From Frankia alni ACN14a (lineage in GTDB: Bacteria; Actinomycetota; Actinomycetes; Frankiales; Frankiaceae): a stretch of 64,000 nucleotides of DNA. Location of the stretch: contig NC_008278.1 of the NCBI RefSeq assembly GCF_000058485.1, positions 4,210,962 through 4,274,961 of the forward strand. Direction: 5' to 3'. A program made the translations under genes and the position numbers. The notes below the pieces were generated by a model that worked only from the letters and a program-made list of their open reading frames with translations, made no database searches and had not been told where the DNA came from. Below are positions 1 to 64,000 of the stretch, one piece after another (position 1 is the stretch's first letter; the number at the start of each line of letters is the position of its first letter).

Positions 1-51
1 GCGGGAGGCGCGGGCCAGCTCGGCGATGCCGGGCAAGACCTTGAGGTACAC
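1..51 (-). CDS. Possible 5' end of an unidentified gene running off the left edge
   Basis: Seventeen codons read leftward from a GTG, beginning V-Y-L-K-V-L-P-G-I-A-E-L-A-R-A. A GAGGTGG stretch lies about 9 bases upstream of the GTG and could serve as a ribosome binding site. The codons are rich in third-position G/C, as in real genes here. The fragment is too short to assign to a family, and it may simply be a chance open frame; nothing more can be said without sequence to the left. Confidence 0.25.
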   Translation of the reverse strand, partial: MYLKVLPGIAELARASR

Positions 52-246
52 GGAAGGAAACCACCTCGCTGCGGACGGTGGCGGTCACCCTCTCATCGGG
101 GGCGGTATCGGTTGAGCGCCGGCCGGTCGCGCCATATACAACGTAAGGGCGTGACTCGGATCACCGCGGGCCCGCGGTGCTGACCGGCGGCACGGCACCC
201 GGCACCCCGGATCCATCGGGATCCATCCCGACGCGAAGGAGCACCC

Positions 247-729
247 GTGGCCGACAAGCAGCGCATCTCCACCACCCGCCGGATCTCCGCCCCGGCCGAG
301 CGGATCTTCGAGCTCGTCACCGACCCGGACGGCCACGTCCGCATCGACGGGTCGGGCATGCTCGTGGCCGCGGGCGACGCCCGGCGCGTGACGCGCGCCG
401 GCGACGCGTTCGAGATGGACATGGACCGCGAGCCGCTCGGCGACCTGCCGTTGGGCAAGTACCGGGTGCGCAACGTCGTCACCCGCATCGAGCCCGACGC
501 CCTGGTCGAGTGGACGGTCGGCGGCGTCGACCATCCCCCGATCGGCCACGTCTACGGCTACGCCCTCGCGTCGGTCGACGACCACACCACCGACGTGACC
601 TCCTACTGCGACTGGAGTGCCGTGTCGGAGAAGTGGAAGGCCCGCGTGAGCTGGCCGGTGGTGCCGCTGACGATGCTGGAGAAGTCGCTGGCGAACCTCG
701 ACCGCCTGGTCACCTCCCCCGCCGCCTGA
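247..729 (+). CDS. SRPBCC-family (polyketide cyclase/dehydrase-like) protein
   Basis: A 160-residue protein of the START/SRPBCC fold, which forms a hydrophobic ligand-binding cavity. The N-terminus follows the family pattern, with a first beta strand (residues 6-12), the A-P-A-E-R-I-F-E-L-V-T-D-P motif (15-27) and a long C-terminal helix that ends the protein. The GTG start is supported by an AAGGAG 6-7 bases upstream. The length fits a single-domain member. It stands alone, with no partner gene that would reveal a ligand, so the function is only fold-level: binding or conversion of a small hydrophobic molecule. The family assignment is firm; any substrate would be a guess. Confidence 0.85.
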   Translation: MADKQRISTTRRISAPAERIFELVTDPDGHVRIDGSGMLVAAGDARRVTRAGDAFEMDMDREPLGDLPLGKYRVRNVVTRIEPDALVEWTVGGVDHPPIGHVYGYALASVDDHTTDVTSYCDWSAVSEKWKARVSWPVVPLTMLEKSLANLDRLVTSPAA

Positions 730-1071
730 CCGCCGTACCTTCATGAGCGGCGTTCTCATGCTCCGCCAAGTCTGAACCGGGCCTCACACCACGACTTCCC
801 CGTCCACCACGTTCATGGTGTCCGTGTCGACGGCCGCCCTGAGGCGGACGATCTCGTGGAGCATGCGCGTACCGCAATCGGCTCTACCGGCGAGGTGTGA
901 CCTGCCTCCACAGATCATGCGCCAGGTTCCTGCGGCGGGGTCGGGCTGGAAGTGCCGAAATGGTCGTGGCGGTCCGGGGCGCGGCCGGCGATGCGACGCG
1001 GTTCCGCGGAACCGCCCGCCGCGCCACGGCAGAGTCGGGCGTCGGGGCCGATTGCGCCACCGTGGCATGGG
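730..1071. other. Convergent intergenic stretch with a palindrome and a possible gene remnant
   Basis: This gap lies between two genes that point at each other. It contains the perfect 18-bp palindrome listed separately at 998-1015. On the minus strand, 784-858 reads M-L-H-E-I-V-R-L-R-A-A-V-D and on to a stop, with almost every third codon position G or C, which looks like the end of a decayed gene. Upstream of that piece the coding bias fades. No family could be recognised. Confidence 0.4.
998..1015. terminator. Perfect 18-bp palindrome, candidate bidirectional terminator
   Basis: GCGGTTCCGCGGAACCGC is its own reverse complement. It sits between two convergent genes. The identical 18 bases recur at 31207-31224, again between convergent genes, which argues for a shared role. 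The gap-free stem has no loop, so it may be a protein-binding site or cruciform rather than a normal intrinsic terminator; no T-run follows. Confidence 0.45.
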
Positions 1072-1965
1072 TCAGGTGTCTCGCCGATCGGGATCGGTTC
1101 CGGGGGCTGTCGACGGTGGGCGGGTGGCCCAGCGGATGGTCGTGACGATGCCGTGACCGGCCAGGCGGCCGACGGTTGCCTCCGCCGCGGGCAGGTACGG
1201 CAGCCGCAGCGGCCAGCGGGTCCAGGCGGGCATCAGACCCACGGCCGCGAGGGCTATGGCGCTGTAGGGGACCCGTGCTGGTAGCGGCAGGGGCGGGCGC
1301 AGCAGCAGGTAACGGGCCGCCGAACGCGCTTCGGGAGTGCCGGCGAGTTCGGGGCGGTACTCGCGCATTGCCTCGACGAGTTCGGCTTCGGTGCGCGGCG
1401 GGTCGATCACTCCCAGCTTCTCGGCGACGATCGCGGCATCGGCGACGTAGCCGTCACGCTCGTGCGCGTCGAGTGGTTCGCCTCCGCCATAGCGCTGGAA
1501 CGCGGCGAGGAAGCTGGCCACCTCGGCCACGTGGACCCAGCGGAGCAGGTGCGGATCGGAGGCGTCGTAGGGGCGCCCGTCGGGTGCCACCCCACGGACC
1601 TGTCGGTGGACCCCTTTCACCCGGGCGACGGCCCGCTCGGCCTCGGTGGCCGGACCGAACGTGGTGACGGCGAGGAAGAAGCTGGTGCGTTGCAGGCGGC
1701 CCCACGGGTCGTGGCGGAAGTCCGAGTGCCCCGCCACGCCGGCCATGGCCAGCGGATGCAACGACTGGAGCAGCAGAGCCCGCAGGCCGCCGACGAACAT
1801 CGACGAGTCCGCGTGCACGCGGCGGATCGGCCGGTCCTCGGCGAACCAGCGCTCGCCCTCGGCCTCGAAGATCTGTTCTCGACGAGTCGGGCCCTCGGGA
1901 CCCGCCACCCGCTGCAGAACGTGGCCGCCGAGCCAGGCCCGCACCTCGCCGGCACCACTGATCAT
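1072..1965 (-). CDS. Oxygenase MpaB / DUF2236 family protein
   Basis: About 297 residues of the MpaB/Lcp-type (DUF2236) family, whose studied members include heme-containing rubber oxygenase and a fungal mycophenolic-acid pathway oxygenase. Family hallmarks seen are the R-R-V-H-A-D stretch with S-S-M-F-V-G-G-L-R-A-L-L-L-Q-S-L-H-P-L-A-M-A-G-V, then H-S-D-F-R-H-D-P-W-G-R-L-Q-R-T, and a central L-R-W-V-H-V-A segment with conserved histidines that could ligate iron. I chose the ATG at 1965, which has a GGTGGG about 7 bases upstream; GTG codons up to 2007 are alternatives. In actinomycetes such genes are common and mostly uncharacterised, so the oxygenase role is inferred from family. Confidence 0.85.
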   Translation of the reverse strand: MISGAGEVRAWLGGHVLQRVAGPEGPTRREQIFEAEGERWFAEDRPIRRVHADSSMFVGGLRALLLQSLHPLAMAGVAGHSDFRHDPWGRLQRTSFFLAVTTFGPATEAERAVARVKGVHRQVRGVAPDGRPYDASDPHLLRWVHVAEVASFLAAFQRYGGGEPLDAHERDGYVADAAIVAEKLGVIDPPRTEAELVEAMREYRPELAGTPEARSAARYLLLRPPLPLPARVPYSAIALAAVGLMPAWTRWPLRLPYLPAAEATVGRLAGHGIVTTIRWATRPPSTAPGTDPDRRDT

Positions 1966-2031
1966 CCGTACACCCACCATCACCCCATGATGCGCCGGAC
2001 CGGGCACCGTGGTCCCAGCCCGAGGGCGGGG

Positions 2032-2520
2032 TCAGCGGCGTTCGAAGACCCAGGCGGCGGCGACGGCGGCGCCGACCACGACGCCGACGAGCAGAATGCC
2101 GCCGAGGACGAAGAAGCCGACCGCCTTGATCAGGGCGATGACGATGGGCAGTGCGGCGGCGAGCACGAAGAAGCCGCGGGTGCGCACCGGGGTGTTCACG
2201 ACCGCGTACAGCTTGCGGGGGCCGCTGACGCGGGAGACGTTGAGCTCGTCGGACACCGACGGCATGAGCCGGATCGTCGTCCAGGTCAGCGCGACGAAGG
2301 CGAGCGTCAGCGCGAGGGCGTAGAGGAACCCGACGCCGCGGCCGAAGGCGTCGAACGACGCCCCGGCGGCGATCACCGTGATCACCAGGGGGATGTACCA
2401 GGAGGTGGTGCGGTCCTGACGCGCCTGGCCGGCCAGCCGTCGCGCCTGGGCGAACCGTTCGCCGCGTCGACCCGCCCCCCGGTTGCCACCCGACGACTCG
2501 CCGTAATACCCGTCCGCCAT
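2032..2520 (-). CDS. Small integral membrane protein of unknown function
   Basis: About 162 residues beginning M-A-D-G-Y-Y-G-E. The first 45 residues are polar and basic. They are followed by a pair of hydrophobic segments (W-Y-I-P-L-V-I-T-V-I-A-A-G, then F-L-Y-A-L-A-L-T-L-A-F-V-A-L) and a second pair near the C-terminus (F-F-V-L-A-A-A-L-P-I-V-I-A-L and G-G-I-L-L-V-G-V-V-V-G-A-A-V-A-A-A-W-V), so four membrane spans are likely. The ATG at 2520 has GGAGGGGAG upstream; an ATG at 2556 is an alternative. It lies 66 bp downstream of the start of the oxygenase gene on the same strand. I do not recognise the family. Confidence 0.6.
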   Translation of the reverse strand: MADGYYGESSGGNRGAGRRGERFAQARRLAGQARQDRTTSWYIPLVITVIAAGASFDAFGRGVGFLYALALTLAFVALTWTTIRLMPSVSDELNVSRVSGPRKLYAVVNTPVRTRGFFVLAAALPIVIALIKAVGFFVLGGILLVGVVVGAAVAAAWVFERR

Positions 2521-2771
2521 GAGCGCTCGGCTCCCCTCCACGGTGAGTACCGCCATGCCCCGCATCTTGCATGGGCACGACACGGCACCCCTCGCTATTT
2601 TCCCCCAATCCAGCGGCCCGGGATGTGTGATTTTCGGGGAAGACCACAACCCGATGGTCCGGCGTCACAGCCCGATGGCCCGGAGGTGGGCTGCGGCGCC
2701 GGGTCGTCGCCATCCGCCGGTCGCGGCCGACGCCCGGCCGACGCCGCTCGGACGGTCGTTACGGTTGGGGT

Positions 2772-3035
2772 ATGTGTCGCAACATCACCGAACTGCGGGG
2801 ACTCGAGCCGCCGGCGACCGCCGACGAGGTGCAGGCCGCCGCCCGCCAGTTCGTCCGGAAGATCAGCGGCCTTCGGCGGCCGCCGGCCACGGCGGACGCC
2901 GCCTTCGAGACCGCCGTCGCCGAGGTCGCGACCTCGGTGCAGCGGCTGCTCGACGCGCTTCCGGCCCGCCGTCAACCGCCCTCGACGGTGCCACCGCTGC
3001 GGCGGCCGGAAGTCCGCGCACGAGCCGACGGATAG
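2772..3035 (+). CDS. DUF2277 family protein
   Basis: An 87-residue cytosolic protein with the full family signature: M-C-R-N-I at the start, then L-x-P-P-A-T-A-D-E-V-Q-A-A-A, and Q-F-V-R-K-I-S-G near residue 27. DUF2277 proteins are small, common in actinobacteria and have no known function. The C-terminal 25 residues are a proline/arginine-rich tail beyond the usual domain end. The reading frame stops 3 bp before the end of a small gene on the opposite strand, so the two are tail to tail with almost no gap. Family assignment is firm; function is unknown. Confidence 0.85.
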   Translation: MCRNITELRGLEPPATADEVQAAARQFVRKISGLRRPPATADAAFETAVAEVATSVQRLLDALPARRQPPSTVPPLRRPEVRARADG

Positions 3036-3038
3036 CCG

Positions 3039-3221
3039 CTACCGGCGCTGGGTCTCGGCCCGGGAACGGCGCCGCCGACTGCCGGAGTCGACGAGCCGGT
3101 CCGGCGCCTTACCTGCGAGTGCATCGGCGCGATCGGTGGCGACGCTGTCGGCGATCAGTTCCCGCGTCCGGTCCTGCTCCTGGTCGTCAAGGCCGTGCAA
3201 CAAGCTGTCGAACATGCTCAC
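3039..3221 (-). CDS. Small charged protein, hypothetical
   Basis: A 60-residue reading frame starting V-S-M-F-D-S-L-L-H-G-L-D-D-Q-E-Q-D-R-T. The GTG at 3221 has a GGAG 7 bases upstream; the ATG two codons later is possible. The N-terminal half is acidic and probably helical, and the C-terminal 15 residues are basic (R-R-R-R-S-R). Low sequence complexity and good codon bias suggest a real small gene, but I do not recognise a family. It ends 3 bp from the DUF2277 gene and is divergent from the GAF-EAL gene. Confidence 0.5.
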   Translation of the reverse strand: MSMFDSLLHGLDDQEQDRTRELIADSVATDRADALAGKAPDRLVDSGSRRRRSRAETQRR

Positions 3222-3442
3222 GTGGTCACTCCACCTGGTCGGATCCGCGGCGTTGCTGCCCTCGCTCTGGGCCCTTCCCGCTCTCGCGTGCATAAAGCAC
3301 CGAATTTGCGCTGATCTGATGCAGACCACAGACAAGCCCCTGACCTGCGTGTTTGTCCGGGTCACGGCGGCAGGGCGGCGGCGGGCGCGCGTGTGCGTGG
3401 ACGCGCTCGCGGGCACAGACACCTCGCGGGGAGGTGATGCCG

Positions 3443-4660
3443 ATGACGGTGCGCGCGTCCACGCTGCTCGGGCCGACGGCCGAGGTTGCCACACCGTCGG
3501 CGGCGGTGGTCGAGCTGCTCGGCGTGCTACGCAGGCATCTCGGGATGGACGCGGCGTGGCTCGGCCGGATCGAGGGCGACGTGCTCGTCATCCAGGTCCT
3601 CAACGGCGACGGGGGGTCCTTCCACCTCACCCAGGGGTCCACCGTGCGGCGACAGACCGGCCTGTATGCCGAGGTGCTCAGCGGGCGGCTGCCGGCGCTC
3701 ATCCCCGACACCTTCGCCGACCCCCGCACCGCCGACTCGCCCGTCGCGCGCGAACTGGACATCCGCTCCTACGCCGCCGTGCCGGTGGTGGACGGCGACG
3801 GCGCGCTCTACGGCCTGCTCGGCTGCATCGCCCACCGGCCCCATTACGAGCTGCGGGAACGCGATGGCCGGTTCCTGCGCATGCTCGCCGAGATCCTGCG
3901 CGACTCCGTGACCGACCTGCACCGGATGTGGCAGGCACGCAGTCAGGTCTGGCTGGACGTCAGCCGCCTGATCGACCAGGGCGGCCCGGCGCTCGCCTTC
4001 CAGCCGGTGTTCGACCTGGAGCGGGGGCGGATCATCGGGGTGGAGGCGTTGTCCCGGTTTCCGGACTCCTCGCGCAGCACCACGCAGTGGTTCGCGGCGG
4101 CCGGCGCGGTCGGGCTGACCGTCGAGCTGGAGCTGGCCGCGGTGCGCCGCGCCCTGGGTGCGCTCCCCCAGATCCCCGCGCAGATCGGCCTCGCCGTCAA
4201 CGCCTCCGCGACCACCCTGTCGGCCGGCCTGGTGGAGATGATCAGCGGAACCGACGCGGAGCGCCTCCTGGTGGAGATCACCGAGCACGAGCGGATCGCC
4301 GACGCCCCCGAGGTCACCCGTGCTCTGGCCCGGCTGCGCCGGCTCGGGGTCCGCCTGGCCGCCGACGACGTCGGCGCCGGCTACGCCGGGCTGGAGCAGC
4401 TCGTCCGGCTCCGCCCGGAGATCATCAAGATGGACTGCAGCCTGACCCAGGGCATCGACGCCGACCCGGCCCGCCGCGCGGTCGCGACGGGCCTGGTGCA
4501 CGTCGCCGAGGAGATCGGCGGCGGTGTGGTCGCCGAGGGCATCGAGACGGCCGGCGAGCTGCTCACCACCCGCGAGACCGGGATCCGTTACGGGCAGGGA
4601 TTCCTGCTCGGCTCGCCCACCGGCGTGCTGAGCGACGCCTGCGCCGCGGCCGGCGGGTGA
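3443..4660 (+). CDS. GAF-EAL protein, predicted cyclic-di-GMP phosphodiesterase
   Basis: About 405 residues. Residues 20-165 form a GAF-type sensor domain. Residues 175-400 are an EAL domain, which hydrolyses c-di-GMP to pGpG. The metal and substrate residues expected of an active enzyme are present: E in G-V-E-A-L-S-R-F, N in A-V-N-A-S, E in L-V-E-I-T-E-H, the D-D pair in A-A-D-D-V-G-A-G, K in I-I-K-M-D, E in A-E-G-I-E and Q in G-Q-G-F-L-L-G. No GGDEF or membrane segment is seen, so it should be soluble. The ATG at 3443 has GGGGAGG at a good distance; ATG 3437 is the alternative. Its 3' end overlaps the convergent MMPL gene by 73 bp. Confidence 0.9.
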   Translation: MTVRASTLLGPTAEVATPSAAVVELLGVLRRHLGMDAAWLGRIEGDVLVIQVLNGDGGSFHLTQGSTVRRQTGLYAEVLSGRLPALIPDTFADPRTADSPVARELDIRSYAAVPVVDGDGALYGLLGCIAHRPHYELRERDGRFLRMLAEILRDSVTDLHRMWQARSQVWLDVSRLIDQGGPALAFQPVFDLERGRIIGVEALSRFPDSSRSTTQWFAAAGAVGLTVELELAAVRRALGALPQIPAQIGLAVNASATTLSAGLVEMISGTDAERLLVEITEHERIADAPEVTRALARLRRLGVRLAADDVGAGYAGLEQLVRLRPEIIKMDCSLTQGIDADPARRAVATGLVHVAEEIGGGVVAEGIETAGELLTTRETGIRYGQGFLLGSPTGVLSDACAAAGG

Positions 4661-7056
4661 GCCGGCGGGTGAGCCGGCGGGTGCGCCGGCCGGTGCGCAC
4701 CGCGGACTCCGCGCACGGGTGTGCGCGGCCGGGGGATGCGCGGCCGGGGGAACGGCGGTAGGCCGCCGCCCGCGACGGTGGCTGCGCTGCTGCCGGCCCC
4801 CGGGCCCCCGTCGGGGCGGCCGGCGCCGGCGATGTACAGGCGGACCAGGCCGGTGCGTTTGGTCGACGTCGACGTCGACGCGCCGAGCGGCAGCAGCCGG
4901 CGGCGCGAGCCGCGGCGCGGCGGGGCAGGCGGGGTGGGCCGCGGCGGGTCGCCGCGATGATGGTCCAGCCCGACCAGGTGGATGAGCGCGGGCAGCAGCA
5001 CCAGCCGCAGCACGAGGGCGTCGAGGATCACCCCGACGGACAGTCCGATGCCGAGCAGCTTCATCATCCGCACCTGTTGCGTCGTGAGCGCCACGAACAC
5101 CGCGACCATGATCATGCTGATGGTGATGACGACACCGCCGACGTCCGCATGCCGGCTGCTGACCTCCGCCTGGGGATCGGCAGCGTCGGCGGAGCCGCGC
5201 AGCCGGTTGAGCAGCGTCAGGTGCATCCCGATCGACAGCCCGTACACGATGATCAGGATGAGGCCGAGGATGAACGGCTCGATCGGGCCGGTGCGCACGC
5301 CGAGCCCGGAGGCCAGCCAGCCGTTGCAGAAGACCGAGGTGATGACGCCCATGGTCGCCGCGAGGGCGAGCATGCTGGCCGCCGTGATCGCCAGGCTGTG
5401 GCGCACCGAGCGCAGGCCGAGCAGGACCGCGACGCCGAGCACGCCCAGTTCCAGGATCAGGAAGGCGGGCAGGACCCGGGCGAAGCGGTCCGACATGTCC
5501 TCGAAGATCGCCGTCTGGCCGCCGATGTACACCTCCAGGGAGGTGCCCGCGATCGCCGCCGGCACGGTGGAGTCGCGCAGGCGGTGCACGAGGTCGCTGG
5601 CCGCCGCCGATCGCGGCGGGTCGTTCGGGAACACCTGGATCAGGGCGCTCGCCGCCTGGGCGTTCTGCAGGACGAGGAAGGCCCGCTGCACGCCGCGGGT
5701 GCCCTGCAGGGCCGTCAGCAGGTGGGGCACGGCGTTCGGCTGGTCCGCGGAGATCCCCGTGGCCATGACGATCAGCTGCCCGTTCAGGCCGGGGAAGTAC
5801 TCGTCGCTGACCAGGTCGTAGGCGCGCCGGCTCGTCGTCGACGTCGGGTCGACGCCGTTGTCGGTGCCGCCGAGGCGCAGGCCCACCACCGGCAGCGCCA
5901 GGACGGTGAGCAGCACGACCGCGGCGCCGGCCAGCACCTGCGGGTGGCGCCCGACGGTGCCCGCCCACCAGGACCGCAGGCCGGGGCGCACCGGCAGCCC
6001 GGTCCCGGTGACGCTCAGGTGGGTCCGCTCGGCCCAGACCAGCAGGCCCCGCCCGGAGATCGCCAGCATCGCCGGCAGCAGCGTGACGACGACGAGGATG
6101 CTCACGGCGGCGGCGGTGAACCCGGCCAGGGCGAGGCCGTCGAACACGCTGAGGCGCAAAGCGCTGGTGCCGAGCATGACCACGGCGAGCCCGAGGCTGC
6201 CCGCGACGGTCGCCCGGCCGGGATGGCGCATCGCCGCGCGCACGGCGTCGGCGGGTCCGCGTCCCCGGCGCAGGTCGGTCTGGCAGCGGTTGACGACGAC
6301 GAGGGCGGAACCGAGGCTCAGCCCGAAGCCGAGCACCAGTGCCAGCAACGTCGCGAGCTGCATGACGTTGGCCCGGTGGGACAGCAGGGTGACGGCGGCC
6401 AGCGCCCCCGCGGTCGCCGCCCCCGCGGCGACGGCGCACACGGCGACGGCGGCCGGCGAGCGCACCGCCAGGCAGAGGATGAGCAGCGCCACGCCGATGC
6501 CGATCGCGATCGGCCAGGGGGAGATCGTCCCCTGCACGACCACGGTGGTGGCGGGCCCGGTGACCTCGACCTGCAGATCGGGCGCGTCGTAGTCGCGGGC
6601 GGTGGCGATCAGCCGGCGCATCGCGGGCAGGTCGGGCGTGGTCGGCGCGTCCTTCATGAGCACGGAGACGATCGCGGTGTGCCCGTCCGCGCTCAGGGGG
6701 CTGCCACCGAGCGGCACGGCGCCGAGCGGGCTGTAGGGGTCGAACACGCCGGTGACGCCGGGGAGCTTGCCGAGTTGCGCGATCATCGTGGCGACCCGCG
6801 CCCGCACCTCGGGCGCCTGCACGTCACCCGCCCGGGCGCGCACGACGATCATCTCCAGGTCCGGCAGTCTCCGGTTGGGCATGATGTCGGCCACCAGGTC
6901 CATCGCCTGCTGCGATTCGGCGCCGGTGACGCCGAGATCCTGGCTGAACCGGGCGCCCTTCTCCTGGGCGACGTTCGTCGCGGCGATCAGCGCTACCACC
7001 CACGCCGCGACGACCAGCCATCGGTACCGCTGGCACCAGCGGACCAGTAGCGTCAC
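4588..7056 (-). CDS. MMPL-family RND transporter with altered proton-relay residues
   Basis: An 822-residue membrane protein with two repeated halves: a first span near residue 12-28, an external domain (about 30-175), a bundle of spans (180-335), a second external domain (395-530) and a second bundle (535-700). This is the MmpL-type layout used to export lipids or siderophores. The GTG at 7056 has GAGGAG just upstream. In MmpL proteins an Asp-Tyr pair in the fourth and tenth spans carries protons. Here the aligned positions are Gly249-Ser250 (G-L-S-L-G-S-A-L) and Gly610-Met611 (G-L-S-I-G-M-H-L), so both acids are missing. The last 100 residues are Pro/Arg/His-rich. It diverges from a P450 gene. 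Confidence 0.85.
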   Translation of the reverse strand: MTLLVRWCQRYRWLVVAAWVVALIAATNVAQEKGARFSQDLGVTGAESQQAMDLVADIMPNRRLPDLEMIVVRARAGDVQAPEVRARVATMIAQLGKLPGVTGVFDPYSPLGAVPLGGSPLSADGHTAIVSVLMKDAPTTPDLPAMRRLIATARDYDAPDLQVEVTGPATTVVVQGTISPWPIAIGIGVALLILCLAVRSPAAVAVCAVAAGAATAGALAAVTLLSHRANVMQLATLLALVLGFGLSLGSALVVVNRCQTDLRRGRGPADAVRAAMRHPGRATVAGSLGLAVVMLGTSALRLSVFDGLALAGFTAAAVSILVVVTLLPAMLAISGRGLLVWAERTHLSVTGTGLPVRPGLRSWWAGTVGRHPQVLAGAAVVLLTVLALPVVGLRLGGTDNGVDPTSTTSRRAYDLVSDEYFPGLNGQLIVMATGISADQPNAVPHLLTALQGTRGVQRAFLVLQNAQAASALIQVFPNDPPRSAAASDLVHRLRDSTVPAAIAGTSLEVYIGGQTAIFEDMSDRFARVLPAFLILELGVLGVAVLLGLRSVRHSLAITAASMLALAATMGVITSVFCNGWLASGLGVRTGPIEPFILGLILIIVYGLSIGMHLTLLNRLRGSADAADPQAEVSSRHADVGGVVITISMIMVAVFVALTTQQVRMMKLLGIGLSVGVILDALVLRLVLLPALIHLVGLDHHRGDPPRPTPPAPPRRGSRRRLLPLGASTSTSTKRTGLVRLYIAGAGRPDGGPGAGSSAATVAGGGLPPFPRPRIPRPRTPVRGVRGAHRPAHPPAHPPAHPPAAAQASLSTPVGEPSRNPCP
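4649..4684 (+). repeat. Three perfect tandem copies of a 12-bp unit across two gene ends
   Basis: GCCGGCGGGTGA is repeated three times (last base differs in copy 3). The first copy supplies the stop codon of the GAF-EAL gene, and the same bases encode the His/Pro/Ala repeats near the C-terminus of the MMPL protein on the other strand. Slippage here would change the MMPL tail by four residues per unit without touching the EAL domain. Confidence 0.8.
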
Positions 7057-7540
7057 GGCACTCTCCTCGGCAAGGACCAGTAATGGCCCATTTGGGTTGA
7101 ATGTCGGATTCGTATGCGGGGCCAATCTGGCCCACGGACAGGCACGGCGTCAACGTGAACCGGGTCAGGACCGGCCAGATGGGCACTCCGGTGGGGTGCC
7201 GGCAACGTGTTCGGGGGATCACAAAACGTCCGGGGGAACCGGCCATCGGGTGGCCGCGGCGACAGCGGCCGCGGCGGTGGTGGCGGACGGTGGCGACGGC
7301 GGCGGCGGCGCCCGCGGGCGGCGCGGCGGTGGCGAATTCTAGCGCCCGACAATGCGGCGGCGCGGCGGGTGACCTTCTCCTGCCAGCGGCGGGACGTGTG
7401 CAGAGCATGTTGGCGACAAGCTGTCCGGGCGTCGCTTCCGACCTGCTTTTTCGATCGTCTTCACTACGTGCGGCCAACCGGCGTGCAACGATCGGCGCGC
7501 TGCTCCCCCCGCCCTGGCAGCGAAAGGAAGTTCTCCCTCC
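7057..7540. promoter_or_regulatory. Divergent promoter region with three related CCA-N2-TGG boxes
   Basis: This 484-bp gap separates the divergent MMPL and P450 starts and contains no convincing gene. Three related near-palindromes lie on the MMPL side: CCCATTTGGG at 7087-7096, GGGCCAATCTGGCCC at 7119-7133 and GGCCAGATGGGC at 7173-7184 (reverse complement GCCCATCTGGCC). All fit a CCAWYTGG-type core. They may be binding sites for a regulator encoded elsewhere, as no regulator gene is adjacent. The rest is GC-rich and shows nothing recognisable. Confidence 0.4.
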
Positions 7541-8764
7541 ATGTCCATTACGGAAGCCGTGCAGAACGATCAGGAAATCCCCTCGTTTCCCTTTGACGAC
7601 ACATTCTCTCCACACTCCTCGGAACGGCTGGCAGAATATGCGCGCGAAGCACCCGCGATCCGGGTGCGTTTTGGTCCCGGCCAGCTCCCGATCTGGCTGA
7701 TCGTCCGCTATGCGCCGGCCCGGGCGATGCTCGCCGACTCCCGTTTCTCCCGCACCCGGACGCTGGACTTCTCCCCGCCCCTGACGGCGGGCCAGATGCC
7801 CGATCCGAACTCCATGCTCTGGCTCGACCCGCCGGAGCACACCCGGATCCGACGCATGGTCAACGCCGGATTCGCCCACCGTCGCATCGAACGGATGCGG
7901 CCCTGGATCGCGGCGACGGCCCGGGCCCGGATCGACGCGATGACGGCCCAGGGCGCGCCGGGAGACATCCGCACCCTGGCGTTCCATCTGCCCATCGAGG
8001 TGATCTGCCAGCTTCTCGGCGTCCCCGATCTCGACCGGGAGAAGGTCCGGACCTGGAGCGAGTCGCTGTTCCGGTTCCATCTCGACCCGAAGGGCGCCGC
8101 CGAGGGGCTCTTCGCCCTCTACGGGTACATGGGCGAGCTGGTGCGTGCGCGCAAGGCCGCCGCCGGCGACACCCACAGCCCGGAGGGTCTGCTCGACGTT
8201 CTCATCGCCGCGGCCGACGACGACGGCACCCTCACCGAGCCTGAACTGCACTCGCTCGCGATGACCCTGCTCATCGGCGGATTCGAGACCACCGGCGGCG
8301 TCATCTCGAACGTCATCACGACCCTGCTCACCCAGCGGTCGCACTGGGAGTCCCTGGTCGCCGACCCGAGCGGCATGCCCAACGCCATCGAGGAGCTTCT
8401 GCGCTACCACCCCCTGTCGATGACCTTCCCGCGGGTGGCGACCGAGGACGTCGACCTGGGCGGTTTCGTCGTGCGCGCCGGGGAGGTGGTGGTCGTGCCC
8501 CTGGCGGCGATGAGCCGCGACCCCGCGGTGTTCACCGACCCCGACCGCCTCGATCTGACCCGGGAGCCCGTACCGAACCTGACCTTCGGGGCCGGCGTGC
8601 ACCACTGCATCGGCGCGCACCTGGCCCGGGTCGAGCTGACCGAGGTGCTCACCGCGCTGATCGAGACGGTGCCCGGACTGCGGCTCGCGGTGGCGCCCGC
8701 CGAACTGCGCTACGAGCTCAAGGCGCCGATCGGCCGACCGGAGACCCTGCCCGTCGTCTGGTGA
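7541..8764 (+). CDS. Cytochrome P450
   Basis: A 407-residue soluble bacterial P450 (heme monooxygenase needing a ferredoxin partner). Hallmarks: the I-helix oxygen-activation motif G-G-F-E-T-T (about residues 246-251), the K-helix E-x-x-R in E-E-L-L-R-Y-H-P, and the heme loop F-G-A-G-V-H-H-C-I-G-A-H-L-A with the ligand Cys356. The C-helix W-x-x-x-R-like region and S-M-L-W-L-D-P-P-E-H-T-R-I-R-R substrate/heme contact are also typical. The ATG at 7541 has GGAAG about 11 bases upstream. It resembles biosynthetic or xenobiotic CYP families of actinomycetes, but the substrate cannot be read from sequence. It is divergent from the MMPL gene, which suggests a shared product. Confidence 0.95.
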   Translation: MSITEAVQNDQEIPSFPFDDTFSPHSSERLAEYAREAPAIRVRFGPGQLPIWLIVRYAPARAMLADSRFSRTRTLDFSPPLTAGQMPDPNSMLWLDPPEHTRIRRMVNAGFAHRRIERMRPWIAATARARIDAMTAQGAPGDIRTLAFHLPIEVICQLLGVPDLDREKVRTWSESLFRFHLDPKGAAEGLFALYGYMGELVRARKAAAGDTHSPEGLLDVLIAAADDDGTLTEPELHSLAMTLLIGGFETTGGVISNVITTLLTQRSHWESLVADPSGMPNAIEELLRYHPLSMTFPRVATEDVDLGGFVVRAGEVVVVPLAAMSRDPAVFTDPDRLDLTREPVPNLTFGAGVHHCIGAHLARVELTEVLTALIETVPGLRLAVAPAELRYELKAPIGRPETLPVVW

Positions 8765-8856
8765 CCGCAGGCGTGGCGCCGCCGGAGCCGACGCACCGTC
8801 CACGGACGTCACCCACCAACTCCGGCGGCCCGCGCCCGCCCCGCCCGCCAGCCCGA

Positions 8857-8932
8857 CGGCCAGCCACCCCGAACGGCCAGCCACCCCGAACGGCCAGGCA
8901 GCCTCGAACGGCCAGGCAGCTCGACGGCCAGC
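8857..8932. repeat. About five copies of a 16-18 bp direct repeat between P450 and MFS genes
   Basis: The unit CGGCCAGCCACCCCGAA starts at 8857, 8874 and 8891, with degenerate copies at 8909 and 8925. It lies in the 270-bp gap after the P450 gene. A 71-codon frame starting at 8761 runs through it but encodes only Pro/Arg/Thr repeats, so I do not call it a gene. Confidence 0.7.
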
Positions 8933-9034
8933 GAGCCCCACGACCATCGTTGGATTCTCCAACCCGCTGGGGTTAGGCTTCCCCTCGACCAGTCAGTTTG
9001 ATTTTCGGACTCACTGTGCGAGCGAGGAGCGAGC

Positions 9035-10468
9035 ATGAAGGAGAGCCCCGTGGGCGGTGGGCGGTTCGGGCGGGTGTTCGCGGTGGTGGCGGCCGGGGTC
9101 GCCATGTCGAACCTCGACCTGTTCGTCGTCAACGTCGCCCTGCCGGACGTGGGCCGGCACTTCGACGGCTCGTCGCTGTCGTCGCTGTCGTGGGTGCTCA
9201 ACGGCTACGCCGTCGTGTTCGCCGCGCTGCTCGTGCCGGCCGGGAACCTCGCGGACCGGACCAGCCCGCGCCGCGCCTACCTGTGGGGCATCGGGATCTT
9301 CGTCGCCGCCTCCGCGCTGTGCGCCGTCGCCCCCGCGGTGTGGTTCCTCGTCGCCGCCCGGGTGCTGCAGGCGGCGGGAGCCGCCGTGATGACCCCGTCC
9401 TCCCTCGGCCTGCTGCTCGCCGCGGCGCCGCCCGAGCGGCGCGGGGCCGCGGTGCGGGCCTGGACGGCGGTGAGCGGGCTCGCGGCCGCGCTCGGGCCCG
9501 TCGCCGGCGGCCTGCTGACCGAGCTGGACTGGCGGTGGGTGTTCCTGGTCAACCTGCCGGTCGGGCTCGCCGTGCTCGTCGCCGGACCGCGGGTGCTGCC
9601 CCACCTGCCGCGGCGCCCCGGCGCGGGGCGTACCGACCTGGCGGGGGCGGTCGTGCTGACGGTCGGGATCGCGGCGCTGGCGCTGGGGCTGGTGCGCGGG
9701 CCAGACTGGGGCTGGGGTTCGGCGCGGATCGTCGGGTCGCTGCTCGCCGGCGTGCTGCTGCTGGCCGGGTTCCTCCACCGCTCGGCGCGTCATCCCGCGC
9801 CGGTCCTGCCGCTGCCGCTGCTGCGCGTGCGGACCTTCAGCGCCGCGGCGGTGGCCGCGTTCGTGTTCAGCGTCGCGTTCGCGGCGATGCTGCTGTCGGC
9901 CGTGCTGTGGTGTCAGGACGGCTGGCACTGGTCGGCGCTGCGGACCGGGCTCGCCATCGCCCCCGGACCGCTGATGGTGCCGGGGCTCGCCCTCGCCGCC
10001 GGGCCGCTGGTGGCCCGCCTCGGGCCCGGGCGGGTGGCGGCCGGCGGCTGCGGCGTGTTCGCGGCCGGGATCGGCTGGTGGATCCTGCGGATGGCGCCGC
10101 AGCCGGACTACGTCGGCGCCATGCTGCCCGGGATGCTGCTCACCGGCGTCGGCGTCGGGCTGATCCTGCCGACGCTGATCAGCGCGGCCGTCACCGCGCT
10201 GCCCCCGGCGAGCTTCTCGACCGGCTCCGCGGTGGTGACCATGGCCCGCCAGATCGGCACCGTCATCGGCACCGCCCTGCTCGTCGCCGCGCTCGGCGGC
10301 GCGACGGGCGACGACCTCGGCTCGCTCACCGACGCCTACGACCTGGGCTGGATCATCATCGTCACCGCGGTCGTCCTCGCCGCGCTGGTCTGCCTCACGC
10401 TGCCGCGCCCGACCCGTCCCCTCGCCGTCCCGGCCAGATCGCGGACCCATCGTGCCGAGGCTTCGTGA
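9035..10468 (+). CDS. DHA2-type MFS multidrug transporter (14-span)
   Basis: A 477-residue integral membrane protein of the major facilitator superfamily, drug:H+ antiporter-2 type. The sequence N-L-D-L-F-V-V-N-V-A-L-P-D in span 1 and W-V-L-N-G-Y in span 2 are DHA2 signatures. The motif A-G-N-L-A-D-R-T-S-P-R-R (loop 2-3) corresponds to MFS motif A, and G-P-V-A-G-G-L-L-T in span 5 to the antiporter motif C. The length and hydrophobicity fit about 14 spans. The ATG has GAGGAG 7 bases upstream. No regulator gene adjoins it. The exported substrate is unknown. Confidence 0.9.
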   Translation: MKESPVGGGRFGRVFAVVAAGVAMSNLDLFVVNVALPDVGRHFDGSSLSSLSWVLNGYAVVFAALLVPAGNLADRTSPRRAYLWGIGIFVAASALCAVAPAVWFLVAARVLQAAGAAVMTPSSLGLLLAAAPPERRGAAVRAWTAVSGLAAALGPVAGGLLTELDWRWVFLVNLPVGLAVLVAGPRVLPHLPRRPGAGRTDLAGAVVLTVGIAALALGLVRGPDWGWGSARIVGSLLAGVLLLAGFLHRSARHPAPVLPLPLLRVRTFSAAAVAAFVFSVAFAAMLLSAVLWCQDGWHWSALRTGLAIAPGPLMVPGLALAAGPLVARLGPGRVAAGGCGVFAAGIGWWILRMAPQPDYVGAMLPGMLLTGVGVGLILPTLISAAVTALPPASFSTGSAVVTMARQIGTVIGTALLVAALGGATGDDLGSLTDAYDLGWIIIVTAVVLAALVCLTLPRPTRPLAVPARSRTHRAEAS

Positions 10469-10486
10469 CGTCGGGAGCGGCCGGGA

Positions 10487-10891
10487 TCAGCGGCGCAGGA
10501 GGAACCAGACGGTCTTGCCGTCGCCGGGGACGGCGGCCGCGCCCCAGTCCTCGGCCAGCGCGTCGACGAGGTGCAGGCCGCGTCCGCCGAGCGAGTCGGC
10601 GTCGACGTGGCGCACCTGCGGCCGCCGGCGGTCCGGGTCCCGCACGCCCACCCAGACCAGGTCATCGGTGGTCCGGATCTCCACCACCGGTTCGCCGTGG
10701 CCGTGCAGCACGGCGTTGGTGACCAGCTCGCTGGCGAGCAGCAGGACGGTCTCGGTCACCTCCGCCGGGACGCCCCGGCCGGTCAGGTCCGCCGTCAGCC
10801 GCTGGCGCGCCCGGCCCGGAGCGTCCGGACCCGACGGGAGGACGAACCGGTCGAGAAAGGTCCCGACTGGTGGCTCCGGCCCGACTGCCAT
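10487..10891 (-). CDS. RsbW/anti-sigma-type ATP-binding protein (HATPase_c)
   Basis: A 134-residue protein with only the histidine-kinase-like ATPase domain. The N-box is L-A-S-E-L-V-T-N-A-V-L-H-G (about residues 54-66), followed by a G1-like V-R-D-P-D-R-R-R-P and G2 G-G-R-G-L-H-L-V-D-A-L-A-E-D-W-G. Such stand-alone ATPases are abundant in actinomycetes as anti-sigma factors or partners of SpoIIE-type phosphatases; here no sigma, anti-anti-sigma or phosphatase gene is adjacent. The ATG at 10891 has only a weak Shine-Dalgarno; GTG 10900 is an alternative. It follows the glycosyltransferase arm by 49 bp on the same strand and could be co-transcribed. Confidence 0.8.
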   Translation of the reverse strand: MAVGPEPPVGTFLDRFVLPSGPDAPGRARQRLTADLTGRGVPAEVTETVLLLASELVTNAVLHGHGEPVVEIRTTDDLVWVGVRDPDRRRPQVRHVDADSLGGRGLHLVDALAEDWGAAAVPGDGKTVWFLLRR

Positions 10892-10940
10892 GGGATCCAC
10901 ATATCCGGGCGTATGAATGGATAAACCGCCGTCGCGGGGG

Positions 10941-11906
10941 TCATCGCGCGACCTGGGCGAGGACGTCGTCCCAGTCGGCCAGAAAACGCCCGAGGCCATG
11001 GCGGGCGAGCCCCGCCTGGCGGGCCCGCTTGCCGTAGGCGCGGGCCAGCTCCGGATCGGCGAGGAACCGGCGGGCGGCGTCGACGAGCACCGCCGGATCG
11101 GTGGACAGCACCCCCGCCTCGGCCGGCACCGCCTCGGTCGCCTCCGTCGCCGCCAGCGCGACGACCGGCATGCCCAGCTGCATCGCCTCCAGCAGGGACA
11201 GCCCCAGGGAGGTCCAGCGCGGCAGGTGGACGTACACCCGCCGGCGGGCGAGGGCGTCGTGCAGGTCGGCCTGGGCGAGGTCGTCGAACACCGCGAGCCG
11301 CGCCCTCGGCAGGCCGGTGTGCGCGGGCAGCGCGGCCACACCGATGCCGAACGCGTCGACCGGGGCGGCGCGGGTGAACCCGGCCAGCAGATCGGTGCCG
11401 GTGACCCGGCCGCGGCGCACCGGCTCGTTCACCGCCACCGCGATGCGGGCCAGCTCGCCGGTGTAGCGGTCGCCGGGGTCGACGATGCCGTGCGCGACGA
11501 CCCGGGTGGGGGTGTTTCCGGCGTCCCAGAACAGCCGGTTGAAGTGGGTGACGTGGACGAGCAGCAGCTCCGGCCGGTCGGCGACGGGATGGCGGGTCAG
11601 CGGCACGTCGCCCCGCGGGGTGTTGTGCTCGACGTACACCGCCGGCAGGTCGCGGCCCGGCCGCCGGCCCAACCAGCGCTCGGTGAGCTCCAGCTCGTGC
11701 GGGCGCTGCAGGACGACGACGTCGACGCCGGCGTCGCGCAGCTCGTCCGGTCCGAGTTCGGCGACGGTGCCCGGCCACGGGTAGGTGCGGGCGAGGCCGA
11801 GGCCGTCGGGGCCGCGGCCGGGCAGCACCGGGACCACGTAGGAGTGCCCGCCCTGGACGAACGACGTCGTCCACGAGCCGTGCACATGCCAGAGCAGGAT
11901 TCTCAT
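10941..11906 (-). CDS. Glycosyltransferase (GT-B fold, GT4-like), end of the heptose block's left arm
   Basis: A 321-residue protein opening with M-R-I-L-L-W-H-V-H-G-S-W, a Rossmann-type N-terminal strand with the glycine-rich loop of GT-B enzymes. The C-terminal domain has R-W-T-S-L-G-L-S-L-L-E-A-M-Q-L-G-M-P-V-V-A-L (about 240-262), the E-x-x-A-x-G-x-P-V element that binds the sugar nucleotide, and V-E-H-N-T-P near residue 100. Its ATG overlaps the stop of the upstream GT2 gene (ATGA), so it is the fourth gene in a minus-strand operon with GT2, HldE and GT9. It probably adds a sugar to the same glycan. Donor and acceptor are unknown. Confidence 0.8.
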   Translation of the reverse strand: MRILLWHVHGSWTTSFVQGGHSYVVPVLPGRGPDGLGLARTYPWPGTVAELGPDELRDAGVDVVVLQRPHELELTERWLGRRPGRDLPAVYVEHNTPRGDVPLTRHPVADRPELLLVHVTHFNRLFWDAGNTPTRVVAHGIVDPGDRYTGELARIAVAVNEPVRRGRVTGTDLLAGFTRAAPVDAFGIGVAALPAHTGLPRARLAVFDDLAQADLHDALARRRVYVHLPRWTSLGLSLLEAMQLGMPVVALAATEATEAVPAEAGVLSTDPAVLVDAARRFLADPELARAYGKRARQAGLARHGLGRFLADWDDVLAQVAR

Positions 11907-12802
11907 CCGGTCCCCGTCCCCCCGCGGTCGCGGTCGCAGTCGCGGTCGTGGTCGCAGTCGCGGTCGCGGTCGCAGTCGCGGTCGCGGTCGTCGGTCTCGA
12001 CGATCTCGGCGTAGGCGTCGACGTCGCGATCGACGACGCTCGTGGGCAGTTCCAGGTGCTGGGCGCCCGACGGCAGCAGGCCCACACCGCCGGCCCGTTG
12101 CATCACCCGGAGCTGGGCGACGATCTCCTCGCCCCGGTGGCTGGCGGGCAGCCGCCGCCAGAACTCGAAGCCGCCGCAGTCGACGAGCACGGCGCGGTCG
12201 TAGAGCACGCAGCCGGCGATCCAGGTCACCCGGTAGGCCAGCCAGCCGCCCGCCGGCAGCGTCACCCGCTCGGCGAGGTGGGCCGGGTTCGCCGCGTTGT
12301 GCAGCCGCCACCGCTCCCAGGCCGGTCCGCCCTTGCGGACCCGTTCGGGGCGCACCGGCCCGCGGACCTCCTCGAAGGCGGTCCACTCGTGCGGGCGGAC
12401 GTCGTCGAGGTAGCTCAGGCCCTGCGGCGCGCAGCCGACGAACCCGCAGCGCAGCTCCCCGATCGCCGCCAGCATCCGGGCGACGGTGGACGCGTCGAGG
12501 AAGACGTCGTCGTCGAGGAACAGGACGTACTCGCCGTCGGCCTGGTCGAGCAGGAACTGGCGATGCTCGGCCAGACCGCGGCGCGGGTGGCCGTGGTACA
12601 GGTCGACCCGGTGGCCGCCGCGGCGCAGCCGGCGGGCCATCGCCCGCACCTCCGGCGCGTCGGCGGCGGGCGTCGCGGGGCTCTGGTCGGACACGACGAC
12701 GCGGAACCCGCCGGCGCTCTGGTTGGCGAGCCCGGCCAGGGTCACCGCCAGCGCCGCCGGCCGCCCGCAGGTCGGGATGAGCACGTCCAACCCGCCCGTC
12801 AT
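11903..12802 (-). CDS. Family 2 glycosyltransferase with an Asp-Arg repeat tail
   Basis: A 299-residue GT-A enzyme. The N-terminus D-V-L-I-P-T-C-G-R-P-A-A-L starts the nucleotide-binding fold, S-D-Q-S follows, and Y-V-L-F-L-D-D-D-V-F (about residues 91-100) is the metal-binding DXD-type motif. A downstream G-C-V-L-Y-D-R-A and H-R-G-E-E region fits the acceptor side. The last 25 residues are a repeated Asp/Arg/Cys run coded by near-perfect repeats of about 12 bp (11929-12000). That tail is not part of the domain. The ATG overlaps the stop of hldE and its own stop overlaps the next start, so translation is probably coupled. It has no membrane segment. Confidence 0.85.
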   Translation of the reverse strand: MTGGLDVLIPTCGRPAALAVTLAGLANQSAGGFRVVVSDQSPATPAADAPEVRAMARRLRRGGHRVDLYHGHPRRGLAEHRQFLLDQADGEYVLFLDDDVFLDASTVARMLAAIGELRCGFVGCAPQGLSYLDDVRPHEWTAFEEVRGPVRPERVRKGGPAWERWRLHNAANPAHLAERVTLPAGGWLAYRVTWIAGCVLYDRAVLVDCGGFEFWRRLPASHRGEEIVAQLRVMQRAGGVGLLPSGAQHLELPTSVVDRDVDAYAEIVETDDRDRDCDRDRDCDHDRDCDRDRGGTGTG

Positions 12803-14400
12803 GGCAGTGCCGCCCCGCGCCGGCGGATGCGCCCGAGCAGGTCCGACGTCGACCGGTCCGCGACGTAGTCGACGAAGCGCACCTCGCCGCCGAGCGCCCG
12901 GACCAGCGGCGCCTCGGCGAGCATCGACTCGGTGTAGTCGCCGCCCTTGACGTAGACGTCGGGCCGCAACGCGCGCAGGAGCCGTTCGGGGGTGTCGTCG
13001 TCGAACACGGCGACGTGGTCCACGGCGGCCAGGGCGGTGAGTACCGCGAGCCGGTCGGCGAGCGAGTTGATCGGCCGGTCCGGGCCCTTGAGTCGCCGCA
13101 CGCCGGCGTCGCTGTTGACTGCGACGACGAGGATGTCACCGAGGTGCCGGGCGGCGTGCAGGTAGGCGATGTGGCCGGCGTGGACGACGTCGAAGCAGCC
13201 GTTGGTGAACACGATCCGCCGGCCCCGGCAGCGGTGCGCGGCGACCGCGTCGGCGAGCGCCGCGGCGTCGAGAACGGCGCCGCGGACCCCGCCCGCGGGG
13301 TCGCCGTCGCGGCCGTCACCGGTCGTACGCAGGCGGGCCCGCAGGTCCGCCGCCGAGCAGGTGCCGGTGCCCGGGGTGGACACCGCGGCGCAGGCGGCGA
13401 GCGAGCCGAGCCGGGCGGCGGCGCGCGGGGCGGCGCCGGCGGCGAGGGCGAGGACCATCGCGGCGATGAAACTGTCGCCGGCACCCGAGGTCCGCTCGTC
13501 GGGGGCGTCGGTGCCGGCCGGCAGGTGCCACGGTTCGTCGTCCCGGCTGAGCACGACGACGCCGTCCCGGTCCAGGGTGACCGCGGCGAGGCGGGCGCCG
13601 CTGGCCGCGAGGATCGGCCCGGCGCAGCGGCGCACGGTGGCGACGCGGTCGCGGGCGAACGCGTCGCGGGCGCCGGGTGGCAGCAGCGCCACGACCTCGC
13701 CGGCGTTCGGCTTGACCAGATCGGGCCGGACCCCCGCCCAGCGACCCGGGTCGTGGGCGTCGACGACGAGCCGCCGCCCCGCCGCGCGGGCCGCCGCGCC
13801 GACCGCGTCGATCAGCTCCGGCGTGAACATCCCGGCGCCGTAGTCGCAGGCCAGCACGGCGCAGGCGGCCGGCGTCGACGCCCTCACACCGGCGGCGAGC
13901 GCGGCGGCCGTGGCGGGCGCCGGCGGAGTCTCGTCGCCGGTGTCGCAGCGCAGGTGCAGGTGGTTGCCCGAGCAGATCCGCCGCTTGGCCAGCGTCGCGC
14001 GGCCCGGCTCCGCCACCAGGCCGGCCGTGCCGACCCCGCCCGCGTCGAGCAGGTCAGCGAGCCGGCGGCCGTCGGCGTCGTCGCCGACCATGGCGACCAG
14101 CCGGACGCGCGCGCCGACGACCGATCCGGCCAGCGCCGCGTTGCCCGCCCCGCCCGGGGACTCGGTGCGGGCCGTCACCGACACGACCGGCACCGGGCCC
14201 TCCCGGGACAGTCCCCGCGGCGGCCCCCACAGCCAGGTGTCGAGCATCGCGTCGCCGACCACGAGCAGGTCGAGGTCGGCGAACCGGTCAAGCAGCCCGG
14301 ACAGCCCCGCCTCGCCCGCCACCCCGGCCGCCGCCGTACCCGCCGGTTCGGCCCCCACCTCGCCGGTCGCGCAGGGCGCGCGGCGCAGCGCGGCGCTCAC
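12799..14400 (-). CDS. hldE: Bifunctional heptose-7-phosphate kinase / heptose-1-phosphate nucleotidyltransferase (HldE-like)
   Basis: A 533-residue two-domain enzyme. Residues 40-360 are a PfkB-type kinase: V-V-G-D-A-M-L-D-T-W near the start, the G-G-A-G-N-A-A loop, and the catalytic S-G-A-G-D-S-F. Residues 395-530 are a cytidylyltransferase-fold domain with N-G-C-F-D-V-V-H-A-G-H (the H-x-G-H motif), N-S-D-x-x-V-x-R-L-K-G-P-x-R-P-I-N and Y-V-K-G-G-D-Y, which are specific for heptose-1-phosphate nucleotidyltransferases. In Gram-negatives HldE makes ADP-D,D-heptose with GmhB acting between its two steps. The GTG overlaps the GT9 stop (GTGA). A second copy is fused to GmhA at 21628-23910. Confidence 0.9.
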   Translation of the reverse strand: MSAALRRAPCATGEVGAEPAGTAAAGVAGEAGLSGLLDRFADLDLLVVGDAMLDTWLWGPPRGLSREGPVPVVSVTARTESPGGAGNAALAGSVVGARVRLVAMVGDDADGRRLADLLDAGGVGTAGLVAEPGRATLAKRRICSGNHLHLRCDTGDETPPAPATAAALAAGVRASTPAACAVLACDYGAGMFTPELIDAVGAAARAAGRRLVVDAHDPGRWAGVRPDLVKPNAGEVVALLPPGARDAFARDRVATVRRCAGPILAASGARLAAVTLDRDGVVVLSRDDEPWHLPAGTDAPDERTSGAGDSFIAAMVLALAAGAAPRAAARLGSLAACAAVSTPGTGTCSAADLRARLRTTGDGRDGDPAGGVRGAVLDAAALADAVAAHRCRGRRIVFTNGCFDVVHAGHIAYLHAARHLGDILVVAVNSDAGVRRLKGPDRPINSLADRLAVLTALAAVDHVAVFDDDTPERLLRALRPDVYVKGGDYTESMLAEAPLVRALGGEVRFVDYVADRSTSDLLGRIRRRGAALP

Positions 14401-15479
14401 GCGGCACGTCCCCGGGCGCAGAGACCGAGCGCGGCGGTGGCGACCTCGACCGGTGTCAGGTCCAGGCACTCCTGCTCGAACGGGCAGGTGAAGGCACGGC
14501 ACGGCGAGCACGGCGTCGCCCGGCGCAGCACGACGGCGCGCCCGGCGCGCGGCCGGTACTCGGCCTCCCGTTCGGTGCCGGCGAACAGGGTGACGACGGG
14601 CGCGCGCACCGCGTCGGCCAGGTGCGCCCCGGCCGAGTTGTTGCTGACGGCGACCGCCGCCCCGCTGAGCAACGCGACCAGCCCCGGCACGTCGAGGGCG
14701 CCGGCGAGCCCCCGTCCGGCCGGACCGGCCCCGGCGCGGACCCGGTCGACCAGGGGCGCCTCCTCGCGCGTCCCGGCGACGAGGACGCGCAGCCCCTCCC
14801 CCGCGAGCAGGCCGGCGACCTGGGCGAACCGGTCGGGATCGTAACGCCGCGACGAGCAGCTCGCGCCGGGCAGCAGCACCGCGTACGGGCCGGCCTCGAC
14901 CAGCGGACGCACACGGGTGCGCGCCTGCGTGGGCACGGTGAGGCGGGGATGGCTGCCAGCGGCGGGCAGCCCGGCGTGGCGCAGCAGCAACAGCGCCCGG
15001 TCGACCTGATGAACGCCGCCGGGCAGGTCGTCCACCCAGTGGGTGAGCAGCGAGCCGCCGAACTCCCGCGACGCGCCGACCCGCACCGGGATCCCGGCCA
15101 GCGCGCACACGAACGCGGCGGGCCAGGGCGACTGCGAGAACGAGGTGAAGATGACGGCGGCGTCGTAGCGGCGGGCGGCGAGGGCGCCGACGAGCCGGTC
15201 CTGCTCCCCCGGCTCGACGGCCCGCCCGCCGGCGTCCTGCCAGCACACGCGGGCCACGATCGCCTCGTCGACGTCGTCGATGAGCGGCACGGCGGCGGCG
15301 CCGGCCGGGGAGGTCAGCAGGTCCAGCTCCGCGGCGGGCGCCGCGGCGCGCAGGGCCCGCAGTGCCGGGGTGAGCAGCACGACGTCGCCGAGGTTGTCCG
15401 GGCGGACGGCCAGGATCCGGCGCGCGTCGGCGAGGTCCAGCGGGCCGCCGCTGCCGGCGGCCGGATGATGGCGGCCCAC
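14397..15479 (-). CDS. GT9 heptosyltransferase-like glycosyltransferase, first gene of the left arm
   Basis: About 360 residues of glycosyltransferase family 9, typified by the ADP-heptose:LPS heptosyltransferases WaaC/WaaF. Features: R-I-L-A-V-R-P-D-N-L-G-D-V-V-L-L-T-P-A at the N-terminus, L-L-P-G-A-S and Y-D-P-D-R-F-A-Q-V in the donor domain, S-N-N-S-A-G-A-H-L-A-D-A in the C-terminal domain, and a cysteine cluster C-S-P-C-R-A-F-T-C-P-F near the end as in WaaF. The GTG at 15479 has GGGGGAGGG 5-6 bases upstream, better than the upstream ATG at 15548. It is preceded by the conserved box at 15547-15572. It leads the operon GT9-hldE-GT2-GT. Confidence 0.85.
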   Translation of the reverse strand: MGRHHPAAGSGGPLDLADARRILAVRPDNLGDVVLLTPALRALRAAAPAAELDLLTSPAGAAAVPLIDDVDEAIVARVCWQDAGGRAVEPGEQDRLVGALAARRYDAAVIFTSFSQSPWPAAFVCALAGIPVRVGASREFGGSLLTHWVDDLPGGVHQVDRALLLLRHAGLPAAGSHPRLTVPTQARTRVRPLVEAGPYAVLLPGASCSSRRYDPDRFAQVAGLLAGEGLRVLVAGTREEAPLVDRVRAGAGPAGRGLAGALDVPGLVALLSGAAVAVSNNSAGAHLADAVRAPVVTLFAGTEREAEYRPRAGRAVVLRRATPCSPCRAFTCPFEQECLDLTPVEVATAALGLCARGRAA

Positions 15480-15546
15480 GTCTGCCCTCCCCCGTCGTTT
15501 GCGTCGTTGGCGGCGCTCCCCACCCGATTCCCGGACCCTCGGCAAC

Positions 15547-15572
15547 AAAACTACTACTCAACGTAATCAATG
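15547..15572 (-). promoter_or_regulatory. Conserved upstream box A of the heptose block
   Basis: On the plus strand AAAACTACTACTC, three variable bases, then GTAATCAA and TG. The reverse complement of 18388-18414 is the same apart from the three middle bases and one insertion. Both copies lie 68-95 bp upstream of the first gene of an outward-facing arm, and both have the same orientation relative to that gene. This AT-rich island in GC-rich DNA probably holds a promoter or operator common to both arms. Confidence 0.65.
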
Positions 15573-15615
15573 CTGGTAGACGATGGTGCACCGCCGGAGC
15601 GGGTAGGCCTCCCGC

Positions 15616-16902
15616 ATGCCCGGGAGTGCTCACCGAGCCGCCCCGGCCGGGTCGCCGGCAACCGGACGCGAGCGCCCGGGCGACGGCGGGTGGCGGCCGC
15701 GGGTCGCCTTCGTCTGCGGCAGTCTCGCCCCCGCCGAGGACGGCGTCGCCGACTACACCGTCCGGCTCGCCGCCGCGCTGCGTGACGACGTCGAACCCGT
15801 GCTGGTCACCGCCGGACGCCTCGACGGCGACACCGGCACGTTGCCGGTGGTCGCCACCGGACGGGGCTGGGGGCCGGCGGGTCTGCGCGCCACCGCGCAG
15901 GCCCTGCGGCGGCTACGGCCGGACGTGGTCCACGTGCAGTTCGCCCCGTCGGCGTTCGGGTTCTCCCCGGCCCCGGGGCTGCTGCCCGTCCTGGCCGCCG
16001 CAGGGGCCGTCTGGGTGGCCACGCTGCACGAGTACGGCTGGTGGGCATGGCCGTCGCGGCTGCCGGCGGCGCTGTGGCGGGTGCCGGAACGGCGTGGCTG
16101 GTGGGATCGGGAGACCTTGACCCTCGTCCCGCGGGCGCGGGCCCTCATCGTCACCAACCCCGACCATGCCGCCACCGTGCACACCCGCTTCGGCCGGACC
16201 ACCCAGACGGTGCCGGTCCCCGCGAACATCCCCCGCGCCACCCCGCTCCCCTCCCGCGCCCGGCTACACGCCCGGCTGGACGCGCCGCCCGACGCCGAGG
16301 TGGCGGTGTTCTTCGGCTTCGTCCATCCGGTGAAGGGCGTGCGTTACCTGATCGACGCCGTCGCCGCGCTGCACACGCGGCGGCCGCGGCTACGCCTCGC
16401 GATCGTCGGCGGATTCACCTCGCTCGCGCTGCCCACGGCCGAGGCGGCGGCGTTCCGCCGCGAGCTCACCGAGCACGCCCACACCGCCGGGGTCGGCGAC
16501 CTGGTCACCTTCACCGGGCACCTGCCCGCCGCCGAGGTCTCGGAGATCCTGGCCGCGGCCGACGTGTGCGTCCTGCCGTTCACCGCCGGCGTGACGACGA
16601 AGAGCGGGGCGCTGGCCGCCGCCCTGTCCCACGGGCTGGCGACGATCGTCACCGCCGCGGACCCGCCCGATCCGGCGCTGGTCGACGGCCGGACGGTCCT
16701 CGTCGCCGACCGGGTACGCGACCCGGTGCCCCTGGCCGCCGCGCTGCATCGCGCGCTGGGGGATCCGGCGCTGCGGGCGCGGGTGGCGGCCGGCGGGCAG
16801 CGCCTGGTCGCCGCCCGCACCTGGCCCACGATCGGCGCGGCCCACACCCGCCTCTACCACCAGGTGCTCGCCGACGACGCCCGACCGCAGCCCCGCCGAT
16901 GA
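15616..16902 (+). CDS. Family 4 glycosyltransferase
   Basis: A 428-residue GT-B glycosyltransferase. Residues 1-28 are a polar, probably flexible leader; the fold begins at R-V-A-F-V-C-G-S-L-A-P-A-E-D-G-V-A-D-Y-T-V-R-L, the usual GT4 N-terminal glycine loop and helix. V-H-V-Q-F-A-P and A-T-L-H-E-Y-G-W are in the acceptor domain. The donor domain has F-F-G-F-V-H-P-V-K-G-V, F-T-G-H-L-P, and A-A-D-V-C-V-L-P-F with G-V-T-T-K-S-G-A-L-A-A-A-L, which replaces the usual E-x7-E region. The ATG has GGTAGG upstream. Its stop overlaps the following GT9 start (ATGA), making a two-gene inner operon. Confidence 0.85.
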   Translation: MPGSAHRAAPAGSPATGRERPGDGGWRPRVAFVCGSLAPAEDGVADYTVRLAAALRDDVEPVLVTAGRLDGDTGTLPVVATGRGWGPAGLRATAQALRRLRPDVVHVQFAPSAFGFSPAPGLLPVLAAAGAVWVATLHEYGWWAWPSRLPAALWRVPERRGWWDRETLTLVPRARALIVTNPDHAATVHTRFGRTTQTVPVPANIPRATPLPSRARLHARLDAPPDAEVAVFFGFVHPVKGVRYLIDAVAALHTRRPRLRLAIVGGFTSLALPTAEAAAFRRELTEHAHTAGVGDLVTFTGHLPAAEVSEILAAADVCVLPFTAGVTTKSGALAAALSHGLATIVTAADPPDPALVDGRTVLVADRVRDPVPLAAALHRALGDPALRARVAAGGQRLVAARTWPTIGAAHTRLYHQVLADDARPQPRR

Positions 16903-18209
16903 CCGCCATCCCGGCCGGCGCGGTTCCGTCCACCGCGGTTCCGTCCACCGCTGGCCCGGCCGGCGCAGGCGCGGCCGGCGCAGGCCCGGCCGGCGCAGGC
17001 CCGGCGACGGCTCCGGGCATCGGCGAGATCCTGTTCGTCGAGTTGCTGGGTGGTATCGGCGACCTGCTCATCGCCCTGCCGGCCATCCACCTGCTCGCCG
17101 ACAGCCATCCCCGCGCGCGGCTTCGGGTGCTCACCTTCACCCCGGCGGTCGAGCTGCTGCACGGCGACCCACGGGTCGCCGAGATCCTCCCGTTGACCGA
17201 CCACGGCGGGCGCGCCGTGCAGGCCGCCGTCCGTGACGCGATGGCGCGCCGTCCGGATCTGGCCGTGACGACGACCCGGCACAGCGGCGTACCGGCGGCG
17301 ATCGAATCCGGCCGGCCCCGCTTCGCGGTGACGGACCTGTGGCGCGGCCCCGGCCCGCACGAGCCGATCGGCGACCGCTACGTGCGGCTACTCGCCGCCG
17401 ACGGCTGGCTCCGGCTCCCCGACGGCGCCGACCGACCCGCGGGCGGGCGGCGCGAGCCCGACCAGCTCGGCGAACGCCCGCCGGGACAGGTGGCCCTGGA
17501 CTCCGGCGAGCTCACCGAGGGCCGGCACCGCCTCGTCGCACTCACCACGCCCGGCGGCACCACGCCCGGCGGCACCACGCCCGGCGGCACGGCGTCCGGC
17601 ACGGCCGGCGGGGGCGTGCCGGTGCTGCTGGTCCCCGACGCGGGGATGGCGGTCAAGCGGTGGCCGGCGCCGCGCTGGGCCGAACTCGCCCGCCTGCTCA
17701 CCGCCCGGGGTCACCCGCTGCTGCACCCGCACGGGACGGCGGTGCCGAGGGCGGTGGCGGTGCCCCCGCTGTCGCTGCGGGAGTTCGCCGGGCTGTGCGC
17801 GGCGGTGGCGGAACGCGGTGGCGTCGTCGTGGGCGGCGACACCGGTCCGGTGCGCCTGGCGGCCGCGGTCGGCGCTCCCACCGTGACGTTGTTCGGCCCC
17901 AGCACAGCCGCTCGCTACGGGCTGGTCGGGCAGGACGGGTCGGCCACACGCACCAGGCTGGCCGATCGCAGGCTGGCCGGCGGCACAGCGGGCACCGACG
18001 CCCGGCGCCCGCGGCGCACCCTCGGCGCGGACCTGCAGGGCCTGCCGGACTGCGCCGTCCGCCGACCCCTCGCGATCACCGAGCAGGAGTGCTGGTGGAC
18101 GGCCCGCTGCCCGCTCGCCCCGGACGGCCCGGCCTGCCTGGACGACCTGAGCGCCGAGCAGGTCGCCGGCGCTGTCGCGGAGGTGGCGCGGACGCCGCCG
18201 ACTGTTTGA
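16899..18209 (+). CDS. GT9 heptosyltransferase-like glycosyltransferase with repeat inserts
   Basis: A 436-residue GT9 enzyme. After an Ala/Gly/Pro-rich leader (residues 1-42) come E-I-L-F-V-E-L-L-G-G-I-G-D-L-L-I-A-L-P-A (heptosyltransferase N-terminal motif), P-D-A-G-M-A-V-K-R-W-P-A-P-R-W in the donor domain, and V-V-G-G-D-T-G-P-V-R-L-A-A-A-V-G with T-L-F-G-P-S near the end. Between the two domains lie three perfect copies of a 15-bp unit (17544-17588) coding T-P-G-G-T repeats, an insertion not needed for the fold. Four cysteines near the C-terminus resemble the WaaF-type cluster. Translation is likely coupled to the preceding GT4. Confidence 0.85.
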   Translation: MTAIPAGAVPSTAVPSTAGPAGAGAAGAGPAGAGPATAPGIGEILFVELLGGIGDLLIALPAIHLLADSHPRARLRVLTFTPAVELLHGDPRVAEILPLTDHGGRAVQAAVRDAMARRPDLAVTTTRHSGVPAAIESGRPRFAVTDLWRGPGPHEPIGDRYVRLLAADGWLRLPDGADRPAGGRREPDQLGERPPGQVALDSGELTEGRHRLVALTTPGGTTPGGTTPGGTASGTAGGGVPVLLVPDAGMAVKRWPAPRWAELARLLTARGHPLLHPHGTAVPRAVAVPPLSLREFAGLCAAVAERGGVVVGGDTGPVRLAAAVGAPTVTLFGPSTAARYGLVGQDGSATRTRLADRRLAGGTAGTDARRPRRTLGADLQGLPDCAVRRPLAITEQECWWTARCPLAPDGPACLDDLSAEQVAGAVAEVARTPPTV

Positions 18210-18239
18210 CCACCACCTCGACTTGACCACCACCTCGAC
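18206..18239. repeat. Two perfect tandem copies of a 17-bp unit at a gene end
   Basis: TTGACCACCACCTCGAC at 18206-18222 is repeated at 18223-18239. The first copy contains the stop codon of the GT9 gene. The remaining gap to the next gene holds box B and no other recognisable signal. Confidence 0.8.
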
Positions 18240-18387
18240 CGGCTCGTTGCCTGACCACACCGGTCCTCACCGCGATCGTCGCGCGGACGCAGCCAGCTCA
18301 GCCCAGGTGCCGGCACAATCGCGGCAGGCCAGGGGATGAGGGGGTGGCATCCGACATCCCTCGACCGGTCACGCAACCCTCCAGCCT

Positions 18388-18414
18388 CATTTGATTACTC
18401 AGAGTAGTAGTTTT
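18388..18414 (+). promoter_or_regulatory. Conserved upstream box B of the heptose block
   Basis: CATTTGATTACTCAGAGTAGTAGTTTT. It contains the perfect dyad TACTC-A-GAGTA. Its reverse complement matches box A at 15547-15572 in 21 of 24 aligned bases (AAAACTACTACTC and GTAATCAA shared). TTGATT could act as a -35 element, but no clear -10 follows, so a regulator or unusual sigma factor site is possible. It precedes the gmhB-like gene and the long right arm. Confidence 0.65.
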
Positions 18415-18507
18415 GGCGGCGTTCGCCAGGGCAGTCCTGTCTGCGTGACTGGACAGACCGATCCCGTGCTCAACTCGGACGACTCACCGCGAGTGGACGG
18501 ACGATAT

Positions 18508-19083
18508 GTGCCCAACCAGGTGCGGGCGGTGCTGTTCGATCGGGATGGGACGTTGTGCGTGGACGTGCCCTACAACGGCGATCCCGACCGGGTGGAGCCC
18601 GTCGCGACGGCCCCGGCGGCGCTGTGGCGGCTGCGCGCGGCCGGCGTGGCGACGGCCGTCGTGTCGAACCAGAGCGGCATCGGGCGGGGCCTGGTGACCG
18701 GCCGCCAGGTCGACGCGGTCAACCGCCGGCTCGACGCGCTGCTCGGCGGCCTCGGCCCGATCCTGGTCTGCCCGCACGCGCCGGACGCCGGCTGCCCCTG
18801 CCGCAAGCCCGCACCCGCGCTGCTGCTCGCCGCCGCCGACCGGCTGGGTGTGCACCCCGGATCCTGTGCGTTCGTCGGGGACATCGGCTCCGACATGGCC
18901 GCCGCCGCGGCCGCCGCCATGCGCGGCGTGCTCGTGCCGACACCGGTGACCCGCGCCGTCGAGGTCGCCGCGGCCGTCGAGGTCGCCCCCGACCTGCTCA
19001 CCGCCGTCGACCGGCTGCTCGGAGACGACCCGGCGACGCGAGTGGCGCGGGTGGGTCCGGCGGCGCGCTCGGGGCGGTCGTGA
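18508..19083 (+). CDS. gmhB: HAD-IIIA phosphatase, GmhB-like (heptose 1,7-bisphosphate phosphatase)
   Basis: A 191-residue HAD hydrolase. Motif I is L-F-D-R-D-G-T-L-C (nucleophile and acid Asp), followed by V-P-Y-N-G-D-P-D-R-V-E-P, the segment typical of GmhB/histidinol-phosphatase HADs. Motif II is V-V-S-N-Q-S-G-I-G-R-G, and a zinc-binding loop C-P-H-A-P-D-A-G-C-P-C-R-K-P follows. Motif IV is F-V-G-D-I-G-S-D-M. GmhB removes the 7-phosphate of heptose 1,7-bisphosphate between the two HldE reactions, and the setting among hldE-like genes and GT9 supports this. The GTG at 18508 is chosen for position and a GGACGGA upstream; GTG codons further upstream are possible. Its stop overlaps the next start. 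Confidence 0.85.
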   Translation: MPNQVRAVLFDRDGTLCVDVPYNGDPDRVEPVATAPAALWRLRAAGVATAVVSNQSGIGRGLVTGRQVDAVNRRLDALLGGLGPILVCPHAPDAGCPCRKPAPALLLAAADRLGVHPGSCAFVGDIGSDMAAAAAAAMRGVLVPTPVTRAVEVAAAVEVAPDLLTAVDRLLGDDPATRVARVGPAARSGRS

Positions 19084-20351
19084 GCGCGCGGGTGCTCGTC
19101 GTCCGCCTCGACAGTGACGGCGACGTCCTGCTCTCCGGGCCGGCGATCCGGGCGGTGGCCGCGCGGGCCGCGCACGTCACGCTGCTCGTCGGCCCCCGCG
19201 GTCGGTCGGCCGCCGGCCTGCTGCCCGGCGTCGACGAGACGATCGTCTGGCGCTGCCCGTGGATCGACGCGACGCCGCCGCCGGTGCGCCGCGACGACGT
19301 CGACGGCCTCGTCGACCGGCTCGCGGCCGGCCGCCACGACGAGGCGCTGATCCTCACCTCGTTCCATCAGAGCCCGCTGCCGGTCGCGCTGCTGCTGCGC
19401 CTGGCCGGGGTGCCGCGCATCGCCGCGGCGTGCGAGGACTATCCCGGCACGCTGCTCGATGTCCGTCACCGGCTACCCGAGCGCGGTCTGCACGAGGTGA
19501 CGCGCGCGCTGTCGACAGCGGCGGCGCTGGGTTACCCGCTGCCCGTCGGCGACGACGGCATGCTGGCGCTGCGCCGGCCGCTGCCCGATCCGACGCCGCT
19601 GATCGGCCCGGGGCCGGCAGTCGGCGCGATGCCGGCGGACGGCGCGATGCCGGCGGACGGCGCGATGCCGATGGTCGGCGCGGTGCCGGCGGGCGCCCGG
19701 CCCTACGTCGTGCTGCACCCGGGGGCCTCCGTCTCCGCGCGGCGCTGGCACGTGGCTGGCTTCGCCGCCGTCGCCCGCCACCTGGTCGGGCGCGGCCACC
19801 GGGTCGTCGTGACCGGCGGACCCCGGGAGACACCGCTGACCGCCGCCGTCGCCGGCGGGCTGGCGGGCGTACGGGACCTCGGCGGGCGCACCGACCTCGC
19901 GGCCCTCGCCGGCGTGCTGGAACGGGCCGGGGCCGTCGTCGTCGGCAACACCGGACCGGCGCATCTCGCGGCGGCCGTGGCCACGCCGGTCGTGTCCCTG
20001 TTCGCCCCCACCGTGCCGGCGGAACGCTGGGCCCCCCACACCCCGCGCCTGGTGCTGCTCGGCGAGCAGGGCCTCGGCTGCGCCGGCTGCCGTGCCCGGG
20101 ACTGCCCGGTGCCCGGCCACCCCTGCCTGAGCCGGGTCGAGCCGGGCGACGTCGTCGCCGCCGTCGAGACCCTCCTCGCCCCCGCTCCCTCAACCGCCCC
20201 CGCTCCCTCAACCGTCACCGCCCACTCGACAGTCACCGCCCACTCGACCGCCACCGCGCCCTCGTTCGCACCTGCCACCGCCGCCCCGCCGGCCGGACCG
20301 ACCGTGGCCGTCGGCCCGACCAGCCCGGACGCCCTGGAGGCATCCCGATGA
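19080..20351 (+). CDS. GT9 heptosyltransferase-like glycosyltransferase
   Basis: A 423-residue GT9 protein. R-V-L-V-V-R-L-D-S-D-G-D-V-L-L-S-G-P-A is the N-terminal motif; L-I-L-T-S-F-H-Q-S-P-L-P resembles the equivalent I-F-T-S-F-S-Q-S-P-W-P in the left-arm GT9, so the two are close relatives. The donor domain has V-L-H-P-G-A-S-V-S-A-R-R-W and V-G-N-T-G-P-A-H-L-A-A-A-V-A-T-P, and a C-A-G-C cysteine cluster follows. An 18-bp tandem repeat (about 19618-19680) codes A-D-G-A-M-P repeats between the domains, and the last 50 residues are Ser/Thr/Ala/Pro repeats. It starts inside the gmhB stop (GTGA). Confidence 0.85.
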   Translation: MSARVLVVRLDSDGDVLLSGPAIRAVAARAAHVTLLVGPRGRSAAGLLPGVDETIVWRCPWIDATPPPVRRDDVDGLVDRLAAGRHDEALILTSFHQSPLPVALLLRLAGVPRIAAACEDYPGTLLDVRHRLPERGLHEVTRALSTAAALGYPLPVGDDGMLALRRPLPDPTPLIGPGPAVGAMPADGAMPADGAMPMVGAVPAGARPYVVLHPGASVSARRWHVAGFAAVARHLVGRGHRVVVTGGPRETPLTAAVAGGLAGVRDLGGRTDLAALAGVLERAGAVVVGNTGPAHLAAAVATPVVSLFAPTVPAERWAPHTPRLVLLGEQGLGCAGCRARDCPVPGHPCLSRVEPGDVVAAVETLLAPAPSTAPAPSTVTAHSTVTAHSTATAPSFAPATAAPPAGPTVAVGPTSPDALEASR

Positions 20352-21625
20352 ACGTCTCGATGGTCTCCGAGCACGCCAGCCCGCTCGCCGCCCTCGGCGG
20401 GGTCGACGCGGGCGGGCAGAACGTGCACGTGGCCGCCCTTGCCACGGCGCTGGCCCGCCGCGGCGTCGAGGTCACCGTGCACACCCGACGGGACGATCCC
20501 GAGCTGCCCCGGTACGTGCGCCACGGCGCCGGCGTGCGGATCGACCATGTCCCCGCCGGACCGGCGTGCTACGTGCCCAAGGACGAGCTGCTGCCCTACA
20601 TGGACGGCTTCGCCGCCGAGCTGCACCGGCAGTGGCGGTGCCGGCGTCCGGACATCGTCCACGCGCACTTCTGGATGTCGGGGCTCGCCGCCCTGCGCGC
20701 CGCCCGCCCGCTCGGCGTCCCCGTCGTGCTCACCATGCACGCCCTCGGGGTGGTCAAGCGCCGTCATCAGGGACGCAAGGACACCTCGCCGCCGGCGCGC
20801 ATCCCGCTGGAACGCCGGCTCGTCGCCGACGTCGACCAGCTCGTCGCCACCTGCACCGACGAGGTCTTCGAGCTCGTCCGGATGGGCGCGCCGCGGCGGC
20901 GGATCAGCGTCGTGCCCTGCGGAGTCGACCTGTCCCTGTTCACCACCGAAGGCCCAGCGTCCCCCACCGAAGGCCCAGCGTCCCCCACCAAAGGCCCCGC
21001 GTTCCCCACGCGCGGTCGAGCCGATCGCGTGCGGCTGCTGTCGGTCGGTCGGCTGGTGGAACGCAAGGGCGTCGGCAACGTGATCAGCAGCCTGCCGCTC
21101 CTGCCGCGGGCCGAGCTCGTCGTCGCCGGCGGGCCGGATCCGGCGGGCATCGACAGCGACGCGGAGGTGGGCCGGTTGCGCCGGCTCGCCGCGGAGCTGG
21201 GCGTGGCCGACCGGGTGCGTTTCCTCGGCCGGGTCGACCACGACGCGCTGCCGGCGCTGTACCGGGAGGCGGACATCGTGACCTGTGTGCCCTGGTACGA
21301 GCCGTTCGGCATCGTCCCGTTGGAGGCCATGGCCTGCGGGGTGCCCGTCGTCGCCTCCGCCGTCGGCGGCCTCGTCGACACGGTCGTGGACGGCATGACC
21401 GGGCTGCACGTCCCGCCGCGCTGCCCGGAACGCATCGCCGAAGCCCTCGCCGAGCTGATCGACGATCCGGGGTGGCGGCTCGAACTCGGCGCGCAGGGCG
21501 CCCGACGGGCCCGCTCCCTGTTCTCCTGGGACCGGGTCGCGGCGCTCACCCTCGCCAGCTACGAACGGCTGGCCGCTCGTGGCCCGGCGCGCCTGAGCGC
21601 CCCCGACCTGCCTGCGGGGGTGTGA
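20348..21625 (+). CDS. Family 4 glycosyltransferase (sucrose-synthase/MshA-like)
   Basis: A 425-residue retaining GT-B enzyme. N-terminal M-V-S-E-H-A-S-P-L-A-A-L-G-G-V-D-A-G-G-Q-N-V-H-V is the GGxxVH-type loop of GT4 enzymes; the donor domain has L-S-V-G-R-L-V-E-R-K-G, V-A-G-G-P-D-P and the signature E-P-F-G-I-V-P-L-E-A-M-A-C-G-V-P-V-V-A-S with both glutamates. Between the domains, three copies of a 21-bp unit (about 20943-21010) code G-P-A-S-P-T-E repeats. The ATG overlaps the stop of the preceding GT9. It is followed 2 bp later by the GmhA-HldE fusion, so it is an internal operon gene. Confidence 0.9.
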   Translation: MNVSMVSEHASPLAALGGVDAGGQNVHVAALATALARRGVEVTVHTRRDDPELPRYVRHGAGVRIDHVPAGPACYVPKDELLPYMDGFAAELHRQWRCRRPDIVHAHFWMSGLAALRAARPLGVPVVLTMHALGVVKRRHQGRKDTSPPARIPLERRLVADVDQLVATCTDEVFELVRMGAPRRRISVVPCGVDLSLFTTEGPASPTEGPASPTKGPAFPTRGRADRVRLLSVGRLVERKGVGNVISSLPLLPRAELVVAGGPDPAGIDSDAEVGRLRRLAAELGVADRVRFLGRVDHDALPALYREADIVTCVPWYEPFGIVPLEAMACGVPVVASAVGGLVDTVVDGMTGLHVPPRCPERIAEALAELIDDPGWRLELGAQGARRARSLFSWDRVAALTLASYERLAARGPARLSAPDLPAGV

Positions 21626-21627
21626 CG

Positions 21628-23910
21628 GTGAGCGCGCTGCCGACGGGGCACGAGCATCTCGCCGCACTGCACCGGGCACTGGACGACGTCGACGTCGTCC
21701 GGCTCACCGCCTGGGGCGGACGCCTGGCCGCCGTCCTGGCCGCGGGCGGACGGCTGCTCGCCGCGGGCAACGGCGGATCGGCCGCCGAGGCGCAGCACCT
21801 GACCGCCGAGCTCGTCGGCCGCTTCCGCGACGACCGGCCGCCGATGTCCGCGATCGCCCTGCACGCCGACACCTCCGCCCTCACCGCGATCGGCAACGAC
21901 TACGGCTACGACGCCGTGTTCGCCCGCCAGGTCCGCGCCCACGGCCGGCCGGGAGACGTGCTGATCCTGCTGTCCACCTCGGGCCGCAGCACCAACCTGC
22001 TGCACGCCGCCCGGGCCGCCCACGAGCTGGGCATGGCCACGTGGGGGCTGGTCGGGGCGGCCGACAGCCCGCTCGCGGCCGCCTGCGACGAGGTCGTCGC
22101 GGTCGGCTCCGCCTCCCCCGGCACGAACCGGCCGGCCCGCGGGGGAATCGCCCCTGGCCGCCGCGGCCGCGGCGGCGCCGGCGGCGCAACGACGTCCACG
22201 GCCACCGTGCAGGAGACCCACCTCGTCGCCGTGCACCTGCTCTGCGCAGCCTGCGACGCGGCGCTCGGCGTCGCCCCTGCCGGCGCGTCCACGACCGGGG
22301 ACGAGCCGGCGGCGCCCGCCGACGACACCGGCGCCGGGTCGGATCGCTCCGTCCGCGTGCGGGCGACGCGGGCGTCGGGCCGGGCGCGGTCCGGCCCGCT
22401 GGTGATCGTCGGCGACGCGTTGCTGGACCGGGACGTCGCCGGTCGGGTGGAACGGCTGGCTCCCGACGCGCCGGTGCCCGTCCTCGACGAGATCGCCGAC
22501 ACCGCCCGGCCGGGTGGGGCGGGGCTCGCCGCGCTGCTGGCCGCGGGCGACGGCGCCGACGTCGTCCTCGTCACCGCGCTGGCCGGTGACGACGCCGGCC
22601 GGCGGCTCGCCGCCCTGCTCGCCGACGCCGGGATCGCCGTGGTCGACCTCGGCCTGACCGGCCCGACCCCACAGAAGATCCGGCTGCGCGCGGGCGCGAC
22701 CACCCTGCTTCGGCTCGATCGCGGCAGCGGCGGCAGCGGCAGCGGCGGTAGCGGGACTCCGGTCCGCGGCGGCCTGCCCGAGGAGGGTCGGCGGGCCCTG
22801 GCCGCCGCTCGGGGCATTCTCGTCAGCGACTACGGCCGCGGGCTGACGCACGAACGTTCGGTGACGGTCGCCCTCGCGAGCCGCCCGGGTGGGGTGCCGC
22901 TCGTCTGGGATCCGCATCCGCGCGGCGGCGAACCGTGCCGCGGCGCGACGCTGGTCACCCCGAACCTCGCCGAGGCCCGCGGATTCACCGCCGGCACCCC
23001 GGCGCGGCGCGATCCCATCGCCGAGGCCACCGACCGCGGACGCCGACTGGTGACCCGCTGGGGCGCCGGCGCCGCGGCGATCACACTGGGTGAACGCGGC
23101 GCGGTGCTGGTCGGTCCCGAGGCCGGTCCTCCCCTGGTCGCGCCCGCCGAGCCCGTCGACGCCGATCCGTGCGGCGCGGGCGACCGCTTCGCGGCGAGCG
23201 CCGCGGCCCTGCTGGGCGCGGGGGCGCTGCCGTCGGAGGCGGTCGTCGCGGCGACCCGGGCGGCCGGTGCCTTCCTCGCCGCCGGTGGCGTGTCGGCGCT
23301 TCCTCCCGAGCCGGGACGCCACACCGGCGAGCACGCCACCGACCAGCCCGGCGGCGGTCACGGCGGCACCCGTGGCCACGGCGGGACCGGCGAGCACGGC
23401 GGGACCGGCGCCGGCCATGGCGGCACCGGCACCGGCACCGGGATCGGGATGGCGGCGGCCCTGGAGGTGGTGCGGCGCACCCGCGCCCGCGGTGGGGTGG
23501 TGGTCAGCACCGGCGGCTGCTTCGACCTGCTGCACGCCGGTCACGTCAACGTTCTGGCCGCCGCCCGCCGCCTCGGCGACTGCCTCGTCGTCTGCCTGAA
23601 CAGCGACCTGTCCGTCCGCCGGCTGAAAGGCCCCGACCGGCCGCTGGTGAGCCAGGCCGATCGGGCGGCCGTGCTGTTGGCGCTGGGCAGCGTCGACGCG
23701 GTCGTCGTGTTCGACGACGACACGCCCGCGCCGATCCTGGCGCGGCTGCGCCCGGACGTGTTCGCGAAGGGCGGCGACTACGCGGCCGGCGACCTGCCGG
23801 AGGCCGCGGTGGTCGAGTCCTGGCGGGGACAGGCGGTCATCCTGCCCTACCTCGCCGGCCGATCCACCACATCGATGATCAGAGAGGCGGTGCGCCGTGG
23901 CGGCACCTGA
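21628..23910 (+). CDS. Three-domain fusion: GmhA-type isomerase + heptose kinase + nucleotidyltransferase
   Basis: A 760-residue protein joining three heptose steps. Residues 20-195 are a SIS domain of the GmhA type: A-G-N-G-G-S-A-A-E-A-Q-H-L-T-A-E-L, L-S-T-S-G-R-S-T-N and a Q-E-T-H-x5-H zinc/active-site stretch. Residues 257-560 are a PfkB kinase (V-G-D-A-L-L-D-R-D, P-G-G-A-G-L-A-A, C-G-A-G-D-R-F). Residues 620-755 are the nucleotidyltransferase (G-G-C-F-D-L-L-H-A-G-H, L-N-S-D-x-S-V-R-R-L-K-G-P-D-R-P, F-A-K-G-G-D-Y). Gly/Ser and Gly/His/Thr linkers separate the parts. GmhA and HldE are normally separate proteins. GTG 21628 has a GGGGG 7 bases upstream; GTG 21622 overlaps the previous stop. 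Confidence 0.9.
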   Translation: MSALPTGHEHLAALHRALDDVDVVRLTAWGGRLAAVLAAGGRLLAAGNGGSAAEAQHLTAELVGRFRDDRPPMSAIALHADTSALTAIGNDYGYDAVFARQVRAHGRPGDVLILLSTSGRSTNLLHAARAAHELGMATWGLVGAADSPLAAACDEVVAVGSASPGTNRPARGGIAPGRRGRGGAGGATTSTATVQETHLVAVHLLCAACDAALGVAPAGASTTGDEPAAPADDTGAGSDRSVRVRATRASGRARSGPLVIVGDALLDRDVAGRVERLAPDAPVPVLDEIADTARPGGAGLAALLAAGDGADVVLVTALAGDDAGRRLAALLADAGIAVVDLGLTGPTPQKIRLRAGATTLLRLDRGSGGSGSGGSGTPVRGGLPEEGRRALAAARGILVSDYGRGLTHERSVTVALASRPGGVPLVWDPHPRGGEPCRGATLVTPNLAEARGFTAGTPARRDPIAEATDRGRRLVTRWGAGAAAITLGERGAVLVGPEAGPPLVAPAEPVDADPCGAGDRFAASAAALLGAGALPSEAVVAATRAAGAFLAAGGVSALPPEPGRHTGEHATDQPGGGHGGTRGHGGTGEHGGTGAGHGGTGTGTGIGMAAALEVVRRTRARGGVVVSTGGCFDLLHAGHVNVLAAARRLGDCLVVCLNSDLSVRRLKGPDRPLVSQADRAAVLLALGSVDAVVVFDDDTPAPILARLRPDVFAKGGDYAAGDLPEAAVVESWRGQAVILPYLAGRSTTSMIREAVRRGGT

Positions 23911-24730
23911 GGTGACCCTCGACGCGACAACGACGACGAACCAGCTGACGACGAACCACGTGACGACGAACCCGACGACGACGAACGCGTCAGCCACGGA
24001 GGCGACGGCCACGAAGGCGGCGCCGGGCTTCCCGGCCGGCCGCGCGGACGAGGTCGGGACGGTCCTCGTCTCCGGCGGGGCCTCGGGGCTGGGGGCCGCG
24101 GTCGTTGCGGCCGTGCGCGACGCCGGGGGAACGCCCCTCGTCCTCGACCGGTTTCCGGTCCCGTCCGCCGAGCACGCGATCGTCGACCTCGCCGACGGCC
24201 GCGCCACCGAGCTCGCCACCCGCCGGCTCGTCGAGCGGGCCGGCGGGCGACTCGACGGCGTGTTCACCGCCGCGGGGACCGACCGTCCGGCGCCGTTCGG
24301 GTCGCTGGACGGTGCCGGCTGGGAACGCATCGTCGGCGTGAACCTGCTCGGCACGGCGGCGGTGATCCGCGGGGCGCTGCCGTACCTGGAGGCCTCGGCC
24401 GGACGCATCGTGACCTGCGCGTCCACCCTGGGCCTGCGGGTCGCGGGCGACGCGTCGGCGTACTGCGCGTCGAAGTTCGGCGTCGTCGGGTTCACCCGGG
24501 CGCTGGCCGAGGAGTTCCGGGGCCGGCTCGGCGTGACGCTGCTCGTGCCCGGCGGGATGACCACCGCCTTCTTCGACGACCGCGAGGAGCAGTACAAGCC
24601 GGGGCCCGACGCCAAACTCAACCGGCCCGAGGACGTCGCGCGCACGGTGCTGTTCGCCCTGACGCAGCCGCCCGGCTGCGAGATCCGGGAACTGGTGGTG
24701 ACGTCGTCCTGGGAGACGTCCTACCCGTGA
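23897..24730 (+). CDS. Classical short-chain dehydrogenase/reductase in the heptose block
   Basis: A 277-residue SDR. The first 50 residues are a Thr/Asn/Ala-rich leader with T-T-N repeats. The Rossmann motif S-G-G-A-S-G-L-G follows (about residues 58-65), then A-A-G-T in place of N-N-A-G, a catalytic Ser in T-C-A-S-T, and Y-C-A-S-K. So the Ser-Tyr-Lys triad is intact. It lacks the length and motifs of the extended SDR HldD (heptose 6-epimerase), so a different sugar oxidation or reduction is likelier. The GTG start overlaps the fusion gene by 14 bp, and its stop overlaps the next GT9 start, placing it firmly in the operon. Confidence 0.8.
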   Translation: MAAPEVTLDATTTTNQLTTNHVTTNPTTTNASATEATATKAAPGFPAGRADEVGTVLVSGGASGLGAAVVAAVRDAGGTPLVLDRFPVPSAEHAIVDLADGRATELATRRLVERAGGRLDGVFTAAGTDRPAPFGSLDGAGWERIVGVNLLGTAAVIRGALPYLEASAGRIVTCASTLGLRVAGDASAYCASKFGVVGFTRALAEEFRGRLGVTLLVPGGMTTAFFDDREEQYKPGPDAKLNRPEDVARTVLFALTQPPGCEIRELVVTSSWETSYP

Positions 24731-25797
24731 GCACCGATCCCGCCGGGCGCGGGCCGGTCGTGGTGCTGCGCGCGCTCGGCCTCGGCGACCTGCTCACCGG
24801 TCTGCCCGCGATGCGCGGCCTGCGCCGAGCCCTGCCGGACGTGGACATGGTGCTGGCCGCCCCCCGCTGGCTGGAACCGGTGGCGCTGCTGTCCGGGAGC
24901 GTCGACGCCGTGCTCGACACCGCGCCGCTCGGACCGGTGCGCGTCGAACGCCCGCGGCTCGCCGTCAACCTGCACGGCCGAGGCCCGCAGTCCACCGCCA
25001 CGCTGCGTACCTGCCGGCCGGACGCCCTGTGGGCGTTCGACCTGCCGCGGGGCCCACGGTGGGAGCCCATCGGCGGCGCCGCCAGGCTCGACCGGGCCGA
25101 CGGGACCGGCCGAACAGGCAGGGTCGGCGCAGCGCGCTCGGACCGGGATCCGCAGGAGCGTGAGGTGGTTCGGTGGTGCCGGCTGCTCGCCGCGTACGGC
25201 GTGCCCTGCGACCCGGCGGACCTGGCGCTCGCCCGACCCGACCGGTCGGGTCGGGCGGACCGGGATGTCACTGTGGTCCATCCGGGTGGAGCGGCACCGG
25301 CTCGGCGCTGGCCGGCCCAGCGGTGGGCGCGGGTGGCCCGTGGCCTCGCCGATCGGGGGCATCGGGTCATCGTGACGGGCGGGGCGGCCGAGGCGGCACT
25401 CGCCCGTCAGGTGGCGCACGGCGCCGGGCTCGGGCCCGCGGCCGTGCTCGCCGGCGCCACCGATCTGCTCGACCTGTGCGCTCTCGTCGCCGCGGCCCGG
25501 CTCGTGGTCGCCGCCGACACCGGCGTCGGGCATCTCGCCACCGCCTACGGCACGCCCTCCGTGCTCGTGTTCGGTCCGGTGCCGCCGGCGGTCTGGGGAC
25601 CGCCGCCGGACCGGCCCCGGCACCGTGCCCTGTGGGCCGGCCGGCACGACGACCCGTTCGCCCCGGCGCCCGGGTCCGGCCTGCTGGCCGTCACCTCGGC
25701 GGACGTCCTCACCGCCGTGGACGAACTCGTCGCGGGTACGCAGGAGCCACCGGTACGGGCCGAGCCGTCCGGCCGGCGGTGCGGACCGGGCCTTTGA
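24727..25797 (+). CDS. GT9 heptosyltransferase-like glycosyltransferase, last gene of the right arm
   Basis: A 356-residue GT9 enzyme, the fourth in this locus. V-V-V-L-R-A-L-G-L-G-D-L-L-T-G-L-P-A is the N-terminal motif, V-V-H-P-G-G-A-A-P-A-R-R-W-P-A-Q-R-W the donor phosphate region, and V-V-A-A-D-T-G-V-G-H-L-A-T-A-Y-G-T-P-S the C-terminal motif with the D-T-G-x-x-H found in active family members. It lacks the cysteine cluster seen in the others. The GTG overlaps the SDR stop (GTGA). Its stop codon lies inside the left copy of a 10-bp inverted repeat that reaches to the TIR gene start. Confidence 0.85.
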   Translation: MSTDPAGRGPVVVLRALGLGDLLTGLPAMRGLRRALPDVDMVLAAPRWLEPVALLSGSVDAVLDTAPLGPVRVERPRLAVNLHGRGPQSTATLRTCRPDALWAFDLPRGPRWEPIGGAARLDRADGTGRTGRVGAARSDRDPQEREVVRWCRLLAAYGVPCDPADLALARPDRSGRADRDVTVVHPGGAAPARRWPAQRWARVARGLADRGHRVIVTGGAAEAALARQVAHGAGLGPAAVLAGATDLLDLCALVAAARLVVAADTGVGHLATAYGTPSVLVFGPVPPAVWGPPPDRPRHRALWAGRHDDPFAPAPGSGLLAVTSADVLTAVDELVAGTQEPPVRAEPSGRRCGPGL

Positions 25798-25930
25798 TTG
25801 TCAGTCGACAGGTTTCTCGCGGGAAATGCGGTTCAGGCGGACCGAACGGCGCTGCATCGCCCCATTGGCCGCCGGCCGGGTCAGGGGGCGTTGAATCCGG
25901 CCCACGCCGCGGATGGCATGCTGACAATCA
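25795..25930. repeat. 10-bp inverted repeat spanning the GT9-TIR gap
   Basis: TGATTGTCAG at 25795-25804 and its exact reverse complement CTGACAATCA at 25921-25930. The left arm contains the GT9 stop codon; the right arm ends on the A of the TIR gene's ATG. The 116 bp between them have no gene. The arms could be a distal regulator-binding pair for the TIR gene or a scar from insertion. Confidence 0.5.
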
Positions 25931-27183
25931 TGAACGACGCGAACCCGCGGGGGGCGGCTGTTCCGGAGCCGGAAGGCACCGGGGGACGGGCCGAGTACGA
26001 CTTCTTCGTCTCCTACCACGCCAGCGACCGCACCTGGGCGGAATGGGTCGCCTGGCAGCTTGAGGATGCGGGCTACCGGGTGCTGTTGCAGGACTGGGAC
26101 TTCGCGCCCGGAACGAGGTGGACGACCTTCCTGCAACGTGCCCGAGCCCGGTCGGAACGCACGATTGCCCTGGTGTCGGAGAACTACATCAAGTTCGCGT
26201 ACGGGCAACCGGAGTGGGAGCTCGCCTACCAAACCGATCCCCTCGGGCTCAGGCGCAGGCTACTGCCGATCAGGGTCGCGGACGACCCCCTGCCCGGGCT
26301 GCTCGGCGGCATCAGGGCCTTCGACCTGTTCGACGTGGCGGACGAGGCGGAAGCCAGCCGTCTGCTGCTGCAGTGGATCGTGTACGCACGGACGGGTCGG
26401 GCCAAGCCCAGGACGAAGCCGCCGTTCCCTGGCTCGCCCGGCGCCGAGCCGGGACAGACCGGGGAGACACACAGGTGGCATCCCAGTACCGAAGCCCTGT
26501 TGACGGGCACGCCGCTGGCCAGCATGGAGGAGTATCCGGTGCGGCTGCGGGACGGGCGCGCCGTCGAGCTTGATCTCGAGTACCTGCGCCGTGCCTGCCA
26601 GCGGGTCATCGCCGACCGGAACGTCCGCGGCGCCGTGGAACTCAACTACCTGGCGACGCAGAACCACGCGGAGGTGCAGATCTCCCCGGGCACAGTCGAA
26701 CTGGTGCAGCAGGTCAGGAAGGAGTTCTCGGCGGAACTGGCGCAGATGGACGGGCCCCAGGCCCAGCAGCGCAACCTCATCGAACCGCTGATCAACCTGA
26801 CCAACCTCGTCGGTGCGATGTTCGCGCGCCTGCCGATCGAGTTCGTCCTGCACGACACCCGGGACCCCCTTCGTTCGGTCTGCGCCGTCCAGAACGGGTT
26901 CACCGGACGACAGGTGGGTTCACCGGCCAGCAACGTGGCACTGGACCGAATCGTGAACCCGCGGCGTGCCCGGGCGACCATGTACCAGACGCAGTTGCCG
27001 GACGGTCGAAGGCTGAGAAGCACCACCATACCGATTTACCACCGGGTGTTCGGTCTGATCGCACTGCTCTGCATCAATGTGGACACCGAGAAGTTCGAAC
27101 CCGAAGCGCAAGGAGTCAAAGAGCTGCTGTCGGCTCTTGCCCACCTTCCTGACGAGGTGGTGAACGAAGCCTTCTACATCTGA
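25930..27183 (+). CDS. TIR-domain protein with a C-terminal YheO-like PAS domain
   Basis: A 417-residue protein. Residues 22-140 are a TIR domain (Y-D-F-F-V-S-Y-H-A-S-D, D-W-D-F-A-P-G-T, I-A-L-V-S-E-N-Y) with Glu95 in P-E-W-E-L-A-Y as the likely NAD-cleaving residue. After a Pro-rich hinge, residues 300-385 match the YheO-type PAS domain: F-V-L-H-D-T-R-D-P, N-G-F-T-G-R-Q-V-G-S-P-A-S-N-V-A-L, and G-L-I-A-L-L-C-I-N-V-D. YheO proteins normally end in a DNA-binding helix-turn-helix; none is present here, so TIR replaces it as output. The family role of bacterial TIR is NAD+ depletion or signal-nucleotide synthesis. Start ATG 25930 is preferred; ATG 25918 is possible. No immune partner gene is adjacent. 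Confidence 0.8.
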   Translation: MNDANPRGAAVPEPEGTGGRAEYDFFVSYHASDRTWAEWVAWQLEDAGYRVLLQDWDFAPGTRWTTFLQRARARSERTIALVSENYIKFAYGQPEWELAYQTDPLGLRRRLLPIRVADDPLPGLLGGIRAFDLFDVADEAEASRLLLQWIVYARTGRAKPRTKPPFPGSPGAEPGQTGETHRWHPSTEALLTGTPLASMEEYPVRLRDGRAVELDLEYLRRACQRVIADRNVRGAVELNYLATQNHAEVQISPGTVELVQQVRKEFSAELAQMDGPQAQQRNLIEPLINLTNLVGAMFARLPIEFVLHDTRDPLRSVCAVQNGFTGRQVGSPASNVALDRIVNPRRARATMYQTQLPDGRRLRSTTIPIYHRVFGLIALLCINVDTEKFEPEAQGVKELLSALAHLPDEVVNEAFYI

Positions 27184-27285
27184 CTCCGCCACCTGCCGTC
27201 GCCGACTTCCGAAACGTCGACGTGACATTCCGTGGAATTATGCGGGCGAGGTTTCGACGGCCGGGCGGCGGGCCATCATGGCTGC

Positions 27286-27474
27286 ATGACCACAGCAATC
27301 GAAGCGCAGAAGTTCCTCAAGGGCGTCGACTACCCGGCCGATCGTTCGGCGATCGTGAAGAAGGCAAAGGAGAACGGCGCGGACGAATCCATCGTCCGTA
27401 CTCTGGAGCAGATTCCGGACCGGCAGTACAGCGGCCCGAACGCAATCTCGAAGGAACTGTCCGGGAAGTCCTGA
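27286..27474 (+). CDS. DUF2795 family small protein
   Basis: A 62-residue protein. A-I-E-A-Q-K-F-L-K-G-V-D-Y-P-A-D-R near the start, A-K-E-N-G-A-D-E in the middle and L-E-Q-I-P-D-R-Q-Y-S-G-P-N-A-I-S-K-E at the end fit DUF2795 throughout. The function is unknown; members are short, soluble and common in actinomycetes. The ATG at 27286 is chosen because it starts the conserved domain. The gene stands between the TIR gene (102 bp gap) and a strong hairpin terminator. Confidence 0.85.
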   Translation: MTTAIEAQKFLKGVDYPADRSAIVKKAKENGADESIVRTLEQIPDRQYSGPNAISKELSGKS

Positions 27475-27500
27475 CCGGGACCGGTCACCGAACGGGGCAC

Positions 27501-27547
27501 ACGACGGGGTCGAGCCGGGGCATTCGCCCACGGCCCGACCCCGTCGT
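27501..27547. terminator. Long hairpin between convergent DUF2795 and CBS genes
   Basis: ACGACGGGGTCG (27501-27512) pairs perfectly with CGACCCCGTCGT (27536-27547), and the enclosed GCCGGGG/CCCACGGC extends the stem with few mismatches. It starts 26 bp after the DUF2795 stop and lies 59 bp before the end of the convergent CBS gene, so it may terminate both. Confidence 0.7.
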
Positions 27548-27606
27548 TCACGCCGCGGCGGCCCCGACCGCGTCGGCCGCGGCGGCCGGCCACCCGCCGA
27601 CCGACG

Positions 27607-28029
27607 TCACTGGTTGGCGGGCATCGAGCTGACCTGTCCGAGCACGGACTCGTTGTCCCCCTCCCGGGCGAGGTCGCCCAGGCTGACGACGCCGACGATG
27701 CGGTTGTCGTCCACCACCGGCAGCCGCCGCACGGCACGCAGCCGCATCAGTTCGGCCGCGTCGTCGATCAGGGTGTTCGAGGTCACCGTCTCGATGTCGC
27801 CGCTGGCGACGTCGCGGACCGGTGTGGTGTGCGGGTCACGGTCCTCCGCCACCACCCGCACCGTGATGTCCCGGTCGGTCAGCACCCCGGCGGCACCACC
27901 ACCGTTCTCCGTCACCACGATCACGCCCGCGTCGATCTCACGCATGAGCCGCGCGGCCTTGTCCACGGTGTCGTCCGCCCGAACCGTGGCGGGATCACGA
28001 GTCATGATCTCGGCTACCGTCGTGACCAT
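27607..28029 (-). CDS. Two-CBS-domain protein
   Basis: A 140-residue soluble protein made of a tandem CBS pair. The first begins I-M-T-R-D-P-A-T-V-R-A-D-D-T-V and ends at G-V-L-T-D-R-D-I-T; the second runs from V-R-D-V-A-S-G-D through R-L-P-V-V-D-D-N-R-I-V-G-V-V-S-L-G-D-L. Both contain the T/S-D-R-D or L-G-D-L ligand-binding ends. Such stand-alone pairs bind adenosine ligands (AMP, ATP or NAD) or sense energy state; the ligand is unknown. The ATG at 28029 has GAGAGGAGA 6 bases upstream. It has no clear operon partner. Confidence 0.9.
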   Translation of the reverse strand: MVTTVAEIMTRDPATVRADDTVDKAARLMREIDAGVIVVTENGGGAAGVLTDRDITVRVVAEDRDPHTTPVRDVASGDIETVTSNTLIDDAAELMRLRAVRRLPVVDDNRIVGVVSLGDLAREGDNESVLGQVSSMPANQ

Positions 28030-28215
28030 CGCGGTCTCCTCTCGCCGTTTCTCCGTCACCGGCTATTTCCGGATTGTCGGCAGCCCGATCGTTTCGGAGC
28101 CATTCGGGCCCGTTCCGGCCCGACCGGGAAGTCGGGATTCCGGTACACCAGGAGTGTGCACGGTGCCGGCCGGAGGAAACCTGCCGCGACGGCGCGGCGG
28201 AACCCGAACGACCAT

Positions 28216-28290
28216 CACCCTGACGGCCATCACCCTGACCACGGCCACCCTGACGACGGCCACCCTGACGACGGCCACCCGATCGACGAT
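28216..28290. repeat. 15-bp tandem repeat in a 260-bp gap
   Basis: Five units of the form CACCCTGACGACGGC start near 28217, 28231, 28246, 28261 and 28276. They lie upstream of the CBS gene and reach the end of the DUF6480 gene. No convincing gene lies in the 28030-28289 gap; the open frame across the repeat codes only V-A-V-V-R repeats. Confidence 0.7.
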
Positions 28291-28652
28291 CAGTGCACGT
28301 GCACGACCGCCTCGGCCAGGAAGAACGCCGCGACGAGCAGGACGACCATCCCGACCGCGATCAACGCGATTATCATCGGGGTGCGGTTGGGCGTGACGGG
28401 CTCGGCGTTGGGCTGGTCGCCGCCGACCGCCCCGCCGGTGGAGTCCTCGCCCGGCGGCGTCTCCCCCGGCGGCACGCCACCGCCCGGTTCGAGCCCGGGA
28501 GTACGGGCCGGATCGGGATCGACGGGCGAGCCGGCGGCGCGGGATCGCGCACCGGCGCGGGCATGCGCCGCCCCCACGGAAGCGGGTACCGGTCCGCCGG
28601 CGCCGGCCGGCGCCGGGCCCGAGCGGACGTGACGGTGCTGGTCAGGTGTCAT
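28290..28652 (-). CDS. DUF6480 family protein
   Basis: A 120-residue protein. The family core D-P-D-P-A-R-T-P-G-L-E-P-G-G-G-V-P-P-G-E-T-P-P occurs at about residues 45-67, followed by a single membrane span (M-I-I-A-L-I-A-V-G-M-V-V-L-L-V-A-A-F-F-L) at the C-terminus. The first 44 residues are an extra Ala/Gly/Pro-rich extension. DUF6480 proteins are small, single-span and of unknown role in actinomycetes. The protein probably sits in the inner membrane with a proline-rich cytosolic N-terminus. The assignment rests on the core motif. Confidence 0.8.
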   Translation of the reverse strand: MTPDQHRHVRSGPAPAGAGGPVPASVGAAHARAGARSRAAGSPVDPDPARTPGLEPGGGVPPGETPPGEDSTGGAVGGDQPNAEPVTPNRTPMIIALIAVGMVVLLVAAFFLAEAVVHVH

Positions 28653-28743
28653 GACCTCGGCGTGCCCGCACCGAGCCGGACAACCCGCCCGGGCGCCCGA
28701 CGGGCGTTTTGCGGCGCCCCCCGGACGGCGGCCCGGCTTGCGG

Positions 28744-30216
28744 TCACGAGACGGGGAGCTCCGCCGTACGCTCCGGCGGGGCGACCGGTTGTGCCGCCGG
28801 CTCCGGCCGGCCGGGCAGGAGCAGACCGGCGGCCAGGATGATCACGACGGTGCCCAGCGCGAACCAGTAGACCCCGTGGAACCCGTCGACGCCGCTGCCG
28901 TCGCCCACCGTGGCCAGGATGAGGGTGACCACGGCGATGCCGATCGCCGCACCGAGCTGGTTGAGGATGTAGAGCACCGAGCTGCCCTGGGGCACCAGGG
29001 CCGGCGGCAGCGTGCGGTACAGCGAGCCCATCGTCGGGGCGCCGACGAAGCTCAACCCCAGTCCGACGACGAACGCGGCGAGCGCCGGCCAGACCTCGGC
29101 GGTGTGGGCGCCCACCCGGGTGAACGCGAACTCGCCGACGGCGGCGACGAGTGCCCCGGCACGGACCAGCCGCCGGGCGCCGAGGCGGTCGGACAGCCGA
29201 CCGGACTGCGGCATGGCGATGATCGCGGCGATCGCGAACGGCGAGACGAGCAGCCCGGAGGCGAGCGGGCCGTGGCCGTGCTGCTGCTGGTAGTACAGCG
29301 GTAGGACGAACAGGTTCGCGAACATCGCCAGCCCGACCAGCATCATGATCGTCACACTCGCCGAGAAGCCGCCGCTGGTGAACAGCCGGACGTCGATCAG
29401 CGGCGGCGGGCGCCGCGCGTCGGCTGGGCGCAGGGCGTGCCCGACGTAGCCGGCGAGCAGGGCGACGGCGGCGGCCAGCGGGACGAGCACCTGCCAGGCG
29501 GCGAAGGTCGTGCGGTCCGCCGCCTGGGACAGTGCCAGCACCGCCGCGGCGAAGCCCGGTCCCACCAGCGCCACCCCGAGCACGTCGAGCCGCGTCCGCG
29601 CCACCTCCCCCGCCGACGGGTCGCCCGCCGGCGCGTCGCGCGGGATGACCCGCAGCGCGCCGATCAGCGCGACGGCTCCGATCGGCAGGTTGATCAGGAA
29701 CATCCATCGCCACGACAGGTGCGCCAGGACGGCTCCGCCGACGATGAGGCCGAGCACCGGGCCGGCCGAGAGAACCATGCCCATCAGCCCCATCACCCGG
29801 CCCGCCCGACGGGGGCCGGCGGCGCGGGCCAGCAGGGTGAGCACGAGCGGGTCGAGGATGCCGGCGGCGAGTCCCTGCAGGACCCGGAAGACGATCAGGC
29901 TGCTCACGTTCCAGGCCAGCCCCGAGGCGACGGAGGCGGCCAGGAAGGCGACGAGGCCGGCCAGCCACAGCCGGCGGGCGCCGAACCGGTCGACGGCCCA
30001 GGTCGTGACGGGGATGGCGACGGTGAGCGCCAGCAGGTAGCCGGTGGAGACCCAGCCGATCGTGCTGAGCGCGGCGTCGAAGCGCGCGGCCAGGGTGTCG
30101 ACCCCGACGGCCACCATCGATCCGTCGAGGATGCCCATGATCCCGCCGAGGAGCACGACCGTGATCAGCCGCCGCAGAACGGGATCGAACCGCCCTTCGT
30201 CCTGCACCTGCGCCAT
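28744..30216 (-). CDS. DHA2-type MFS exporter, probably TetR-regulated
   Basis: A 490-residue MFS drug:H+ antiporter. G-I-L-D-G-S-M-V-A-V-G-V-D-T-L in span 1, W-V-S-T-G-Y in span 2, D-R-F-G-A-R-R in motif A, and G-P-V-L-G-L-I-V-G-G in span 5 are DHA2-like; F-L-I-N-L-P-I-G follows as in EmrB relatives. About 14 spans are expected. The ATG has GAGGTGAG upstream. A TetR gene is divergent with two palindromes in the gap, one only 25 bp upstream of this start, so repression by that TetR and induction by a transported compound are likely. The substrate is unknown. Confidence 0.9.
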   Translation of the reverse strand: MAQVQDEGRFDPVLRRLITVVLLGGIMGILDGSMVAVGVDTLAARFDAALSTIGWVSTGYLLALTVAIPVTTWAVDRFGARRLWLAGLVAFLAASVASGLAWNVSSLIVFRVLQGLAAGILDPLVLTLLARAAGPRRAGRVMGLMGMVLSAGPVLGLIVGGAVLAHLSWRWMFLINLPIGAVALIGALRVIPRDAPAGDPSAGEVARTRLDVLGVALVGPGFAAAVLALSQAADRTTFAAWQVLVPLAAAVALLAGYVGHALRPADARRPPPLIDVRLFTSGGFSASVTIMMLVGLAMFANLFVLPLYYQQQHGHGPLASGLLVSPFAIAAIIAMPQSGRLSDRLGARRLVRAGALVAAVGEFAFTRVGAHTAEVWPALAAFVVGLGLSFVGAPTMGSLYRTLPPALVPQGSSVLYILNQLGAAIGIAVVTLILATVGDGSGVDGFHGVYWFALGTVVIILAAGLLLPGRPEPAAQPVAPPERTAELPVS

Positions 30217-30240
30217 CGCTCACCTCACGAGTCCCTCAAT

Positions 30241-30258
30241 CTGCACCGACTGGTGCAG
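30241..30258. promoter_or_regulatory. TetR operator candidate 1 (MFS side)
   Basis: CTGCACCGACTGGTGCAG is a perfect 7-4-7 inverted repeat 25 bp upstream of the MFS ATG. It shares TGCACCGAC and GGTGCA with the second site at 30304, so both should bind the same dimer. Confidence 0.7.
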
Positions 30259-30303
30259 TCTAACAGGCTGCATCGTTCCGAGAAACCAGCCGGGTCGCTG
30301 GAG

Positions 30304-30319
30304 TGCACCGACGGGTGCA
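30304..30319. promoter_or_regulatory. TetR operator candidate 2 (TetR side)
   Basis: TGCACCGACGGGTGCA is a perfect 6-4-6 inverted repeat 33 bp upstream of the TetR ATG. Its centre is 62 bp from that of the first site. This would give autorepression as well as control of the exporter. Confidence 0.7.
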
Positions 30320-30351
30320 GAGCCGAGCGACCGGTGGGATACGGTGTCGTG

Positions 30352-31092
30352 ATGAGTGGGACGACGCCCGCCGCAGCCGCCGGATCGGACGCCGCCGCCG
30401 GTTCGCCCGCCGCCACGGGCGCACCCGCCCCGCCGGGTGCGCGCGGTCGGATCGACAAGCGCAACGCGATCCTCGCCACCGCGTTCGTGGTCTTCGCCCG
30501 CGAGGGGTACACGCAGGCCACGCTGGACGCGATCGCGGCCGAGGCGCGCGTCGCCAAACACACGATCTACAACCACTTCGGGGACAAGCAGACGCTGCTG
30601 CGCGCGGCTATCGCCGCCGAGGCGGACCGGGCGATGGCGAAGAACCTCGCGGCCGTCGACCGGCTACGCGACCACGACGGCGATCTGCGCGCGGCGCTGG
30701 AGGACGTCGGCAGCCAGCTCGTCGCGTGCTACTGCGACGAGCGCGGCTGGGCGCTGCGGCGCCTGCTCTACGCGGAGATCAACCAGTTCCCCGACCTGCT
30801 CGACATCATCACCGGCCGGGCATCGGACCCGGTCACCGAGGCGCTCGCCGACCGCCTGGCCCGCCTCGCCCTGGCCGGCCACCTGCGCGCGGGCGACCCG
30901 GCCGCCGCGGCCGAGCAGCTTGCCGCCCTGCTCACCGGTTCGCTGGAGGCCCGCTGCCGCTACGGCACCCGGGTCATCTCCCCCGCCGAGCAGCACGCCG
31001 TCGCCCGCGCCGCGGTCGACACCTTCCTGCACGCCTTCGGCACCGCCTCCGGTCCCGCCGCGACGCCCACGGTCAGGGCCACGCCGGCCTGA
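30352..31092 (+). CDS. TetR-family repressor divergent from an MFS exporter
   Basis: A 246-residue regulator. After an Ala/Pro-rich leader of about 35 residues, residues 36-90 form the TetR DNA-binding domain: I-L-A-T-A-F-V-V-F-A-R-E-G-Y-T-Q-A-T-L-D-A-I-A-A-E-A-R-V-A-K-H-T-I-Y-N-H-F, with Y-N-H-F-G-D-K at the end of the recognition helix. The remaining helical part is a TetR_C-type ligand-binding domain. The start ATG is placed just downstream of the second palindrome. It very probably controls the adjacent exporter and itself. Confidence 0.9.
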   Translation: MSGTTPAAAAGSDAAAGSPAATGAPAPPGARGRIDKRNAILATAFVVFAREGYTQATLDAIAAEARVAKHTIYNHFGDKQTLLRAAIAAEADRAMAKNLAAVDRLRDHDGDLRAALEDVGSQLVACYCDERGWALRRLLYAEINQFPDLLDIITGRASDPVTEALADRLARLALAGHLRAGDPAAAAEQLAALLTGSLEARCRYGTRVISPAEQHAVARAAVDTFLHAFGTASGPAATPTVRATPA

Positions 31093-31206
31093 CACCGACA
31101 GGCACTCCACCGGCCCGACACCGCCCGCACCGCACTGCAGCACCGCCCGCAGCGCACCTGACGCGAAGGTGCAGCCCGAGTCCGACCTTGAAGATCCCGC
31201 GGTTCC

Positions 31207-31224
31207 GCGGTTCCGCGGAACCGC
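31207..31224. terminator. Perfect 18-bp palindrome, identical to 998-1015
   Basis: GCGGTTCCGCGGAACCGC, the same 18 bases as at 998-1015, between convergent TetR and PAP2 genes. A partial extra copy (GCGGTTCC) precedes it directly. The identical sequence at two convergent junctions suggests a termination or protein-binding role. Confidence 0.45.
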
Positions 31225-31244
31225 GCCGGGCCGCCGGATGCGGG

Positions 31245-32195
31245 CTAGCCACCGGAGGCACGCGTGGGTTCGGCATGCGCGGCCCGGGACCGTTCGCGGT
31301 CCGCCGCGCCCGCGCCCCCGGCGGCGGTCCGGTCCACCTCCTTCGCCCGTGCGCTGGTCCCCCCGGGCAGGCGAGGCTCGCGCACACCTCCCGCCCGTGC
31401 CAGCACCACCCGATGCACGGCCGCGAGCCAGCACGCGCCAAGGAAGGCGCCGCCGATCACGTCGCTGGGATGGTGCATGCCGCGGTAGGTCCGGCAGAAC
31501 CCGACGAGCACCGGCACGGCCACCGCGACAACCACCGACGCGACCAGCACGACCCCGACCCACCACGGCCGAGCCGACGCCGGCTGCCCCCCGCCCCCAC
31601 CTGCGCCCCGACCGACACCGCCCTGGCCGACACCGCCCTGGCCGACACCGCCCTGGCCGACACCGCCCTGGCCGACACCGCCCTGGCCGACGTCGCCGGA
31701 GGCGGCCGATCGGCCAGGGCGGCCGTGCGCGGCGAGCCGGCGCAGCACGAGGGCCAGGCCGCCATACAGGCAGACCGCGGCGGCGGTGTGCCCGGACGGG
31801 AAGCTGGCCAGCGGATCCCCCGGGTCGAGCCGCGGCACCGCGGGGCGCGGCCGGTCCACGAGGGCGTTGGACGCCTCGTAGACGGCGGTCTCCCCCGCGG
31901 TGAGCAGGATGATCCCCGCCGGCAGCCACCAGCGCCGCGTCCACCACCCGGCGGCCGCCGCCAGCACCGCCGTCGCGGCGATGACCGTCCAGGTGTCGGC
32001 GAGGTAGGTCGCATCCGCGGTGAGGCGGACCAGCCCGCCGGTGCGGTGCTCGGCGAGCCAGCGCTCGGCGTCGGTGTCCCAGCCCCGCACCTGGCCAGGC
32101 CCGTGGACGAGAAGAGCACCGGCGCCGGCCAGGATGAGCACAAGCAGCCCCGCCGCCGCCACGAGACGGCCGCCCAGGCCGAGGAAAGATCGCAC
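31245..32195 (-). CDS. PAP2-superfamily membrane phosphatase
   Basis: A 316-residue integral membrane protein with about six spans. The acid-phosphatase motifs are seen as V-D-R-P-R-P (motif 1), F-P-S-G-H-T (motif 2, catalytic His) and R-T-Y-R-G-M-H-H-P-S-D-V-I-G-G (motif 3, His and Asp). The usual lysine of motif 1 (K-x6-R-P) is Asn here. Between motifs 2 and 3 lies an insert with five perfect repeats of G-V-G-Q-G (15 bp, about 31610-31690), in a cytosolic or external loop. Family members dephosphorylate lipid phosphates such as undecaprenyl-PP or phosphatidic acid; the substrate here is unknown. The C-terminal 40 residues are basic and Ala-rich. Confidence 0.85.
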   Translation of the reverse strand: MRSFLGLGGRLVAAAGLLVLILAGAGALLVHGPGQVRGWDTDAERWLAEHRTGGLVRLTADATYLADTWTVIAATAVLAAAAGWWTRRWWLPAGIILLTAGETAVYEASNALVDRPRPAVPRLDPGDPLASFPSGHTAAAVCLYGGLALVLRRLAAHGRPGRSAASGDVGQGGVGQGGVGQGGVGQGGVGQGGVGRGAGGGGGQPASARPWWVGVVLVASVVVAVAVPVLVGFCRTYRGMHHPSDVIGGAFLGACWLAAVHRVVLARAGGVREPRLPGGTSARAKEVDRTAAGGAGAADRERSRAAHAEPTRASGG

Positions 32196-32260
32196 GGATC
32201 AGTTCCTCTCCACAACGAACCCACCGGACACCTGCCACGCCGTGCCACCCTGGCCGGACG

Positions 32261-32450
32261 TGACCCCGCCAGTCGGTGTGCAAGCATCTGGCGGTGCTGG
32301 CGGTGGGTCCGGTGACCACGCGGTGGCGCGGCAGGGAGAAGCCGCACCGCCGCGACGCCGCACCGACGGGCGTGATCGCCGGGCGCTGGATCAGCCCCGG
32401 AGCGCGGGCATGCGCTCACCCGCCTGTCGACGGCACTGGAGTCCGAGCCG
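32261..32450 (+). pseudogene. Remnant of an ArsR-type regulator
   Basis: The frame through 32264 reads P-R-Q-S-V-C-K-H-L-A-V-L-A-V-G-P-V-T-T-R-W-R-G-R-E-K, which matches the recognition helix and wing of ArsR regulators (typically R-Q-A-V-S-K-H-L-A-V-L...G-L-V...R...G-R-E). No N-terminal helices precede it, and the wing is followed by non-ArsR sequence. ArsR genes often sit just upstream of AHSA1/SRPBCC genes with overlapping ends, as would be the case here. I read this as a degraded partner. Confidence 0.55.
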
Positions 32451-33023
32451 ATGAGCAGCACCGAGTTCGTGTACACCACCTACATCCGCACCACTCCACC
32501 GGGCCTGTGGCAGGCACTGACCGATCCCGCCATCACGCTGCGCTACTGGGGGGCGACCCTGGAGTCGGACTGGCAGGTCGGCTCACCGGTCGTCTGGCGC
32601 CAGAGCGGGGTGACGATCGCCGATCCGGAGCAGGTCGTCCTCGCGGCCGATCCTCCACGGCGGCTCGCCTACACCTGGCACACCTTCACCCCCGAGCTCG
32701 CCGCCGCGTTCGGGTTCGCGGACGAGTTCCTGGCCACCGTGCGCGCCGAGCGCCGCTCCAGGGTCGTGTTCGACCTCGAGCCGGTCGGCGGGACGGTGAG
32801 GCTCACCGTCGTCCACACCGACTTCGACCCCGGCAGCACGGTCCTGGAGGCGATCAGCGGCGGGTGGCCGGCGATCCTGTCGAACCTCAAGACGCTGCTG
32901 GAGACCGGGCAGACCCTGCCCATCGAGGACCAAGCGGCCCAGGACCAACTCGCCCAGGACCGGGCGACCCAGGAGCAGACGGCTCAGCAGCAACCGGCCG
33001 GGGAGCCGCCCGCCGCGCACTGA
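32451..33023 (+). CDS. AHSA1/SRPBCC-type protein, orphan partner of a decayed ArsR
   Basis: A 190-residue SRPBCC protein of the activator-of-Hsp90-like (AHSA1) group. F-V-Y-T-T-Y-I-R-T-T-P-P-G-L-W-Q-A-L-T-D-P is the first strand and helix, R-Y-W-G follows, and G-G-W-P-A-I-L-S-N-L-K-T-L-L-E-T-G is the long C-terminal helix. After residue 160 comes a Gln/Asp/Ala-rich tail. Such proteins bind hydrophobic ligands and are usually encoded with an ArsR regulator; here only a remnant of that regulator remains, directly upstream. Function is not known. Confidence 0.85.
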   Translation: MSSTEFVYTTYIRTTPPGLWQALTDPAITLRYWGATLESDWQVGSPVVWRQSGVTIADPEQVVLAADPPRRLAYTWHTFTPELAAAFGFADEFLATVRAERRSRVVFDLEPVGGTVRLTVVHTDFDPGSTVLEAISGGWPAILSNLKTLLETGQTLPIEDQAAQDQLAQDRATQEQTAQQQPAGEPPAAH

Positions 33024-33275
33024 CACCACCACTCCAGCCTGCGACCGTGCGGATCACCGGTCGCGCAGCGTGCGGCAGTACTCGAACCCGGCACGCAGCG
33101 CCTCGTGACCCGCGTCGTCGGCGGTGACTGCTCCATCTCGTCCTGGCGGGTGACCTGGACCGCCCTGGCCATGATCGACGACCTGGAGTATGCCGTTTGA
33201 CCTGCGCCGCCGCGCGGATCGGGCCGGCGGAAAACGGGTTGCGGTCCCGGGACGTCGCGCCTAGAACTCCGAATC

Positions 33276-34094
33276 ATGAGCGAGCAGCACGTGACCGAGC
33301 AGCACGTGACCGAGCAGCACGTGACCGAGCAGCACGTGGCCGAGCAGCGCCTGCCCGGGGGCCGGCATGTCGGGGGCGTCCGCATCGGCGACACCGTGCA
33401 CCGCCCCGCCAGCCCCTGGACCCCGGCGGTGCACGAGCTGCTGCGCCACCTCGACGCGGTCGGATTCACCGGTGCGCCGCGGGTGCTCGGCTTCGACGAG
33501 CGGGGCCGCGAGGTGCTGTCCTGGCTGGACGGCGACACGATCGGCGAACGGCGGCCGTGGCCCTCGTGGGCGTTCTCCGACGAGGCGTTGGAGCAGGTCG
33601 GGGCGTGGCTGCGCCGGCTGCACGACGTCACCGCCGGCTGGGAGCCGCCGCCCGGCGCCGTCTGGCTGTCCGGGCGGCCGTGGCAGCCGGGGCTGGTCGT
33701 CGGCCACCACGACGCCTCGCCGTTCAACGCGGTGTGGGACGCGGGCGTCGGCCGGCTCGTCGGGTTCGTCGACTGGGACACGGCCGGGCCGTCGTCCCGC
33801 GAACTCGACCTCGCCTTCACCGCGTTGACCTGGGTGCCGCTGCACGCCCGCGCCGTCGTCGAAGCACAGGGCTTCACCGCCTTCGACGACCGGCCCCGCC
33901 GGCTGCGCCTGCTGCTGGACGCCTACGGCTACGAGGGTGACCGCGCCGCCTTCGGCCCCGCCGTCGCCGCCCGGGCCCGGCTCAACGCCGCGGTCATCGC
34001 CCGGCTGGGCATCGACGCGCTGCGGCCCATCGCCGCCGACTTCGAGCAGGCCGCCCGCGAGATCGAGGCCCTGCCGTCCACCTTCTGGACCTGA
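33276..34094 (+). CDS. Aminoglycoside-phosphotransferase (APH)-fold kinase
   Basis: A 272-residue protein. The catalytic loop is G-H-H-D-A-S-P-F-N-A-V-W-D (H-x-D-x4-N), and the metal motif is G-F-V-D-W-D-T-A-G-P (D-F/W-D analogue). The N-terminal lobe is short, with few clear nucleotide-binding residues, so activity is not certain. APH-fold proteins phosphorylate antibiotics, choline, sugars or amino sugars; no substrate can be named. The first 20 residues are a run of V-T-E-Q-H repeats coded by four perfect 15-bp copies (33279-33340), which would form a charged leader. No neighbour indicates a pathway. Confidence 0.8.
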   Translation: MSEQHVTEQHVTEQHVTEQHVAEQRLPGGRHVGGVRIGDTVHRPASPWTPAVHELLRHLDAVGFTGAPRVLGFDERGREVLSWLDGDTIGERRPWPSWAFSDEALEQVGAWLRRLHDVTAGWEPPPGAVWLSGRPWQPGLVVGHHDASPFNAVWDAGVGRLVGFVDWDTAGPSSRELDLAFTALTWVPLHARAVVEAQGFTAFDDRPRRLRLLLDAYGYEGDRAAFGPAVAARARLNAAVIARLGIDALRPIAADFEQAAREIEALPSTFWT

Positions 34095-34110
34095 CCGCTG
34101 CCCGGCCCGA

Positions 34111-34196
34111 GCCTGACGGCTGCGCGAGCTGAGGCCTGACGGCTGCGCGAGCTGAGGCCTGACGGCTGCGCGAGTTGAGGCCTGACGGCTGCGCGA
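34111..34196. repeat. Four tandem copies of a 23-bp unit after the APH gene
   Basis: Units beginning GCCTGACGGCTGCGCGAG start at 34111, 34134, 34157 and 34180, the last slightly truncated. They follow the APH gene stop and precede the electron-transfer operon. The period is not a multiple of three and no gene spans it. I see no spacer-like variation, so it is not a CRISPR array. Confidence 0.8.
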
Positions 34197-34310
34197 CAGC
34201 GGACCCTGGGCCTGCGCTCAGGCGGCGCACAGCCACCCCACAGCCTCGGCTCGCACTCTCATCACCAATCGGCGTTCCGCCCACGGAGCGCGGCCGGTGA
34301 GAGGGAGACG

Positions 34311-34700
34311 ATGGCCACACGCGAACAGGGGATCCGACGGGTGGGTCCGGTCACGACCGGACTGGTCGCCGTTGCGGCCGCCGGCGTCATCGGGTTCGGC
34401 GTCCTCGCCCACGAGCACACCGCCGCCGCGGACGACGACACCCCCACCGCCGCAACCGGCGGAACCACCACCTCGGGCAGCACCGGCACCACCTCGGGAA
34501 CCGCCGGTGCCACCTCGGGCAGCACCGGCGCCACTTCGGGAAGCGCTGGCAGCACCGGCAGCACCGACTCATCGGGAAGCACGAGTTCGTCGGGCAGCAC
34601 CAGCTCGTCGGGCAGCACCAGCCTGGGATCCTCGTCGTCGAGCGGGTCGTCGCTCTGGAGCGCCGACGGCCAGGCGCACGCCACCACCGGCGGTTCCTGA
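34311..34700 (+). CDS. Membrane-anchored Ser/Thr/Gly-rich protein, first gene of the ApbE operon
   Basis: A 129-residue protein. Residues 12-33 are hydrophobic (T-T-G-L-V-A-V-A-A-A-G-V-I-G-F-G-V-L-A) and form a signal anchor. The rest, presumably outside, is a low-complexity run of Ser, Thr, Gly and Ala, with S-G-S-T-G-A-T-S-G and T-A-G-A-T. ApbE attaches FMN to a Ser/Thr in a [ST]-G-A-T-type motif of target proteins, and the ApbE gene starts 1 bp after this stop. An ApbE target role is therefore conceivable, but the motif lacks the usual upstream Asp and the composition makes chance matches likely. The FMN-binding domain normally found in such operons is absent. Confidence 0.7.
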   Translation: MATREQGIRRVGPVTTGLVAVAAAGVIGFGVLAHEHTAAADDDTPTAATGGTTTSGSTGTTSGTAGATSGSTGATSGSAGSTGSTDSSGSTSSSGSTSSSGSTSLGSSSSSGSSLWSADGQAHATTGGS

Positions 34701-34701
34701 C

Positions 34702-35814
34702 ATGACCGCGACCACGAGATCCCGCCGCGGCGCGGCACAGAGCCCCACCCAGTCCGAGCCGGCCTCGGCCGCGTGGCCGGTCTGGAGCACCACCGCGCAG
34801 GTCGTGGTGACCGACCCGGACCACCTCGACGACGCCCGGCGGCTCGTCACCGACCAGCTCACGGCCGTCGACGCCGTGGCCAGCCGCTTCCGCGCCGACG
34901 CGGAGATCGTCCGGCTCGACGCCGCCGACGGAGCGCCGCAGCAGGTCAGTCCCCTGCTCGCCGAGCTGATCGGCGTGGCGCTGGACGCCGCCCGCCAGAC
35001 CGGCGGGGCCGTCGACCCCACCGTGGGCGGCCCACTGGCCGACCTCGGCTACGACCGGGACATCGCCCTTCTCGCGGCCGGCGGACCGCCCGTGCGGGTG
35101 GTGCGCCGAGCGGCGCCTGGCTGGCAGCGGGTCCGCCTGACCGGGCGGCTGCTGACCCTGCCCGCCGACGTCCAGCTCGACCTCGGCGCGACGGCGAAGG
35201 CGCACACCGCCGACCGCTGCGCCGCGCTGGTCGCCGAGCGGCTGGGCACGGGCGTCCTGGTCAGCCTGGGCGGGGACATCGCCACCGCGGGACCGCCGCC
35301 GGCGGGCGGCTGGCGGGTCCGGGTGCTGGACCAGCCGGGCGAGCCAACGTGCACGGTCGGCCTGCCGCCCGGGACCGCGCTCGCGACGTCGAGCACGCTC
35401 GGGCGGCGCTGGCAGCGCGGGCACCGGCTGCTGCACCACGTGCTGGACCCGCGTACCTGCCAACCGGCGCCGGCGGTGTGGCGAACCGTCACCGTGGCCG
35501 CCGCGAGCTGCCTGGCGGCGAACACGGCGAGCACGGCGGCGATCGTGCGCGGTGCGGCGGCGCTCGAGGCGCTGCGCCGCGACGGGCTTGCCAGCCGGCT
35601 GGTCGACGCGGCCGGCACGGTGGTCACCGTGGCCGGCTGGCCGTCCCCGCCGGAACACGGCTGGCCGTCCCTGCCGGAACACGGCTGGCCGTCCCTGCGG
35701 GAACAGTCGACGCGGCCCGCGGTCGTTTCCGGGCTGGCGACGGCCGCCGACCGAGGCTCGGCGGTGACGCGATCGGCGACGCCCGGACCGCGGGACGCCG
35801 GGACCGCCCGATGA
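34702..35814 (+). CDS. apbE: ApbE-family FAD:protein FMN transferase
   Basis: A 370-residue protein (residues 1-25 polar). ApbE transfers FMN from FAD to Ser/Thr of extracytosolic redox proteins and needs Mg. Motifs: D-P-T-V-G-G-P-L near residue 100, the Q-L-D-L-G-A-T-A-K-A-H-T-A-D core, V-S-L-G-G-D-I, and H-H-V-L-D-P-R-T-C-Q-P near 250. The last metal position is A-N-T-A-S-T-A, with Asn where the ApbE consensus has Asp. Residues 315-335 are three copies of an E-H-G-W-P-S-L repeat, a Trp-containing tandem repeat outside the domain. No Tat or Sec signal is obvious. Coupled to the next gene by an ATGA overlap. Confidence 0.9.
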   Translation: MTATTRSRRGAAQSPTQSEPASAAWPVWSTTAQVVVTDPDHLDDARRLVTDQLTAVDAVASRFRADAEIVRLDAADGAPQQVSPLLAELIGVALDAARQTGGAVDPTVGGPLADLGYDRDIALLAAGGPPVRVVRRAAPGWQRVRLTGRLLTLPADVQLDLGATAKAHTADRCAALVAERLGTGVLVSLGGDIATAGPPPAGGWRVRVLDQPGEPTCTVGLPPGTALATSSTLGRRWQRGHRLLHHVLDPRTCQPAPAVWRTVTVAAASCLAANTASTAAIVRGAAALEALRRDGLASRLVDAAGTVVTVAGWPSPPEHGWPSLPEHGWPSLREQSTRPAVVSGLATAADRGSAVTRSATPGPRDAGTAR

Positions 35815-36500
35815 CCACCGACACGCTCTGGTACACCGCCCGGGGCAGCGGCACCGTGGCGCTGCTGCTGCTCACGCTGACGGTCGTCCTCGGCGTGGTG
35901 GCCCGCTCGGGCCGGGGTCTGGCGGGCCTGCCGGGCTTCGCCGTCGCCGCCGTGCACCGCAGCGCGGGCCTGCTCGCGGTCGTGTTCGTCACCCTCCACG
36001 TCGTGACCCTGCTGCTCGACCCGTACGCGCGACTCGCCCTGCCCGACGTGGTCCTCCCCTTCGGCCCGGGATACCGCCCGCTGTGGGTCGGCCTGGGGAC
36101 GGTGGCCCTCGACCTGCTGGCAGCCGTGATGCTGACCAGCGCGCTGCGCCGGCGCGTCGGCGCCCGGATCTGGCGCACGGTGCACTGGGCCGCGTACGGC
36201 GCGTGGCCGGTGGCCGTGGCGCACGGCCTCGGCGCCGGCAGCGACACCGGCACGCCGTGGTTGTGGGCGGTGGCCGTCGGCTGCGTGCTCGCCGTCGCCG
36301 GCGCGGCGAGCTGGCGCCTGTCGGCCGGGTTCGCCACGCGCGGCCGGCCCCGGCCGCCGTCACCGCCCCGGCCCCGGCCGGGCGGGGTCGATGCCTCCCC
36401 CCTGCGGGCCATGCGCACCGTTCCCGCCGTCGTCCCCGCCGTCGTCCCCGCCGCCGGGGACAGCCCCACCGCAGCCGCCGACCGATCGGACCCGCGATGA
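35811..36500 (+). CDS. Ferric-reductase-like transmembrane protein
   Basis: A 229-residue membrane protein with about six spans. Histidines in A-V-H-R-S-A-G, T-L-H-V-V, T-V-H-W-A-A-Y and V-A-H-G-L-G can ligate two b-hemes as in the FRD/MsrQ superfamily, which passes electrons across the membrane. The C-terminal 55 residues are Pro/Arg/Ala-rich. It lies between apbE and the NuoF-like gene with 4-bp overlaps at both ends, so it is likely part of a system moving electrons from an NAD(P)H or ferredoxin input to a flavinylated acceptor outside. The direction is not shown by the sequence. Confidence 0.85.
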   Translation: MTTDTLWYTARGSGTVALLLLTLTVVLGVVARSGRGLAGLPGFAVAAVHRSAGLLAVVFVTLHVVTLLLDPYARLALPDVVLPFGPGYRPLWVGLGTVALDLLAAVMLTSALRRRVGARIWRTVHWAAYGAWPVAVAHGLGAGSDTGTPWLWAVAVGCVLAVAGAASWRLSAGFATRGRPRPPSPPRPRPGGVDASPLRAMRTVPAVVPAVVPAAGDSPTAAADRSDPR

Positions 36501-37915
36501 CCGTCGAACACACTGTTGAGCCCTGGCCCGCCGGCGCCCACCCGGTCCGCGGTGTCGGCGGGCAGGCCGCCGAGCGACTGCTGGCCCTCGCCGCCCCCGA
36601 CCTGCTCGGTCACCACCGCCGCTGCGGACCGCTGCCCTGGCGCGGCCCCGGCGGACGCCTGCTGGGCGAGATCCACGACGCGGGGCTGACCGGACGGGGC
36701 GGCGCGGCGTTCCCGACCTGGCAGAAGCTCGCCGCCGCCGCGCAGGCCGCATGCCCGCCCGGCGCGGACCGCCGCGGGCGGCGCCGCACAGGCACAGGCA
36801 CAGACGCGGGCACGGGCGCGGGCGCCGGCGCCGGCGGGGGCGGGGGCGGCGGTCGACCGCGGCCGGGCGGCATGCCCGTCGTCGTCGCGAACGCCGCCGA
36901 GGGTGAACCCGAGAGCGCGAAGGACGCGACCCTGCTCGCCGTCGCCCCGCACCTCGTCCTCGACGGCGTGCAGCTCGCCGCCGAGGCGGTCGGCGCCGCG
37001 GACGCCTTCGTCTACGTCAAGGCCGGCAGCGCCGCCGCGGCGGCCGTGCGGCAGGCGGTGGCCGAACGGCGGGCCGCCGGCTGGGACCGCTGCGGCATCG
37101 AGGTTCGCGAGGCCCCCGCGACGTTCCTCGCCGGAGAGGCGTCCGCGGTCGTCGCCGCGCTCGACGGGGCCGCGGCCCGACCTCGCGCGCACTGGCGACC
37201 GCTGGCCGACGCCGGCCTGCGCGGGCGCCCGACGCTGGTGCACAACGTCGAGACCCTCGCCCACCTGGCGACGATCGCCCGCTGGGGCGCTCCCTGGTTC
37301 CGCTCCGTCGGGACCGCCGACGAGCCCGGCACGCTGCTGGTCACGGTGACGGGAGCGGTCGCCGGGCCGGGGGTCGTCGAGGTGCCCTGCGGAACCCCTC
37401 TCGGCGCTCTCGTCGGGTCCCGCGGCGGCGCGGTCGAGCCGGTGGGTGCCGTGCGGGTCGGCGGGTACGCCGGCACCTGGCTGCCCGGTGCCGTGGCTGC
37501 GGCGGTGCCGATGTCGCGGGAGGGCCTGGCGTCCTGGGGCGCCACGCCGGGTCCGGGGATCGTCTCCGTCCTGCCCGCCCACGCCTGCGGGCTGGCCGAG
37601 ACCGCCCGCATCGTCGCCTACCTGGCCGGGCAGAACGCCGGCCAGTGCGGCCCGTGCGTCAGCGGGCTGCCGCAGCTCGCCCGGTCGGTGGCCGGCGTGG
37701 CCGGGATCGCCGGCCGGGACACGGCGCCGGACGGGGAGAACCCGACCCAGGCGGCGAGCCGGGCGTTACGCCTGGCTGCCCTGGTCGCCGGCCGCGGCGC
37801 CTGTCACCACCCCGACGGCGTGGCGCGCCTCGTGCACAGCGCGCTGCGAACGTTCGCCGCCGACATCCGCGCGCACGCCCAGGGCCACTGCCTCGGCTCG
37901 GCCCACCCGAGCTGA
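36497..37915 (+). CDS. NuoF-like NADH dehydrogenase (FMN/4Fe-4S) subunit
   Basis: A 472-residue protein resembling the NADH-binding subunit of complex I. G-L-T-G-R-G-G-A-A-F-P-T-W-Q-K is the FMN-binding loop, A-N-A-A-E-G-E-P-E-S-A-K-D is the NADH/FMN region, and V-H-N-V-E-T-L-A-H follows. The iron-sulfur part has C-G-P-C-V-S-G, A-C-H-H and an H-A-C-G-L motif, so a cluster is possible. A Gly/Thr/Ala-rich repeat (about residues 95-120) has been inserted between the FMN loop and the NAD region. It starts inside the stop of the ferric-reductase-like gene and probably supplies electrons from NADH. Confidence 0.85.
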   Translation: MTVEHTVEPWPAGAHPVRGVGGQAAERLLALAAPDLLGHHRRCGPLPWRGPGGRLLGEIHDAGLTGRGGAAFPTWQKLAAAAQAACPPGADRRGRRRTGTGTDAGTGAGAGAGGGGGGGRPRPGGMPVVVANAAEGEPESAKDATLLAVAPHLVLDGVQLAAEAVGAADAFVYVKAGSAAAAAVRQAVAERRAAGWDRCGIEVREAPATFLAGEASAVVAALDGAAARPRAHWRPLADAGLRGRPTLVHNVETLAHLATIARWGAPWFRSVGTADEPGTLLVTVTGAVAGPGVVEVPCGTPLGALVGSRGGAVEPVGAVRVGGYAGTWLPGAVAAAVPMSREGLASWGATPGPGIVSVLPAHACGLAETARIVAYLAGQNAGQCGPCVSGLPQLARSVAGVAGIAGRDTAPDGENPTQAASRALRLAALVAGRGACHHPDGVARLVHSALRTFAADIRAHAQGHCLGSAHPS

Positions 37916-37954
37916 CCGGCGACCGACCCGCGACCGAGCACAGGAGGACCCATC

Positions 37955-38275
37955 ATGCCCGGCCTACCGCAACGGCGACGGACCAACCCGACCGGCGCCC
38001 CGAACGCTCACCCGGACTCCCCTGCGACCGGCGGCGGGCCCGCGGTCGGCCCGGCGCGGCTGTGGATCGACTGGACGGCCTGCGACGCCCGCGGCTGGTG
38101 CGCCGAGCTGCTCCCGGAACTGCTCACCCGCGATCCCGACGGCTACCCCCTGGCCCACGCCCCCGGCGCCGAGACCACCCGGACCATCACGGTCCCCGCG
38201 CCGCTCGCCGGCCACGCCCGCCGCGCCGCCGACGCCTGCCCCCGCCTCGCCCTGCGCCTGCTGCCCGACGGATGA
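37955..38275 (+). CDS. Single-cluster ferredoxin
   Basis: A 106-residue protein. After a 38-residue polar leader come W-I-D-W-T-A-C-D-A-R-G-W-C-A-E-L-L-P-E-L and a later A-D-A-C-P-R-L-A-L. This gives three cysteines in the spacing of the actinobacterial 3Fe-4S/4Fe-4S ferredoxins that serve P450s and dehydrogenases. D-P-D-G-Y-P-L sits between them, as usual for this family. It is 39 bp downstream of the NuoF-like gene and is likely its electron acceptor or donor. The cluster type cannot be read from sequence alone. Confidence 0.85.
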   Translation: MPGLPQRRRTNPTGAPNAHPDSPATGGGPAVGPARLWIDWTACDARGWCAELLPELLTRDPDGYPLAHAPGAETTRTITVPAPLAGHARRAADACPRLALRLLPDG

Positions 38276-38409
38276 ACGCGAGCGCGCGGGCGAGCACGCC
38301 GTCGCATCAGGGATAATTCTCGAGAATCTCCGTGTGAGAGAACGGGATTGCGGGGTACAGCAACGTCACGACAGTACCGGCCGACGACCGAAGGAGAAGA
38401 GGAGTTCCC

Positions 38410-38850
38410 ATGACGAGGCCCAACACGGTGCACGATGCCGGTACCGAGCAGATTCCCGCCAACCCGCCTGCCGACCGGCCCTACGGCCAGCCCTACCGCG
38501 AGCCGTACCCGCCCCAGAACTCGCCGCAGTACGGCGGCTACGGCACCCGGGATAACGACCAGACCGGCTATCTTCCGTACCCGGACAATGGCCAGGCGCA
38601 GATGCAGTACGGCTACCAGTCGCAGCCCGTCGGGCCGCGCCCGGAATCGTCGGGGACACGGGCGCTGTGGATTCTCGCCTTCGTTTTCTCGGCGGTGGCG
38701 CTGTTCGTGCCGTTCGTCGGTTTCGCCGCCATCGCCTGCGGCGCCGTGGCCTGGGGCAAGGGCAGCCGGCGAGGTAAGCTCGCGACCTTTGTCGCCATCG
38801 CGGCCACCGTCGTCGGCTGGGTCCTCAGCATCCTTATCTACACCTCCTGA
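38410..38850 (+). CDS. DUF4190-like membrane protein with Tyr/Pro/Gln-rich N-terminus
   Basis: A 146-residue protein. Residues 1-75 are rich in Pro, Tyr, Gln and Gly (P-Y-G-Q-P-Y, P-Q-Y-G-G-Y) and disordered. Two hydrophobic segments follow, W-I-L-A-F-V-F-S-A-V-A-L-F-V-P-F-V-G-F and F-V-A-I-A-A-T-V-V-G-W-V-L-S-I-L, with G-A-V-A-W-G-K-G-S-R-R-G-K between them, matching the DUF4190-type two-span domain. The ATG has GAAGGAGAAGAGGAG upstream, a strong Shine-Dalgarno. Function is unknown. It converges on the large TIR protein gene. Confidence 0.75.
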   Translation: MTRPNTVHDAGTEQIPANPPADRPYGQPYREPYPPQNSPQYGGYGTRDNDQTGYLPYPDNGQAQMQYGYQSQPVGPRPESSGTRALWILAFVFSAVALFVPFVGFAAIACGAVAWGKGSRRGKLATFVAIAATVVGWVLSILIYTS

Positions 38851-38962
38851 CCGACGCCGCGCCGTCCAGAGCACTGCCGGACGGCTGAAGCAGGGTCTCG
38901 CTGCACCCGCGGCGGGCCCTGCTCGGTTGCGACGTCGCACACATCAACCGCCGGCAGTCGGC

Positions 38963-41900
38963 TCAGGGATGCCGCCGGCCGAGCAGACGACGGCGGGGAC
39001 GGTGAACCGACGGCTCCGGGTCCGGGTCCGCCGCGAGAGCGGGAAAGTCGGCCAGAATGGGGATCGGCCGGTCCGGGTCGAGCCTTGCGGCGGCCGGGAT
39101 GAGCCCGTCGAGCTCGTCCGGGCCGAAACGGCGCCGCTTCGCCGTCCACCACAGTGCCCCCTGGGCCCATCCGGCCACCAGATACTGGCCGTTCGGCAAC
39201 AGCACTGCATGGCCGCCGTTGCCGAACAGGACAGCGGTGGCCGCCAGTGCCCGCTCCGCCACATCCCAGTAGCGAATGGTGTGATCGGCGCCAGCGACGG
39301 CGAGTGTCCGACCGCCGGGGGCGAAGACGAGGTCGACGACCGGGCCGGATTCGCTGACGAGCTCTGCAGCGAGGCGCCCCGAGGACACCTCCCACAGCCA
39401 AACTCGGCCCTGGCCGTGGCGCTGGCCCCCGACGGCCAGCAACCGTTCATCGGGCGAGAAGGCGAGGGCCGACACCGAGCCATTCGTCAACGCGGGAGAT
39501 GCGTTCGCTACGAGTCGGAAGCCGGTCTCGGACATCCAGACGCCAATCCCGGAGCCGCCTGCGGCCACCATCCGCCCTGTCGGTGAGAAGGTCACCGCGA
39601 CCGGTTCGATCGCCGCGGCACGCTCGAACAGCGGAAGTCTCTGCGTCGGCCGCCAGAGGCTCAGGCCCGCTTCCCCGACGACGGCAACATCGGGGCCCGA
39701 GGGTGAGAACACCAACGACCGTATCGGCGTGGAGGGTCCCTGCGAGCCGTAGGCTGCGAGCACCGCCTCGGTCCAGGGCGCCGCAGCCCAGGCCAGGTGG
39801 GCCCGGGGACCGGTCGCGTGTGCGGCGGACCGTCGCAATCCCGCGCGTGCCACCGGCAGGTCCACGCCGAAGAACCTGACATGTCCCTGGTCATCGCCGA
39901 CCGCGAGGACTCGTCCATCCGGCGAGAGCGCGGCTGCGGTCACGCCACCCGGTGGCCGGACCGTCGTCAGCACCGTCGGGGGCGGCAGATAGCGTGCCCA
40001 TGGTCGAGCGGCCCAGTTCGGCGGTAGGAGTCGTACCACGCTGATCTGGTTGGCATCGTGGTGGTCGAGGCCGCCGAGCGCGCTTACCGAGCCATCCGCA
40101 GAGAGGGCGGCAAGCCAGGTGTCGGCGCTGATGTGCAGGCCGGTATCCGGGTCGAGAGCACGCGCCACGCCGTGGCCGGAGATCCGTCGACCCGAGGCGA
40201 CCTGGTGCACCGCGAGCGTGCCCTCCGCAGCCCGGCCGGCGCAAGTTACCAGCACCCGAGTGTCCGAGGCGAACAGGGCACTCCGGCCTGCTGCCGCAGC
40301 CGGGTGATCCTTCGAGACCGCGAGCAGCCTTCCCGAAGAGACGTCGCGGGCCTCCAGATGCCCATCACGGTCGACTGTCGCCAGCAGAGCGCCCGACGGA
40401 GAGAACGCGGGCCGGGTTGCCACTGCGGCGAGGGTCGGCACGCCTCTGGGGATCACAGCGCCGGCCATCGAGACAGGCCAGACCCGTAGGAGACCGTGGG
40501 TGTCGACCGCAGCCATGAACGCGCCGTCCGCGGAGAAGGCCACCTCGGCGAAGCCGGCAGGTTCGACGACCTGTTCGGCGAGGAACCGGCCGGTGGCCGT
40601 GTCCCACACCCGCAGGTAGCCGTCGAGGCCGGCGGTAGCCACCCGGCTCCCGCCGTCGAGGAAGGCGTTGATGTGCGGCTCGGTGCCGTCATGCGCGGTC
40701 CATGCGGCCACCGGCCGGCCGCTGACCGCGTCCCACACCCTCGTGCACCCACCGGCGTCGCGGGAGGCGAGCAGAGCCGCATCGTCGGAGAACACCAGGT
40801 CGTGACCCGTGCCGGGTTCGACCGGCCAGCCCGCCGTCCGACGGGCCGCCGTGACGTCCCAGATCCGCAGGAAGCCGTCGACCCCGACGGCGGCCAGGCG
40901 GCTCCCGTCTGCGCAGAAGGCCACCGCCCGCCCCACACCCGGCGTGACCCGCCAGCGGACGGTGACCTCGCCGGATTCCACCGTCCAGACCCGCACCTCG
41001 TCGTCCCCGTCGACGGTGGCGAGCCGATCCTCGGCGAGGAAGGCCATCGCCCGCACGGCGGCCGGGTGCTGCAGGACGTCGAGCTCCACGAGATCGGTTG
41101 CGGCCACTATCAGCACCGCGGAGCCGCTGGCCACGGCGAGCAGGCCGGCGTCCGGGGAGAACACGGAACCCACGCCGGGAGTGGCCGCCGGACGCAGGAC
41201 GGGCCGTAGGAGGTCACGGCCGGAGAGGACGGCGCCGGACAGTTCGGCGCCGTCGCGGGCGTCGTCGTCAAGGAGGGGATCGATCAGGACGGCCTGGTCC
41301 CAGTGGCTGCCGGCCAGGTGTGCCCCGGTCAGCACCGGCCGGACGAACCACGCCCCGCGCAGGTCGGCGTCGGTGAGGTCCGCACCGGTCAGGTCGACGT
41401 CGTGCAGGCGCAGCCCGGCCAGGTTCGCCCCGGCGAGCCCGGCGTACCGCAGATTCTGCCCGGACAGGTCGCGGCGGCGCAGGTCCTGCCCGGCGAGCTG
41501 GAGGGGGCCGAGCTGGAAGCCGAGGCGGCGGCTGAGCGCGAGGGCGTTGTCTCTGGCCACCTGGAGGTCAGTCAGCGCCCTGGCCGGAACCGGCAGCTCC
41601 CGGTCGACCCCCAGCTGCGCGCCCTCCTCCGTCCACTCCTCATAGCGGGTCAACGCGGCACCGGCCCAGGTGCGCAGCGAGACGAAGTCGGCCGTGCCGG
41701 CGAGGAAGTCGACCATCAGCTCCGACATCTCCCGGCGTTCCAACAGCTCGCCGGCCTCGTCGCCGCCGGCGGCGAGCTGCGCGGCCGCCGCCACGGCGAC
41801 CAGGTACTCCATCACGGAGCGGTGCGCGAAGGAGAACCGGTCGTCGTCGCCGCGGCGCAGCAGGCTGCCCGAACCGACCGCGAACGCCGCCTCCGCGGCG

Positions 41901-44008
41901 CTGAGGTAGGCCGCGCTCAGATCGGTCAGCGCGGCTCCAACGGTGGCGGTGAGTTCGCTCAGCGCGATGGCCTCCCCGCCGCTGTCCCACAACGCGACGG
42001 CGAGGGCATCGACGGCGGTGCGTAGCTGTTTCCTGTCGAGGCTCTGGTGCGATCCGCGGGTGGGACGGCGGCGGTCGGCCTCGAAGCGCAACCACCGCTC
42101 GATCAGCGTGGCGTAGAGGTCCGCGGAGCTGATCGTCCCGTCGTCAGAGCGGGCGGCGAGCAGATCGCCCTCGGGCAGCTCGGCGATGAAGGACAACATC
42201 CGGGGATTCGCCGAGAGTCCGAGCAGGTCGCGGATGTCGTGGATGAGGCGAAGCCGCGCGTCGGCGCGCCACTCGGCCCGCTGCCGCCGCTCGGCCGCGT
42301 CGAACCCGTCGCTCGGCCAAGCCCCGCCGGGGTCGGCGCCGGTCCGCTCGGCGCGGGTGGACAGGCGGACGAGGTACTCGCGGATCTGACTCTCGTCGAA
42401 GTCGGCGAGCCGGATCAGCTTGCTGCCGGCGAGCTGGCGCACCCGCTCGCCGAACGCGGTCCGCCACTGGTCGTCCGAGGCGAAGTGCTGGGTGCGGCTG
42501 GTCAGCACGATCTTGGCCCGGCCGGACACCGCGTCGAGGATCATCCCCAGGTGCTCGGCGGCCCGGTCGAAGGTCACCCGCTGGGCCAGCTCGTCGAAGC
42601 CGTCGAACAGCAGCACCACCCGGCCGCGGTCCAGCATGCGCCGCACCGCGGACACGTTCGCGTCCGGCTCGCCGACCTTCGCCAGATGCAGTGCGAGCAG
42701 ATGGTCCACGTGGTGGCTCTTCTCCAGGGCCCGCAGCTCGACCAACATCGGGACGACTTTGGGTAGTTCCAACGGCAGCACCCGGGCCAGTTCGTGCAGC
42801 AGGAACGACTTGCCGTGCCCGAACTCGCCGAGCACGAGCAGCATCCGCGCCGACTCCACGTCCAACCAGTCGACCATCGCGGTGAACACGTCGTCGGTGG
42901 GCCGGGTGCCCGGCGGATCGTCGAGCAGGACGTAGCGCTGCGGCACGTACAGCTCGGGCGGGTAACTCGGGTCCGCCGTCAGCCGTCGCGTCTGGCGCAG
43001 GACGTAGCCCTGCGGATCCCAGCGCCCTTCGAACTCGGCGAGGCTGCTCAGCCGGATGCCCTGCCGGCGGGCCCAGCGCCGCACCTCGGGTTCGGCGAAC
43101 CCGGCGCCGTAGACGAGGTCCGACTCGACATAGCGGTCCCGCGCCTCGTACCGGGCATGGATCAGCCGGTGGAAGGCGCTGACCAGGGCCCGATCCGGGC
43201 GGCCGGGGCACAGCCCGACCGGCCAGACGCCGCGTTCGCCATCCCGTTCCCCGGTGACCTCCAGATGCAGCAGTGACACGGCCCGCTCACCGACCCGCGT
43301 CTCGACGGCGGGCTGCAGGACGACCGACGCGCCGGGGTACCGATCGGCGCAGGCGTCACGCACCCAGCCCACGAAGGACTCCGGCCGCTCCAGCCCCGGG
43401 AACTCCGGCCCCGGCGTTCCAGCGGCCTCGCCCAGGGTGCCGGGCTCGGCGCCAGCGCGCGGCTGGCCGGGCTGCGCCAGCTGGCTCCCCTCATTCAGAT
43501 CTTTCCCCTCGCCCAGATCGCTCCCCTCGCCCGGCAGGCCGCCACCCGGCGGAAAGGGCGGCTGCCCGGCGGGGACGAGATGGCCGTCGAGGGCGCCGCG
43601 GAGTCCCCGCAGCAGCGCCCGGCGGGCATCGAGCTCATCGACGTCGAACAGGTCGATCCGGACGAGCGGGCTCAGCAGCCCCGGCGGTGCGCACAGCTCG
43701 ACCCGGATCGGGATGAGGGTGCGCTCCCCGGGGTCGAAGCGCGCCTGCCACTCGGCGCCCGCCCCGGCGGAGCGCAGGAACGCCGCCGAGAGGACGAGCA
43801 GCACATGGTCGGCCCGGGCCAGGCAGCGGTCCAGCCACGCGACGACGTTCGTCCCTGGCACGGAATGCCAGGCCTGCACGTCCACCTGCCAGCCGGCCTC
43901 GCGAAGCTGCCAGGCGATCCATTCCGCCCACGCCTCGTTCTCGCGCACATAACTGACGAAGAATGTTCGCGTCGCCCTGCCTGGCCCATCGTCGTCCCCC
44001 GAAGCCAC
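38963..44008 (-). CDS. Giant TIR-NTPase-pentapeptide-WD40 protein (STAND/NLR-like)
   Basis: About 1,681 residues. Residues 12-130 are a TIR domain (F-F-V-S-Y-V-R-E-N, with E88 in A-E-W-Q-A-R-F); a Gly/Pro/Glu linker follows. Residues 210-335 form an unrecognised alpha/beta region, perhaps restriction-endonuclease-like (S-D-L-V-Y-G-A-G-F..., S-L-A-E-F-E). Residues 390-560 are a STAND-type NTPase: Walker A G-E-F-G-H-G-K-S, Walker B V-V-L-L-F-D-G-F-D-E, sensor L-T-S-R-T, then a helical arm to 800. Residues 838-935 are pentapeptide repeats (A-D-L type). About 950-1,670 are a dozen or more WD40-type repeats (V-R-V-W-T, L-R-I-W-D), probably two propellers. Such modules act as immune sensors. Start GTG 44008; TTG 44014 is possible. 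It overlaps no neighbours. Confidence 0.9.
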   Translation of the reverse strand: MASGDDDGPGRATRTFFVSYVRENEAWAEWIAWQLREAGWQVDVQAWHSVPGTNVVAWLDRCLARADHVLLVLSAAFLRSAGAGAEWQARFDPGERTLIPIRVELCAPPGLLSPLVRIDLFDVDELDARRALLRGLRGALDGHLVPAGQPPFPPGGGLPGEGSDLGEGKDLNEGSQLAQPGQPRAGAEPGTLGEAAGTPGPEFPGLERPESFVGWVRDACADRYPGASVVLQPAVETRVGERAVSLLHLEVTGERDGERGVWPVGLCPGRPDRALVSAFHRLIHARYEARDRYVESDLVYGAGFAEPEVRRWARRQGIRLSSLAEFEGRWDPQGYVLRQTRRLTADPSYPPELYVPQRYVLLDDPPGTRPTDDVFTAMVDWLDVESARMLLVLGEFGHGKSFLLHELARVLPLELPKVVPMLVELRALEKSHHVDHLLALHLAKVGEPDANVSAVRRMLDRGRVVLLFDGFDELAQRVTFDRAAEHLGMILDAVSGRAKIVLTSRTQHFASDDQWRTAFGERVRQLAGSKLIRLADFDESQIREYLVRLSTRAERTGADPGGAWPSDGFDAAERRQRAEWRADARLRLIHDIRDLLGLSANPRMLSFIAELPEGDLLAARSDDGTISSADLYATLIERWLRFEADRRRPTRGSHQSLDRKQLRTAVDALAVALWDSGGEAIALSELTATVGAALTDLSAAYLSAAEAAFAVGSGSLLRRGDDDRFSFAHRSVMEYLVAVAAAAQLAAGGDEAGELLERREMSELMVDFLAGTADFVSLRTWAGAALTRYEEWTEEGAQLGVDRELPVPARALTDLQVARDNALALSRRLGFQLGPLQLAGQDLRRRDLSGQNLRYAGLAGANLAGLRLHDVDLTGADLTDADLRGAWFVRPVLTGAHLAGSHWDQAVLIDPLLDDDARDGAELSGAVLSGRDLLRPVLRPAATPGVGSVFSPDAGLLAVASGSAVLIVAATDLVELDVLQHPAAVRAMAFLAEDRLATVDGDDEVRVWTVESGEVTVRWRVTPGVGRAVAFCADGSRLAAVGVDGFLRIWDVTAARRTAGWPVEPGTGHDLVFSDDAALLASRDAGGCTRVWDAVSGRPVAAWTAHDGTEPHINAFLDGGSRVATAGLDGYLRVWDTATGRFLAEQVVEPAGFAEVAFSADGAFMAAVDTHGLLRVWPVSMAGAVIPRGVPTLAAVATRPAFSPSGALLATVDRDGHLEARDVSSGRLLAVSKDHPAAAAGRSALFASDTRVLVTCAGRAAEGTLAVHQVASGRRISGHGVARALDPDTGLHISADTWLAALSADGSVSALGGLDHHDANQISVVRLLPPNWAARPWARYLPPPTVLTTVRPPGGVTAAALSPDGRVLAVGDDQGHVRFFGVDLPVARAGLRRSAAHATGPRAHLAWAAAPWTEAVLAAYGSQGPSTPIRSLVFSPSGPDVAVVGEAGLSLWRPTQRLPLFERAAAIEPVAVTFSPTGRMVAAGGSGIGVWMSETGFRLVANASPALTNGSVSALAFSPDERLLAVGGQRHGQGRVWLWEVSSGRLAAELVSESGPVVDLVFAPGGRTLAVAGADHTIRYWDVAERALAATAVLFGNGGHAVLLPNGQYLVAGWAQGALWWTAKRRRFGPDELDGLIPAAARLDPDRPIPILADFPALAADPDPEPSVHRPRRRLLGRRHP

Positions 44009-44062
44009 CCACAAAGGATCTCACCCCGACCTCGCGCGTGGGAGCGGGGTCGCTACGCCGGG

Positions 44063-44827
44063 TCAGTCTGCCGATGCGGAGGCACCGGTCAGTCGGGCGA
44101 TCGCGGCGCGGACGGTGTCGACGTCGCCGAGGGCGATCTCGTGGCGGTCGCGGTCGGCGTGCAGGCGCCAGTGCGCGTCGGCGACGGCCTCGGGTGCGGC
44201 CGGGGAGCCGGGGGCGACGGGCGCGCCGATGGGGACGTGGCCGACCTGCACCCCACTGCGCTCGAGGGCCTCGGCGAGCGCGAGCACGTAGTTGCGCAGC
44301 CCGGCCGCGGCAAGACCGACGTTACCCAGGAAGGGAAAGGGGTGGATGGCCGAGATGCCCGAGGTGAACAGCAGGGTGCCGGCGCCACGGTCGAGCATCC
44401 CCGGCAGGACCGCCCGCACAGCCGAGACGGCACCGAGCACGCTGACGTCCAGGGCGTCACGGGCGCTGTCGACGGTGACGTCCAGGACGGCCGTGACCCC
44501 GCGCCCGGCTCCCACGGCGTTGTAGACGAGCACGTCGACGGGCCCGTGGACCCGCTCGACACCGGCGAGCGCGCCGGCGAGGGCTGCCGGATTCGCGGCG
44601 TCGGCCGGGTGGGCCGAGGCGGTGACGCCACGCTCGGCAAGTTCAGCGACGTGGCCGGTGAGGCGATCGGCATCGCGTGCGATCAGCGCCGGGTGGAACC
44701 CCTCCCGACCGAACCTCCGGGCGACCGCCAGGCCGATCCTCGGCCCCACGCCGACGATCACGATCGTGCCGGGTGAGGTGCGGGCCGACGAGGCGTCCGG
44801 CGGGTGTCCGTTCGCGGTGGTACTCAT
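44063..44827 (-). CDS. SDR-family protein with an altered active site
   Basis: A 254-residue short-chain dehydrogenase fold. G-V-G-P-R-I-G-L-A-V replaces the usual T-G-x3-G-x-G nucleotide loop, Y-N-A-V-G replaces N-N-A-G, and the serine region is F-T-S-G-I-S-A-I. Where Y-x3-K is expected, the sequence is G-N-V-G-L-A-A-A-G-L-R-N-Y, so both catalytic Tyr and Lys are missing. The fold is intact, but classical dehydrogenase activity is doubtful; a binding or non-catalytic role is possible. The ATG has AGGGAG upstream. It is divergent from a TetR gene with two palindromes between them. Confidence 0.85.
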   Translation of the reverse strand: MSTTANGHPPDASSARTSPGTIVIVGVGPRIGLAVARRFGREGFHPALIARDADRLTGHVAELAERGVTASAHPADAANPAALAGALAGVERVHGPVDVLVYNAVGAGRGVTAVLDVTVDSARDALDVSVLGAVSAVRAVLPGMLDRGAGTLLFTSGISAIHPFPFLGNVGLAAAGLRNYVLALAEALERSGVQVGHVPIGAPVAPGSPAAPEAVADAHWRLHADRDRHEIALGDVDTVRAAIARLTGASASAD

Positions 44828-44854
44828 GCTGCTCCCTGGGTCGAGGCGGTCAAG

Positions 44855-44871
44855 ATGAGGAATGGCCTCAT
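44855..44871. promoter_or_regulatory. TetR operator candidate A (SDR side)
   Basis: ATGAGGAATGGCCTCAT is a perfect 6-5-6 inverted repeat 28 bp upstream of the SDR start. Shares TGAGG-N5-CCTCA with the site at 44899. Confidence 0.65.
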
Positions 44872-44898
44872 CTTTCGGCGGTGACCCTAACACGAAGG

Positions 44899-44913
44899 TG
44901 AGGTCACTCCTCA
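44899..44913. promoter_or_regulatory. TetR operator candidate B (TetR side)
   Basis: TGAGGTCACTCCTCA is a perfect 5-5-5 inverted repeat 25 bp upstream of the TetR start. Same half-sites and spacer as candidate A; centres 43 bp apart. Confidence 0.65.
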
Positions 44914-44937
44914 GGTTATGGGCCTTACCATCGCCGC

Positions 44938-45609
44938 ATGCCCACCGAGACCCGCGGGTCGTCCCGGCCGCTGCGCAGCGACGCGCGGCGCAACCGTGAG
45001 GCGCTGCTGGCCGCGGCGCGCACGGTGTTCGCGGCGCGAGGCGTCGACGCACCCCTGGAGGCGGTGGCGCAGCACGCCGGGTTCGCCATCGGCACCCTGT
45101 ATCGGCACTTCCCCACCCGCGACGCGCTCCTCGACGTCATCGTCGACGAGAAGCTGCGGGCCTGGGTCGAGTTCGGTGAGCAGGCCGTGGCCCGCGACGA
45201 CGCCTGGGAGGGGCTGGTCGCCTATCTGGAGGGGATCTGCGCGCTGCAGGCGGTGGACCGGGCGTTCAACGACGTCGCCTGCGGAGCCGTGCTGGCCGCC
45301 GACGGCTCGGCGCCGCAGCGGCGGCGGGTCGCCGACCTCGTCGACCAGATGCTCGCCCGCGCCCGGCAGGCGGGGGTGCTGCGCGCCGACTTCACGGTCA
45401 CCGATCTCGCGCTGCTCGTGCTCGCCAACGCCGGCGTCGCCGAGTCCACGAGATCACTGCGCCCGACCCTGTGGCGGCGCCACCTCGCACTCGCCCTCGA
45501 CGCGCTGCGCCCCGCCGCCGCCCACCCGCTCACGGAGCCGCCGGCCACCCCCACCGAACTGCAACGGGCGCTGGTCGATCCCGCGACCGCGGGCCCACGG
45601 CGGCGCTGA
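44938..45609 (+). CDS. TetR-family regulator divergent from the SDR gene
   Basis: A 223-residue regulator. Residues 16-65 form the TetR helix-turn-helix: R-E-A-L-L-A-A-A-R-T-V-F-A-A-R-G-V, then L-E-A-V-A-Q-H-A-G-F-A-I-G-T-L-Y-R-H-F-P-T-R-D-A-L. The rest is a helical ligand-binding domain (L-V-A-Y-L-E-G-I-C-A-L-Q, L-V-D-Q-M-L-A-R-A). The two palindromes in the upstream gap are the obvious sites for it, giving repression of the SDR and of itself. The inducer is unknown. Confidence 0.9.
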   Translation: MPTETRGSSRPLRSDARRNREALLAAARTVFAARGVDAPLEAVAQHAGFAIGTLYRHFPTRDALLDVIVDEKLRAWVEFGEQAVARDDAWEGLVAYLEGICALQAVDRAFNDVACGAVLAADGSAPQRRRVADLVDQMLARARQAGVLRADFTVTDLALLVLANAGVAESTRSLRPTLWRRHLALALDALRPAAAHPLTEPPATPTELQRALVDPATAGPRRR

Positions 45610-45670
45610 CCCTCTCGACCGCCCCCTCCTCCGCTCTCCGGGCGACCACCCGCCGTCGCGAAGGGGGCCG

Positions 45671-47557
45671 TCACCTGTCGCCGATGCGATGGGCGAGATC
45701 GCCGGTCCAGAGCCGGTCCAGATCGTCGGGCCGCAGCCCGTATCCGGTGAACCGCTCGACGACGAGCAGACCCTTGGCGACCCGGTGCCGCCCGCTCGTC
45801 AGATCGATGCCGGCCAGGTAGGGTGCCGCCTCGGGGCCGGCCGCATAGTCCTGGGACAGCTCGCCCGCCGCGAGGATGTCCCCATCACGAGCCAGGGTCA
45901 GCCGGGTGACCGCGTTGACGTTCCAGAACATGCTCGCCGCGGGGCCAAGCCGGGACAGCGTGCGCATGATCGCCGGGTCGCTTCCCGCGAACCCGTTGTC
46001 CTCGGCCACCACGACCACGCCGGCCTCGGGCAGGGCGAGCGCCGCCACCCAGCCGTCGCGGTCCGGCAGGTCGATCAGGGAGACCAGCGATCGCCGGTGG
46101 CCGGGATCGGCGCCGAAGGCTCGCACCACGTCGGCCCGGTCGGCGCCGGCCACGATGGTGATGGTGGCCGCCTCCCGCAGCACGCTGGCGTAGATCCACC
46201 GCAGGTGGCCCTCGGTCGGCGCCGGCGGCTCCGGCTCGCCGCGCAGCCGGTGACCGAGCCGGTCGGTGCGGCGGCGGACGAGTGGGGGCGCGGGCGGCGC
46301 GGGCCACACCCACACCTCGTAGGACTCGGTGCGGTTGGCGTCGTCGCGGCCGCGCGCGACGACCCGCAGCCGATGGTCGCCGGACCATGGCGGCGTCTGC
46401 TCCCGCAGGGCCGCGGCGGCGGGGGTACCGTCCGGGCTGACCACCGACGCGGACCCGACGTCGGCATGCCAGCTCACCTCGACGACCTCGTCCCAGTCTC
46501 GCAGGCTCCAGCCCCCGGGGCGCGGCGACTCTGGCGGCGGCGGCGGCTCGGCCAGGACGCGTAACCGGACCCGGACGCTGCCGTCGGCCTGGCCGGTCCG
46601 GATCACCGCGCCACCGGGAACCACGGCAACCAGGCCGTTGGCCGCGAAGGCCGCGTCCGCGTCGACACCCGCCGGGAAGGGACCCTCGAACAGCCCGAAA
46701 CGGTGGCCGCGCACCTGCACCGACCCGACGCAGGAACGCGGGAGCCGGTACTCCGACCTGCGCCTGGCCAGCAGGGCCTCGCCATGGCCGGGCGGCATCG
46801 GCGCACCGGACAGGTACACGGCGGCGGCGCCGAGCCCGGTACCGACGACCGCGGGGGCGCTGGCGACAGAGCGCGCCAGGGCGGCAGTCGGCAGGACCGC
46901 CGCGGCGACGGCGACTCCGAGCGCGACGTGCGCCGCACCGTGGCGCGCCGCGATCTCCGCCTCCGCCGCTCCGGGCGGCACGCCCGCGTCGGCGAGCAGG
47001 GGTTCGAGCACGGGATGCCGAGCCAGGACGGCGACCAGCGCGACGACGAGTTCCGTCGCCTCCGGCAGCGCCCGGTCGAGGCGGCGCACCGCGCGCACCG
47101 CCTCGCCGTCGGGATCGGTCGTCCCGACCCGCTCGTCGACCTCGAACCGCCGCGGCGGCCGGAGGTCGGGCAGGCCCGGCACCGGCGCGAGCCGCAGGCC
47201 GTCCACGGCGAGCTCCAACGCGCCGAGCAGTCGATCCGCGAACGGCGCGCCCAGCGCACGCAGGGCTCCCAGCACCGCGGAACTTCCGGACCCCCCGCGG
47301 CGTAGAGGTCCGGCGGGACCGGGCCTGCCGCCCGGACCGCCCCGGACGGCCGGCGCGGCCGCGCCGAGGCGGCCGACCACAGCCGCAGGCACGGCCGGTA
47401 CTCGCTCGGCAAGCTGCGGCAACACCTCGGCCACGACCTCGGCGAGTACCTGCGTCACCTCGCCGCTCACGCCGCCCAGTCGCCCGGGACCCGCTCGGCC
47501 GAACTCAGTTTGCGCTCCCCGCGCCGAACGCCGCAGGCTCTGCTCCTCGTCCGTCAT
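45671..47557 (-). CDS. Large DUF6461-domain protein with an uncharacterised N-terminal half
   Basis: A 628-residue protein. The C-terminal 150 residues match DUF6461: an alpha/beta repeat with V-V-V-A-E-D-N-G-F-A-G-S, L-S-R-L-G-P-A-A-S-M-F-W-N-V-N-A-V-T-R-L-T-L, and L-V-V-E-R-F-T-G-Y-G-L-R. Residues 1-300 are Ala/Leu/Val-rich with one clear hydrophobic stretch (A-V-A-A-A-V-L-P-T-A-A-L-A) and possibly a second; the middle (about 300-440) looks like two beta-rich modules separated by Pro-rich hinges. DUF6461 proteins occur in actinomycetes, often alone, and their role is unknown. This one is longer than the ones I know. The ATG has GGGAGCGGGG upstream. Confidence 0.75.
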   Translation of the reverse strand: MTDEEQSLRRSARGAQTEFGRAGPGRLGGVSGEVTQVLAEVVAEVLPQLAERVPAVPAAVVGRLGAAAPAVRGGPGGRPGPAGPLRRGGSGSSAVLGALRALGAPFADRLLGALELAVDGLRLAPVPGLPDLRPPRRFEVDERVGTTDPDGEAVRAVRRLDRALPEATELVVALVAVLARHPVLEPLLADAGVPPGAAEAEIAARHGAAHVALGVAVAAAVLPTAALARSVASAPAVVGTGLGAAAVYLSGAPMPPGHGEALLARRRSEYRLPRSCVGSVQVRGHRFGLFEGPFPAGVDADAAFAANGLVAVVPGGAVIRTGQADGSVRVRLRVLAEPPPPPESPRPGGWSLRDWDEVVEVSWHADVGSASVVSPDGTPAAAALREQTPPWSGDHRLRVVARGRDDANRTESYEVWVWPAPPAPPLVRRRTDRLGHRLRGEPEPPAPTEGHLRWIYASVLREAATITIVAGADRADVVRAFGADPGHRRSLVSLIDLPDRDGWVAALALPEAGVVVVAEDNGFAGSDPAIMRTLSRLGPAASMFWNVNAVTRLTLARDGDILAAGELSQDYAAGPEAAPYLAGIDLTSGRHRVAKGLLVVERFTGYGLRPDDLDRLWTGDLAHRIGDR

Positions 47558-48019
47558 CCGCCCCGCTCCCACCGAATTCGTCAGCGCCTGACTCCACCTG
47601 GCGAGCAGGCTAGGCGCAGGGTCCGACAGAATTTGCGCACAGTGGGTTCACAGGTCGTCCATGCGCACGTCCGGAGCCGTGATGGGCACAGCGAAACCGT
47701 CGGTGCGCGATCTGTTGCCACGGATGAACCACTCGCAGGCAGCCGTTCGCCGGCGGAACCGGCGCGGCCGCGTCTCCACCACCACACCGACGCCGATCTC
47801 GACCGGACGCACCGGTGTCAGGGCCGCCACCGGGCAAACCGGCGGCGCCGAGGTGACTCGGCGGTGGGCTCGTCCTCCATCGAGGGAGCGCGGAAACCGC
47901 TGAGGGCCGAAGTCGGCTGACAGTACGTGGTGCACACCCGGATAGCCGGAGTCGTTGACTCAGGGACGCGGCGTGCGGCGAGGGAGACGGGTCCTCGCCG
48001 CACGCCGGGCATCCCACCG
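47558..48019. other. 462-bp gap before the DUF6461 gene with one doubtful small gene
   Basis: This stretch separates the DUF6461 gene from the phosphatase gene on the same strand. Apart from the small reading frame listed at 47648-47935 it holds no recognised signal. A possible TAGCCT -10 hexamer (reverse complement AGGCTA near 47607) lies about 50 bp upstream of the DUF6461 start. Confidence 0.4.
47648..47935 (-). CDS. Possible small protein, unrecognised
   Basis: A 95-residue frame in a long gap. The C-terminal 45 residues (V-E-I-G-V-G-V-V-V-E-T-R-P-R-R-F, then C-E-W-F-I-R-G-N-R, ending V-P-I-T-A-P-D-V-R-M-D-D-L) have a mixed, globular-like composition and about three quarters G/C at the third codon position over the end. 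The N-terminal part is less convincing. No family is recognised. It could be the degraded end of a larger gene. Confidence 0.25.
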   Translation of the reverse strand: MHHVLSADFGPQRFPRSLDGGRAHRRVTSAPPVCPVAALTPVRPVEIGVGVVVETRPRRFRRRTAACEWFIRGNRSRTDGFAVPITAPDVRMDDL

Positions 48020-49726
48020 TCAGCGGTGACGGGGGACGGGGCGCTTGAGGACGACGCGGTCGAACTCGGTGCCGTGCTCGTCGACGCCGCGCACGGTCAG
48101 CGTGGACGCGCCGCCGGGCAGGCCCGGCGCCGAGTCGACGGCGACGAACGCGTAGTTGTCGAAACGGGTCCGCGACCAGGAGATGGCCTCGGGGGTCTTC
48201 GTCCCGTCCGGCGACCAGACGTAGCTGTTCGGCACGACGTTCGAACCCGCCGGGGCCGGCTTGCCGCGGTAGTTCTCCACCTCACCGGTCTGGAACTGGT
48301 AACGCGGGCGGCCGGCGCTGCCCGCGGTGATGTAGATGGTGCCGTCCTTGGCCGGTTCGATGGTCGACCCGTCGGGCGCCTCGCGGGTCGGGGCGTTGCC
48401 GCGGATCGGGTCGGAACGCTCGAAGAGGTGGTTGTGCCCCTGGAGCACCAGGTCGACCTGGTAGGTGTCGAACAGGGGCGCCCACGCGCCGCGGACCCCG
48501 CCGTCGCTGGCGTGCTGCGACGTCGTCGAGTAGGCGCAGTGGTGGAAGAAGCAGACGATGAAGTCGATGTCGGGGTCGTTGCGGTAGCCCTTGAGCGTCC
48601 GCTCCACCCAGGACGTCTGCGCGCCGCCGGAGTAGCCGGTGTTCGTCTTGATCTCGAAGCTGACGTCGTTGGCGTCCAGCGAGAGCACCGCGACGTTGCC
48701 GTAGACGAACGAGTACACGCTCGGGCAGCCCTTGGGCCCGTCGCCGGGAAGGTCGAGGCGGGCCGCGTGGCCGCCGTAGCCGTGCGGCGAGTACAGCGCC
48801 TCCATGTCGTGGTTGCCGGTGGCGAACATCCACGGGCTGCGGGCGCTGGAGAGCTCGATGTCGGCCAGGTAGACGTCCCAGACCGTCGGGTCGTAGTTGT
48901 CGAAGCCCGCCGGCGGCTGGCCAGTGGTGGTGCGCTGCGGCGGCTTGCCCGCCCCGGACGGGTCGGCGTAGCAGATGTCGCCGGCGAGCAGGTGGAACGC
49001 CGGGTCCTGGCGGGCGATCGCCGCGGTGATCGCGGAGGCGTGCGCGACGGTCGGCTCGTTGTCCGGCTTGTAGTAGTCGTCGTCGAAGACGCCCTTCGGG
49101 TCACCCGGCGGGGTGGTGTTCGACCCGTGGTCGCCCATCATCGTGAACCGGAACGGCCCGCCGTGGCGGCCCTTCGCGTGCCCGGTGCGCACCGCCTGCA
49201 CCGGGGTCGCCGCGCCGCCGGGGATGCGGAACCGGTAGTAGTACTCCCGGCCCGGGGCGAGGCGGTCGAAGGCGGCGTGCACGTAGAACTGCTCGACGCT
49301 GAGGATCGATCCGTCGACCTGCGGCACCTGGGACAGCAGCGGCCGGACCTCGGCCTCGACGGTGCCGCCGAGGGCGCGGGTCGGGCCGACGTCGACGAGG
49401 ATCCTGCCGCGGCCGGGGTTACGGGTCAGCTGCGCGGCCAGGCGGAGCTGACGCGCCGGGTCCGCGCCGAACGCGGTGTGCCGGCCGCCGACGAGCAGGG
49501 GGCTGTCCGCCGTGGTGGCGGCGTAGGCGGCCCGGCCGAACGGGGTGGTGCCGAGGGTCGCGGCGCCCGCGCCGGCCAGGCCGCCGAGCAGCAGCCCGCG
49601 GCGGCTCACCGGCCGGCGGCGCAGAAAGGTCTGGAGCCACTCGTGCTGCTCCGCGATGGTCATGTCCTGGGCGATGTTCGCCGGAACGCCGGAAGCGACC
49701 ACTTCGTTGGGAGGACTCACTGGCAT
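48020..49726 (-). CDS. Tat-exported purple-acid-type metallophosphoesterase
   Basis: A 568-residue secreted phosphatase. Residues 33-70 hold a twin-arginine signal: R-R-P-V-S-R-R-G-L-L-L-G-G-L-A-G-A-G-A-A-T-L-G then A-Y-A. A Fn3-like domain follows, and the metallophosphoesterase core contains M-G-D-H-G, L-A-G-D-I-C-Y-A-D, A-T-G-N-H-D-M-E, F-F-H-H-C-A-Y-S and Q-G-H-N-H-L-F-E-R, the five metal-ligand motifs of purple acid phosphatases. It probably releases phosphate from organic phosphates outside the cell. The ATG at 49726 is weak in Shine-Dalgarno; a GTG at 49720 is an alternative. No phosphate-regulation site is clear. Confidence 0.9.
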   Translation of the reverse strand: MPVSPPNEVVASGVPANIAQDMTIAEQHEWLQTFLRRRPVSRRGLLLGGLAGAGAATLGTTPFGRAAYAATTADSPLLVGGRHTAFGADPARQLRLAAQLTRNPGRGRILVDVGPTRALGGTVEAEVRPLLSQVPQVDGSILSVEQFYVHAAFDRLAPGREYYYRFRIPGGAATPVQAVRTGHAKGRHGGPFRFTMMGDHGSNTTPPGDPKGVFDDDYYKPDNEPTVAHASAITAAIARQDPAFHLLAGDICYADPSGAGKPPQRTTTGQPPAGFDNYDPTVWDVYLADIELSSARSPWMFATGNHDMEALYSPHGYGGHAARLDLPGDGPKGCPSVYSFVYGNVAVLSLDANDVSFEIKTNTGYSGGAQTSWVERTLKGYRNDPDIDFIVCFFHHCAYSTTSQHASDGGVRGAWAPLFDTYQVDLVLQGHNHLFERSDPIRGNAPTREAPDGSTIEPAKDGTIYITAGSAGRPRYQFQTGEVENYRGKPAPAGSNVVPNSYVWSPDGTKTPEAISWSRTRFDNYAFVAVDSAPGLPGGASTLTVRGVDEHGTEFDRVVLKRPVPRHR

Positions 49727-49890
49727 GGCGCTGAACGTTAGGCCCGCCGCATGCGGAGCGCCCCAACGGCAAGGTGGCCGCCGGTCGAAATATGCGTAAA
49801 CACGCCGGCCGTTCACGCAGCTCGGTCGTACCGGCCGGCGCGCATTTCCCGGTCCTCGGTTCCCCGCCCGGGCGGATGTTCCCGGTCACC

Positions 49891-49977
49891 GCACGTCACG
49901 TCGGAACCTCACGTCCAAACCTCACGTCCGACGTCACGTCGGGACGTCACGTCACATCACGTCGGGACGTCACGTCG
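49891..49977. repeat. CACGTC-rich direct repeats upstream of the phosphatase gene
   Basis: CACGTCGGGACGTCACGTC occurs twice (49936-49954 and 49959-49977, 23 bp apart), with further CACGTC copies at 49893, 49911 and 49924. The block overlaps the last codons of the HtrA-like gene and lies 165-250 bp upstream of the phosphatase start. Whether it is regulatory or only slippage is unclear. Confidence 0.7.
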
Positions 49978-51091
49978 GACGGTCGGTGACGGTCACGTCG
50001 ATCTTCATGTTCCTACCGTCGCGGTTGACGGTCAGGGTGACCGTTTGGCCCGGATCGACGGTCCGCAGGTCGGCCGAGAAGTCCTCGACGGAGGTGACCG
50101 CCCGGCCGTCGAACGAACGGATGACGTCGCCGGGCCGCACGCCGGCCCGCGCCGCGGGACCGCCGCCGACCACGCCGATCACCAGCGCACCGCTGCGGAC
50201 GGCCAGGCCGAGCTGGTCGGCGATCTGCGAGGTGAGCGTGACGGACTGGATCCCGACGAACGCGTGCCGCACGGAACCGGTGCGCAGAAGCTGGTCGACG
50301 GCGTCGACGACGGTCGCCGACGGGATCGCGAACCCGAGCGAGACCGCGCCGCTCTGCGGGGGCACGTAGGCCTCGGTGACGCCGACGACCCGTCCCTCGG
50401 CGTCCAGCAGCGGGCCGCCGGAGTTCCCCGGCGAGATCGCCGCGTCGGTCTGGATGAGATCGACCCGCGGACCGGCCGCCGCGGCCTGCCCACCGGACCC
50501 GCCCTGCCCACCGGATCCACCCGAGCCGCCCTGACCGCCGTCCCCGCCCGGGCCGCCCTGCCCGTCGACGCCGGGCAGCGTGCGGTTGACCCCCGAGATG
50601 ATCCCGGCGGTGACGCTGTTCTCCAGGCCGAGCGGGCTGCCGATGGCGATCGCGAGCTCACCGAGGCGGGGCTGCTGCTCGCGGAACTTCGCCGCCGGCA
50701 GCCCGGTGCGCTCGACCTTCACCACGGCGATGTCGCTGATCGCGTCCGCGGCCTGCACCTTGCCCGGCACGCGCCGACCGTCCGCGAAGGCGACCTCGAC
50801 CGCCCCGCCTGCGGCCGAGGCCACGACGTGCTGGTTGGTGACGATGACGCCGTTGGAGCGGTAGACGATCCCGCTGCCGAGCCCGTCGCCCACGAGGATG
50901 GTGACCACGGAGGGCTCCACGTCGGCCACGACGTCCGGCACCACGGACAGCGCCCCGGCGGCGGCCGGCGGCTGGCCCTTGGCCGGCGGTACACCGGAGC
51001 GCCCACCCTGCCCGACGAAGGCGATGAGGGCGACGAGCACCACGATCACGGCCCCCACCCGCGACCACGCTCTGCGTACGACCCGATGCAC
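49970..51091 (-). CDS. HtrA/DegP-like membrane-anchored serine protease
   Basis: A 373-residue protease. Residues 5-25 are a membrane anchor (V-G-A-V-I-V-V-L-V-A-L-I-A-F-V). The trypsin-like domain has T-N-Q-H-V-V (catalytic His), A-I-S-D-I-A-V-V (Asp) and S-P-G-N-S-G-G-P-L (Ser), and a C-terminal PDZ domain ends the protein (V-I-G-V-V-G-G-G-P-A-A-R-A-G-V-R-P-G-D-V). Between the second and third catalytic segments is a Gly/Gln/Ser-rich insert (G-G-S-G-G-Q-G-G type). It acts outside the membrane on misfolded or regulated proteins. GTG 51091 follows AGGGATG; several upstream starts up to 51316 are possible. Confidence 0.9.
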   Translation of the reverse strand: MHRVVRRAWSRVGAVIVVLVALIAFVGQGGRSGVPPAKGQPPAAAGALSVVPDVVADVEPSVVTILVGDGLGSGIVYRSNGVIVTNQHVVASAAGGAVEVAFADGRRVPGKVQAADAISDIAVVKVERTGLPAAKFREQQPRLGELAIAIGSPLGLENSVTAGIISGVNRTLPGVDGQGGPGGDGGQGGSGGSGGQGGSGGQAAAAGPRVDLIQTDAAISPGNSGGPLLDAEGRVVGVTEAYVPPQSGAVSLGFAIPSATVVDAVDQLLRTGSVRHAFVGIQSVTLTSQIADQLGLAVRSGALVIGVVGGGPAARAGVRPGDVIRSFDGRAVTSVEDFSADLRTVDPGQTVTLTVNRDGRNMKIDVTVTDRPT

Positions 51092-51384
51092 AACATCCCT
51101 GTACCCGGTTTCGCCCCAGCGCAGATCCTCCGGCGGGGATGAGACTTCCCCCGCCACCGCGCGGGGCCGGCCGTCACCGGCAGGTCGGCGATCACCGTGG
51201 ACGCCCCGACTGCGGGATCTGCCAGGCCCGAGAAGGAAATACCAGAGGCACACCCTGCCGCTGCTAGGATATGGCTGGACAAAATCGCGCCGATCACGTG
51301 AGGTCAGTGATCGCATCTGGCCGCCTGACTCGGCGTCGGGAGTCCGGGAGTGTCGAGAACCCTTGCACAGGATGGCGAACGGTC

Positions 51385-52299
51385 TTGGCGGGTAGGGTCT
51401 TCGTCTTCGGCAGCCTCAATATGGACATTGTGGCCTCCGTGCCGCTGCTGCCCGTTCTCGGCGAGACGGTTGCCAGCACCACCATGACCTTTCTTCCTGG
51501 CGGCAAGGGCGGGAACCAGGCTGTTGCCGCAGCCCGCGCGGGAGCTCCCACGTCGATGATCGGTCGAGTCGGCGAGGACGCCTTCGGTCGGACTCTGCGC
51601 AGGTTTCTGGCGGACAACGGTGTCGATGTCGCCCGGGTGGAGTCCGTCGGCGACCGACCCACCGGCACCGCTCTGGTCACGGTCGATACGGCCGGCGACA
51701 ACACGGTGGTCATCTCCTCCGGGGCGAACGACACCCTTGCTCCCGCCGCGGTCGACGTTTCCGGACTAACGCCCGAGGATGTGGTCGTGGCCCAGTTCGA
51801 GTCGCCCGTCAGCGCGGTCTCGACCTTCCTGGCGGCGGCCGGCTCCCGCGGTGCGACCACAGTGCTGAATGCGGCGCCAGCCAGGGACCTGCCGCCCGAT
51901 CTCGAGTCGTCCGTGGACATTCTCGTCGTGAACGAGAACGAACTCGCGACGCTTTCGGGTCGGCAGGTCGACTCGGAGTCGCCGACCTCCGCCATCCTGT
52001 CGGCGATCACTGCGGTGCCGGGGTCCCGCGCGGTCGCCACGATCGCCACGGTGGGCAGCAGGGGGGTCGTGGGCAGGCTCGGCGACCTGGACTACGCCCT
52101 GCCGGCGCGCCCGGTGCGGGCGGTCGACACCGCCGGAGCCGGCGACTGTTTCGTGGGCGTGCTCGCCGCGCGGATCGCCGCCGGCGATGATCTCGGTGTC
52201 GGGATCCGCCACGCGAACACCGCGGCCTCGCTGTGCGTGCAACGGCCCGGCGGGGCGCCCGCGATGCCGACCTGGGACGAGATCGAGCGCTCCGCATAG
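51385..52299 (+). CDS. rbsK: Ribokinase
   Basis: A 304-residue PfkB sugar kinase, phosphorylating D-ribose to ribose 5-phosphate. G-S-L-N-M-D-I-V near the N-terminus, L-P-G-G-K-G-G-N-Q-A-V-A-A-A-R-A-G and the C-terminal D-T-A-G-A-G-D-C-F-V-G are family signatures, and the N-A-A-P-A and V-N-E-N-E motifs are specific to ribokinases. The start is uncertain: TTG at 51385 follows AGGATGG and begins the conserved domain; upstream GTG and ATG codons extend to 51271. No ribose transporter or regulator is near, so it may act in nucleoside salvage. Divergent from the HtrA-like gene. Confidence 0.85.
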   Translation: MAGRVFVFGSLNMDIVASVPLLPVLGETVASTTMTFLPGGKGGNQAVAAARAGAPTSMIGRVGEDAFGRTLRRFLADNGVDVARVESVGDRPTGTALVTVDTAGDNTVVISSGANDTLAPAAVDVSGLTPEDVVVAQFESPVSAVSTFLAAAGSRGATTVLNAAPARDLPPDLESSVDILVVNENELATLSGRQVDSESPTSAILSAITAVPGSRAVATIATVGSRGVVGRLGDLDYALPARPVRAVDTAGAGDCFVGVLAARIAAGDDLGVGIRHANTAASLCVQRPGGAPAMPTWDEIERSA

Positions 52300-52632
52300 C
52301 GCGGCCGAAGCCAGTGCCGTGGCCGCGGCCACCGGACCCCGACACGCCGGCCGGCACGGGCACGGGCGCTGCCGCGGACGCGGACACGGTGCGTGCAGTG
52401 CGGATGGTCGCCGATCCCGTCCGAACCGCAATGTCCACCGATCGGCACGCGAACGTATGTACTTGACCACATTCGGCGGGCCGGGAAGGCTCGGTGCGGT
52501 CAACACGTCGAACGTCCGGGGCCCGGCACCGACGGGCGCGCGGCGGCGCGGCGACGCGGGGCCGGCGACGGGCCGCGCCGGAGCCCCCGCGTCGGCGCGG
52601 GGGACCAGCGAGCGCCAGCGGAGGTCAGCGCC
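52300..52632. other. 333-bp gap between ribokinase and LLM oxidoreductase
   Basis: GC-rich (except around 52380-52490) with no convincing gene on either strand. I see no clear promoter, palindrome or terminator. GGAGG at 52619-52623 is the ribosome binding site of the following gene. Confidence 0.5.
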
Positions 52633-53562
52633 ATGAAGTACGTCGCGGAGTTAGTGCTCGACGCGGGATGCCGGCCCGGGGCCTTCTCGGCCCGCCGGCT
52701 CGCGCGGATCGCGCGGCGCATCGAGGAGGCGGGCTACGACGCCATCGCCGTCAACGATCACCTCGCCCCCTCCCGCAAGTGGTACGAGGCCGGCGGCCAC
52801 GACGCCTACGAGCCGTTCGGGCTGATGGCCTATCTGGCCGCCGTCACCGAACGGGTGCGGCTGATGACGTTCGCGGTCGTCGTCCCGCACCGCAACCCGT
52901 TCGCGCTGGCCAAGTCGGTGGCGACCACCGACGCCCTGTCCGACGGCCGGCTCGACCTCGGGGTCGCCGTCGGCTACCTGCGCTCGGAGTTCCTGGCCCT
53001 CGGCGCGGACTTCGACGAGCGCAACGAGCTGTTCGACGAGGCGCTCGCCGTCCTGCGCGGGGCGTGGACGGCGAGCAGCGTCTCGGCACGGGGCCGGCAC
53101 TTCGACGGCCTCGACCAGGTTCTCGCCCCCGCTCCCGTGCAGCTTCCGCACCCGCCGCTGTGGATCGCCGGCAACAGCGCCCGCGCCCGGCGCCGAGCGG
53201 CCGCCTGGGGGCAGGGGTGGGCCCCGCTGTCCATCGACGATCTCGGCGCCCGCACGATCCGGTCGGTGTCGATCCCGACCGTCGACGACCTGCGCCGGGC
53301 CGCGCGGACGCTGCGCGCCGACACGGTCGTCGCCGGGCGGGACCCGGCCGAGGTCGGCCTGTGGGCGACCACCAGCGACAGCGCCGCCGCCGGCCGCGAC
53401 GAGCTCGACCCCGGCGCCCACCTGGACCACCTCGTCGAGCTCGCCGAGCTCGGCGCCAGCCACTTCACAACGACGTTCCACCTCGACGACACCGACGGCG
53501 CCGAGCGTGCCGTCGACACCTACGCCGAGCGCGTCCTCGCCGCCGCCGGTCTCCCTCGCTGA
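52633..53562 (+). CDS. LLM-class F420-dependent oxidoreductase (TIGR03619-like)
   Basis: A 309-residue TIM-barrel flavin/F420 enzyme. R-I-E-E-A-G-Y-D-A-I-A-V-N-D-H is the N-terminal luciferase-like motif, L-S-D-G-R-L-D-L-G-V-A-V-G-Y is the beta-4/5 motif, G-A-D-F-D-E-R follows, and P-P-L-W-I-A-G-N-S-A-R-A-R-R-R-A-A is near residue 175. These proteins use reduced F420 (or FMN) to reduce or oxidise hydrophobic substrates. GGAGG is 9 bases upstream of the ATG. It opens a region rich in lipid-type catabolic genes, so a fatty acid or steroid role is plausible but unproven. Confidence 0.85.
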   Translation: MKYVAELVLDAGCRPGAFSARRLARIARRIEEAGYDAIAVNDHLAPSRKWYEAGGHDAYEPFGLMAYLAAVTERVRLMTFAVVVPHRNPFALAKSVATTDALSDGRLDLGVAVGYLRSEFLALGADFDERNELFDEALAVLRGAWTASSVSARGRHFDGLDQVLAPAPVQLPHPPLWIAGNSARARRRAAAWGQGWAPLSIDDLGARTIRSVSIPTVDDLRRAARTLRADTVVAGRDPAEVGLWATTSDSAAAGRDELDPGAHLDHLVELAELGASHFTTTFHLDDTDGAERAVDTYAERVLAAAGLPR

Positions 53563-53826
53563 CCACGGCCCCACCGAGCACAGCCCCGCCGACCACGGCG
53601 CTCCCCCGGCCGGGCTCCTCGCACCCGGGCGGGGCATTTCTGTTCTCTTCCCCGACGGTCGAATTTTGCAGAACAGCAAGCACCATCATTCACCGGAATG
53701 AGCCCTCCGCATTGACTGTGATCTGAATCACAGTTGCGATTATGCGTGACGCATCCACCTGTCCGCCCTAGTCTGCCCGTGTCATCAATTCCATCGCCCG
53801 TCCAGGTGACCGCGACGGGCATTCGC
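53563..53826. other. Gap between LLM gene and tandem repeats
   Basis: AT-richer around 53640-53760 (for example AATTTTGCAGAACAGC) than the surroundings, and this is where a promoter for the downstream gene would lie. TTGACT at 53713 could be a -35 element, but no clear -10 is 17 bp away. No gene is recognised. Confidence 0.4.
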
Positions 53827-53915
53827 CGATTCGCACGGGTCACGTCGATTCACGTGGGTGTCGCCGATTCGGGTAGGCGGCATCGATTCGCACGGGTGGC
53901 GTCGGTTTACGGGGG
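53827..53915. repeat. Degenerate 19-bp tandem repeat upstream of the methyltransferase gene
   Basis: Four to five units of the form CGATTCGCACGGGTNRCGT begin at 53827, 53846, 53865, 53884 and 53903; the first and fourth are nearly identical. The array ends at the ribosome binding site of the next gene. It may be a set of binding sites in its leader. Confidence 0.65.
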
Positions 53916-53921
53916 TGGAAA

Positions 53922-54878
53922 GTGTCGGGAGCCGAGAGGGCGCAGCGCATCGCCGGGAGTGCCAGGGCGACGCTGCGGCGGAACAAGCGGCTGCGGGGCG
54001 GTGTGGTCGCGGCGAAAGACGCCTTATGGCAGGCCCGGGTCTCGCTGGACGCGGCGCGGCGCGGGGCGGTCGTCGTCGAGGACGAGTACGGCATCACCCT
54101 GCTGGTCCCCGCCGACGAACGCGCCCACCTGCGCTCGCTCATGCGCCGCCCGGGCGACCGGCCGGCGTTCGCCCTGATGGACCGGCTGCTCGGCGCCGGC
54201 GACGTGGTGTTCGACGTGGGCGCCAACATCGGCGTCTACAGCGTCCACGCCCGGCGGCGCACCGGGGCGGCCGGCCGGGTCTACGCCTTCGAGGCGGTGC
54301 CCGCCACCGCCGACCGGCTCGTCCAGACCCTCGCGCTCAACCGGTCCGCGGATGTCACGGTCGTGCGCGCCGCCGTCACCGACACCCCGGGCACGGCGAC
54401 GATGAACGTGTTCCCCGACCCCGCGTCCGGGTGGAACTCGCTCGGCAGCCACCCGATGTTCACCTACGACGGCAGGGCGATCCGGCCGAGTGAGGTCGTC
54501 GAGGTCCCGGCGCTGACCCTCGACGGGTTCGCCGAGCGGGAGGGGATCGAGCGGGTGGCGCTGTGCAAGGTCGACGTCGAGGGCTTCGAGCGCCAGGTCT
54601 TCGCCGGTGCGGCCGGGCTGCTGGCGCAGCGGCGCATCGGCGTCGTCTGCTTCGAGATCAGCGAGGACCCGCTCGTCGGCGAGGGCGGCACCCCCTCGGA
54701 GGTCTTCGACGCGCTCGACCGCCACGGCTACCGGACCTTCCGCCACGACGAGGCGAGCGACACCCTCGTCGGCCCGATCGACCCGGCCGTCGAGGACAAA
54801 CGCCTCGCCGCCGAGTCCGTCCGTCCCTACGTGGCGAACTACTTCTCCACCGTGGACGAGGCGCTGCTGACCACCTGA
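53922..54878 (+). CDS. FkbM-family methyltransferase
   Basis: A 318-residue S-adenosylmethionine-dependent methyltransferase. V-V-F-D-V-G-A-N-I-G-V-Y-S is SAM motif I (about residue 90), F-E-A-V-P-A-T-A is the ribose-binding acid, and V-D-V-E-G-F-E-R-Q-V-F-A-G-A is the FkbM signature near residue 210. Such enzymes O-methylate sugars, polyketides or nodulation-type glycans. The first 30 residues are basic. Its start is GTG at 53922, after GGGTGGAAA. It is alone on its strand and converges on a lipid-catabolism gene; the substrate is unknown. Confidence 0.85.
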   Translation: MSGAERAQRIAGSARATLRRNKRLRGGVVAAKDALWQARVSLDAARRGAVVVEDEYGITLLVPADERAHLRSLMRRPGDRPAFALMDRLLGAGDVVFDVGANIGVYSVHARRRTGAAGRVYAFEAVPATADRLVQTLALNRSADVTVVRAAVTDTPGTATMNVFPDPASGWNSLGSHPMFTYDGRAIRPSEVVEVPALTLDGFAEREGIERVALCKVDVEGFERQVFAGAAGLLAQRRIGVVCFEISEDPLVGEGGTPSEVFDALDRHGYRTFRHDEASDTLVGPIDPAVEDKRLAAESVRPYVANYFSTVDEALLTT

Positions 54879-54893
54879 CGGCCCGCCGCCAGC

Positions 54894-54959
54894 CCTGACC
54901 GGCCGTCACCCGGCCCGCCGGGAACCTCCCGCGCCGACGGCCCGCGGCGGACGGTCAGG
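54894..54959. terminator. Nested hairpin between convergent methyltransferase and hydratase genes
   Basis: Outer arms CCTGACCG (54894-54901) and CGGTCAGG (54952-54959) are perfect, and inner arms GGCCGTC (54901-54907) and GACGGCC (54936-54942) are perfect. The outer right arm enters the last codons of the hydratase gene. Likely a bidirectional terminator. Confidence 0.6.
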
Positions 54960-55839
54960 AGTCGGTCCAGCGAGGCTCGCGCCGTTCGAGGAAGGCGGCC
55001 ACCGCCTCCGGGTTGTCCGCGGTGGTGGAGGCGAGGACCTGGGTGCGGTTCTCCAGGTTGATCGCCGCGTCCAGACCGGGGATCTCCAGCGTCGACCACA
55101 TCACCTGCTTGGTCATGTAGACGCCGAACGGCGAGTTGGCGCGAATGAGCCGCGCGGTCTCCAGCGCGCGCTCCAGCAGCGCGTCGTCGGGCACGACGTC
55201 GACGACGAGGCCGATGCGCAGCGCCTCCTCGGCGTCGATGATCCGGCCGGTGAGCAGCAGCTCGTGCGCCCGCCCGACGCCGACGACCCGGTTGAGCAGC
55301 CAGCCGGTGCCCATGTCGCAGCCGGACAGCCCGACGCGGGCGAACGCCGCGGAGAAGCGCGCCGACGCGGCGGCGAGGCGGACGTCGCAACCGAGCGTGA
55401 ACGCCAGTCCGCCGCCGGTCGCCGGCCCGTTGACCGCCGCGATCACCGGCTTGGACAGCGCCCGCAGCCTGCTCGTCGTCCGCGAGTACTGCTCCTGGAT
55501 CTGGAAGGTGCCGACGGGGCCTGGCCGCGGCTCGAACGGCTCGGGGATGTCCGGATCCCCGCCGCGCAGGTCGGCGCCGGCGCAGAAGCCACGGCCCGCG
55601 CCGGTCAGGATGACCACCCGGCAGGACCGGTCCGCGTCGACCTCGTCGAGGCGGCGGTGCAGCGCGTCGACGAGCGCCGGGGTGATGGCGTTGAGCCGCG
55701 CGGGCCGGTTGAGCCGCAACAGCGCCACGCCATCCTCGACGACTTCCCGCTGCACCAGATCCACCCCGGCCCCGCCGTCCACCCCAGCACCACCGTCCAC
55801 CCCGGCCCCGCCGTCCACCTCGCCGCCAGGCGCGGTCAC
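54955..55839 (-). CDS. Enoyl-CoA hydratase/isomerase-family protein
   Basis: A 294-residue crotonase-fold protein. Residues 9-30 are three copies of a D-G-G-A-G-V repeat, before the fold begins. G-R-G-F-C-A-G-A-D-L forms the first oxyanion loop and P-A-T-G-G-G-L-A-F-T-L-G-C-D-V-R-L-A the second. The first catalytic glutamate of typical hydratases (G-G-G-x-E-L) is Ala or Phe here, and the second site is G-L-S-G-C-D-M-G, an Asp-type variant; activity may be isomerase-like. The GTG start overlaps the stop of the LLM gene, so the two are coupled. A lipid or steroid CoA-ester substrate is likely from context. Confidence 0.85.
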   Translation of the reverse strand: MTAPGGEVDGGAGVDGGAGVDGGAGVDLVQREVVEDGVALLRLNRPARLNAITPALVDALHRRLDEVDADRSCRVVILTGAGRGFCAGADLRGGDPDIPEPFEPRPGPVGTFQIQEQYSRTTSRLRALSKPVIAAVNGPATGGGLAFTLGCDVRLAAASARFSAAFARVGLSGCDMGTGWLLNRVVGVGRAHELLLTGRIIDAEEALRIGLVVDVVPDDALLERALETARLIRANSPFGVYMTKQVMWSTLEIPGLDAAINLENRTQVLASTTADNPEAVAAFLERREPRWTDS

Positions 55840-56882
55840 CGCGGCGCGCCGCTGGTCGCCGGGTCGGCGCCGAGGGCGGGCACGGCGCGCAGCGCACCGA
55901 CCAGCTCGCGGACCTCGTCGGCGCCGAGCGACGGCGGCGGGGTGAACGACAGTCGCGTCGCCAGGCCGGCGAAGCGCTCGGCGATGCGGGCGGGGACCTC
56001 GGCGGGCGGGGCGACGACGGCGAACGCCTCGACGACGTCGTCGTCGATCAGGGTGGCCATCTCCGCCCACCGGTTCTGCTTCGACAGCACCGTGAGCTCG
56101 GCCCCGAGCTCACCCCAGCCGTGCAGGTCGAGCACCGGGCGGTAGGCGGGCGTCGAGCCGTAGAACGAGATCTGCCCGCGGATCGTCGCCAGGCCCTCGA
56201 CGATCTCCTGCTCGGTTCCGGTGGCGAGGAAGGCGCCGGCGACGACGTCGAAGCCGGTCAGGTCACCCCCGGCGCGGCGGCGGCCCTCGGCCAGCGCCGG
56301 CAGGGTGTGCTCCCGGATCCAGCGCGCGGTGGTGAAGCCGTGGCAGAGGAAACCGTCGGCGACCTCGCCGGCGACCCGGGTCATCACGTCGCCGACGCCG
56401 GCCAGCAGCACCCGCGGCGGCCCGTAGGGATGCGGCGCCGGGACGAACGTCGGCGGCATCAGCGTGTGCCGGTAGTACTCGCCCTCGAACGACAGCGGCG
56501 TCCCGTCCGCCCAGCTCGACCACGCGGCCCGCATCGCCAGGATGAACTCGCGCATCTGCGGCCCCGGGCGGCCCCACGGCATCGAGAACCGCCGGGTGAT
56601 GTGCGCCTTGACCTGCGACCCCAGCCCGAGCACGAACCGGCCGCCGGAGAACCGCGCCAGGTCGTGCGCGGTGTAGGCCAGCGACATCGGCGAGCGGGAC
56701 AGCGCCACCGCGATCGACGTGCCCAGCTCGATCGTCGACGTGGCGTCGGCGGCGAGCGTCAGCGGCAGGAACGGATCCTGGTTGACCTCGGACGCCCACA
56801 CGCCGTCGTAGCCGGCCTCCTGCGCCGCGCGGGCGTTGCGGGTCGCCTGCTCCAGCGTGCCCAGGGCTCCGTCGATCTTCAT
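55836..56882 (-). CDS. LLM-class F420-dependent oxidoreductase (TIGR03617-like)
   Basis: A 348-residue luciferase-like monooxygenase/F420 enzyme. E-A-G-Y-D-G-V-W-A-S-E is the start motif, L-A-R-F-S-G-G-R-F-V-L-G-L-G-S-Q the central one, and L-L-A-G-V-G-D-V-M-T-R-V-A-G-E-V-A-D-G the late one. Such enzymes accompany acyl-CoA or sterol side-chain genes in actinomycetes. The ATG at 56882 has a GGAGG 6 bases upstream. It forms an operon with the hydratase through a GTGA overlap, and the PaaX-type gene follows upstream on the same strand. Confidence 0.85.
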   Translation of the reverse strand: MKIDGALGTLEQATRNARAAQEAGYDGVWASEVNQDPFLPLTLAADATSTIELGTSIAVALSRSPMSLAYTAHDLARFSGGRFVLGLGSQVKAHITRRFSMPWGRPGPQMREFILAMRAAWSSWADGTPLSFEGEYYRHTLMPPTFVPAPHPYGPPRVLLAGVGDVMTRVAGEVADGFLCHGFTTARWIREHTLPALAEGRRRAGGDLTGFDVVAGAFLATGTEQEIVEGLATIRGQISFYGSTPAYRPVLDLHGWGELGAELTVLSKQNRWAEMATLIDDDVVEAFAVVAPPAEVPARIAERFAGLATRLSFTPPPSLGADEVRELVGALRAVPALGADPATSGAPR

Positions 56883-56976
56883 ACCCAACCTCCACAGGGC
56901 GCGCCGGCGGCCACCCGGCCGCGGCCGTCCGTCGACAGGGAAGCTAACAGAACCCGTCTGCTGCGGCCATCGGTTG

Positions 56977-57813
56977 TTATCTGTCGATGCCGAGCGCATG
57001 GCGGACCTGTGCGCTCGCGCGCCCGTCGAGGCCGCCGTGGGCGGTGGCGTAGGTGTCGACGACCCGCTCGCGCAGGGCGCGGGCGTCGGCCGGCAGGAAC
57101 TCGGGGGGCAGCTCCGGGTCCCGGTAGACGAGTTCGCGGTAGTCGTGGGTGAGCCGCATCCACCACAGCAGCGCGTCCGGCCCGGTCAGGGCGTCGCGGG
57201 AGACGGCGGTGCACAGCGGCGCGAAGCGGGCGACGAAAGCACTGTAACGCTGAGTGAGCGAACCGAGGTCCCAGCAGCGGTGCAGGATCGCGTCGACGTC
57301 GGCGAGCGCCGAGGGGCGGCCGACGAACACGTCCACCAGGCCGGCCAGGTCCAGTGACTCGACCAGGTCCTTGACCTCGTCCTCGCAGGCCCGCGCGGCG
57401 ACCCAGGTCGTCTCCCGCAGCCGGCCGAAGCCGAGGTAGGCCAGCGCGCTCTTCATCCGCCGCCGGGTCGAGCGCAGCTCGTCGGGCACCGAGGCGAGCA
57501 CGATCGTCCACGAGCCGTCCCAGCCCACCGACCGGCCGAAGCTCTCCACCCGGCCGCCGACCGAGGTGACCGTCTCGGCCATCTGCCGGCCGAGCCGGTA
57601 GCTGGTCTGCCGGCCGTCGCGGCGGCGTTCGAGCGAGCCGTCCGCGCACAGCCGCGACAGCCCCACCCGGGTCGCGCCCGCCGCGTAGCCGGCGGTGGCC
57701 AGCAGGTCGACGAGGCCCGCGCCGGACGCGAACGGACGCGCCGGCAGCGCGGTGCCGATCAGCAGCGGCACCCAGCTCTGCGCCGACACGCCCGGAAACT
57801 CACCGGCCGTCAT
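56977..57813 (-). CDS. PaaX-like transcriptional regulator
   Basis: A 278-residue protein. A winged-helix N-terminus (L-L-A-T-A-G-Y-A-A-G-A-T-R-V-G-L-S-R-L-C-A-D-G-S-L-E-R-R-R-D-G-R-Q-T-S-Y-R-L) fits the PaaX DNA-binding domain, and the C-terminal half (W-D-G-S-W-T-I-V, A-Y-L-G-F-G-R-L, W-V-A-A-R, then R-R/D-Y-R-E-L) fits the PaaX effector part. PaaX represses phenylacetyl-CoA genes by sensing the CoA ester; relatives sense other acyl-CoAs. Its place beside hydratase, LLM and SDR genes suggests it regulates them. The ATG at 57813 has a weak Shine-Dalgarno. Confidence 0.85.
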   Translation of the reverse strand: MTAGEFPGVSAQSWVPLLIGTALPARPFASGAGLVDLLATAGYAAGATRVGLSRLCADGSLERRRDGRQTSYRLGRQMAETVTSVGGRVESFGRSVGWDGSWTIVLASVPDELRSTRRRMKSALAYLGFGRLRETTWVAARACEDEVKDLVESLDLAGLVDVFVGRPSALADVDAILHRCWDLGSLTQRYSAFVARFAPLCTAVSRDALTGPDALLWWMRLTHDYRELVYRDPELPPEFLPADARALRERVVDTYATAHGGLDGRASAQVRHALGIDR

Positions 57814-57971
57814 CACCGGAGTGTAACGGCGCTTCGGCCAGCGCCCGCCCGGCCGCCGGGGCGGACCGATTGACGCGCGGGCCCGGGCGCGCCTAGAACA
57901 CCGAACATGAACCGTATGCGACGTCACAGCCGACGAGGCCAGGAGCCCCGCCGTCCGTCCGGGGCGGCGAG

Positions 57972-59039
57972 GTGAGCGCCGGCACCGGCCGGCTCGCCGG
58001 TCGTACGGCGATCGTCACCGGCGCCAGCCGAGGCCTGGGCCGGGCCATCGCCCTGGCCTTCGCCCGCGAGGGCGCCGCAGTCGCCGTGGTCGCGCGCACC
58101 GAGGCGCAGTGGGACGCGCGCCTGCCCGGCACCGTGCACGAGGTCGTCGAGGAGATCGTCAAGGACGGCGGCCGGGCGCTGGCCGTCCCCGCCGACCTGT
58201 CCCGGCCCGCCGACGTCGAACGCATCGTCGAGGTGACCCGCGCCCGACTCGGCCCCGTCGACCTGCTGGTGAACAACGCCGCCCTGACCGTCCCGGGCCG
58301 CCCGCCCGCGCAGCCGCAGCCGCAGTCGCAGTCGCAGCCCGGCTTCCCCCCATCCGGCAGCGCCGCACCCGGCACGCCGGCCGCGCCGAGCACGCCGGCC
58401 GCGCCGCGGGAGGGCGCCACGCCGGCAGGGCCGGACGGTACGCCGGCGGCGGGAGCGTCGGGCCAGGCACCGCCGGCGCCGGCCGGCACGGGTGCCGGAG
58501 TCCCTGCGGCGCCGGCACCGTCCGGGGCGCCGGGGCGGATGCCGGGCTGGGCGTCGTTCCTGAACTTCCCGCTCAAGGGCCTGCGGATGCACTTCGAGAT
58601 CGGGCTGTTCGCCTCCTACCGGCTCATGCAGCTCGTGCTCCCCGACATGATCGACCTGGGCCGGGGATCGATCGTGAACATCAGCTCGGTGGCCGGGTTC
58701 ATCCCCGGCGAGGGGCCCTACGCCGCGCCCGGCACGCCCGGCCCGATCGCCTACGGCGGCAACAAGGCGGCGCTGCACCACCTGACCCAGGCCGTCGCGA
58801 TCGAGGCGCAGGCCTACGGGATCGCGGTGAACGTGCTCTCGCCGTCGGAGCCCGTCATCACCCCCGGCAACCTGGTCGCCGCCGCCGGGGAGTCCGACTG
58901 GGCCAGCCCCGAGGAGTTCGCCGAGGCCACCGTCCTGGTCGCCCTCGCCGATCCGGCGACGACCAACGGCCAGCTGCTGTGGAGCGACGACGTGCTGCAC
59001 CCCGACCTTGGCCGCCGCGGCTGGCTGCGCCCCACCTAG
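57972..59039 (+). CDS. Short-chain dehydrogenase with an 80-residue Pro/Ala insert
   Basis: A 355-residue SDR. T-G-A-S-R-G-L-G is the nucleotide loop, N-N-A-A the second motif, S-S-V-A-G the serine site and Y-G-G-N-K the Tyr/Lys pair. So the catalytic residues are complete. Between N-N-A-A and the following helix lies an insertion of about 80 residues of Ala/Pro/Gly (about 115-200), plus F-L-N-F-P-L-K-G-L-R-M-H, not seen in the standard fold. Such an insert should be a loop on the surface. The GTG start follows a GGCGGCGAG. It is divergent from the PaaX gene, suggesting shared control. Confidence 0.85.
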   Translation: MSAGTGRLAGRTAIVTGASRGLGRAIALAFAREGAAVAVVARTEAQWDARLPGTVHEVVEEIVKDGGRALAVPADLSRPADVERIVEVTRARLGPVDLLVNNAALTVPGRPPAQPQPQSQSQPGFPPSGSAAPGTPAAPSTPAAPREGATPAGPDGTPAAGASGQAPPAPAGTGAGVPAAPAPSGAPGRMPGWASFLNFPLKGLRMHFEIGLFASYRLMQLVLPDMIDLGRGSIVNISSVAGFIPGEGPYAAPGTPGPIAYGGNKAALHHLTQAVAIEAQAYGIAVNVLSPSEPVITPGNLVAAAGESDWASPEEFAEATVLVALADPATTNGQLLWSDDVLHPDLGRRGWLRPT

Positions 59040-59086
59040 CCGCGCGGCGAACCGACAGCGGCCTTTCGCGGCCAGATGCCGGCCAG

Positions 59087-59147
59087 ATCATGCCGAGGTC
59101 ACAGCACGGTTCTGCCCCCGAAAACCGTGCCGGACCCTCGGCATGAT
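59087..59147. terminator. Long two-part hairpin between convergent SDR and AKR genes
   Basis: ATCATGCCGAGG (59087-59098) pairs with CCTCGGCATGAT (59136-59147), and inside it GCACGGTT (59104-59111) pairs with AACCGTGC (59123-59130). Both stems are perfect, separated by 5-nt internal loops; the terminal loop is 11 nt. This 61-bp structure lies between genes that point at each other. It is either a strong terminator or a palindromic mobile element. Confidence 0.65.
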
Positions 59148-59297
59148 TCTGTGCCTGACCGATGACGTTCGGTGTGATGGCCGGCGCGATGCCCCGCCCG
59201 GCCCCAACGCCGTCTGGTGCCGGCCTGGGTGGCGGCCCGGGCGGGGCGCACCGCAACGCCGCCCCGCGCGGCCGGCAGGTGCCGCCCACGGTGGCGG

Positions 59298-60269
59298 CTA
59301 GGCGAAGCCGGCGACGGGGTGGGGGGTGTAGGGCTTCTCGAGCTGGGCCCGCTCGTCCTCGGTGAGGTCCAGCTCCACGGCGGCGACGGCGTCGTCCAGG
59401 TGGGAGAGCTTCGTCGCCCCGATGATCGGCGCGGCGACCTGGGGGCGGCCGAGCAGCCAGGCGAGCGCCACCTGGGCGCGGGGCACGCCGCGGTCGGCGG
59501 CGATGCGCGCCACCTCGTCGACGACGGCCCGGTCGCCCTCGACGTAGAGCGTGCGGCCGAACTCGTCGGTCTCGGTGCGCGCGGTCGTCGCGTCCCAGTC
59601 GCGGGTCAGGCGGCCGCGGGCCAGCGGGCTCCACGGGATCACGCCGACGCCCTGGTCGGCGCACAGCGGGAGCATCTCCCGCTCCTCTTCCCGGTAGATC
59701 AGGTTGTAGTGGTTCTGCATCGCCGCGAACCGGGTCCAGCCGTGGGCGTCGGCGACGAACAACGCCTTGGCGAACTGCCACGCGTACATGGACGAGGCGC
59801 CGATGTAGCGGGCCTTGCCGGCCTTCACCACGTCGTGCAGGGCCTCCAGCGTCTCCTCGATCGGGGTGCGCGGATCCCAGCGGTGGATCTGGTAAAGGTC
59901 GACGTAGTCGGTGCCGAGCCGCTTCAGGCTCGCGTCGATCTCGCTCAGGATCGCCTTGCGGGACAGGCCGCGGCCGTTCGGGCCGCGCCGCATCGGCCCG
60001 TGGACCTTGGTGGCCAGCACGATCTCGTCCCGGTTGGCGTACTCGGCCAGCGCCCGCCCGGTGATCTCCTCGCTGCTGCCGGCGGAGTAGACGTTCGCCG
60101 TGTCGAAGAAGTTGACGCCGGCCTCGATCGCCCGGCGGAAGAACGGTCGGGCGGCGTCCTCGTCCAGCGACCACGGGTGGGCGCCCCGGCCCGGATCGCC
60201 ATAGCTCATGCAGCCCAGACAGATGCGGGACACGTCCAGCCCCGTCGAGCCCAGCTTCGTGTACTTCAC
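59298..60269 (-). CDS. Aldo/keto reductase
   Basis: A 323-residue TIM-barrel NADPH oxidoreductase. The catalytic tetrad is visible as Asp and Tyr in F-F-D-T-A-N-V-Y, Lys in L-A-T-K-V-H-G and His in Y-Q-I-H-R-W-D. C-terminal P-I-I-G-A-T-K fits the NADP-binding loop. The start GTG at 60269 has an AGGAGG just upstream. Close relatives reduce aldehydes or ketones of varied sorts, so the substrate is open. It is 125 bp from the thiolase gene on the same strand. Confidence 0.9.
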   Translation of the reverse strand: MKYTKLGSTGLDVSRICLGCMSYGDPGRGAHPWSLDEDAARPFFRRAIEAGVNFFDTANVYSAGSSEEITGRALAEYANRDEIVLATKVHGPMRRGPNGRGLSRKAILSEIDASLKRLGTDYVDLYQIHRWDPRTPIEETLEALHDVVKAGKARYIGASSMYAWQFAKALFVADAHGWTRFAAMQNHYNLIYREEEREMLPLCADQGVGVIPWSPLARGRLTRDWDATTARTETDEFGRTLYVEGDRAVVDEVARIAADRGVPRAQVALAWLLGRPQVAAPIIGATKLSHLDDAVAAVELDLTEDERAQLEKPYTPHPVAGFA

Positions 60270-60394
60270 CGCGCCTCCTGACTTCGTCGCCGGCCCGGCA
60301 TCGTCGTCGGCCCGGCATCGTCGCGCCGGTGCCCGGTCGCGCGTCCACGGGGAGCGCGACCGGGCACCGGCAGCCGGCCTACATCCTGCCGGGA

Positions 60395-61567
60395 TCAGAC
60401 CTCGATGAGGACGGCGCCGCCCTGGCCGCCGCCCGCGCACATCGCGGCCACGCCGATGCCACCGCCGCGGCGGCGCAGGTCGTGCAGCAGCGTGATGATC
60501 ATGCGGGCGCCGGAGGCGGCCACCGGGTGACCGAGGCTGCAGCCGGAGCCGCTGATGTTGACGGTGTCCTCGTCGAGGCCGAACTCCTTGACGGCGGCCA
60601 CCGGCACGGACGCGAACGCCTCGTTGATCTCCCAGAGAGCGACGTCCTTCGTCGTCAGCCCGGCGCGGCCGAGCACCTTGGAGATCGCCTCCAGGGCGCC
60701 GAAGCCCATCCGGCGCGGTTCGACGCCGGCCGCCGCCCACGCGCGGACCTTCGCCAGCGTCGGCAGGCCCTCGGCGGCGGCGATGTCGGCGCCGACGAGG
60801 GTGACCGCGGCGGCCGCGTCGTTGACGCCGCTGGAGTTACCCGCGGTGATGTTGAAGCCCGGGATCTCCGGGTGCAGGACCTTCAGCGACGCCAGCTTCT
60901 CCAGCGTGCTGGAGCGGCGCGGGTGCTCGTCGACGGCGAACTCGCGGAACGACCCGTCCGGCGCCTGCACCTTGATCGGCACGATCTCGTCGACGAAGCG
61001 GCCCTCGTCGATCGCGGCGACGGCGCGCTGGTGGGAGCGGAACGCCCAGGCGTCGAGCTCCTCCCGGGTCAGCCCCGCCTCCTTCGCGGTGTTCCAGCCC
61101 ACCGAGATGGACATGTCCATGTTCGGGGCCTCGGGCGAGTCCGGGTGGGTCGCGGGGATCCAGTCCTCGAACTGGTCGGCGGTGCCCAGGACGCGGCGGG
61201 TCAGCTTCGGCCCGGTGGACGTCGCCTGCACGCCGCCGGCGACGATGATCTTCTCCATCCCGCTGACGATGCCGGCGGAGCCGTTGCCGATCGCGGTGAG
61301 GCTGCCGGCACAGTGCCGGTTCACGGCCTGCCCGGGGACGCTCGTCATCCCGAGGACGACCGCGGCGTACCGGGCGAGGTCGCCGCCGCCGTACATCGAC
61401 TCGGCGAAGATGACGTCGTCGATGCGGGCCGGGTCGAGGCCCGAGCGGCGCACGGTCTCGCGCAGGACCACCTCCGCCAGCTCCTCGCCGGTGGTGTTGA
61501 CCAGCGAGCCCTTGAAGGCCGTGCCGATCGCCGTGCGCGCCGCGCTGACGATGACGGGATCTGACAT
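60395..61567 (-). CDS. Thiolase (acetyl-CoA acyltransferase)
   Basis: A 390-residue thiolase. Catalytic residues are present: nucleophile Cys in N-R-H-C-A-G-S, the His in G-H-P-V-A-A-S-G-A-R, N-E-A-F-A, and the second Cys in A-M-C-A-G-G-G-Q-G-G. It cleaves or condenses acyl-CoAs, the last step of beta-oxidation. ATG at 61567 has AGGTGG 6 bases upstream. It is divergent from an SDR gene that resembles 3-hydroxyacyl-CoA dehydrogenase type II, and a palindrome lies between them, suggesting control by an acyl-CoA or TetR-type regulator. Confidence 0.95.
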   Translation of the reverse strand: MSDPVIVSAARTAIGTAFKGSLVNTTGEELAEVVLRETVRRSGLDPARIDDVIFAESMYGGGDLARYAAVVLGMTSVPGQAVNRHCAGSLTAIGNGSAGIVSGMEKIIVAGGVQATSTGPKLTRRVLGTADQFEDWIPATHPDSPEAPNMDMSISVGWNTAKEAGLTREELDAWAFRSHQRAVAAIDEGRFVDEIVPIKVQAPDGSFREFAVDEHPRRSSTLEKLASLKVLHPEIPGFNITAGNSSGVNDAAAAVTLVGADIAAAEGLPTLAKVRAWAAAGVEPRRMGFGALEAISKVLGRAGLTTKDVALWEINEAFASVPVAAVKEFGLDEDTVNISGSGCSLGHPVAASGARMIITLLHDLRRRGGGIGVAAMCAGGGQGGAVLIEV

Positions 61568-61626
61568 GACGGTCCACCTTTCACAGGGTGAGGGCTTCCA
61601 GCGGAACGCCCCCGGACAGGAACTAT

Positions 61627-61639
61627 GGTAAGCATTACC
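61627..61639. promoter_or_regulatory. Palindrome between divergent thiolase and SDR genes
   Basis: GGTAAGCATTACC is a 5-3-5 inverted repeat in an AT-rich patch 60 bp from the thiolase start and 133 bp from the SDR start. A second GATACC is just downstream. It may be the operator of a fatty-acid-type regulator; the cognate gene is not in this window. Confidence 0.5.
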
Positions 61640-61772
61640 GAGATACCGACAGTAATACAGCGGGATGGAGCCGTGAGTTGACGATAACGTCACCTTGCGG
61701 CCGGACGCCCCTGATGACGACCGCCTCCGCCGGCCACCCCTGCGGGACACCGGCGGCCCCGAAGGAGGAACC

Positions 61773-62540
61773 ATGGATCTCACAGGAGCGTCCGCGCTGG
61801 TCGTAGGCGGAGCGGGAGGCTTCGGCGAGGCCACCGTGCGCCGGTTCGTGCAGGCCGGCGCCAAGGTCGTCATCGCCGACCTGGCGGCGGACAAGGGCAA
61901 GACCCTCGCCGACGAGCTCGGCGAGCAGGCCGTCTTCGTCCCCACCGACGTCACCAGCGACGAGTCCGTCGAGGCCGCGATCGCCGCCGCCGTCGAGCTC
62001 GGTCCGCTGCGCGCGGCGGTCGTCGTGCACGGCGGCCCGGCGGCCGGCAAGCGGCTGGTCAACCGGGCGGGCCAGGCCTACCCGGTGGAGACCTTCCAGC
62101 GGACCATCGACATCTTCCTCGTGGGGACGTTCCGGGTGGTCAGCAAGGTCGCCGGGGCGATGTCGCAGAACGAGCCGCTGGACTCCAACCAGCGCGGCGT
62201 CATCATCACCACGGCGAGCATCGCCGGCTTCGAGGGCCAGGTCGGCCAGACCGACTACTCGGCGGCCAAGGGCGGCGTCATCGGGTTCAACCTCACCGCG
62301 GCGCGCGACCTCGCCCCCACCGGCATCCGGGTCGTCTGCATCGCCCCGGGCACCTTCTTCACCCCCGCCTACCGGATGGAGGAGGCCGAGGCCCAGGCCA
62401 AGTGGGGCCCCGGCGTGCCGAACCCCAAGCGGATGGGCCACGCCGACGAGTACGCCAAGCTCGCCCTGTCGATCGTCGACAACGACTACATCAACGGCGA
62501 GACGATCCGCATCGACGGGGCGCAGCGCTTCAACATCTGA
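61773..62540 (+). CDS. SDR, 3-hydroxyacyl-CoA dehydrogenase-like
   Basis: A 255-residue SDR. V-V-G-G-A-G-G-F-G is the nucleotide loop, H-G-G-P replaces N-N-A-G, T-T-A-S-I-A-G is the serine site and Y-S-A-A-K the Tyr/Lys pair, so it should be active. Extra residues near 95-115 match type II 3-hydroxyacyl-CoA dehydrogenases (HSD17B10-like), which fit a divergent thiolase. The ATG has GAAGGAGG upstream. The pair probably performs the last two steps of beta-oxidation of a fatty acid or steroid side chain. Confidence 0.85.
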   Translation: MDLTGASALVVGGAGGFGEATVRRFVQAGAKVVIADLAADKGKTLADELGEQAVFVPTDVTSDESVEAAIAAAVELGPLRAAVVVHGGPAAGKRLVNRAGQAYPVETFQRTIDIFLVGTFRVVSKVAGAMSQNEPLDSNQRGVIITTASIAGFEGQVGQTDYSAAKGGVIGFNLTAARDLAPTGIRVVCIAPGTFFTPAYRMEEAEAQAKWGPGVPNPKRMGHADEYAKLALSIVDNDYINGETIRIDGAQRFNI

Positions 62541-62620
62541 TCCCACCCGGCTGATCCCACTCGGCGGATTCCACCCCAGCTGGTCCCACCCCAGCTGGTC
62601 CCGCCCAGCGCCGATCCCAC

Positions 62621-63727
62621 TCAGCGCAGCAGCGCTTCGACGAGGAGGCCGGCCTCGGCCGCGGGTCGCCAGGCGTCGACCTGGCCCGGGCCGGCCTCCT
62701 CGCCACCCGCCCCGCCGGTGAGCAGGCCGCGGCGTTCGAGGTGCAGCAGGTGGGCGTAGGTCTCGCCGACCGCCGAGCGGCGCACGATCCCCTGCGACTC
62801 GCTCCACGGCCGCGACCAGGTCAGCCGCTCGGCGACCGCCATCGTCGTCGGACCGTCGAGGTCGACGACCGCCTCGACGACCTCGCGCAGCCGCGCCCGG
62901 TGATGGGCCTGAAGCTGGCGCACCCGGGCGCCGAGGCCGCGGAAGCGGTACTCGTGGGCGGGCAGCACCTCGTCGACCGGCATGTCCTCGATCGCCGCGA
63001 GCGAACCCAGGTAGTCCCCGAGGGTGTCCGCGCGCACCCGCGGCGACGGGCTGATGTTCGGGCTGATCCGCGGCAGCACGTGATCGCCGGTCAGCAGCAC
63101 GTTGTGCTCCTCGTGGACGAAGCACAGGTGGCCGGGGGTGTGCCCGGGGGTCCACAGCGCCCGCACCGCGACCGCGTCGCCGAGCGGGCGGTCGCCGTCC
63201 TGGAGCAGCACGTCCGGCGGATCGCGCCACTCGGGCGGCTCGTCGCCCTCGGGGAACAGCGCGTCGATCTCCGCGGCCGGCATGCCGCGGCGGCGCAACC
63301 AGATCCGGTCGGCGGTGCGGAACTCGGCGATGCTGGCGAACTGGTGGGAGGCCGCCACCTCCAGTTCGTGGATCATGACGGGGGCGCCGGACTCCCGCCG
63401 GATCCGCCGGGCGAGACCGAAGTGGTCGGCGTGGCCGTGGGTGATCAGCACCGCGCTGACGTCGCCGATCTCGTGGCCGGTGGCGCGCACGCCCGCGACG
63501 AGGCCGTCCCAGGCGTCCTCGCTCGGCCAGCCGGTGTCGACGAGAACAGGCCCGCGCCGGGTTTCCAGCAGGTAGGCCAGCACGTACCGCAACGGGCTCT
63601 GCGGGAACGGGGTCGGCACCGACCACAGGCCCGGTCGGACCTGCTCCACCGGCGGCAGGACCCGGTCCCGCCAGGCCTGCTGCTGCACCTGCCCGGTGAC
63701 GATGAACGCCTGGTCGTCGACCGTCAC
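62621..63727 (-). CDS. Metallo-beta-lactamase-fold hydrolase
   Basis: A 368-residue MBL-fold protein. The zinc motif is T-H-G-H-A-D-H (about residue 97), with further ligands in G-H-T-P-G-H-L, T-G-D-H-V-L-P and P-A-H-E-Y. The C-terminal 100 residues include a winged-helix-like R-L-T-W...Y-A-H-L-L-H-L-E-R-R-G-L-L as in MBL hydrolases of acyl-CoA or glyoxalase II type. GTG at 63727 follows AGGAGG. Neighbours suggest CoA-thioester hydrolysis, but the substrate is not proven. Short tandem CCCAGCTGGTCC-type repeats fill the 80 bp behind it. Confidence 0.85.
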   Translation of the reverse strand: MTVDDQAFIVTGQVQQQAWRDRVLPPVEQVRPGLWSVPTPFPQSPLRYVLAYLLETRRGPVLVDTGWPSEDAWDGLVAGVRATGHEIGDVSAVLITHGHADHFGLARRIRRESGAPVMIHELEVAASHQFASIAEFRTADRIWLRRRGMPAAEIDALFPEGDEPPEWRDPPDVLLQDGDRPLGDAVAVRALWTPGHTPGHLCFVHEEHNVLLTGDHVLPRISPNISPSPRVRADTLGDYLGSLAAIEDMPVDEVLPAHEYRFRGLGARVRQLQAHHRARLREVVEAVVDLDGPTTMAVAERLTWSRPWSESQGIVRRSAVGETYAHLLHLERRGLLTGGAGGEEAGPGQVDAWRPAAEAGLLVEALLR

Positions 63728-63901
63728 GCTGGCGCCTCCTAGCGCTGGGATGCCGTCGGGCCCGGCCGCGCGCCGACGACCGTCGCGTGCCCGCGACGGT
63801 CGTCGGCGCCGGCGGACGACGGCGGCGGGAAGGGATGGTGCGGCGGCAAGGGACGGCGCCAGGAAGGGACTGCGCCGGCGGGTAGGGACGGGCGGCGGGC
63901 C

Positions 63902-64000
63902 TCAGCGCATGTTGGGTTCCCGGGGCAGGCCCAGGATCCGCTCGGCGATGACGTTGCGGCCGACCTCGGAGGTGCCGCCGGCGATGGTGAGCGCCCGGGC
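63902..64000 (-). CDS. C-terminal end of an acyl-CoA dehydrogenase (truncated by the window)
   Basis: Thirty-two residues and a stop: A-L-T-I-A-G-G-T-S-E-V-G-R-N-V-I-A-E-R-I-L-G-L-P-R. This is the conserved C-terminal helix of the acyl-CoA dehydrogenase family (typically G-T-S-E-I-x-R-N-x-I-A), which contacts FAD. It lies upstream of the MBL gene on the same strand and supports a beta-oxidation context. The start is outside the window. The 170-bp gap to the MBL gene shows no clear signal. Confidence 0.85.
   Translation of the reverse strand, partial: ARALTIAGGTSEVGRNVIAERILGLPREPNMR

What the first reader, a model, noticed from the sequence alone, without database searches (positions are those of the whole stretch)
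10941..25797. Complete D,D-heptose activation and transfer locus in an actinomycete
Genes for all four steps from sedoheptulose 7-phosphate to a nucleotide-activated heptose are here (GmhA-type isomerase, heptose kinase, GmhB-type phosphatase, nucleotidyltransferase), with four GT9 heptosyltransferase-like enzymes, two GT4, one GT2 and one more GT. Known context: this pathway feeds LPS inner core in Gram-negatives. A cell with no LPS that carries a dedicated operon with its own divergent arms suggests a heptose-containing surface or secreted glycan. That the enzymes work on heptose is inferred from family motifs.
Basis: partly seen in the sequence, partly recalled or inferred. Interest (0 to 1): 0.78.

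Follow-up and report, generated by a model that had tools for sequence, protein, structure and literature searches.

The report
Actinobacterial heptose activation and glycosylation locus
An actinobacterium (probably Frankia) that lacks LPS carries a 15-kb gene set predicted to activate a seven-carbon sugar, by two different versions of one enzyme, and to build it into an unidentified glycan; related loci occur in many other actinobacteria.

Summary
Window 10941-25797 is twelve tightly packed genes on two divergent arms: GmhB, a GmhA-kinase-nucleotidyltransferase triple fusion, a second kinase-nucleotidyltransferase, four GT9, three GT4-like, one GT2 and a classical SDR. Key motifs are present, but only one domain passes its NCBIfam heptose cut-off. 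No LpxC match exists in the genome, so LPS is an unlikely product.

(1) The locus is not peculiar to this strain: its core order GT9-GT4-GT4-GmhA-HldE recurs across Actinomycetota; the core GT4 is in 30 of 296 sampled genomes, 29 of which also have an HldE. (2) The two HldE copies belong to two separate, well-supported clades. The GmhA-linked clade has fixed substitutions at two Asn motif positions and mostly carries the Arg linked in print to ATP/CTP/UTP promiscuity. (3) Two of 13 genomes of the genus hold the locus; three others keep differing deletion scars at the same site.

Heptose activation in actinobacteria and tridomain enzymes are already published. The glycan, the heptose isomer and the nucleotide are unknown. 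Best reading: a cytoplasmic NDP-heptose supply with dedicated transferases making a non-LPS heptose glycoconjugate.

The parts
10941..11906 (-). g11, GT4-like glycosyltransferase, 321 aa; core gene of these loci across the phylum
   Evidence: PF00534 2.2e-11 on the C-terminal half; 50-69% identity to 18 relatives; its profile matches 30 of 296 genomes
11903..12802 (-). g12, GT2 glycosyltransferase, 299 aa
   Evidence: PF00535 2.2e-14; its cluster is next to the g13-type HldE in 12 of the 16 named loci that have one
12799..14400 (-). g13, HldE-type kinase + nucleotidyltransferase, 533 aa, clade B with canonical Asn residues
   Evidence: PRK11316 6.3e-96, TIGR02199 194.1 bits over cut-off 181.5; alignment to 4e84 and 5x9q; clade B 100/97
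14397..15479 (-). g14, GT9 heptosyltransferase-like, 360 aa
   Evidence: PF01075 4.2e-29; TIGR02195 100.4 bits, cut-off 134.6; heptosyltransferase II structure 1psw 2.9e-14
15480..15615 (.). divergent intergenic region between the two arms, 136 bp
   Evidence: gene calls
15616..16902 (+). g15, GT4, 428 aa
   Evidence: PF13692 8.6e-18
16899..18209 (+). g16, GT9, 436 aa; motif His replaced by Arg (DTGPVRL)
   Evidence: PF01075 2.5e-13; motif
18508..19083 (+). g17, GmhB-type HAD phosphatase, 191 aa, with DRDGT and a CPHAPDAGCPCRKP metal-loop-like motif
   Evidence: PRK08942 4.9e-32, below cut-off; D,D-heptose 1,7-bisphosphate phosphatase structures 4pnh, 3l8e, 2gmw best
19080..20351 (+). g18, GT9, 423 aa, core gene
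   Evidence: PF01075 3.6e-27; 3tov and 1psw; cluster 1, 67 loci incl. window
20348..21625 (+). g19, GT4 related to MshA and Tll1590 (6kih), 425 aa, core gene
   Evidence: TIGR03449 261.6 bits, cut-off 462.5; an MshA over cut-off lies elsewhere, 651.5 bits; structures
21622..23910 (+). g20, GmhA-kinase-nucleotidyltransferase triple fusion, 762 aa, clade A with Leu302 and Gly631, GRSTT
   Evidence: SIS_2, PfkB, CTP_transf_like; phosphoheptose isomerase structures about 1e-35; clade A 100/100
23912..24730 (+). g21, classical SDR, 272 aa, with GGASGLG and YCASK
   Evidence: PF00106 2.7e-28; alignment of 19
24727..25797 (+). g22, GT9, 356 aa, core gene
   Evidence: PF01075 1e-25; heptosyltransferase structures 1psw, 2gt1

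Best explanation
A cytoplasmic NDP-heptose factory with its own transferases. The GmhA domain of g20 isomerises sedoheptulose 7-phosphate to a heptose 7-phosphate; the kinase domains of g20 and g13 add a second phosphate at C1; g17 (GmhB) removes the 7-phosphate; the nucleotidyltransferase domains of g20 and g13 make NDP-heptose. GT9 enzymes (two core, two accessory) and GT4/GT2 enzymes then build a heptose-containing oligosaccharide on an acceptor that is not lipid A. The conserved core (g17, g18, g11, g19, g20, g21, g22) is old in Actinomycetota. The second module (g13, g12) adds a second HldE of the canonical type. Shown here: gene content, key motifs, phylum-wide linkage, two distinct HldE clades, no LpxC and no above-cut-off HldD, loss in several genomes of the genus. 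Inferred: all reactions, the identity of the heptose and its nucleotide, and that the product is a cell-surface or secreted glycoconjugate.
For: All four activities by family; g20's first domain aligns to phosphoheptose isomerase structures at about 1e-35; GAGD Asp in 73 of 73 clade A and 17 of 17 clade B rows, second His of HxGH in 73/73 and 17/17; GmhB structures best for g17; LPS heptosyltransferase structures among the best for g14, g18, g22 (g16 not run). Core order GT9-GT4-GT4-(GmhA)-HldE in 53 of 62 named loci that hold these four clusters. In 296 sampled Actinomycetota (own genome included) the core GT4 is in 30 genomes, 29 of which also have an HldE; of 26 genomes with an HldE over 500 bits, 25 have the GT4, 24 of them within 12 kb on one contig (counted by hand). 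No LpxC match.
Against: Most domains fall below NCBIfam equivalog cut-offs. Clade A has Leu for Asn at g13 N87 (70 of 70 aligned rows) and Gly for Asn at g13 N400 (73 of 73), so its sugar may differ from D,D-manno-heptose. Pfam shows no exporter, polymerase or priming transferase among the twelve genes, so 'surface glycan' is not supported by anatomy. g16 lacks the GT9 motif His. A pattern scan of the separate GmhA proteins found the Glu motif in 52 of 63 and the QExH motif in 44 of 63; the unmatched ones were not examined. One A1-positive genome, G254, showed no HldE. I found no sugar analysis.
Confidence: 0.68

Rival explanations
1. The locus makes a soluble small molecule or diffusible glycoside (natural product) with a heptose, as in septacidin or hygromycin B, not a surface glycan.
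For: No exporter, polymerase or priming enzyme among the twelve genes; g19 is related to MshA, an enzyme that glycosylates a small acceptor (recalled); PMC11461863 (part 1 of 2 read) names septacidin of Streptomyces fimbriatus as a use of NDP-heptose.
Against: Eight glycosyltransferases and no aglycone-forming gene (PKS, NRPS, nucleoside) in the Pfam results for the twelve; gene order conserved across the phylum.
Confidence: 0.2
2. The clade A enzymes (g20) activate a different C7 sugar phosphate (for example a C3 epimer, D-glycero-D-altro-heptose) and only g13 handles D,D-manno-heptose, so the locus makes two activated sugars.
For: Leu302 and Gly631 fixed in clade A against Asn in clade B and in six non-actinobacterial HldE; both clades side by side in 16 of 75 named loci with gene calls, plus the window; HldE tolerance of the altro epimer is reported in PMC10948575 (passage).
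Against: Loci with clade A alone usually still have GmhA and GmhB, the usual manno-heptose set; no structure or assay places Leu302 or Gly631 at the sugar; only one GmhA domain feeds both enzymes here.
Confidence: 0.25
3. The two HldE copies differ only in nucleotide: g20 is a promiscuous (CTP/UTP) type, clade B mostly ATP.
For: Arg at the fifth STT-motif position in 60 of 73 clade A rows against 2 of 15 aligned clade B rows (3 of 17 in the other row set); motif meaning from PMC11573728 (part 1 of 2 read).
Against: The window's own g13 is one of the few clade B rows that do carry Arg; the first motif residue is Tyr, not Phe/Leu, in both window enzymes; fixed changes also lie at other motifs.
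Confidence: 0.25
4. A decayed or horizontally acquired Gram-negative LPS core cluster with no function.
For: Present in only 2 of 13 genomes of the genus.
Against: All twelve frames open; key motifs present; the same two-armed set in Parafrankia L031 (g12 and g13 swapped) and Pseudofrankia L032; both HldE clades are actinobacterial and apart from the six other rows; deletion scars show loss, not gain.
Confidence: 0.03

Closest known systems
Tridomain NDP-heptose synthetases of actinobacteria (Tang et al. 2022, Sci China Life Sci; title seen in the reference list of PMC10948575; text not held)
   Same: g20 has isomerase, kinase and nucleotidyltransferase in one chain
   Different: Paper unread, so differences cannot be listed. 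Of 74 cluster-0 HldE in my named loci only 5 are fused to GmhA (two Frankiaceae, three Georgenia); 63 loci carry a separate GmhA gene (home-made gene calls)
HldE, or HldA + HldC, with GmhA and GmhB (ADP-heptose pathway of LPS)
   Same: Same four steps; g13 keeps GGAxN, GAGD, TNGCFD and HxGH
   Different: Below equivalog cut-offs except one domain; no HldD over cut-off; no LpxC; two HldE of different clades
GT9 LPS heptosyltransferases (WaaC, WaaF, WaaQ; names recalled)
   Same: Same Pfam family; N-terminal GD motif and C-terminal [DN][TS][GA]xxH in g14, g18, g22
   Different: All below TIGR02193/02195/02201 cut-offs; acceptor unlikely to be lipid A
Septacidin and hygromycin B heptose biosynthesis in Streptomyces (Tang 2018 PNAS; not held; content recalled, title seen)
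   Same: Gram-positive use of sedoheptulose 7-phosphate for an activated heptose
   Different: Small-molecule clusters; no aglycone genes here; eight glycosyltransferases here
NDP-heptose enzymes across kingdoms, STTR5 motif (Tang 2024 Science, not held; known here through PMC11461863 and PMC11573728)
   Same: g20 and g13 have Arg at the fifth motif position
   Different: First residue Tyr, not Phe/Leu; g13 reads YVADRSTS

Membership tests
HldE (bifunctional heptose kinase/nucleotidyltransferase) | PfkB kinase domain fused to CTP_transf_like domain | tested here: met
   g13 and g20
HldE (bifunctional heptose kinase/nucleotidyltransferase) | NCBIfam equivalog cut-offs (PRK11316, TIGR02198, TIGR02199) | tested here: inconclusive
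   Only TIGR02199 on g13 passes; g20 misses it by 3.5 bits; PRK11316 321.8 and 266.1 against 521; TIGR02198 185.3 and 127.2 against 345
HldE (bifunctional heptose kinase/nucleotidyltransferase) | Asn in GGAxN and in TNGCFD, as in 4e84, 5x9q and the six outgroup rows | tested here: not met
   Not met by g20 (L302, G631); met by g13 (N87, N400)
HldE (bifunctional heptose kinase/nucleotidyltransferase) | heptose 7-phosphate kinase and heptose 1-phosphate nucleotidyltransferase activity | not testable with these tools
   needs an assay
Tridomain NDP-heptose synthetase | isomerase, kinase and nucleotidyltransferase domains in one open frame | tested here: met
   g20, 762 aa, no stop inside
STTR5 promiscuous nucleotidyltransferase | (F/L)XXGRSTT | tested here: inconclusive
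   g20 YLAGRSTT, g13 YVADRSTS: Arg present, first residue differs
GmhB | HAD motif DxDGT and C-x-H...C-x-C loop (motifs recalled) | tested here: met
   DRDGT and CPHAPDAGCPCRKP in g17, aligned to 4pnh and 3l8e
GmhB | NCBIfam cut-off | tested here: not met
   PRK08942 110.9 of 178, TIGR00213 73.8 of 149.6
GmhA | NCBIfam cut-off | tested here: not met
   TIGR00441 146.2 of 209.45, PRK13936 150.5 of 276 for g20
LPS heptosyltransferase (TIGR02193/02195/02201) | score over curated cut-off | tested here: not met
   best is g14, 100.4 of 134.6
LPS core locus | lipid A pathway in the cell | tested here: not met
   no LpxC match in the own genome; other lipid A genes not searched
MshA (mycothiol) | TIGR03449 cut-off | tested here: not met
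   g19 261.2 of 462.5; another gene scores 651.5

The most novel reading that the evidence does not exclude
Actinomycetota have an ancient, widely shared heptose glycan pathway of their own, whose GmhA-linked HldE lineage has a re-tooled sugar site and makes a different activated heptose (another isomer, or a CDP/UDP form) from the canonical HldE; Frankia and some others carry both versions in one locus and so use two activated heptoses in one glycan.
Probability: 0.27. Interest if true: 0.8.

Novelty: new variant of a known kind. Interest (0 to 1): 0.55.

Why it matters
Authors of the CDP- and UDP-heptose work write that the roles of these sugars remain elusive and that conserved genes next to the enzymes may give hints (PMC11573728, part 1 of 2 read). 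This locus is such a neighbourhood: conserved in order, tied to particular transferases, and present in cultivated genera such as Streptomyces, Micromonospora and Curtobacterium, so the product can be sought by removing one gene. The paired clades with fixed residue changes give a defined enzyme comparison. Three genomes of the genus have lost the locus with different scars, which raises the question of what selects against it in a genus of plant symbionts (lifestyle recalled).

Tried and rejected
Rejected: lateral LPS remnant (open frames, key motifs, actinobacterial clades). Rejected: g19 is MshA (an MshA over cut-off lies elsewhere). Rejected: the locus was inserted in this genome only (G002, G009 and G011 keep remnants of locus genes at the site, so they lost it). 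G012 keeps both edges on two contigs and could not be judged; for the other seven genus genomes I did not resolve the site. Rejected: the transporters near the locus belong to it; the MFS at 9035-10468 is kept at the site in genomes that lost the locus; the MFS at 28744-30216 and the MMPL protein at 4588-7056 lie beyond the neighbours and were not followed.

Led nowhere: six literature searches for a heptose glycan in actinobacteria (listings seen) showed no title or abstract about such a structure or locus; the held library lacks most subscription papers, so this is not evidence of absence. The salt-stress paper PMC5563000 (two passages) reports one salt-induced gene named ADP-heptose:LPS heptosyltransferase in a Frankia strain from Casuarina; not linked to this locus. 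A hydrophobicity scan gave maxima of 1.28-1.95 for g11-g22 against 2.67 for the MFS g09; several exceed the usual 1.6 threshold (recalled) but are Ala/Val-rich stretches, so I claim neither membrane spans nor their absence. I did not fold any protein.

Before the residue count I took the two outgroup rows L095 and L104 out of cluster 0 (75 to 73); three clade A rows had a gap at the Leu position, one clade B row at the TNG position and two at the Arg position. One search examined 55 distinct frames; two pairs in it are overlapping pieces of one gene (L006/L025, L008/L024). The phylum searches score at most 5 or 7 first-look candidates per genome, so absences and second copies may be missed; the models were built from named loci of this kind. 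The clusters were named from one or two representatives each. Gene starts are approximate.
Full report
WHAT IS THERE. The window is G000:C1:4210962-4274961 of a 7,497,934-bp single-contig genome. From that size I recall Frankia alni ACN14a; no call names it, and 'Frankia' for the genus is by recall too. Twelve genes fill 10941-25797: minus arm g14 (GT9), g13 (kinase-nucleotidyltransferase), g12 (GT2), g11 (GT4-like); plus arm g15 (GT4), g16 (GT9), then after 298 bp g17 (GmhB), g18 (GT9), g19 (GT4), g20 (GmhA-kinase-nucleotidyltransferase), g21 (SDR), g22 (GT9). Eight of the ten same-strand neighbours overlap by 4 bp.

ARE THEY HEPTOSE ENZYMES? The best NCBIfam matches of the activation domains are heptose families, but only TIGR02199 on g13 passes its cut-off. 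Against solved structures, g20's first domain matches phosphoheptose isomerases at about 1e-35, its third and g13's second domain match the nucleotidyltransferase 5x9q at 1e-35 and 1e-37, both kinase domains match heptose kinase 4e84 (g13 1.6e-22, g20 2.3e-23), and g17 matches D,D-heptose bisphosphate phosphatases. Three GT9 match LPS heptosyltransferase structures; g16 was not run there. The genome has no LpxC match (the control search rings in 4 of 14 genomes) and no HldD over cut-off, only 13 weaker matches (the control rings in 14 of 14, over the cut-off in 2).

THE LOCUS RECURS. A scan of genome contigs with g20 gave 80 named loci, from Streptomyces, Micromonospora, Salinispora, Saccharothrix, Microbispora, Curtobacterium, Rathayibacter, Arthrobacter, Georgenia, Nocardiopsis, a Mycobacterium, Thermoleophilaceae and others, with a few non-actinobacterial HldE. 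tblastn and clustering show a core GmhB - GT9 (g18 type) - GT4 (g11 type) - GT4 (g19 type) - GmhA - HldE - SDR - GT9 (g22 type); the SDR is missing next to HldE in several Streptomyces loci. Of 62 loci with the g18, g11, g19 and HldE clusters, 53 have them in that order. In the window g11 sits on the other arm. Beside the core, 31 of 75 loci with gene calls have a gene of cluster 8 within two genes of GmhB/GT9; its representative is a NodU-like carbamoyltransferase. 28 loci hold a gene of cluster 9, not all adjacent; two members score best, below cut-off, as dTDP-glucose 4,6-dehydratase. Neither is in the window locus. In an even draw of 296 Actinomycetota genomes, own genome included, the g11-type GT4 is in 30 and an HldE in 38. 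The best HldE scores fall in two groups, 510-629 bits (26 genomes) and 376 bits or less. Of the 26, 25 have the GT4 and 24 have it within 12 kb on the same contig (G333 has it on another contig, G260 not at all). Of the 30 GT4 genomes 29 have an HldE of either kind; the exception is G254.

TWO HldE LINEAGES. A tree of 55 kinase-nucleotidyltransferase frames gives three groups, each one side of a well-supported branch: clade A (g20 type, 32 rows, 100/100), clade B (g13 type, 17 rows, 100/97) and six non-actinobacterial rows (100/99). In alignments, clade A has Leu where clade B has Asn at g13 N87 (70 of 70 against 17 of 17 aligned rows) and Gly where B has Asn at g13 N400 (73 of 73 against 16 of 16); the six outgroup rows have Asn at both. 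From recall, N87 is the Asn of the PfkB signature, which contacts sugar in ribokinase. The Asp of GAGD and the second His of HxGH are kept in every row; one clade B row reads Arg at the first His. The Arg reported as a hallmark of promiscuity for ATP, CTP and UTP (PMC11573728) is in 60 of 73 clade A and 2 of 15 aligned clade B rows (3 of 17 in the row set), and the window's g13 is one of those. In the phylum draw 22 of the 26 genomes with a clade-A-level HldE show no second HldE, so clade A mostly has to serve the pathway by itself. Of 74 cluster-0 proteins in named loci five are fused to GmhA, in Frankiaceae and Georgenia; one search shows long frames of this kind in further genomes of the family.

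LOSS IN THE GENUS. Two of 13 genomes (G000, G003) hold both HldE. In G011 the flanking MFS (93%) and TIR/PAS (74%) genes are 863 bp apart instead of 15.4 kb. The junctions are not clean: G011 keeps DNA matching window up to 10948, 24097-24169 (inside g21) and from 25653 (end of g22); G009 keeps window to 11197, 23449-23485 (inside g20) and 25647-25723 (end of g22); G002 keeps window to 11055 and 11442-11511 (both g11) and joins inside g23 at 26812 (weakest piece 6e-10). Each keeps pieces that the others lack, so the ends arose separately. The locus was there before and was lost. G012 holds both edges on two contigs and is unclear.

HOW IT PROBABLY WORKS. See Best explanation. The steps to NDP-heptose follow from families with motif support. 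The product class is open: transferases are many, but nothing among the twelve genes exports, polymerises or primes a glycan by Pfam, so the product could be a glycolipid, glycoprotein or small glycoside. I favour a glycoconjugate because eight transferases and a conserved gene order fit a structural glycan better than a specialised metabolite.

WHAT IS KNOWN. [quoted passage not shown] not held). In the listings I saw no paper on the glycan, on the core locus with its GT4 partner, or on the two-clade pattern; the 2022 paper may hold some of it.

Noticed in passing
window 25918-27183 (+): TIR_2 domain joined to a YheO-like PAS_6 domain, next to the locus; a full-length relative sits at the same site in G011 and G009, which lost the locus; only weak PADLOC matches.
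   Followed up: partly
window 38963-43948 (-): 1661-aa protein with TIR_2, a NACHT-associated inactive-endonuclease domain, NACHT and WD40 repeats, an NLR-like architecture; no PADLOC model matches.
   Followed up: no
L097:3248-4885 and 30 other named loci: Cluster 8, a NodU-like carbamoyltransferase by its representative, lies within two genes of GmhB/GT9 in all 31 of the 75 loci that have it; suggests a carbamoylated sugar there, absent in the window.
   Followed up: partly
G243 C41, G184 C22, G291 C1, G333 C3: The core GT4 (divergent in G184, G291 and G333) sits within about 5 kb of an HldE of the lower-scoring kind, so that GT4 can partner either HldE type.
   Followed up: no
window 34702-37915: ApbE-type protein, then a gene that I did not scan, then a Complex I 51K-like protein: a possible electron-transfer operon.
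   Followed up: no
L141 (G011), L142 (G009), L143 (G002): Differing deletion scars at the heptose-locus site in three genomes of the genus.
   Followed up: yes
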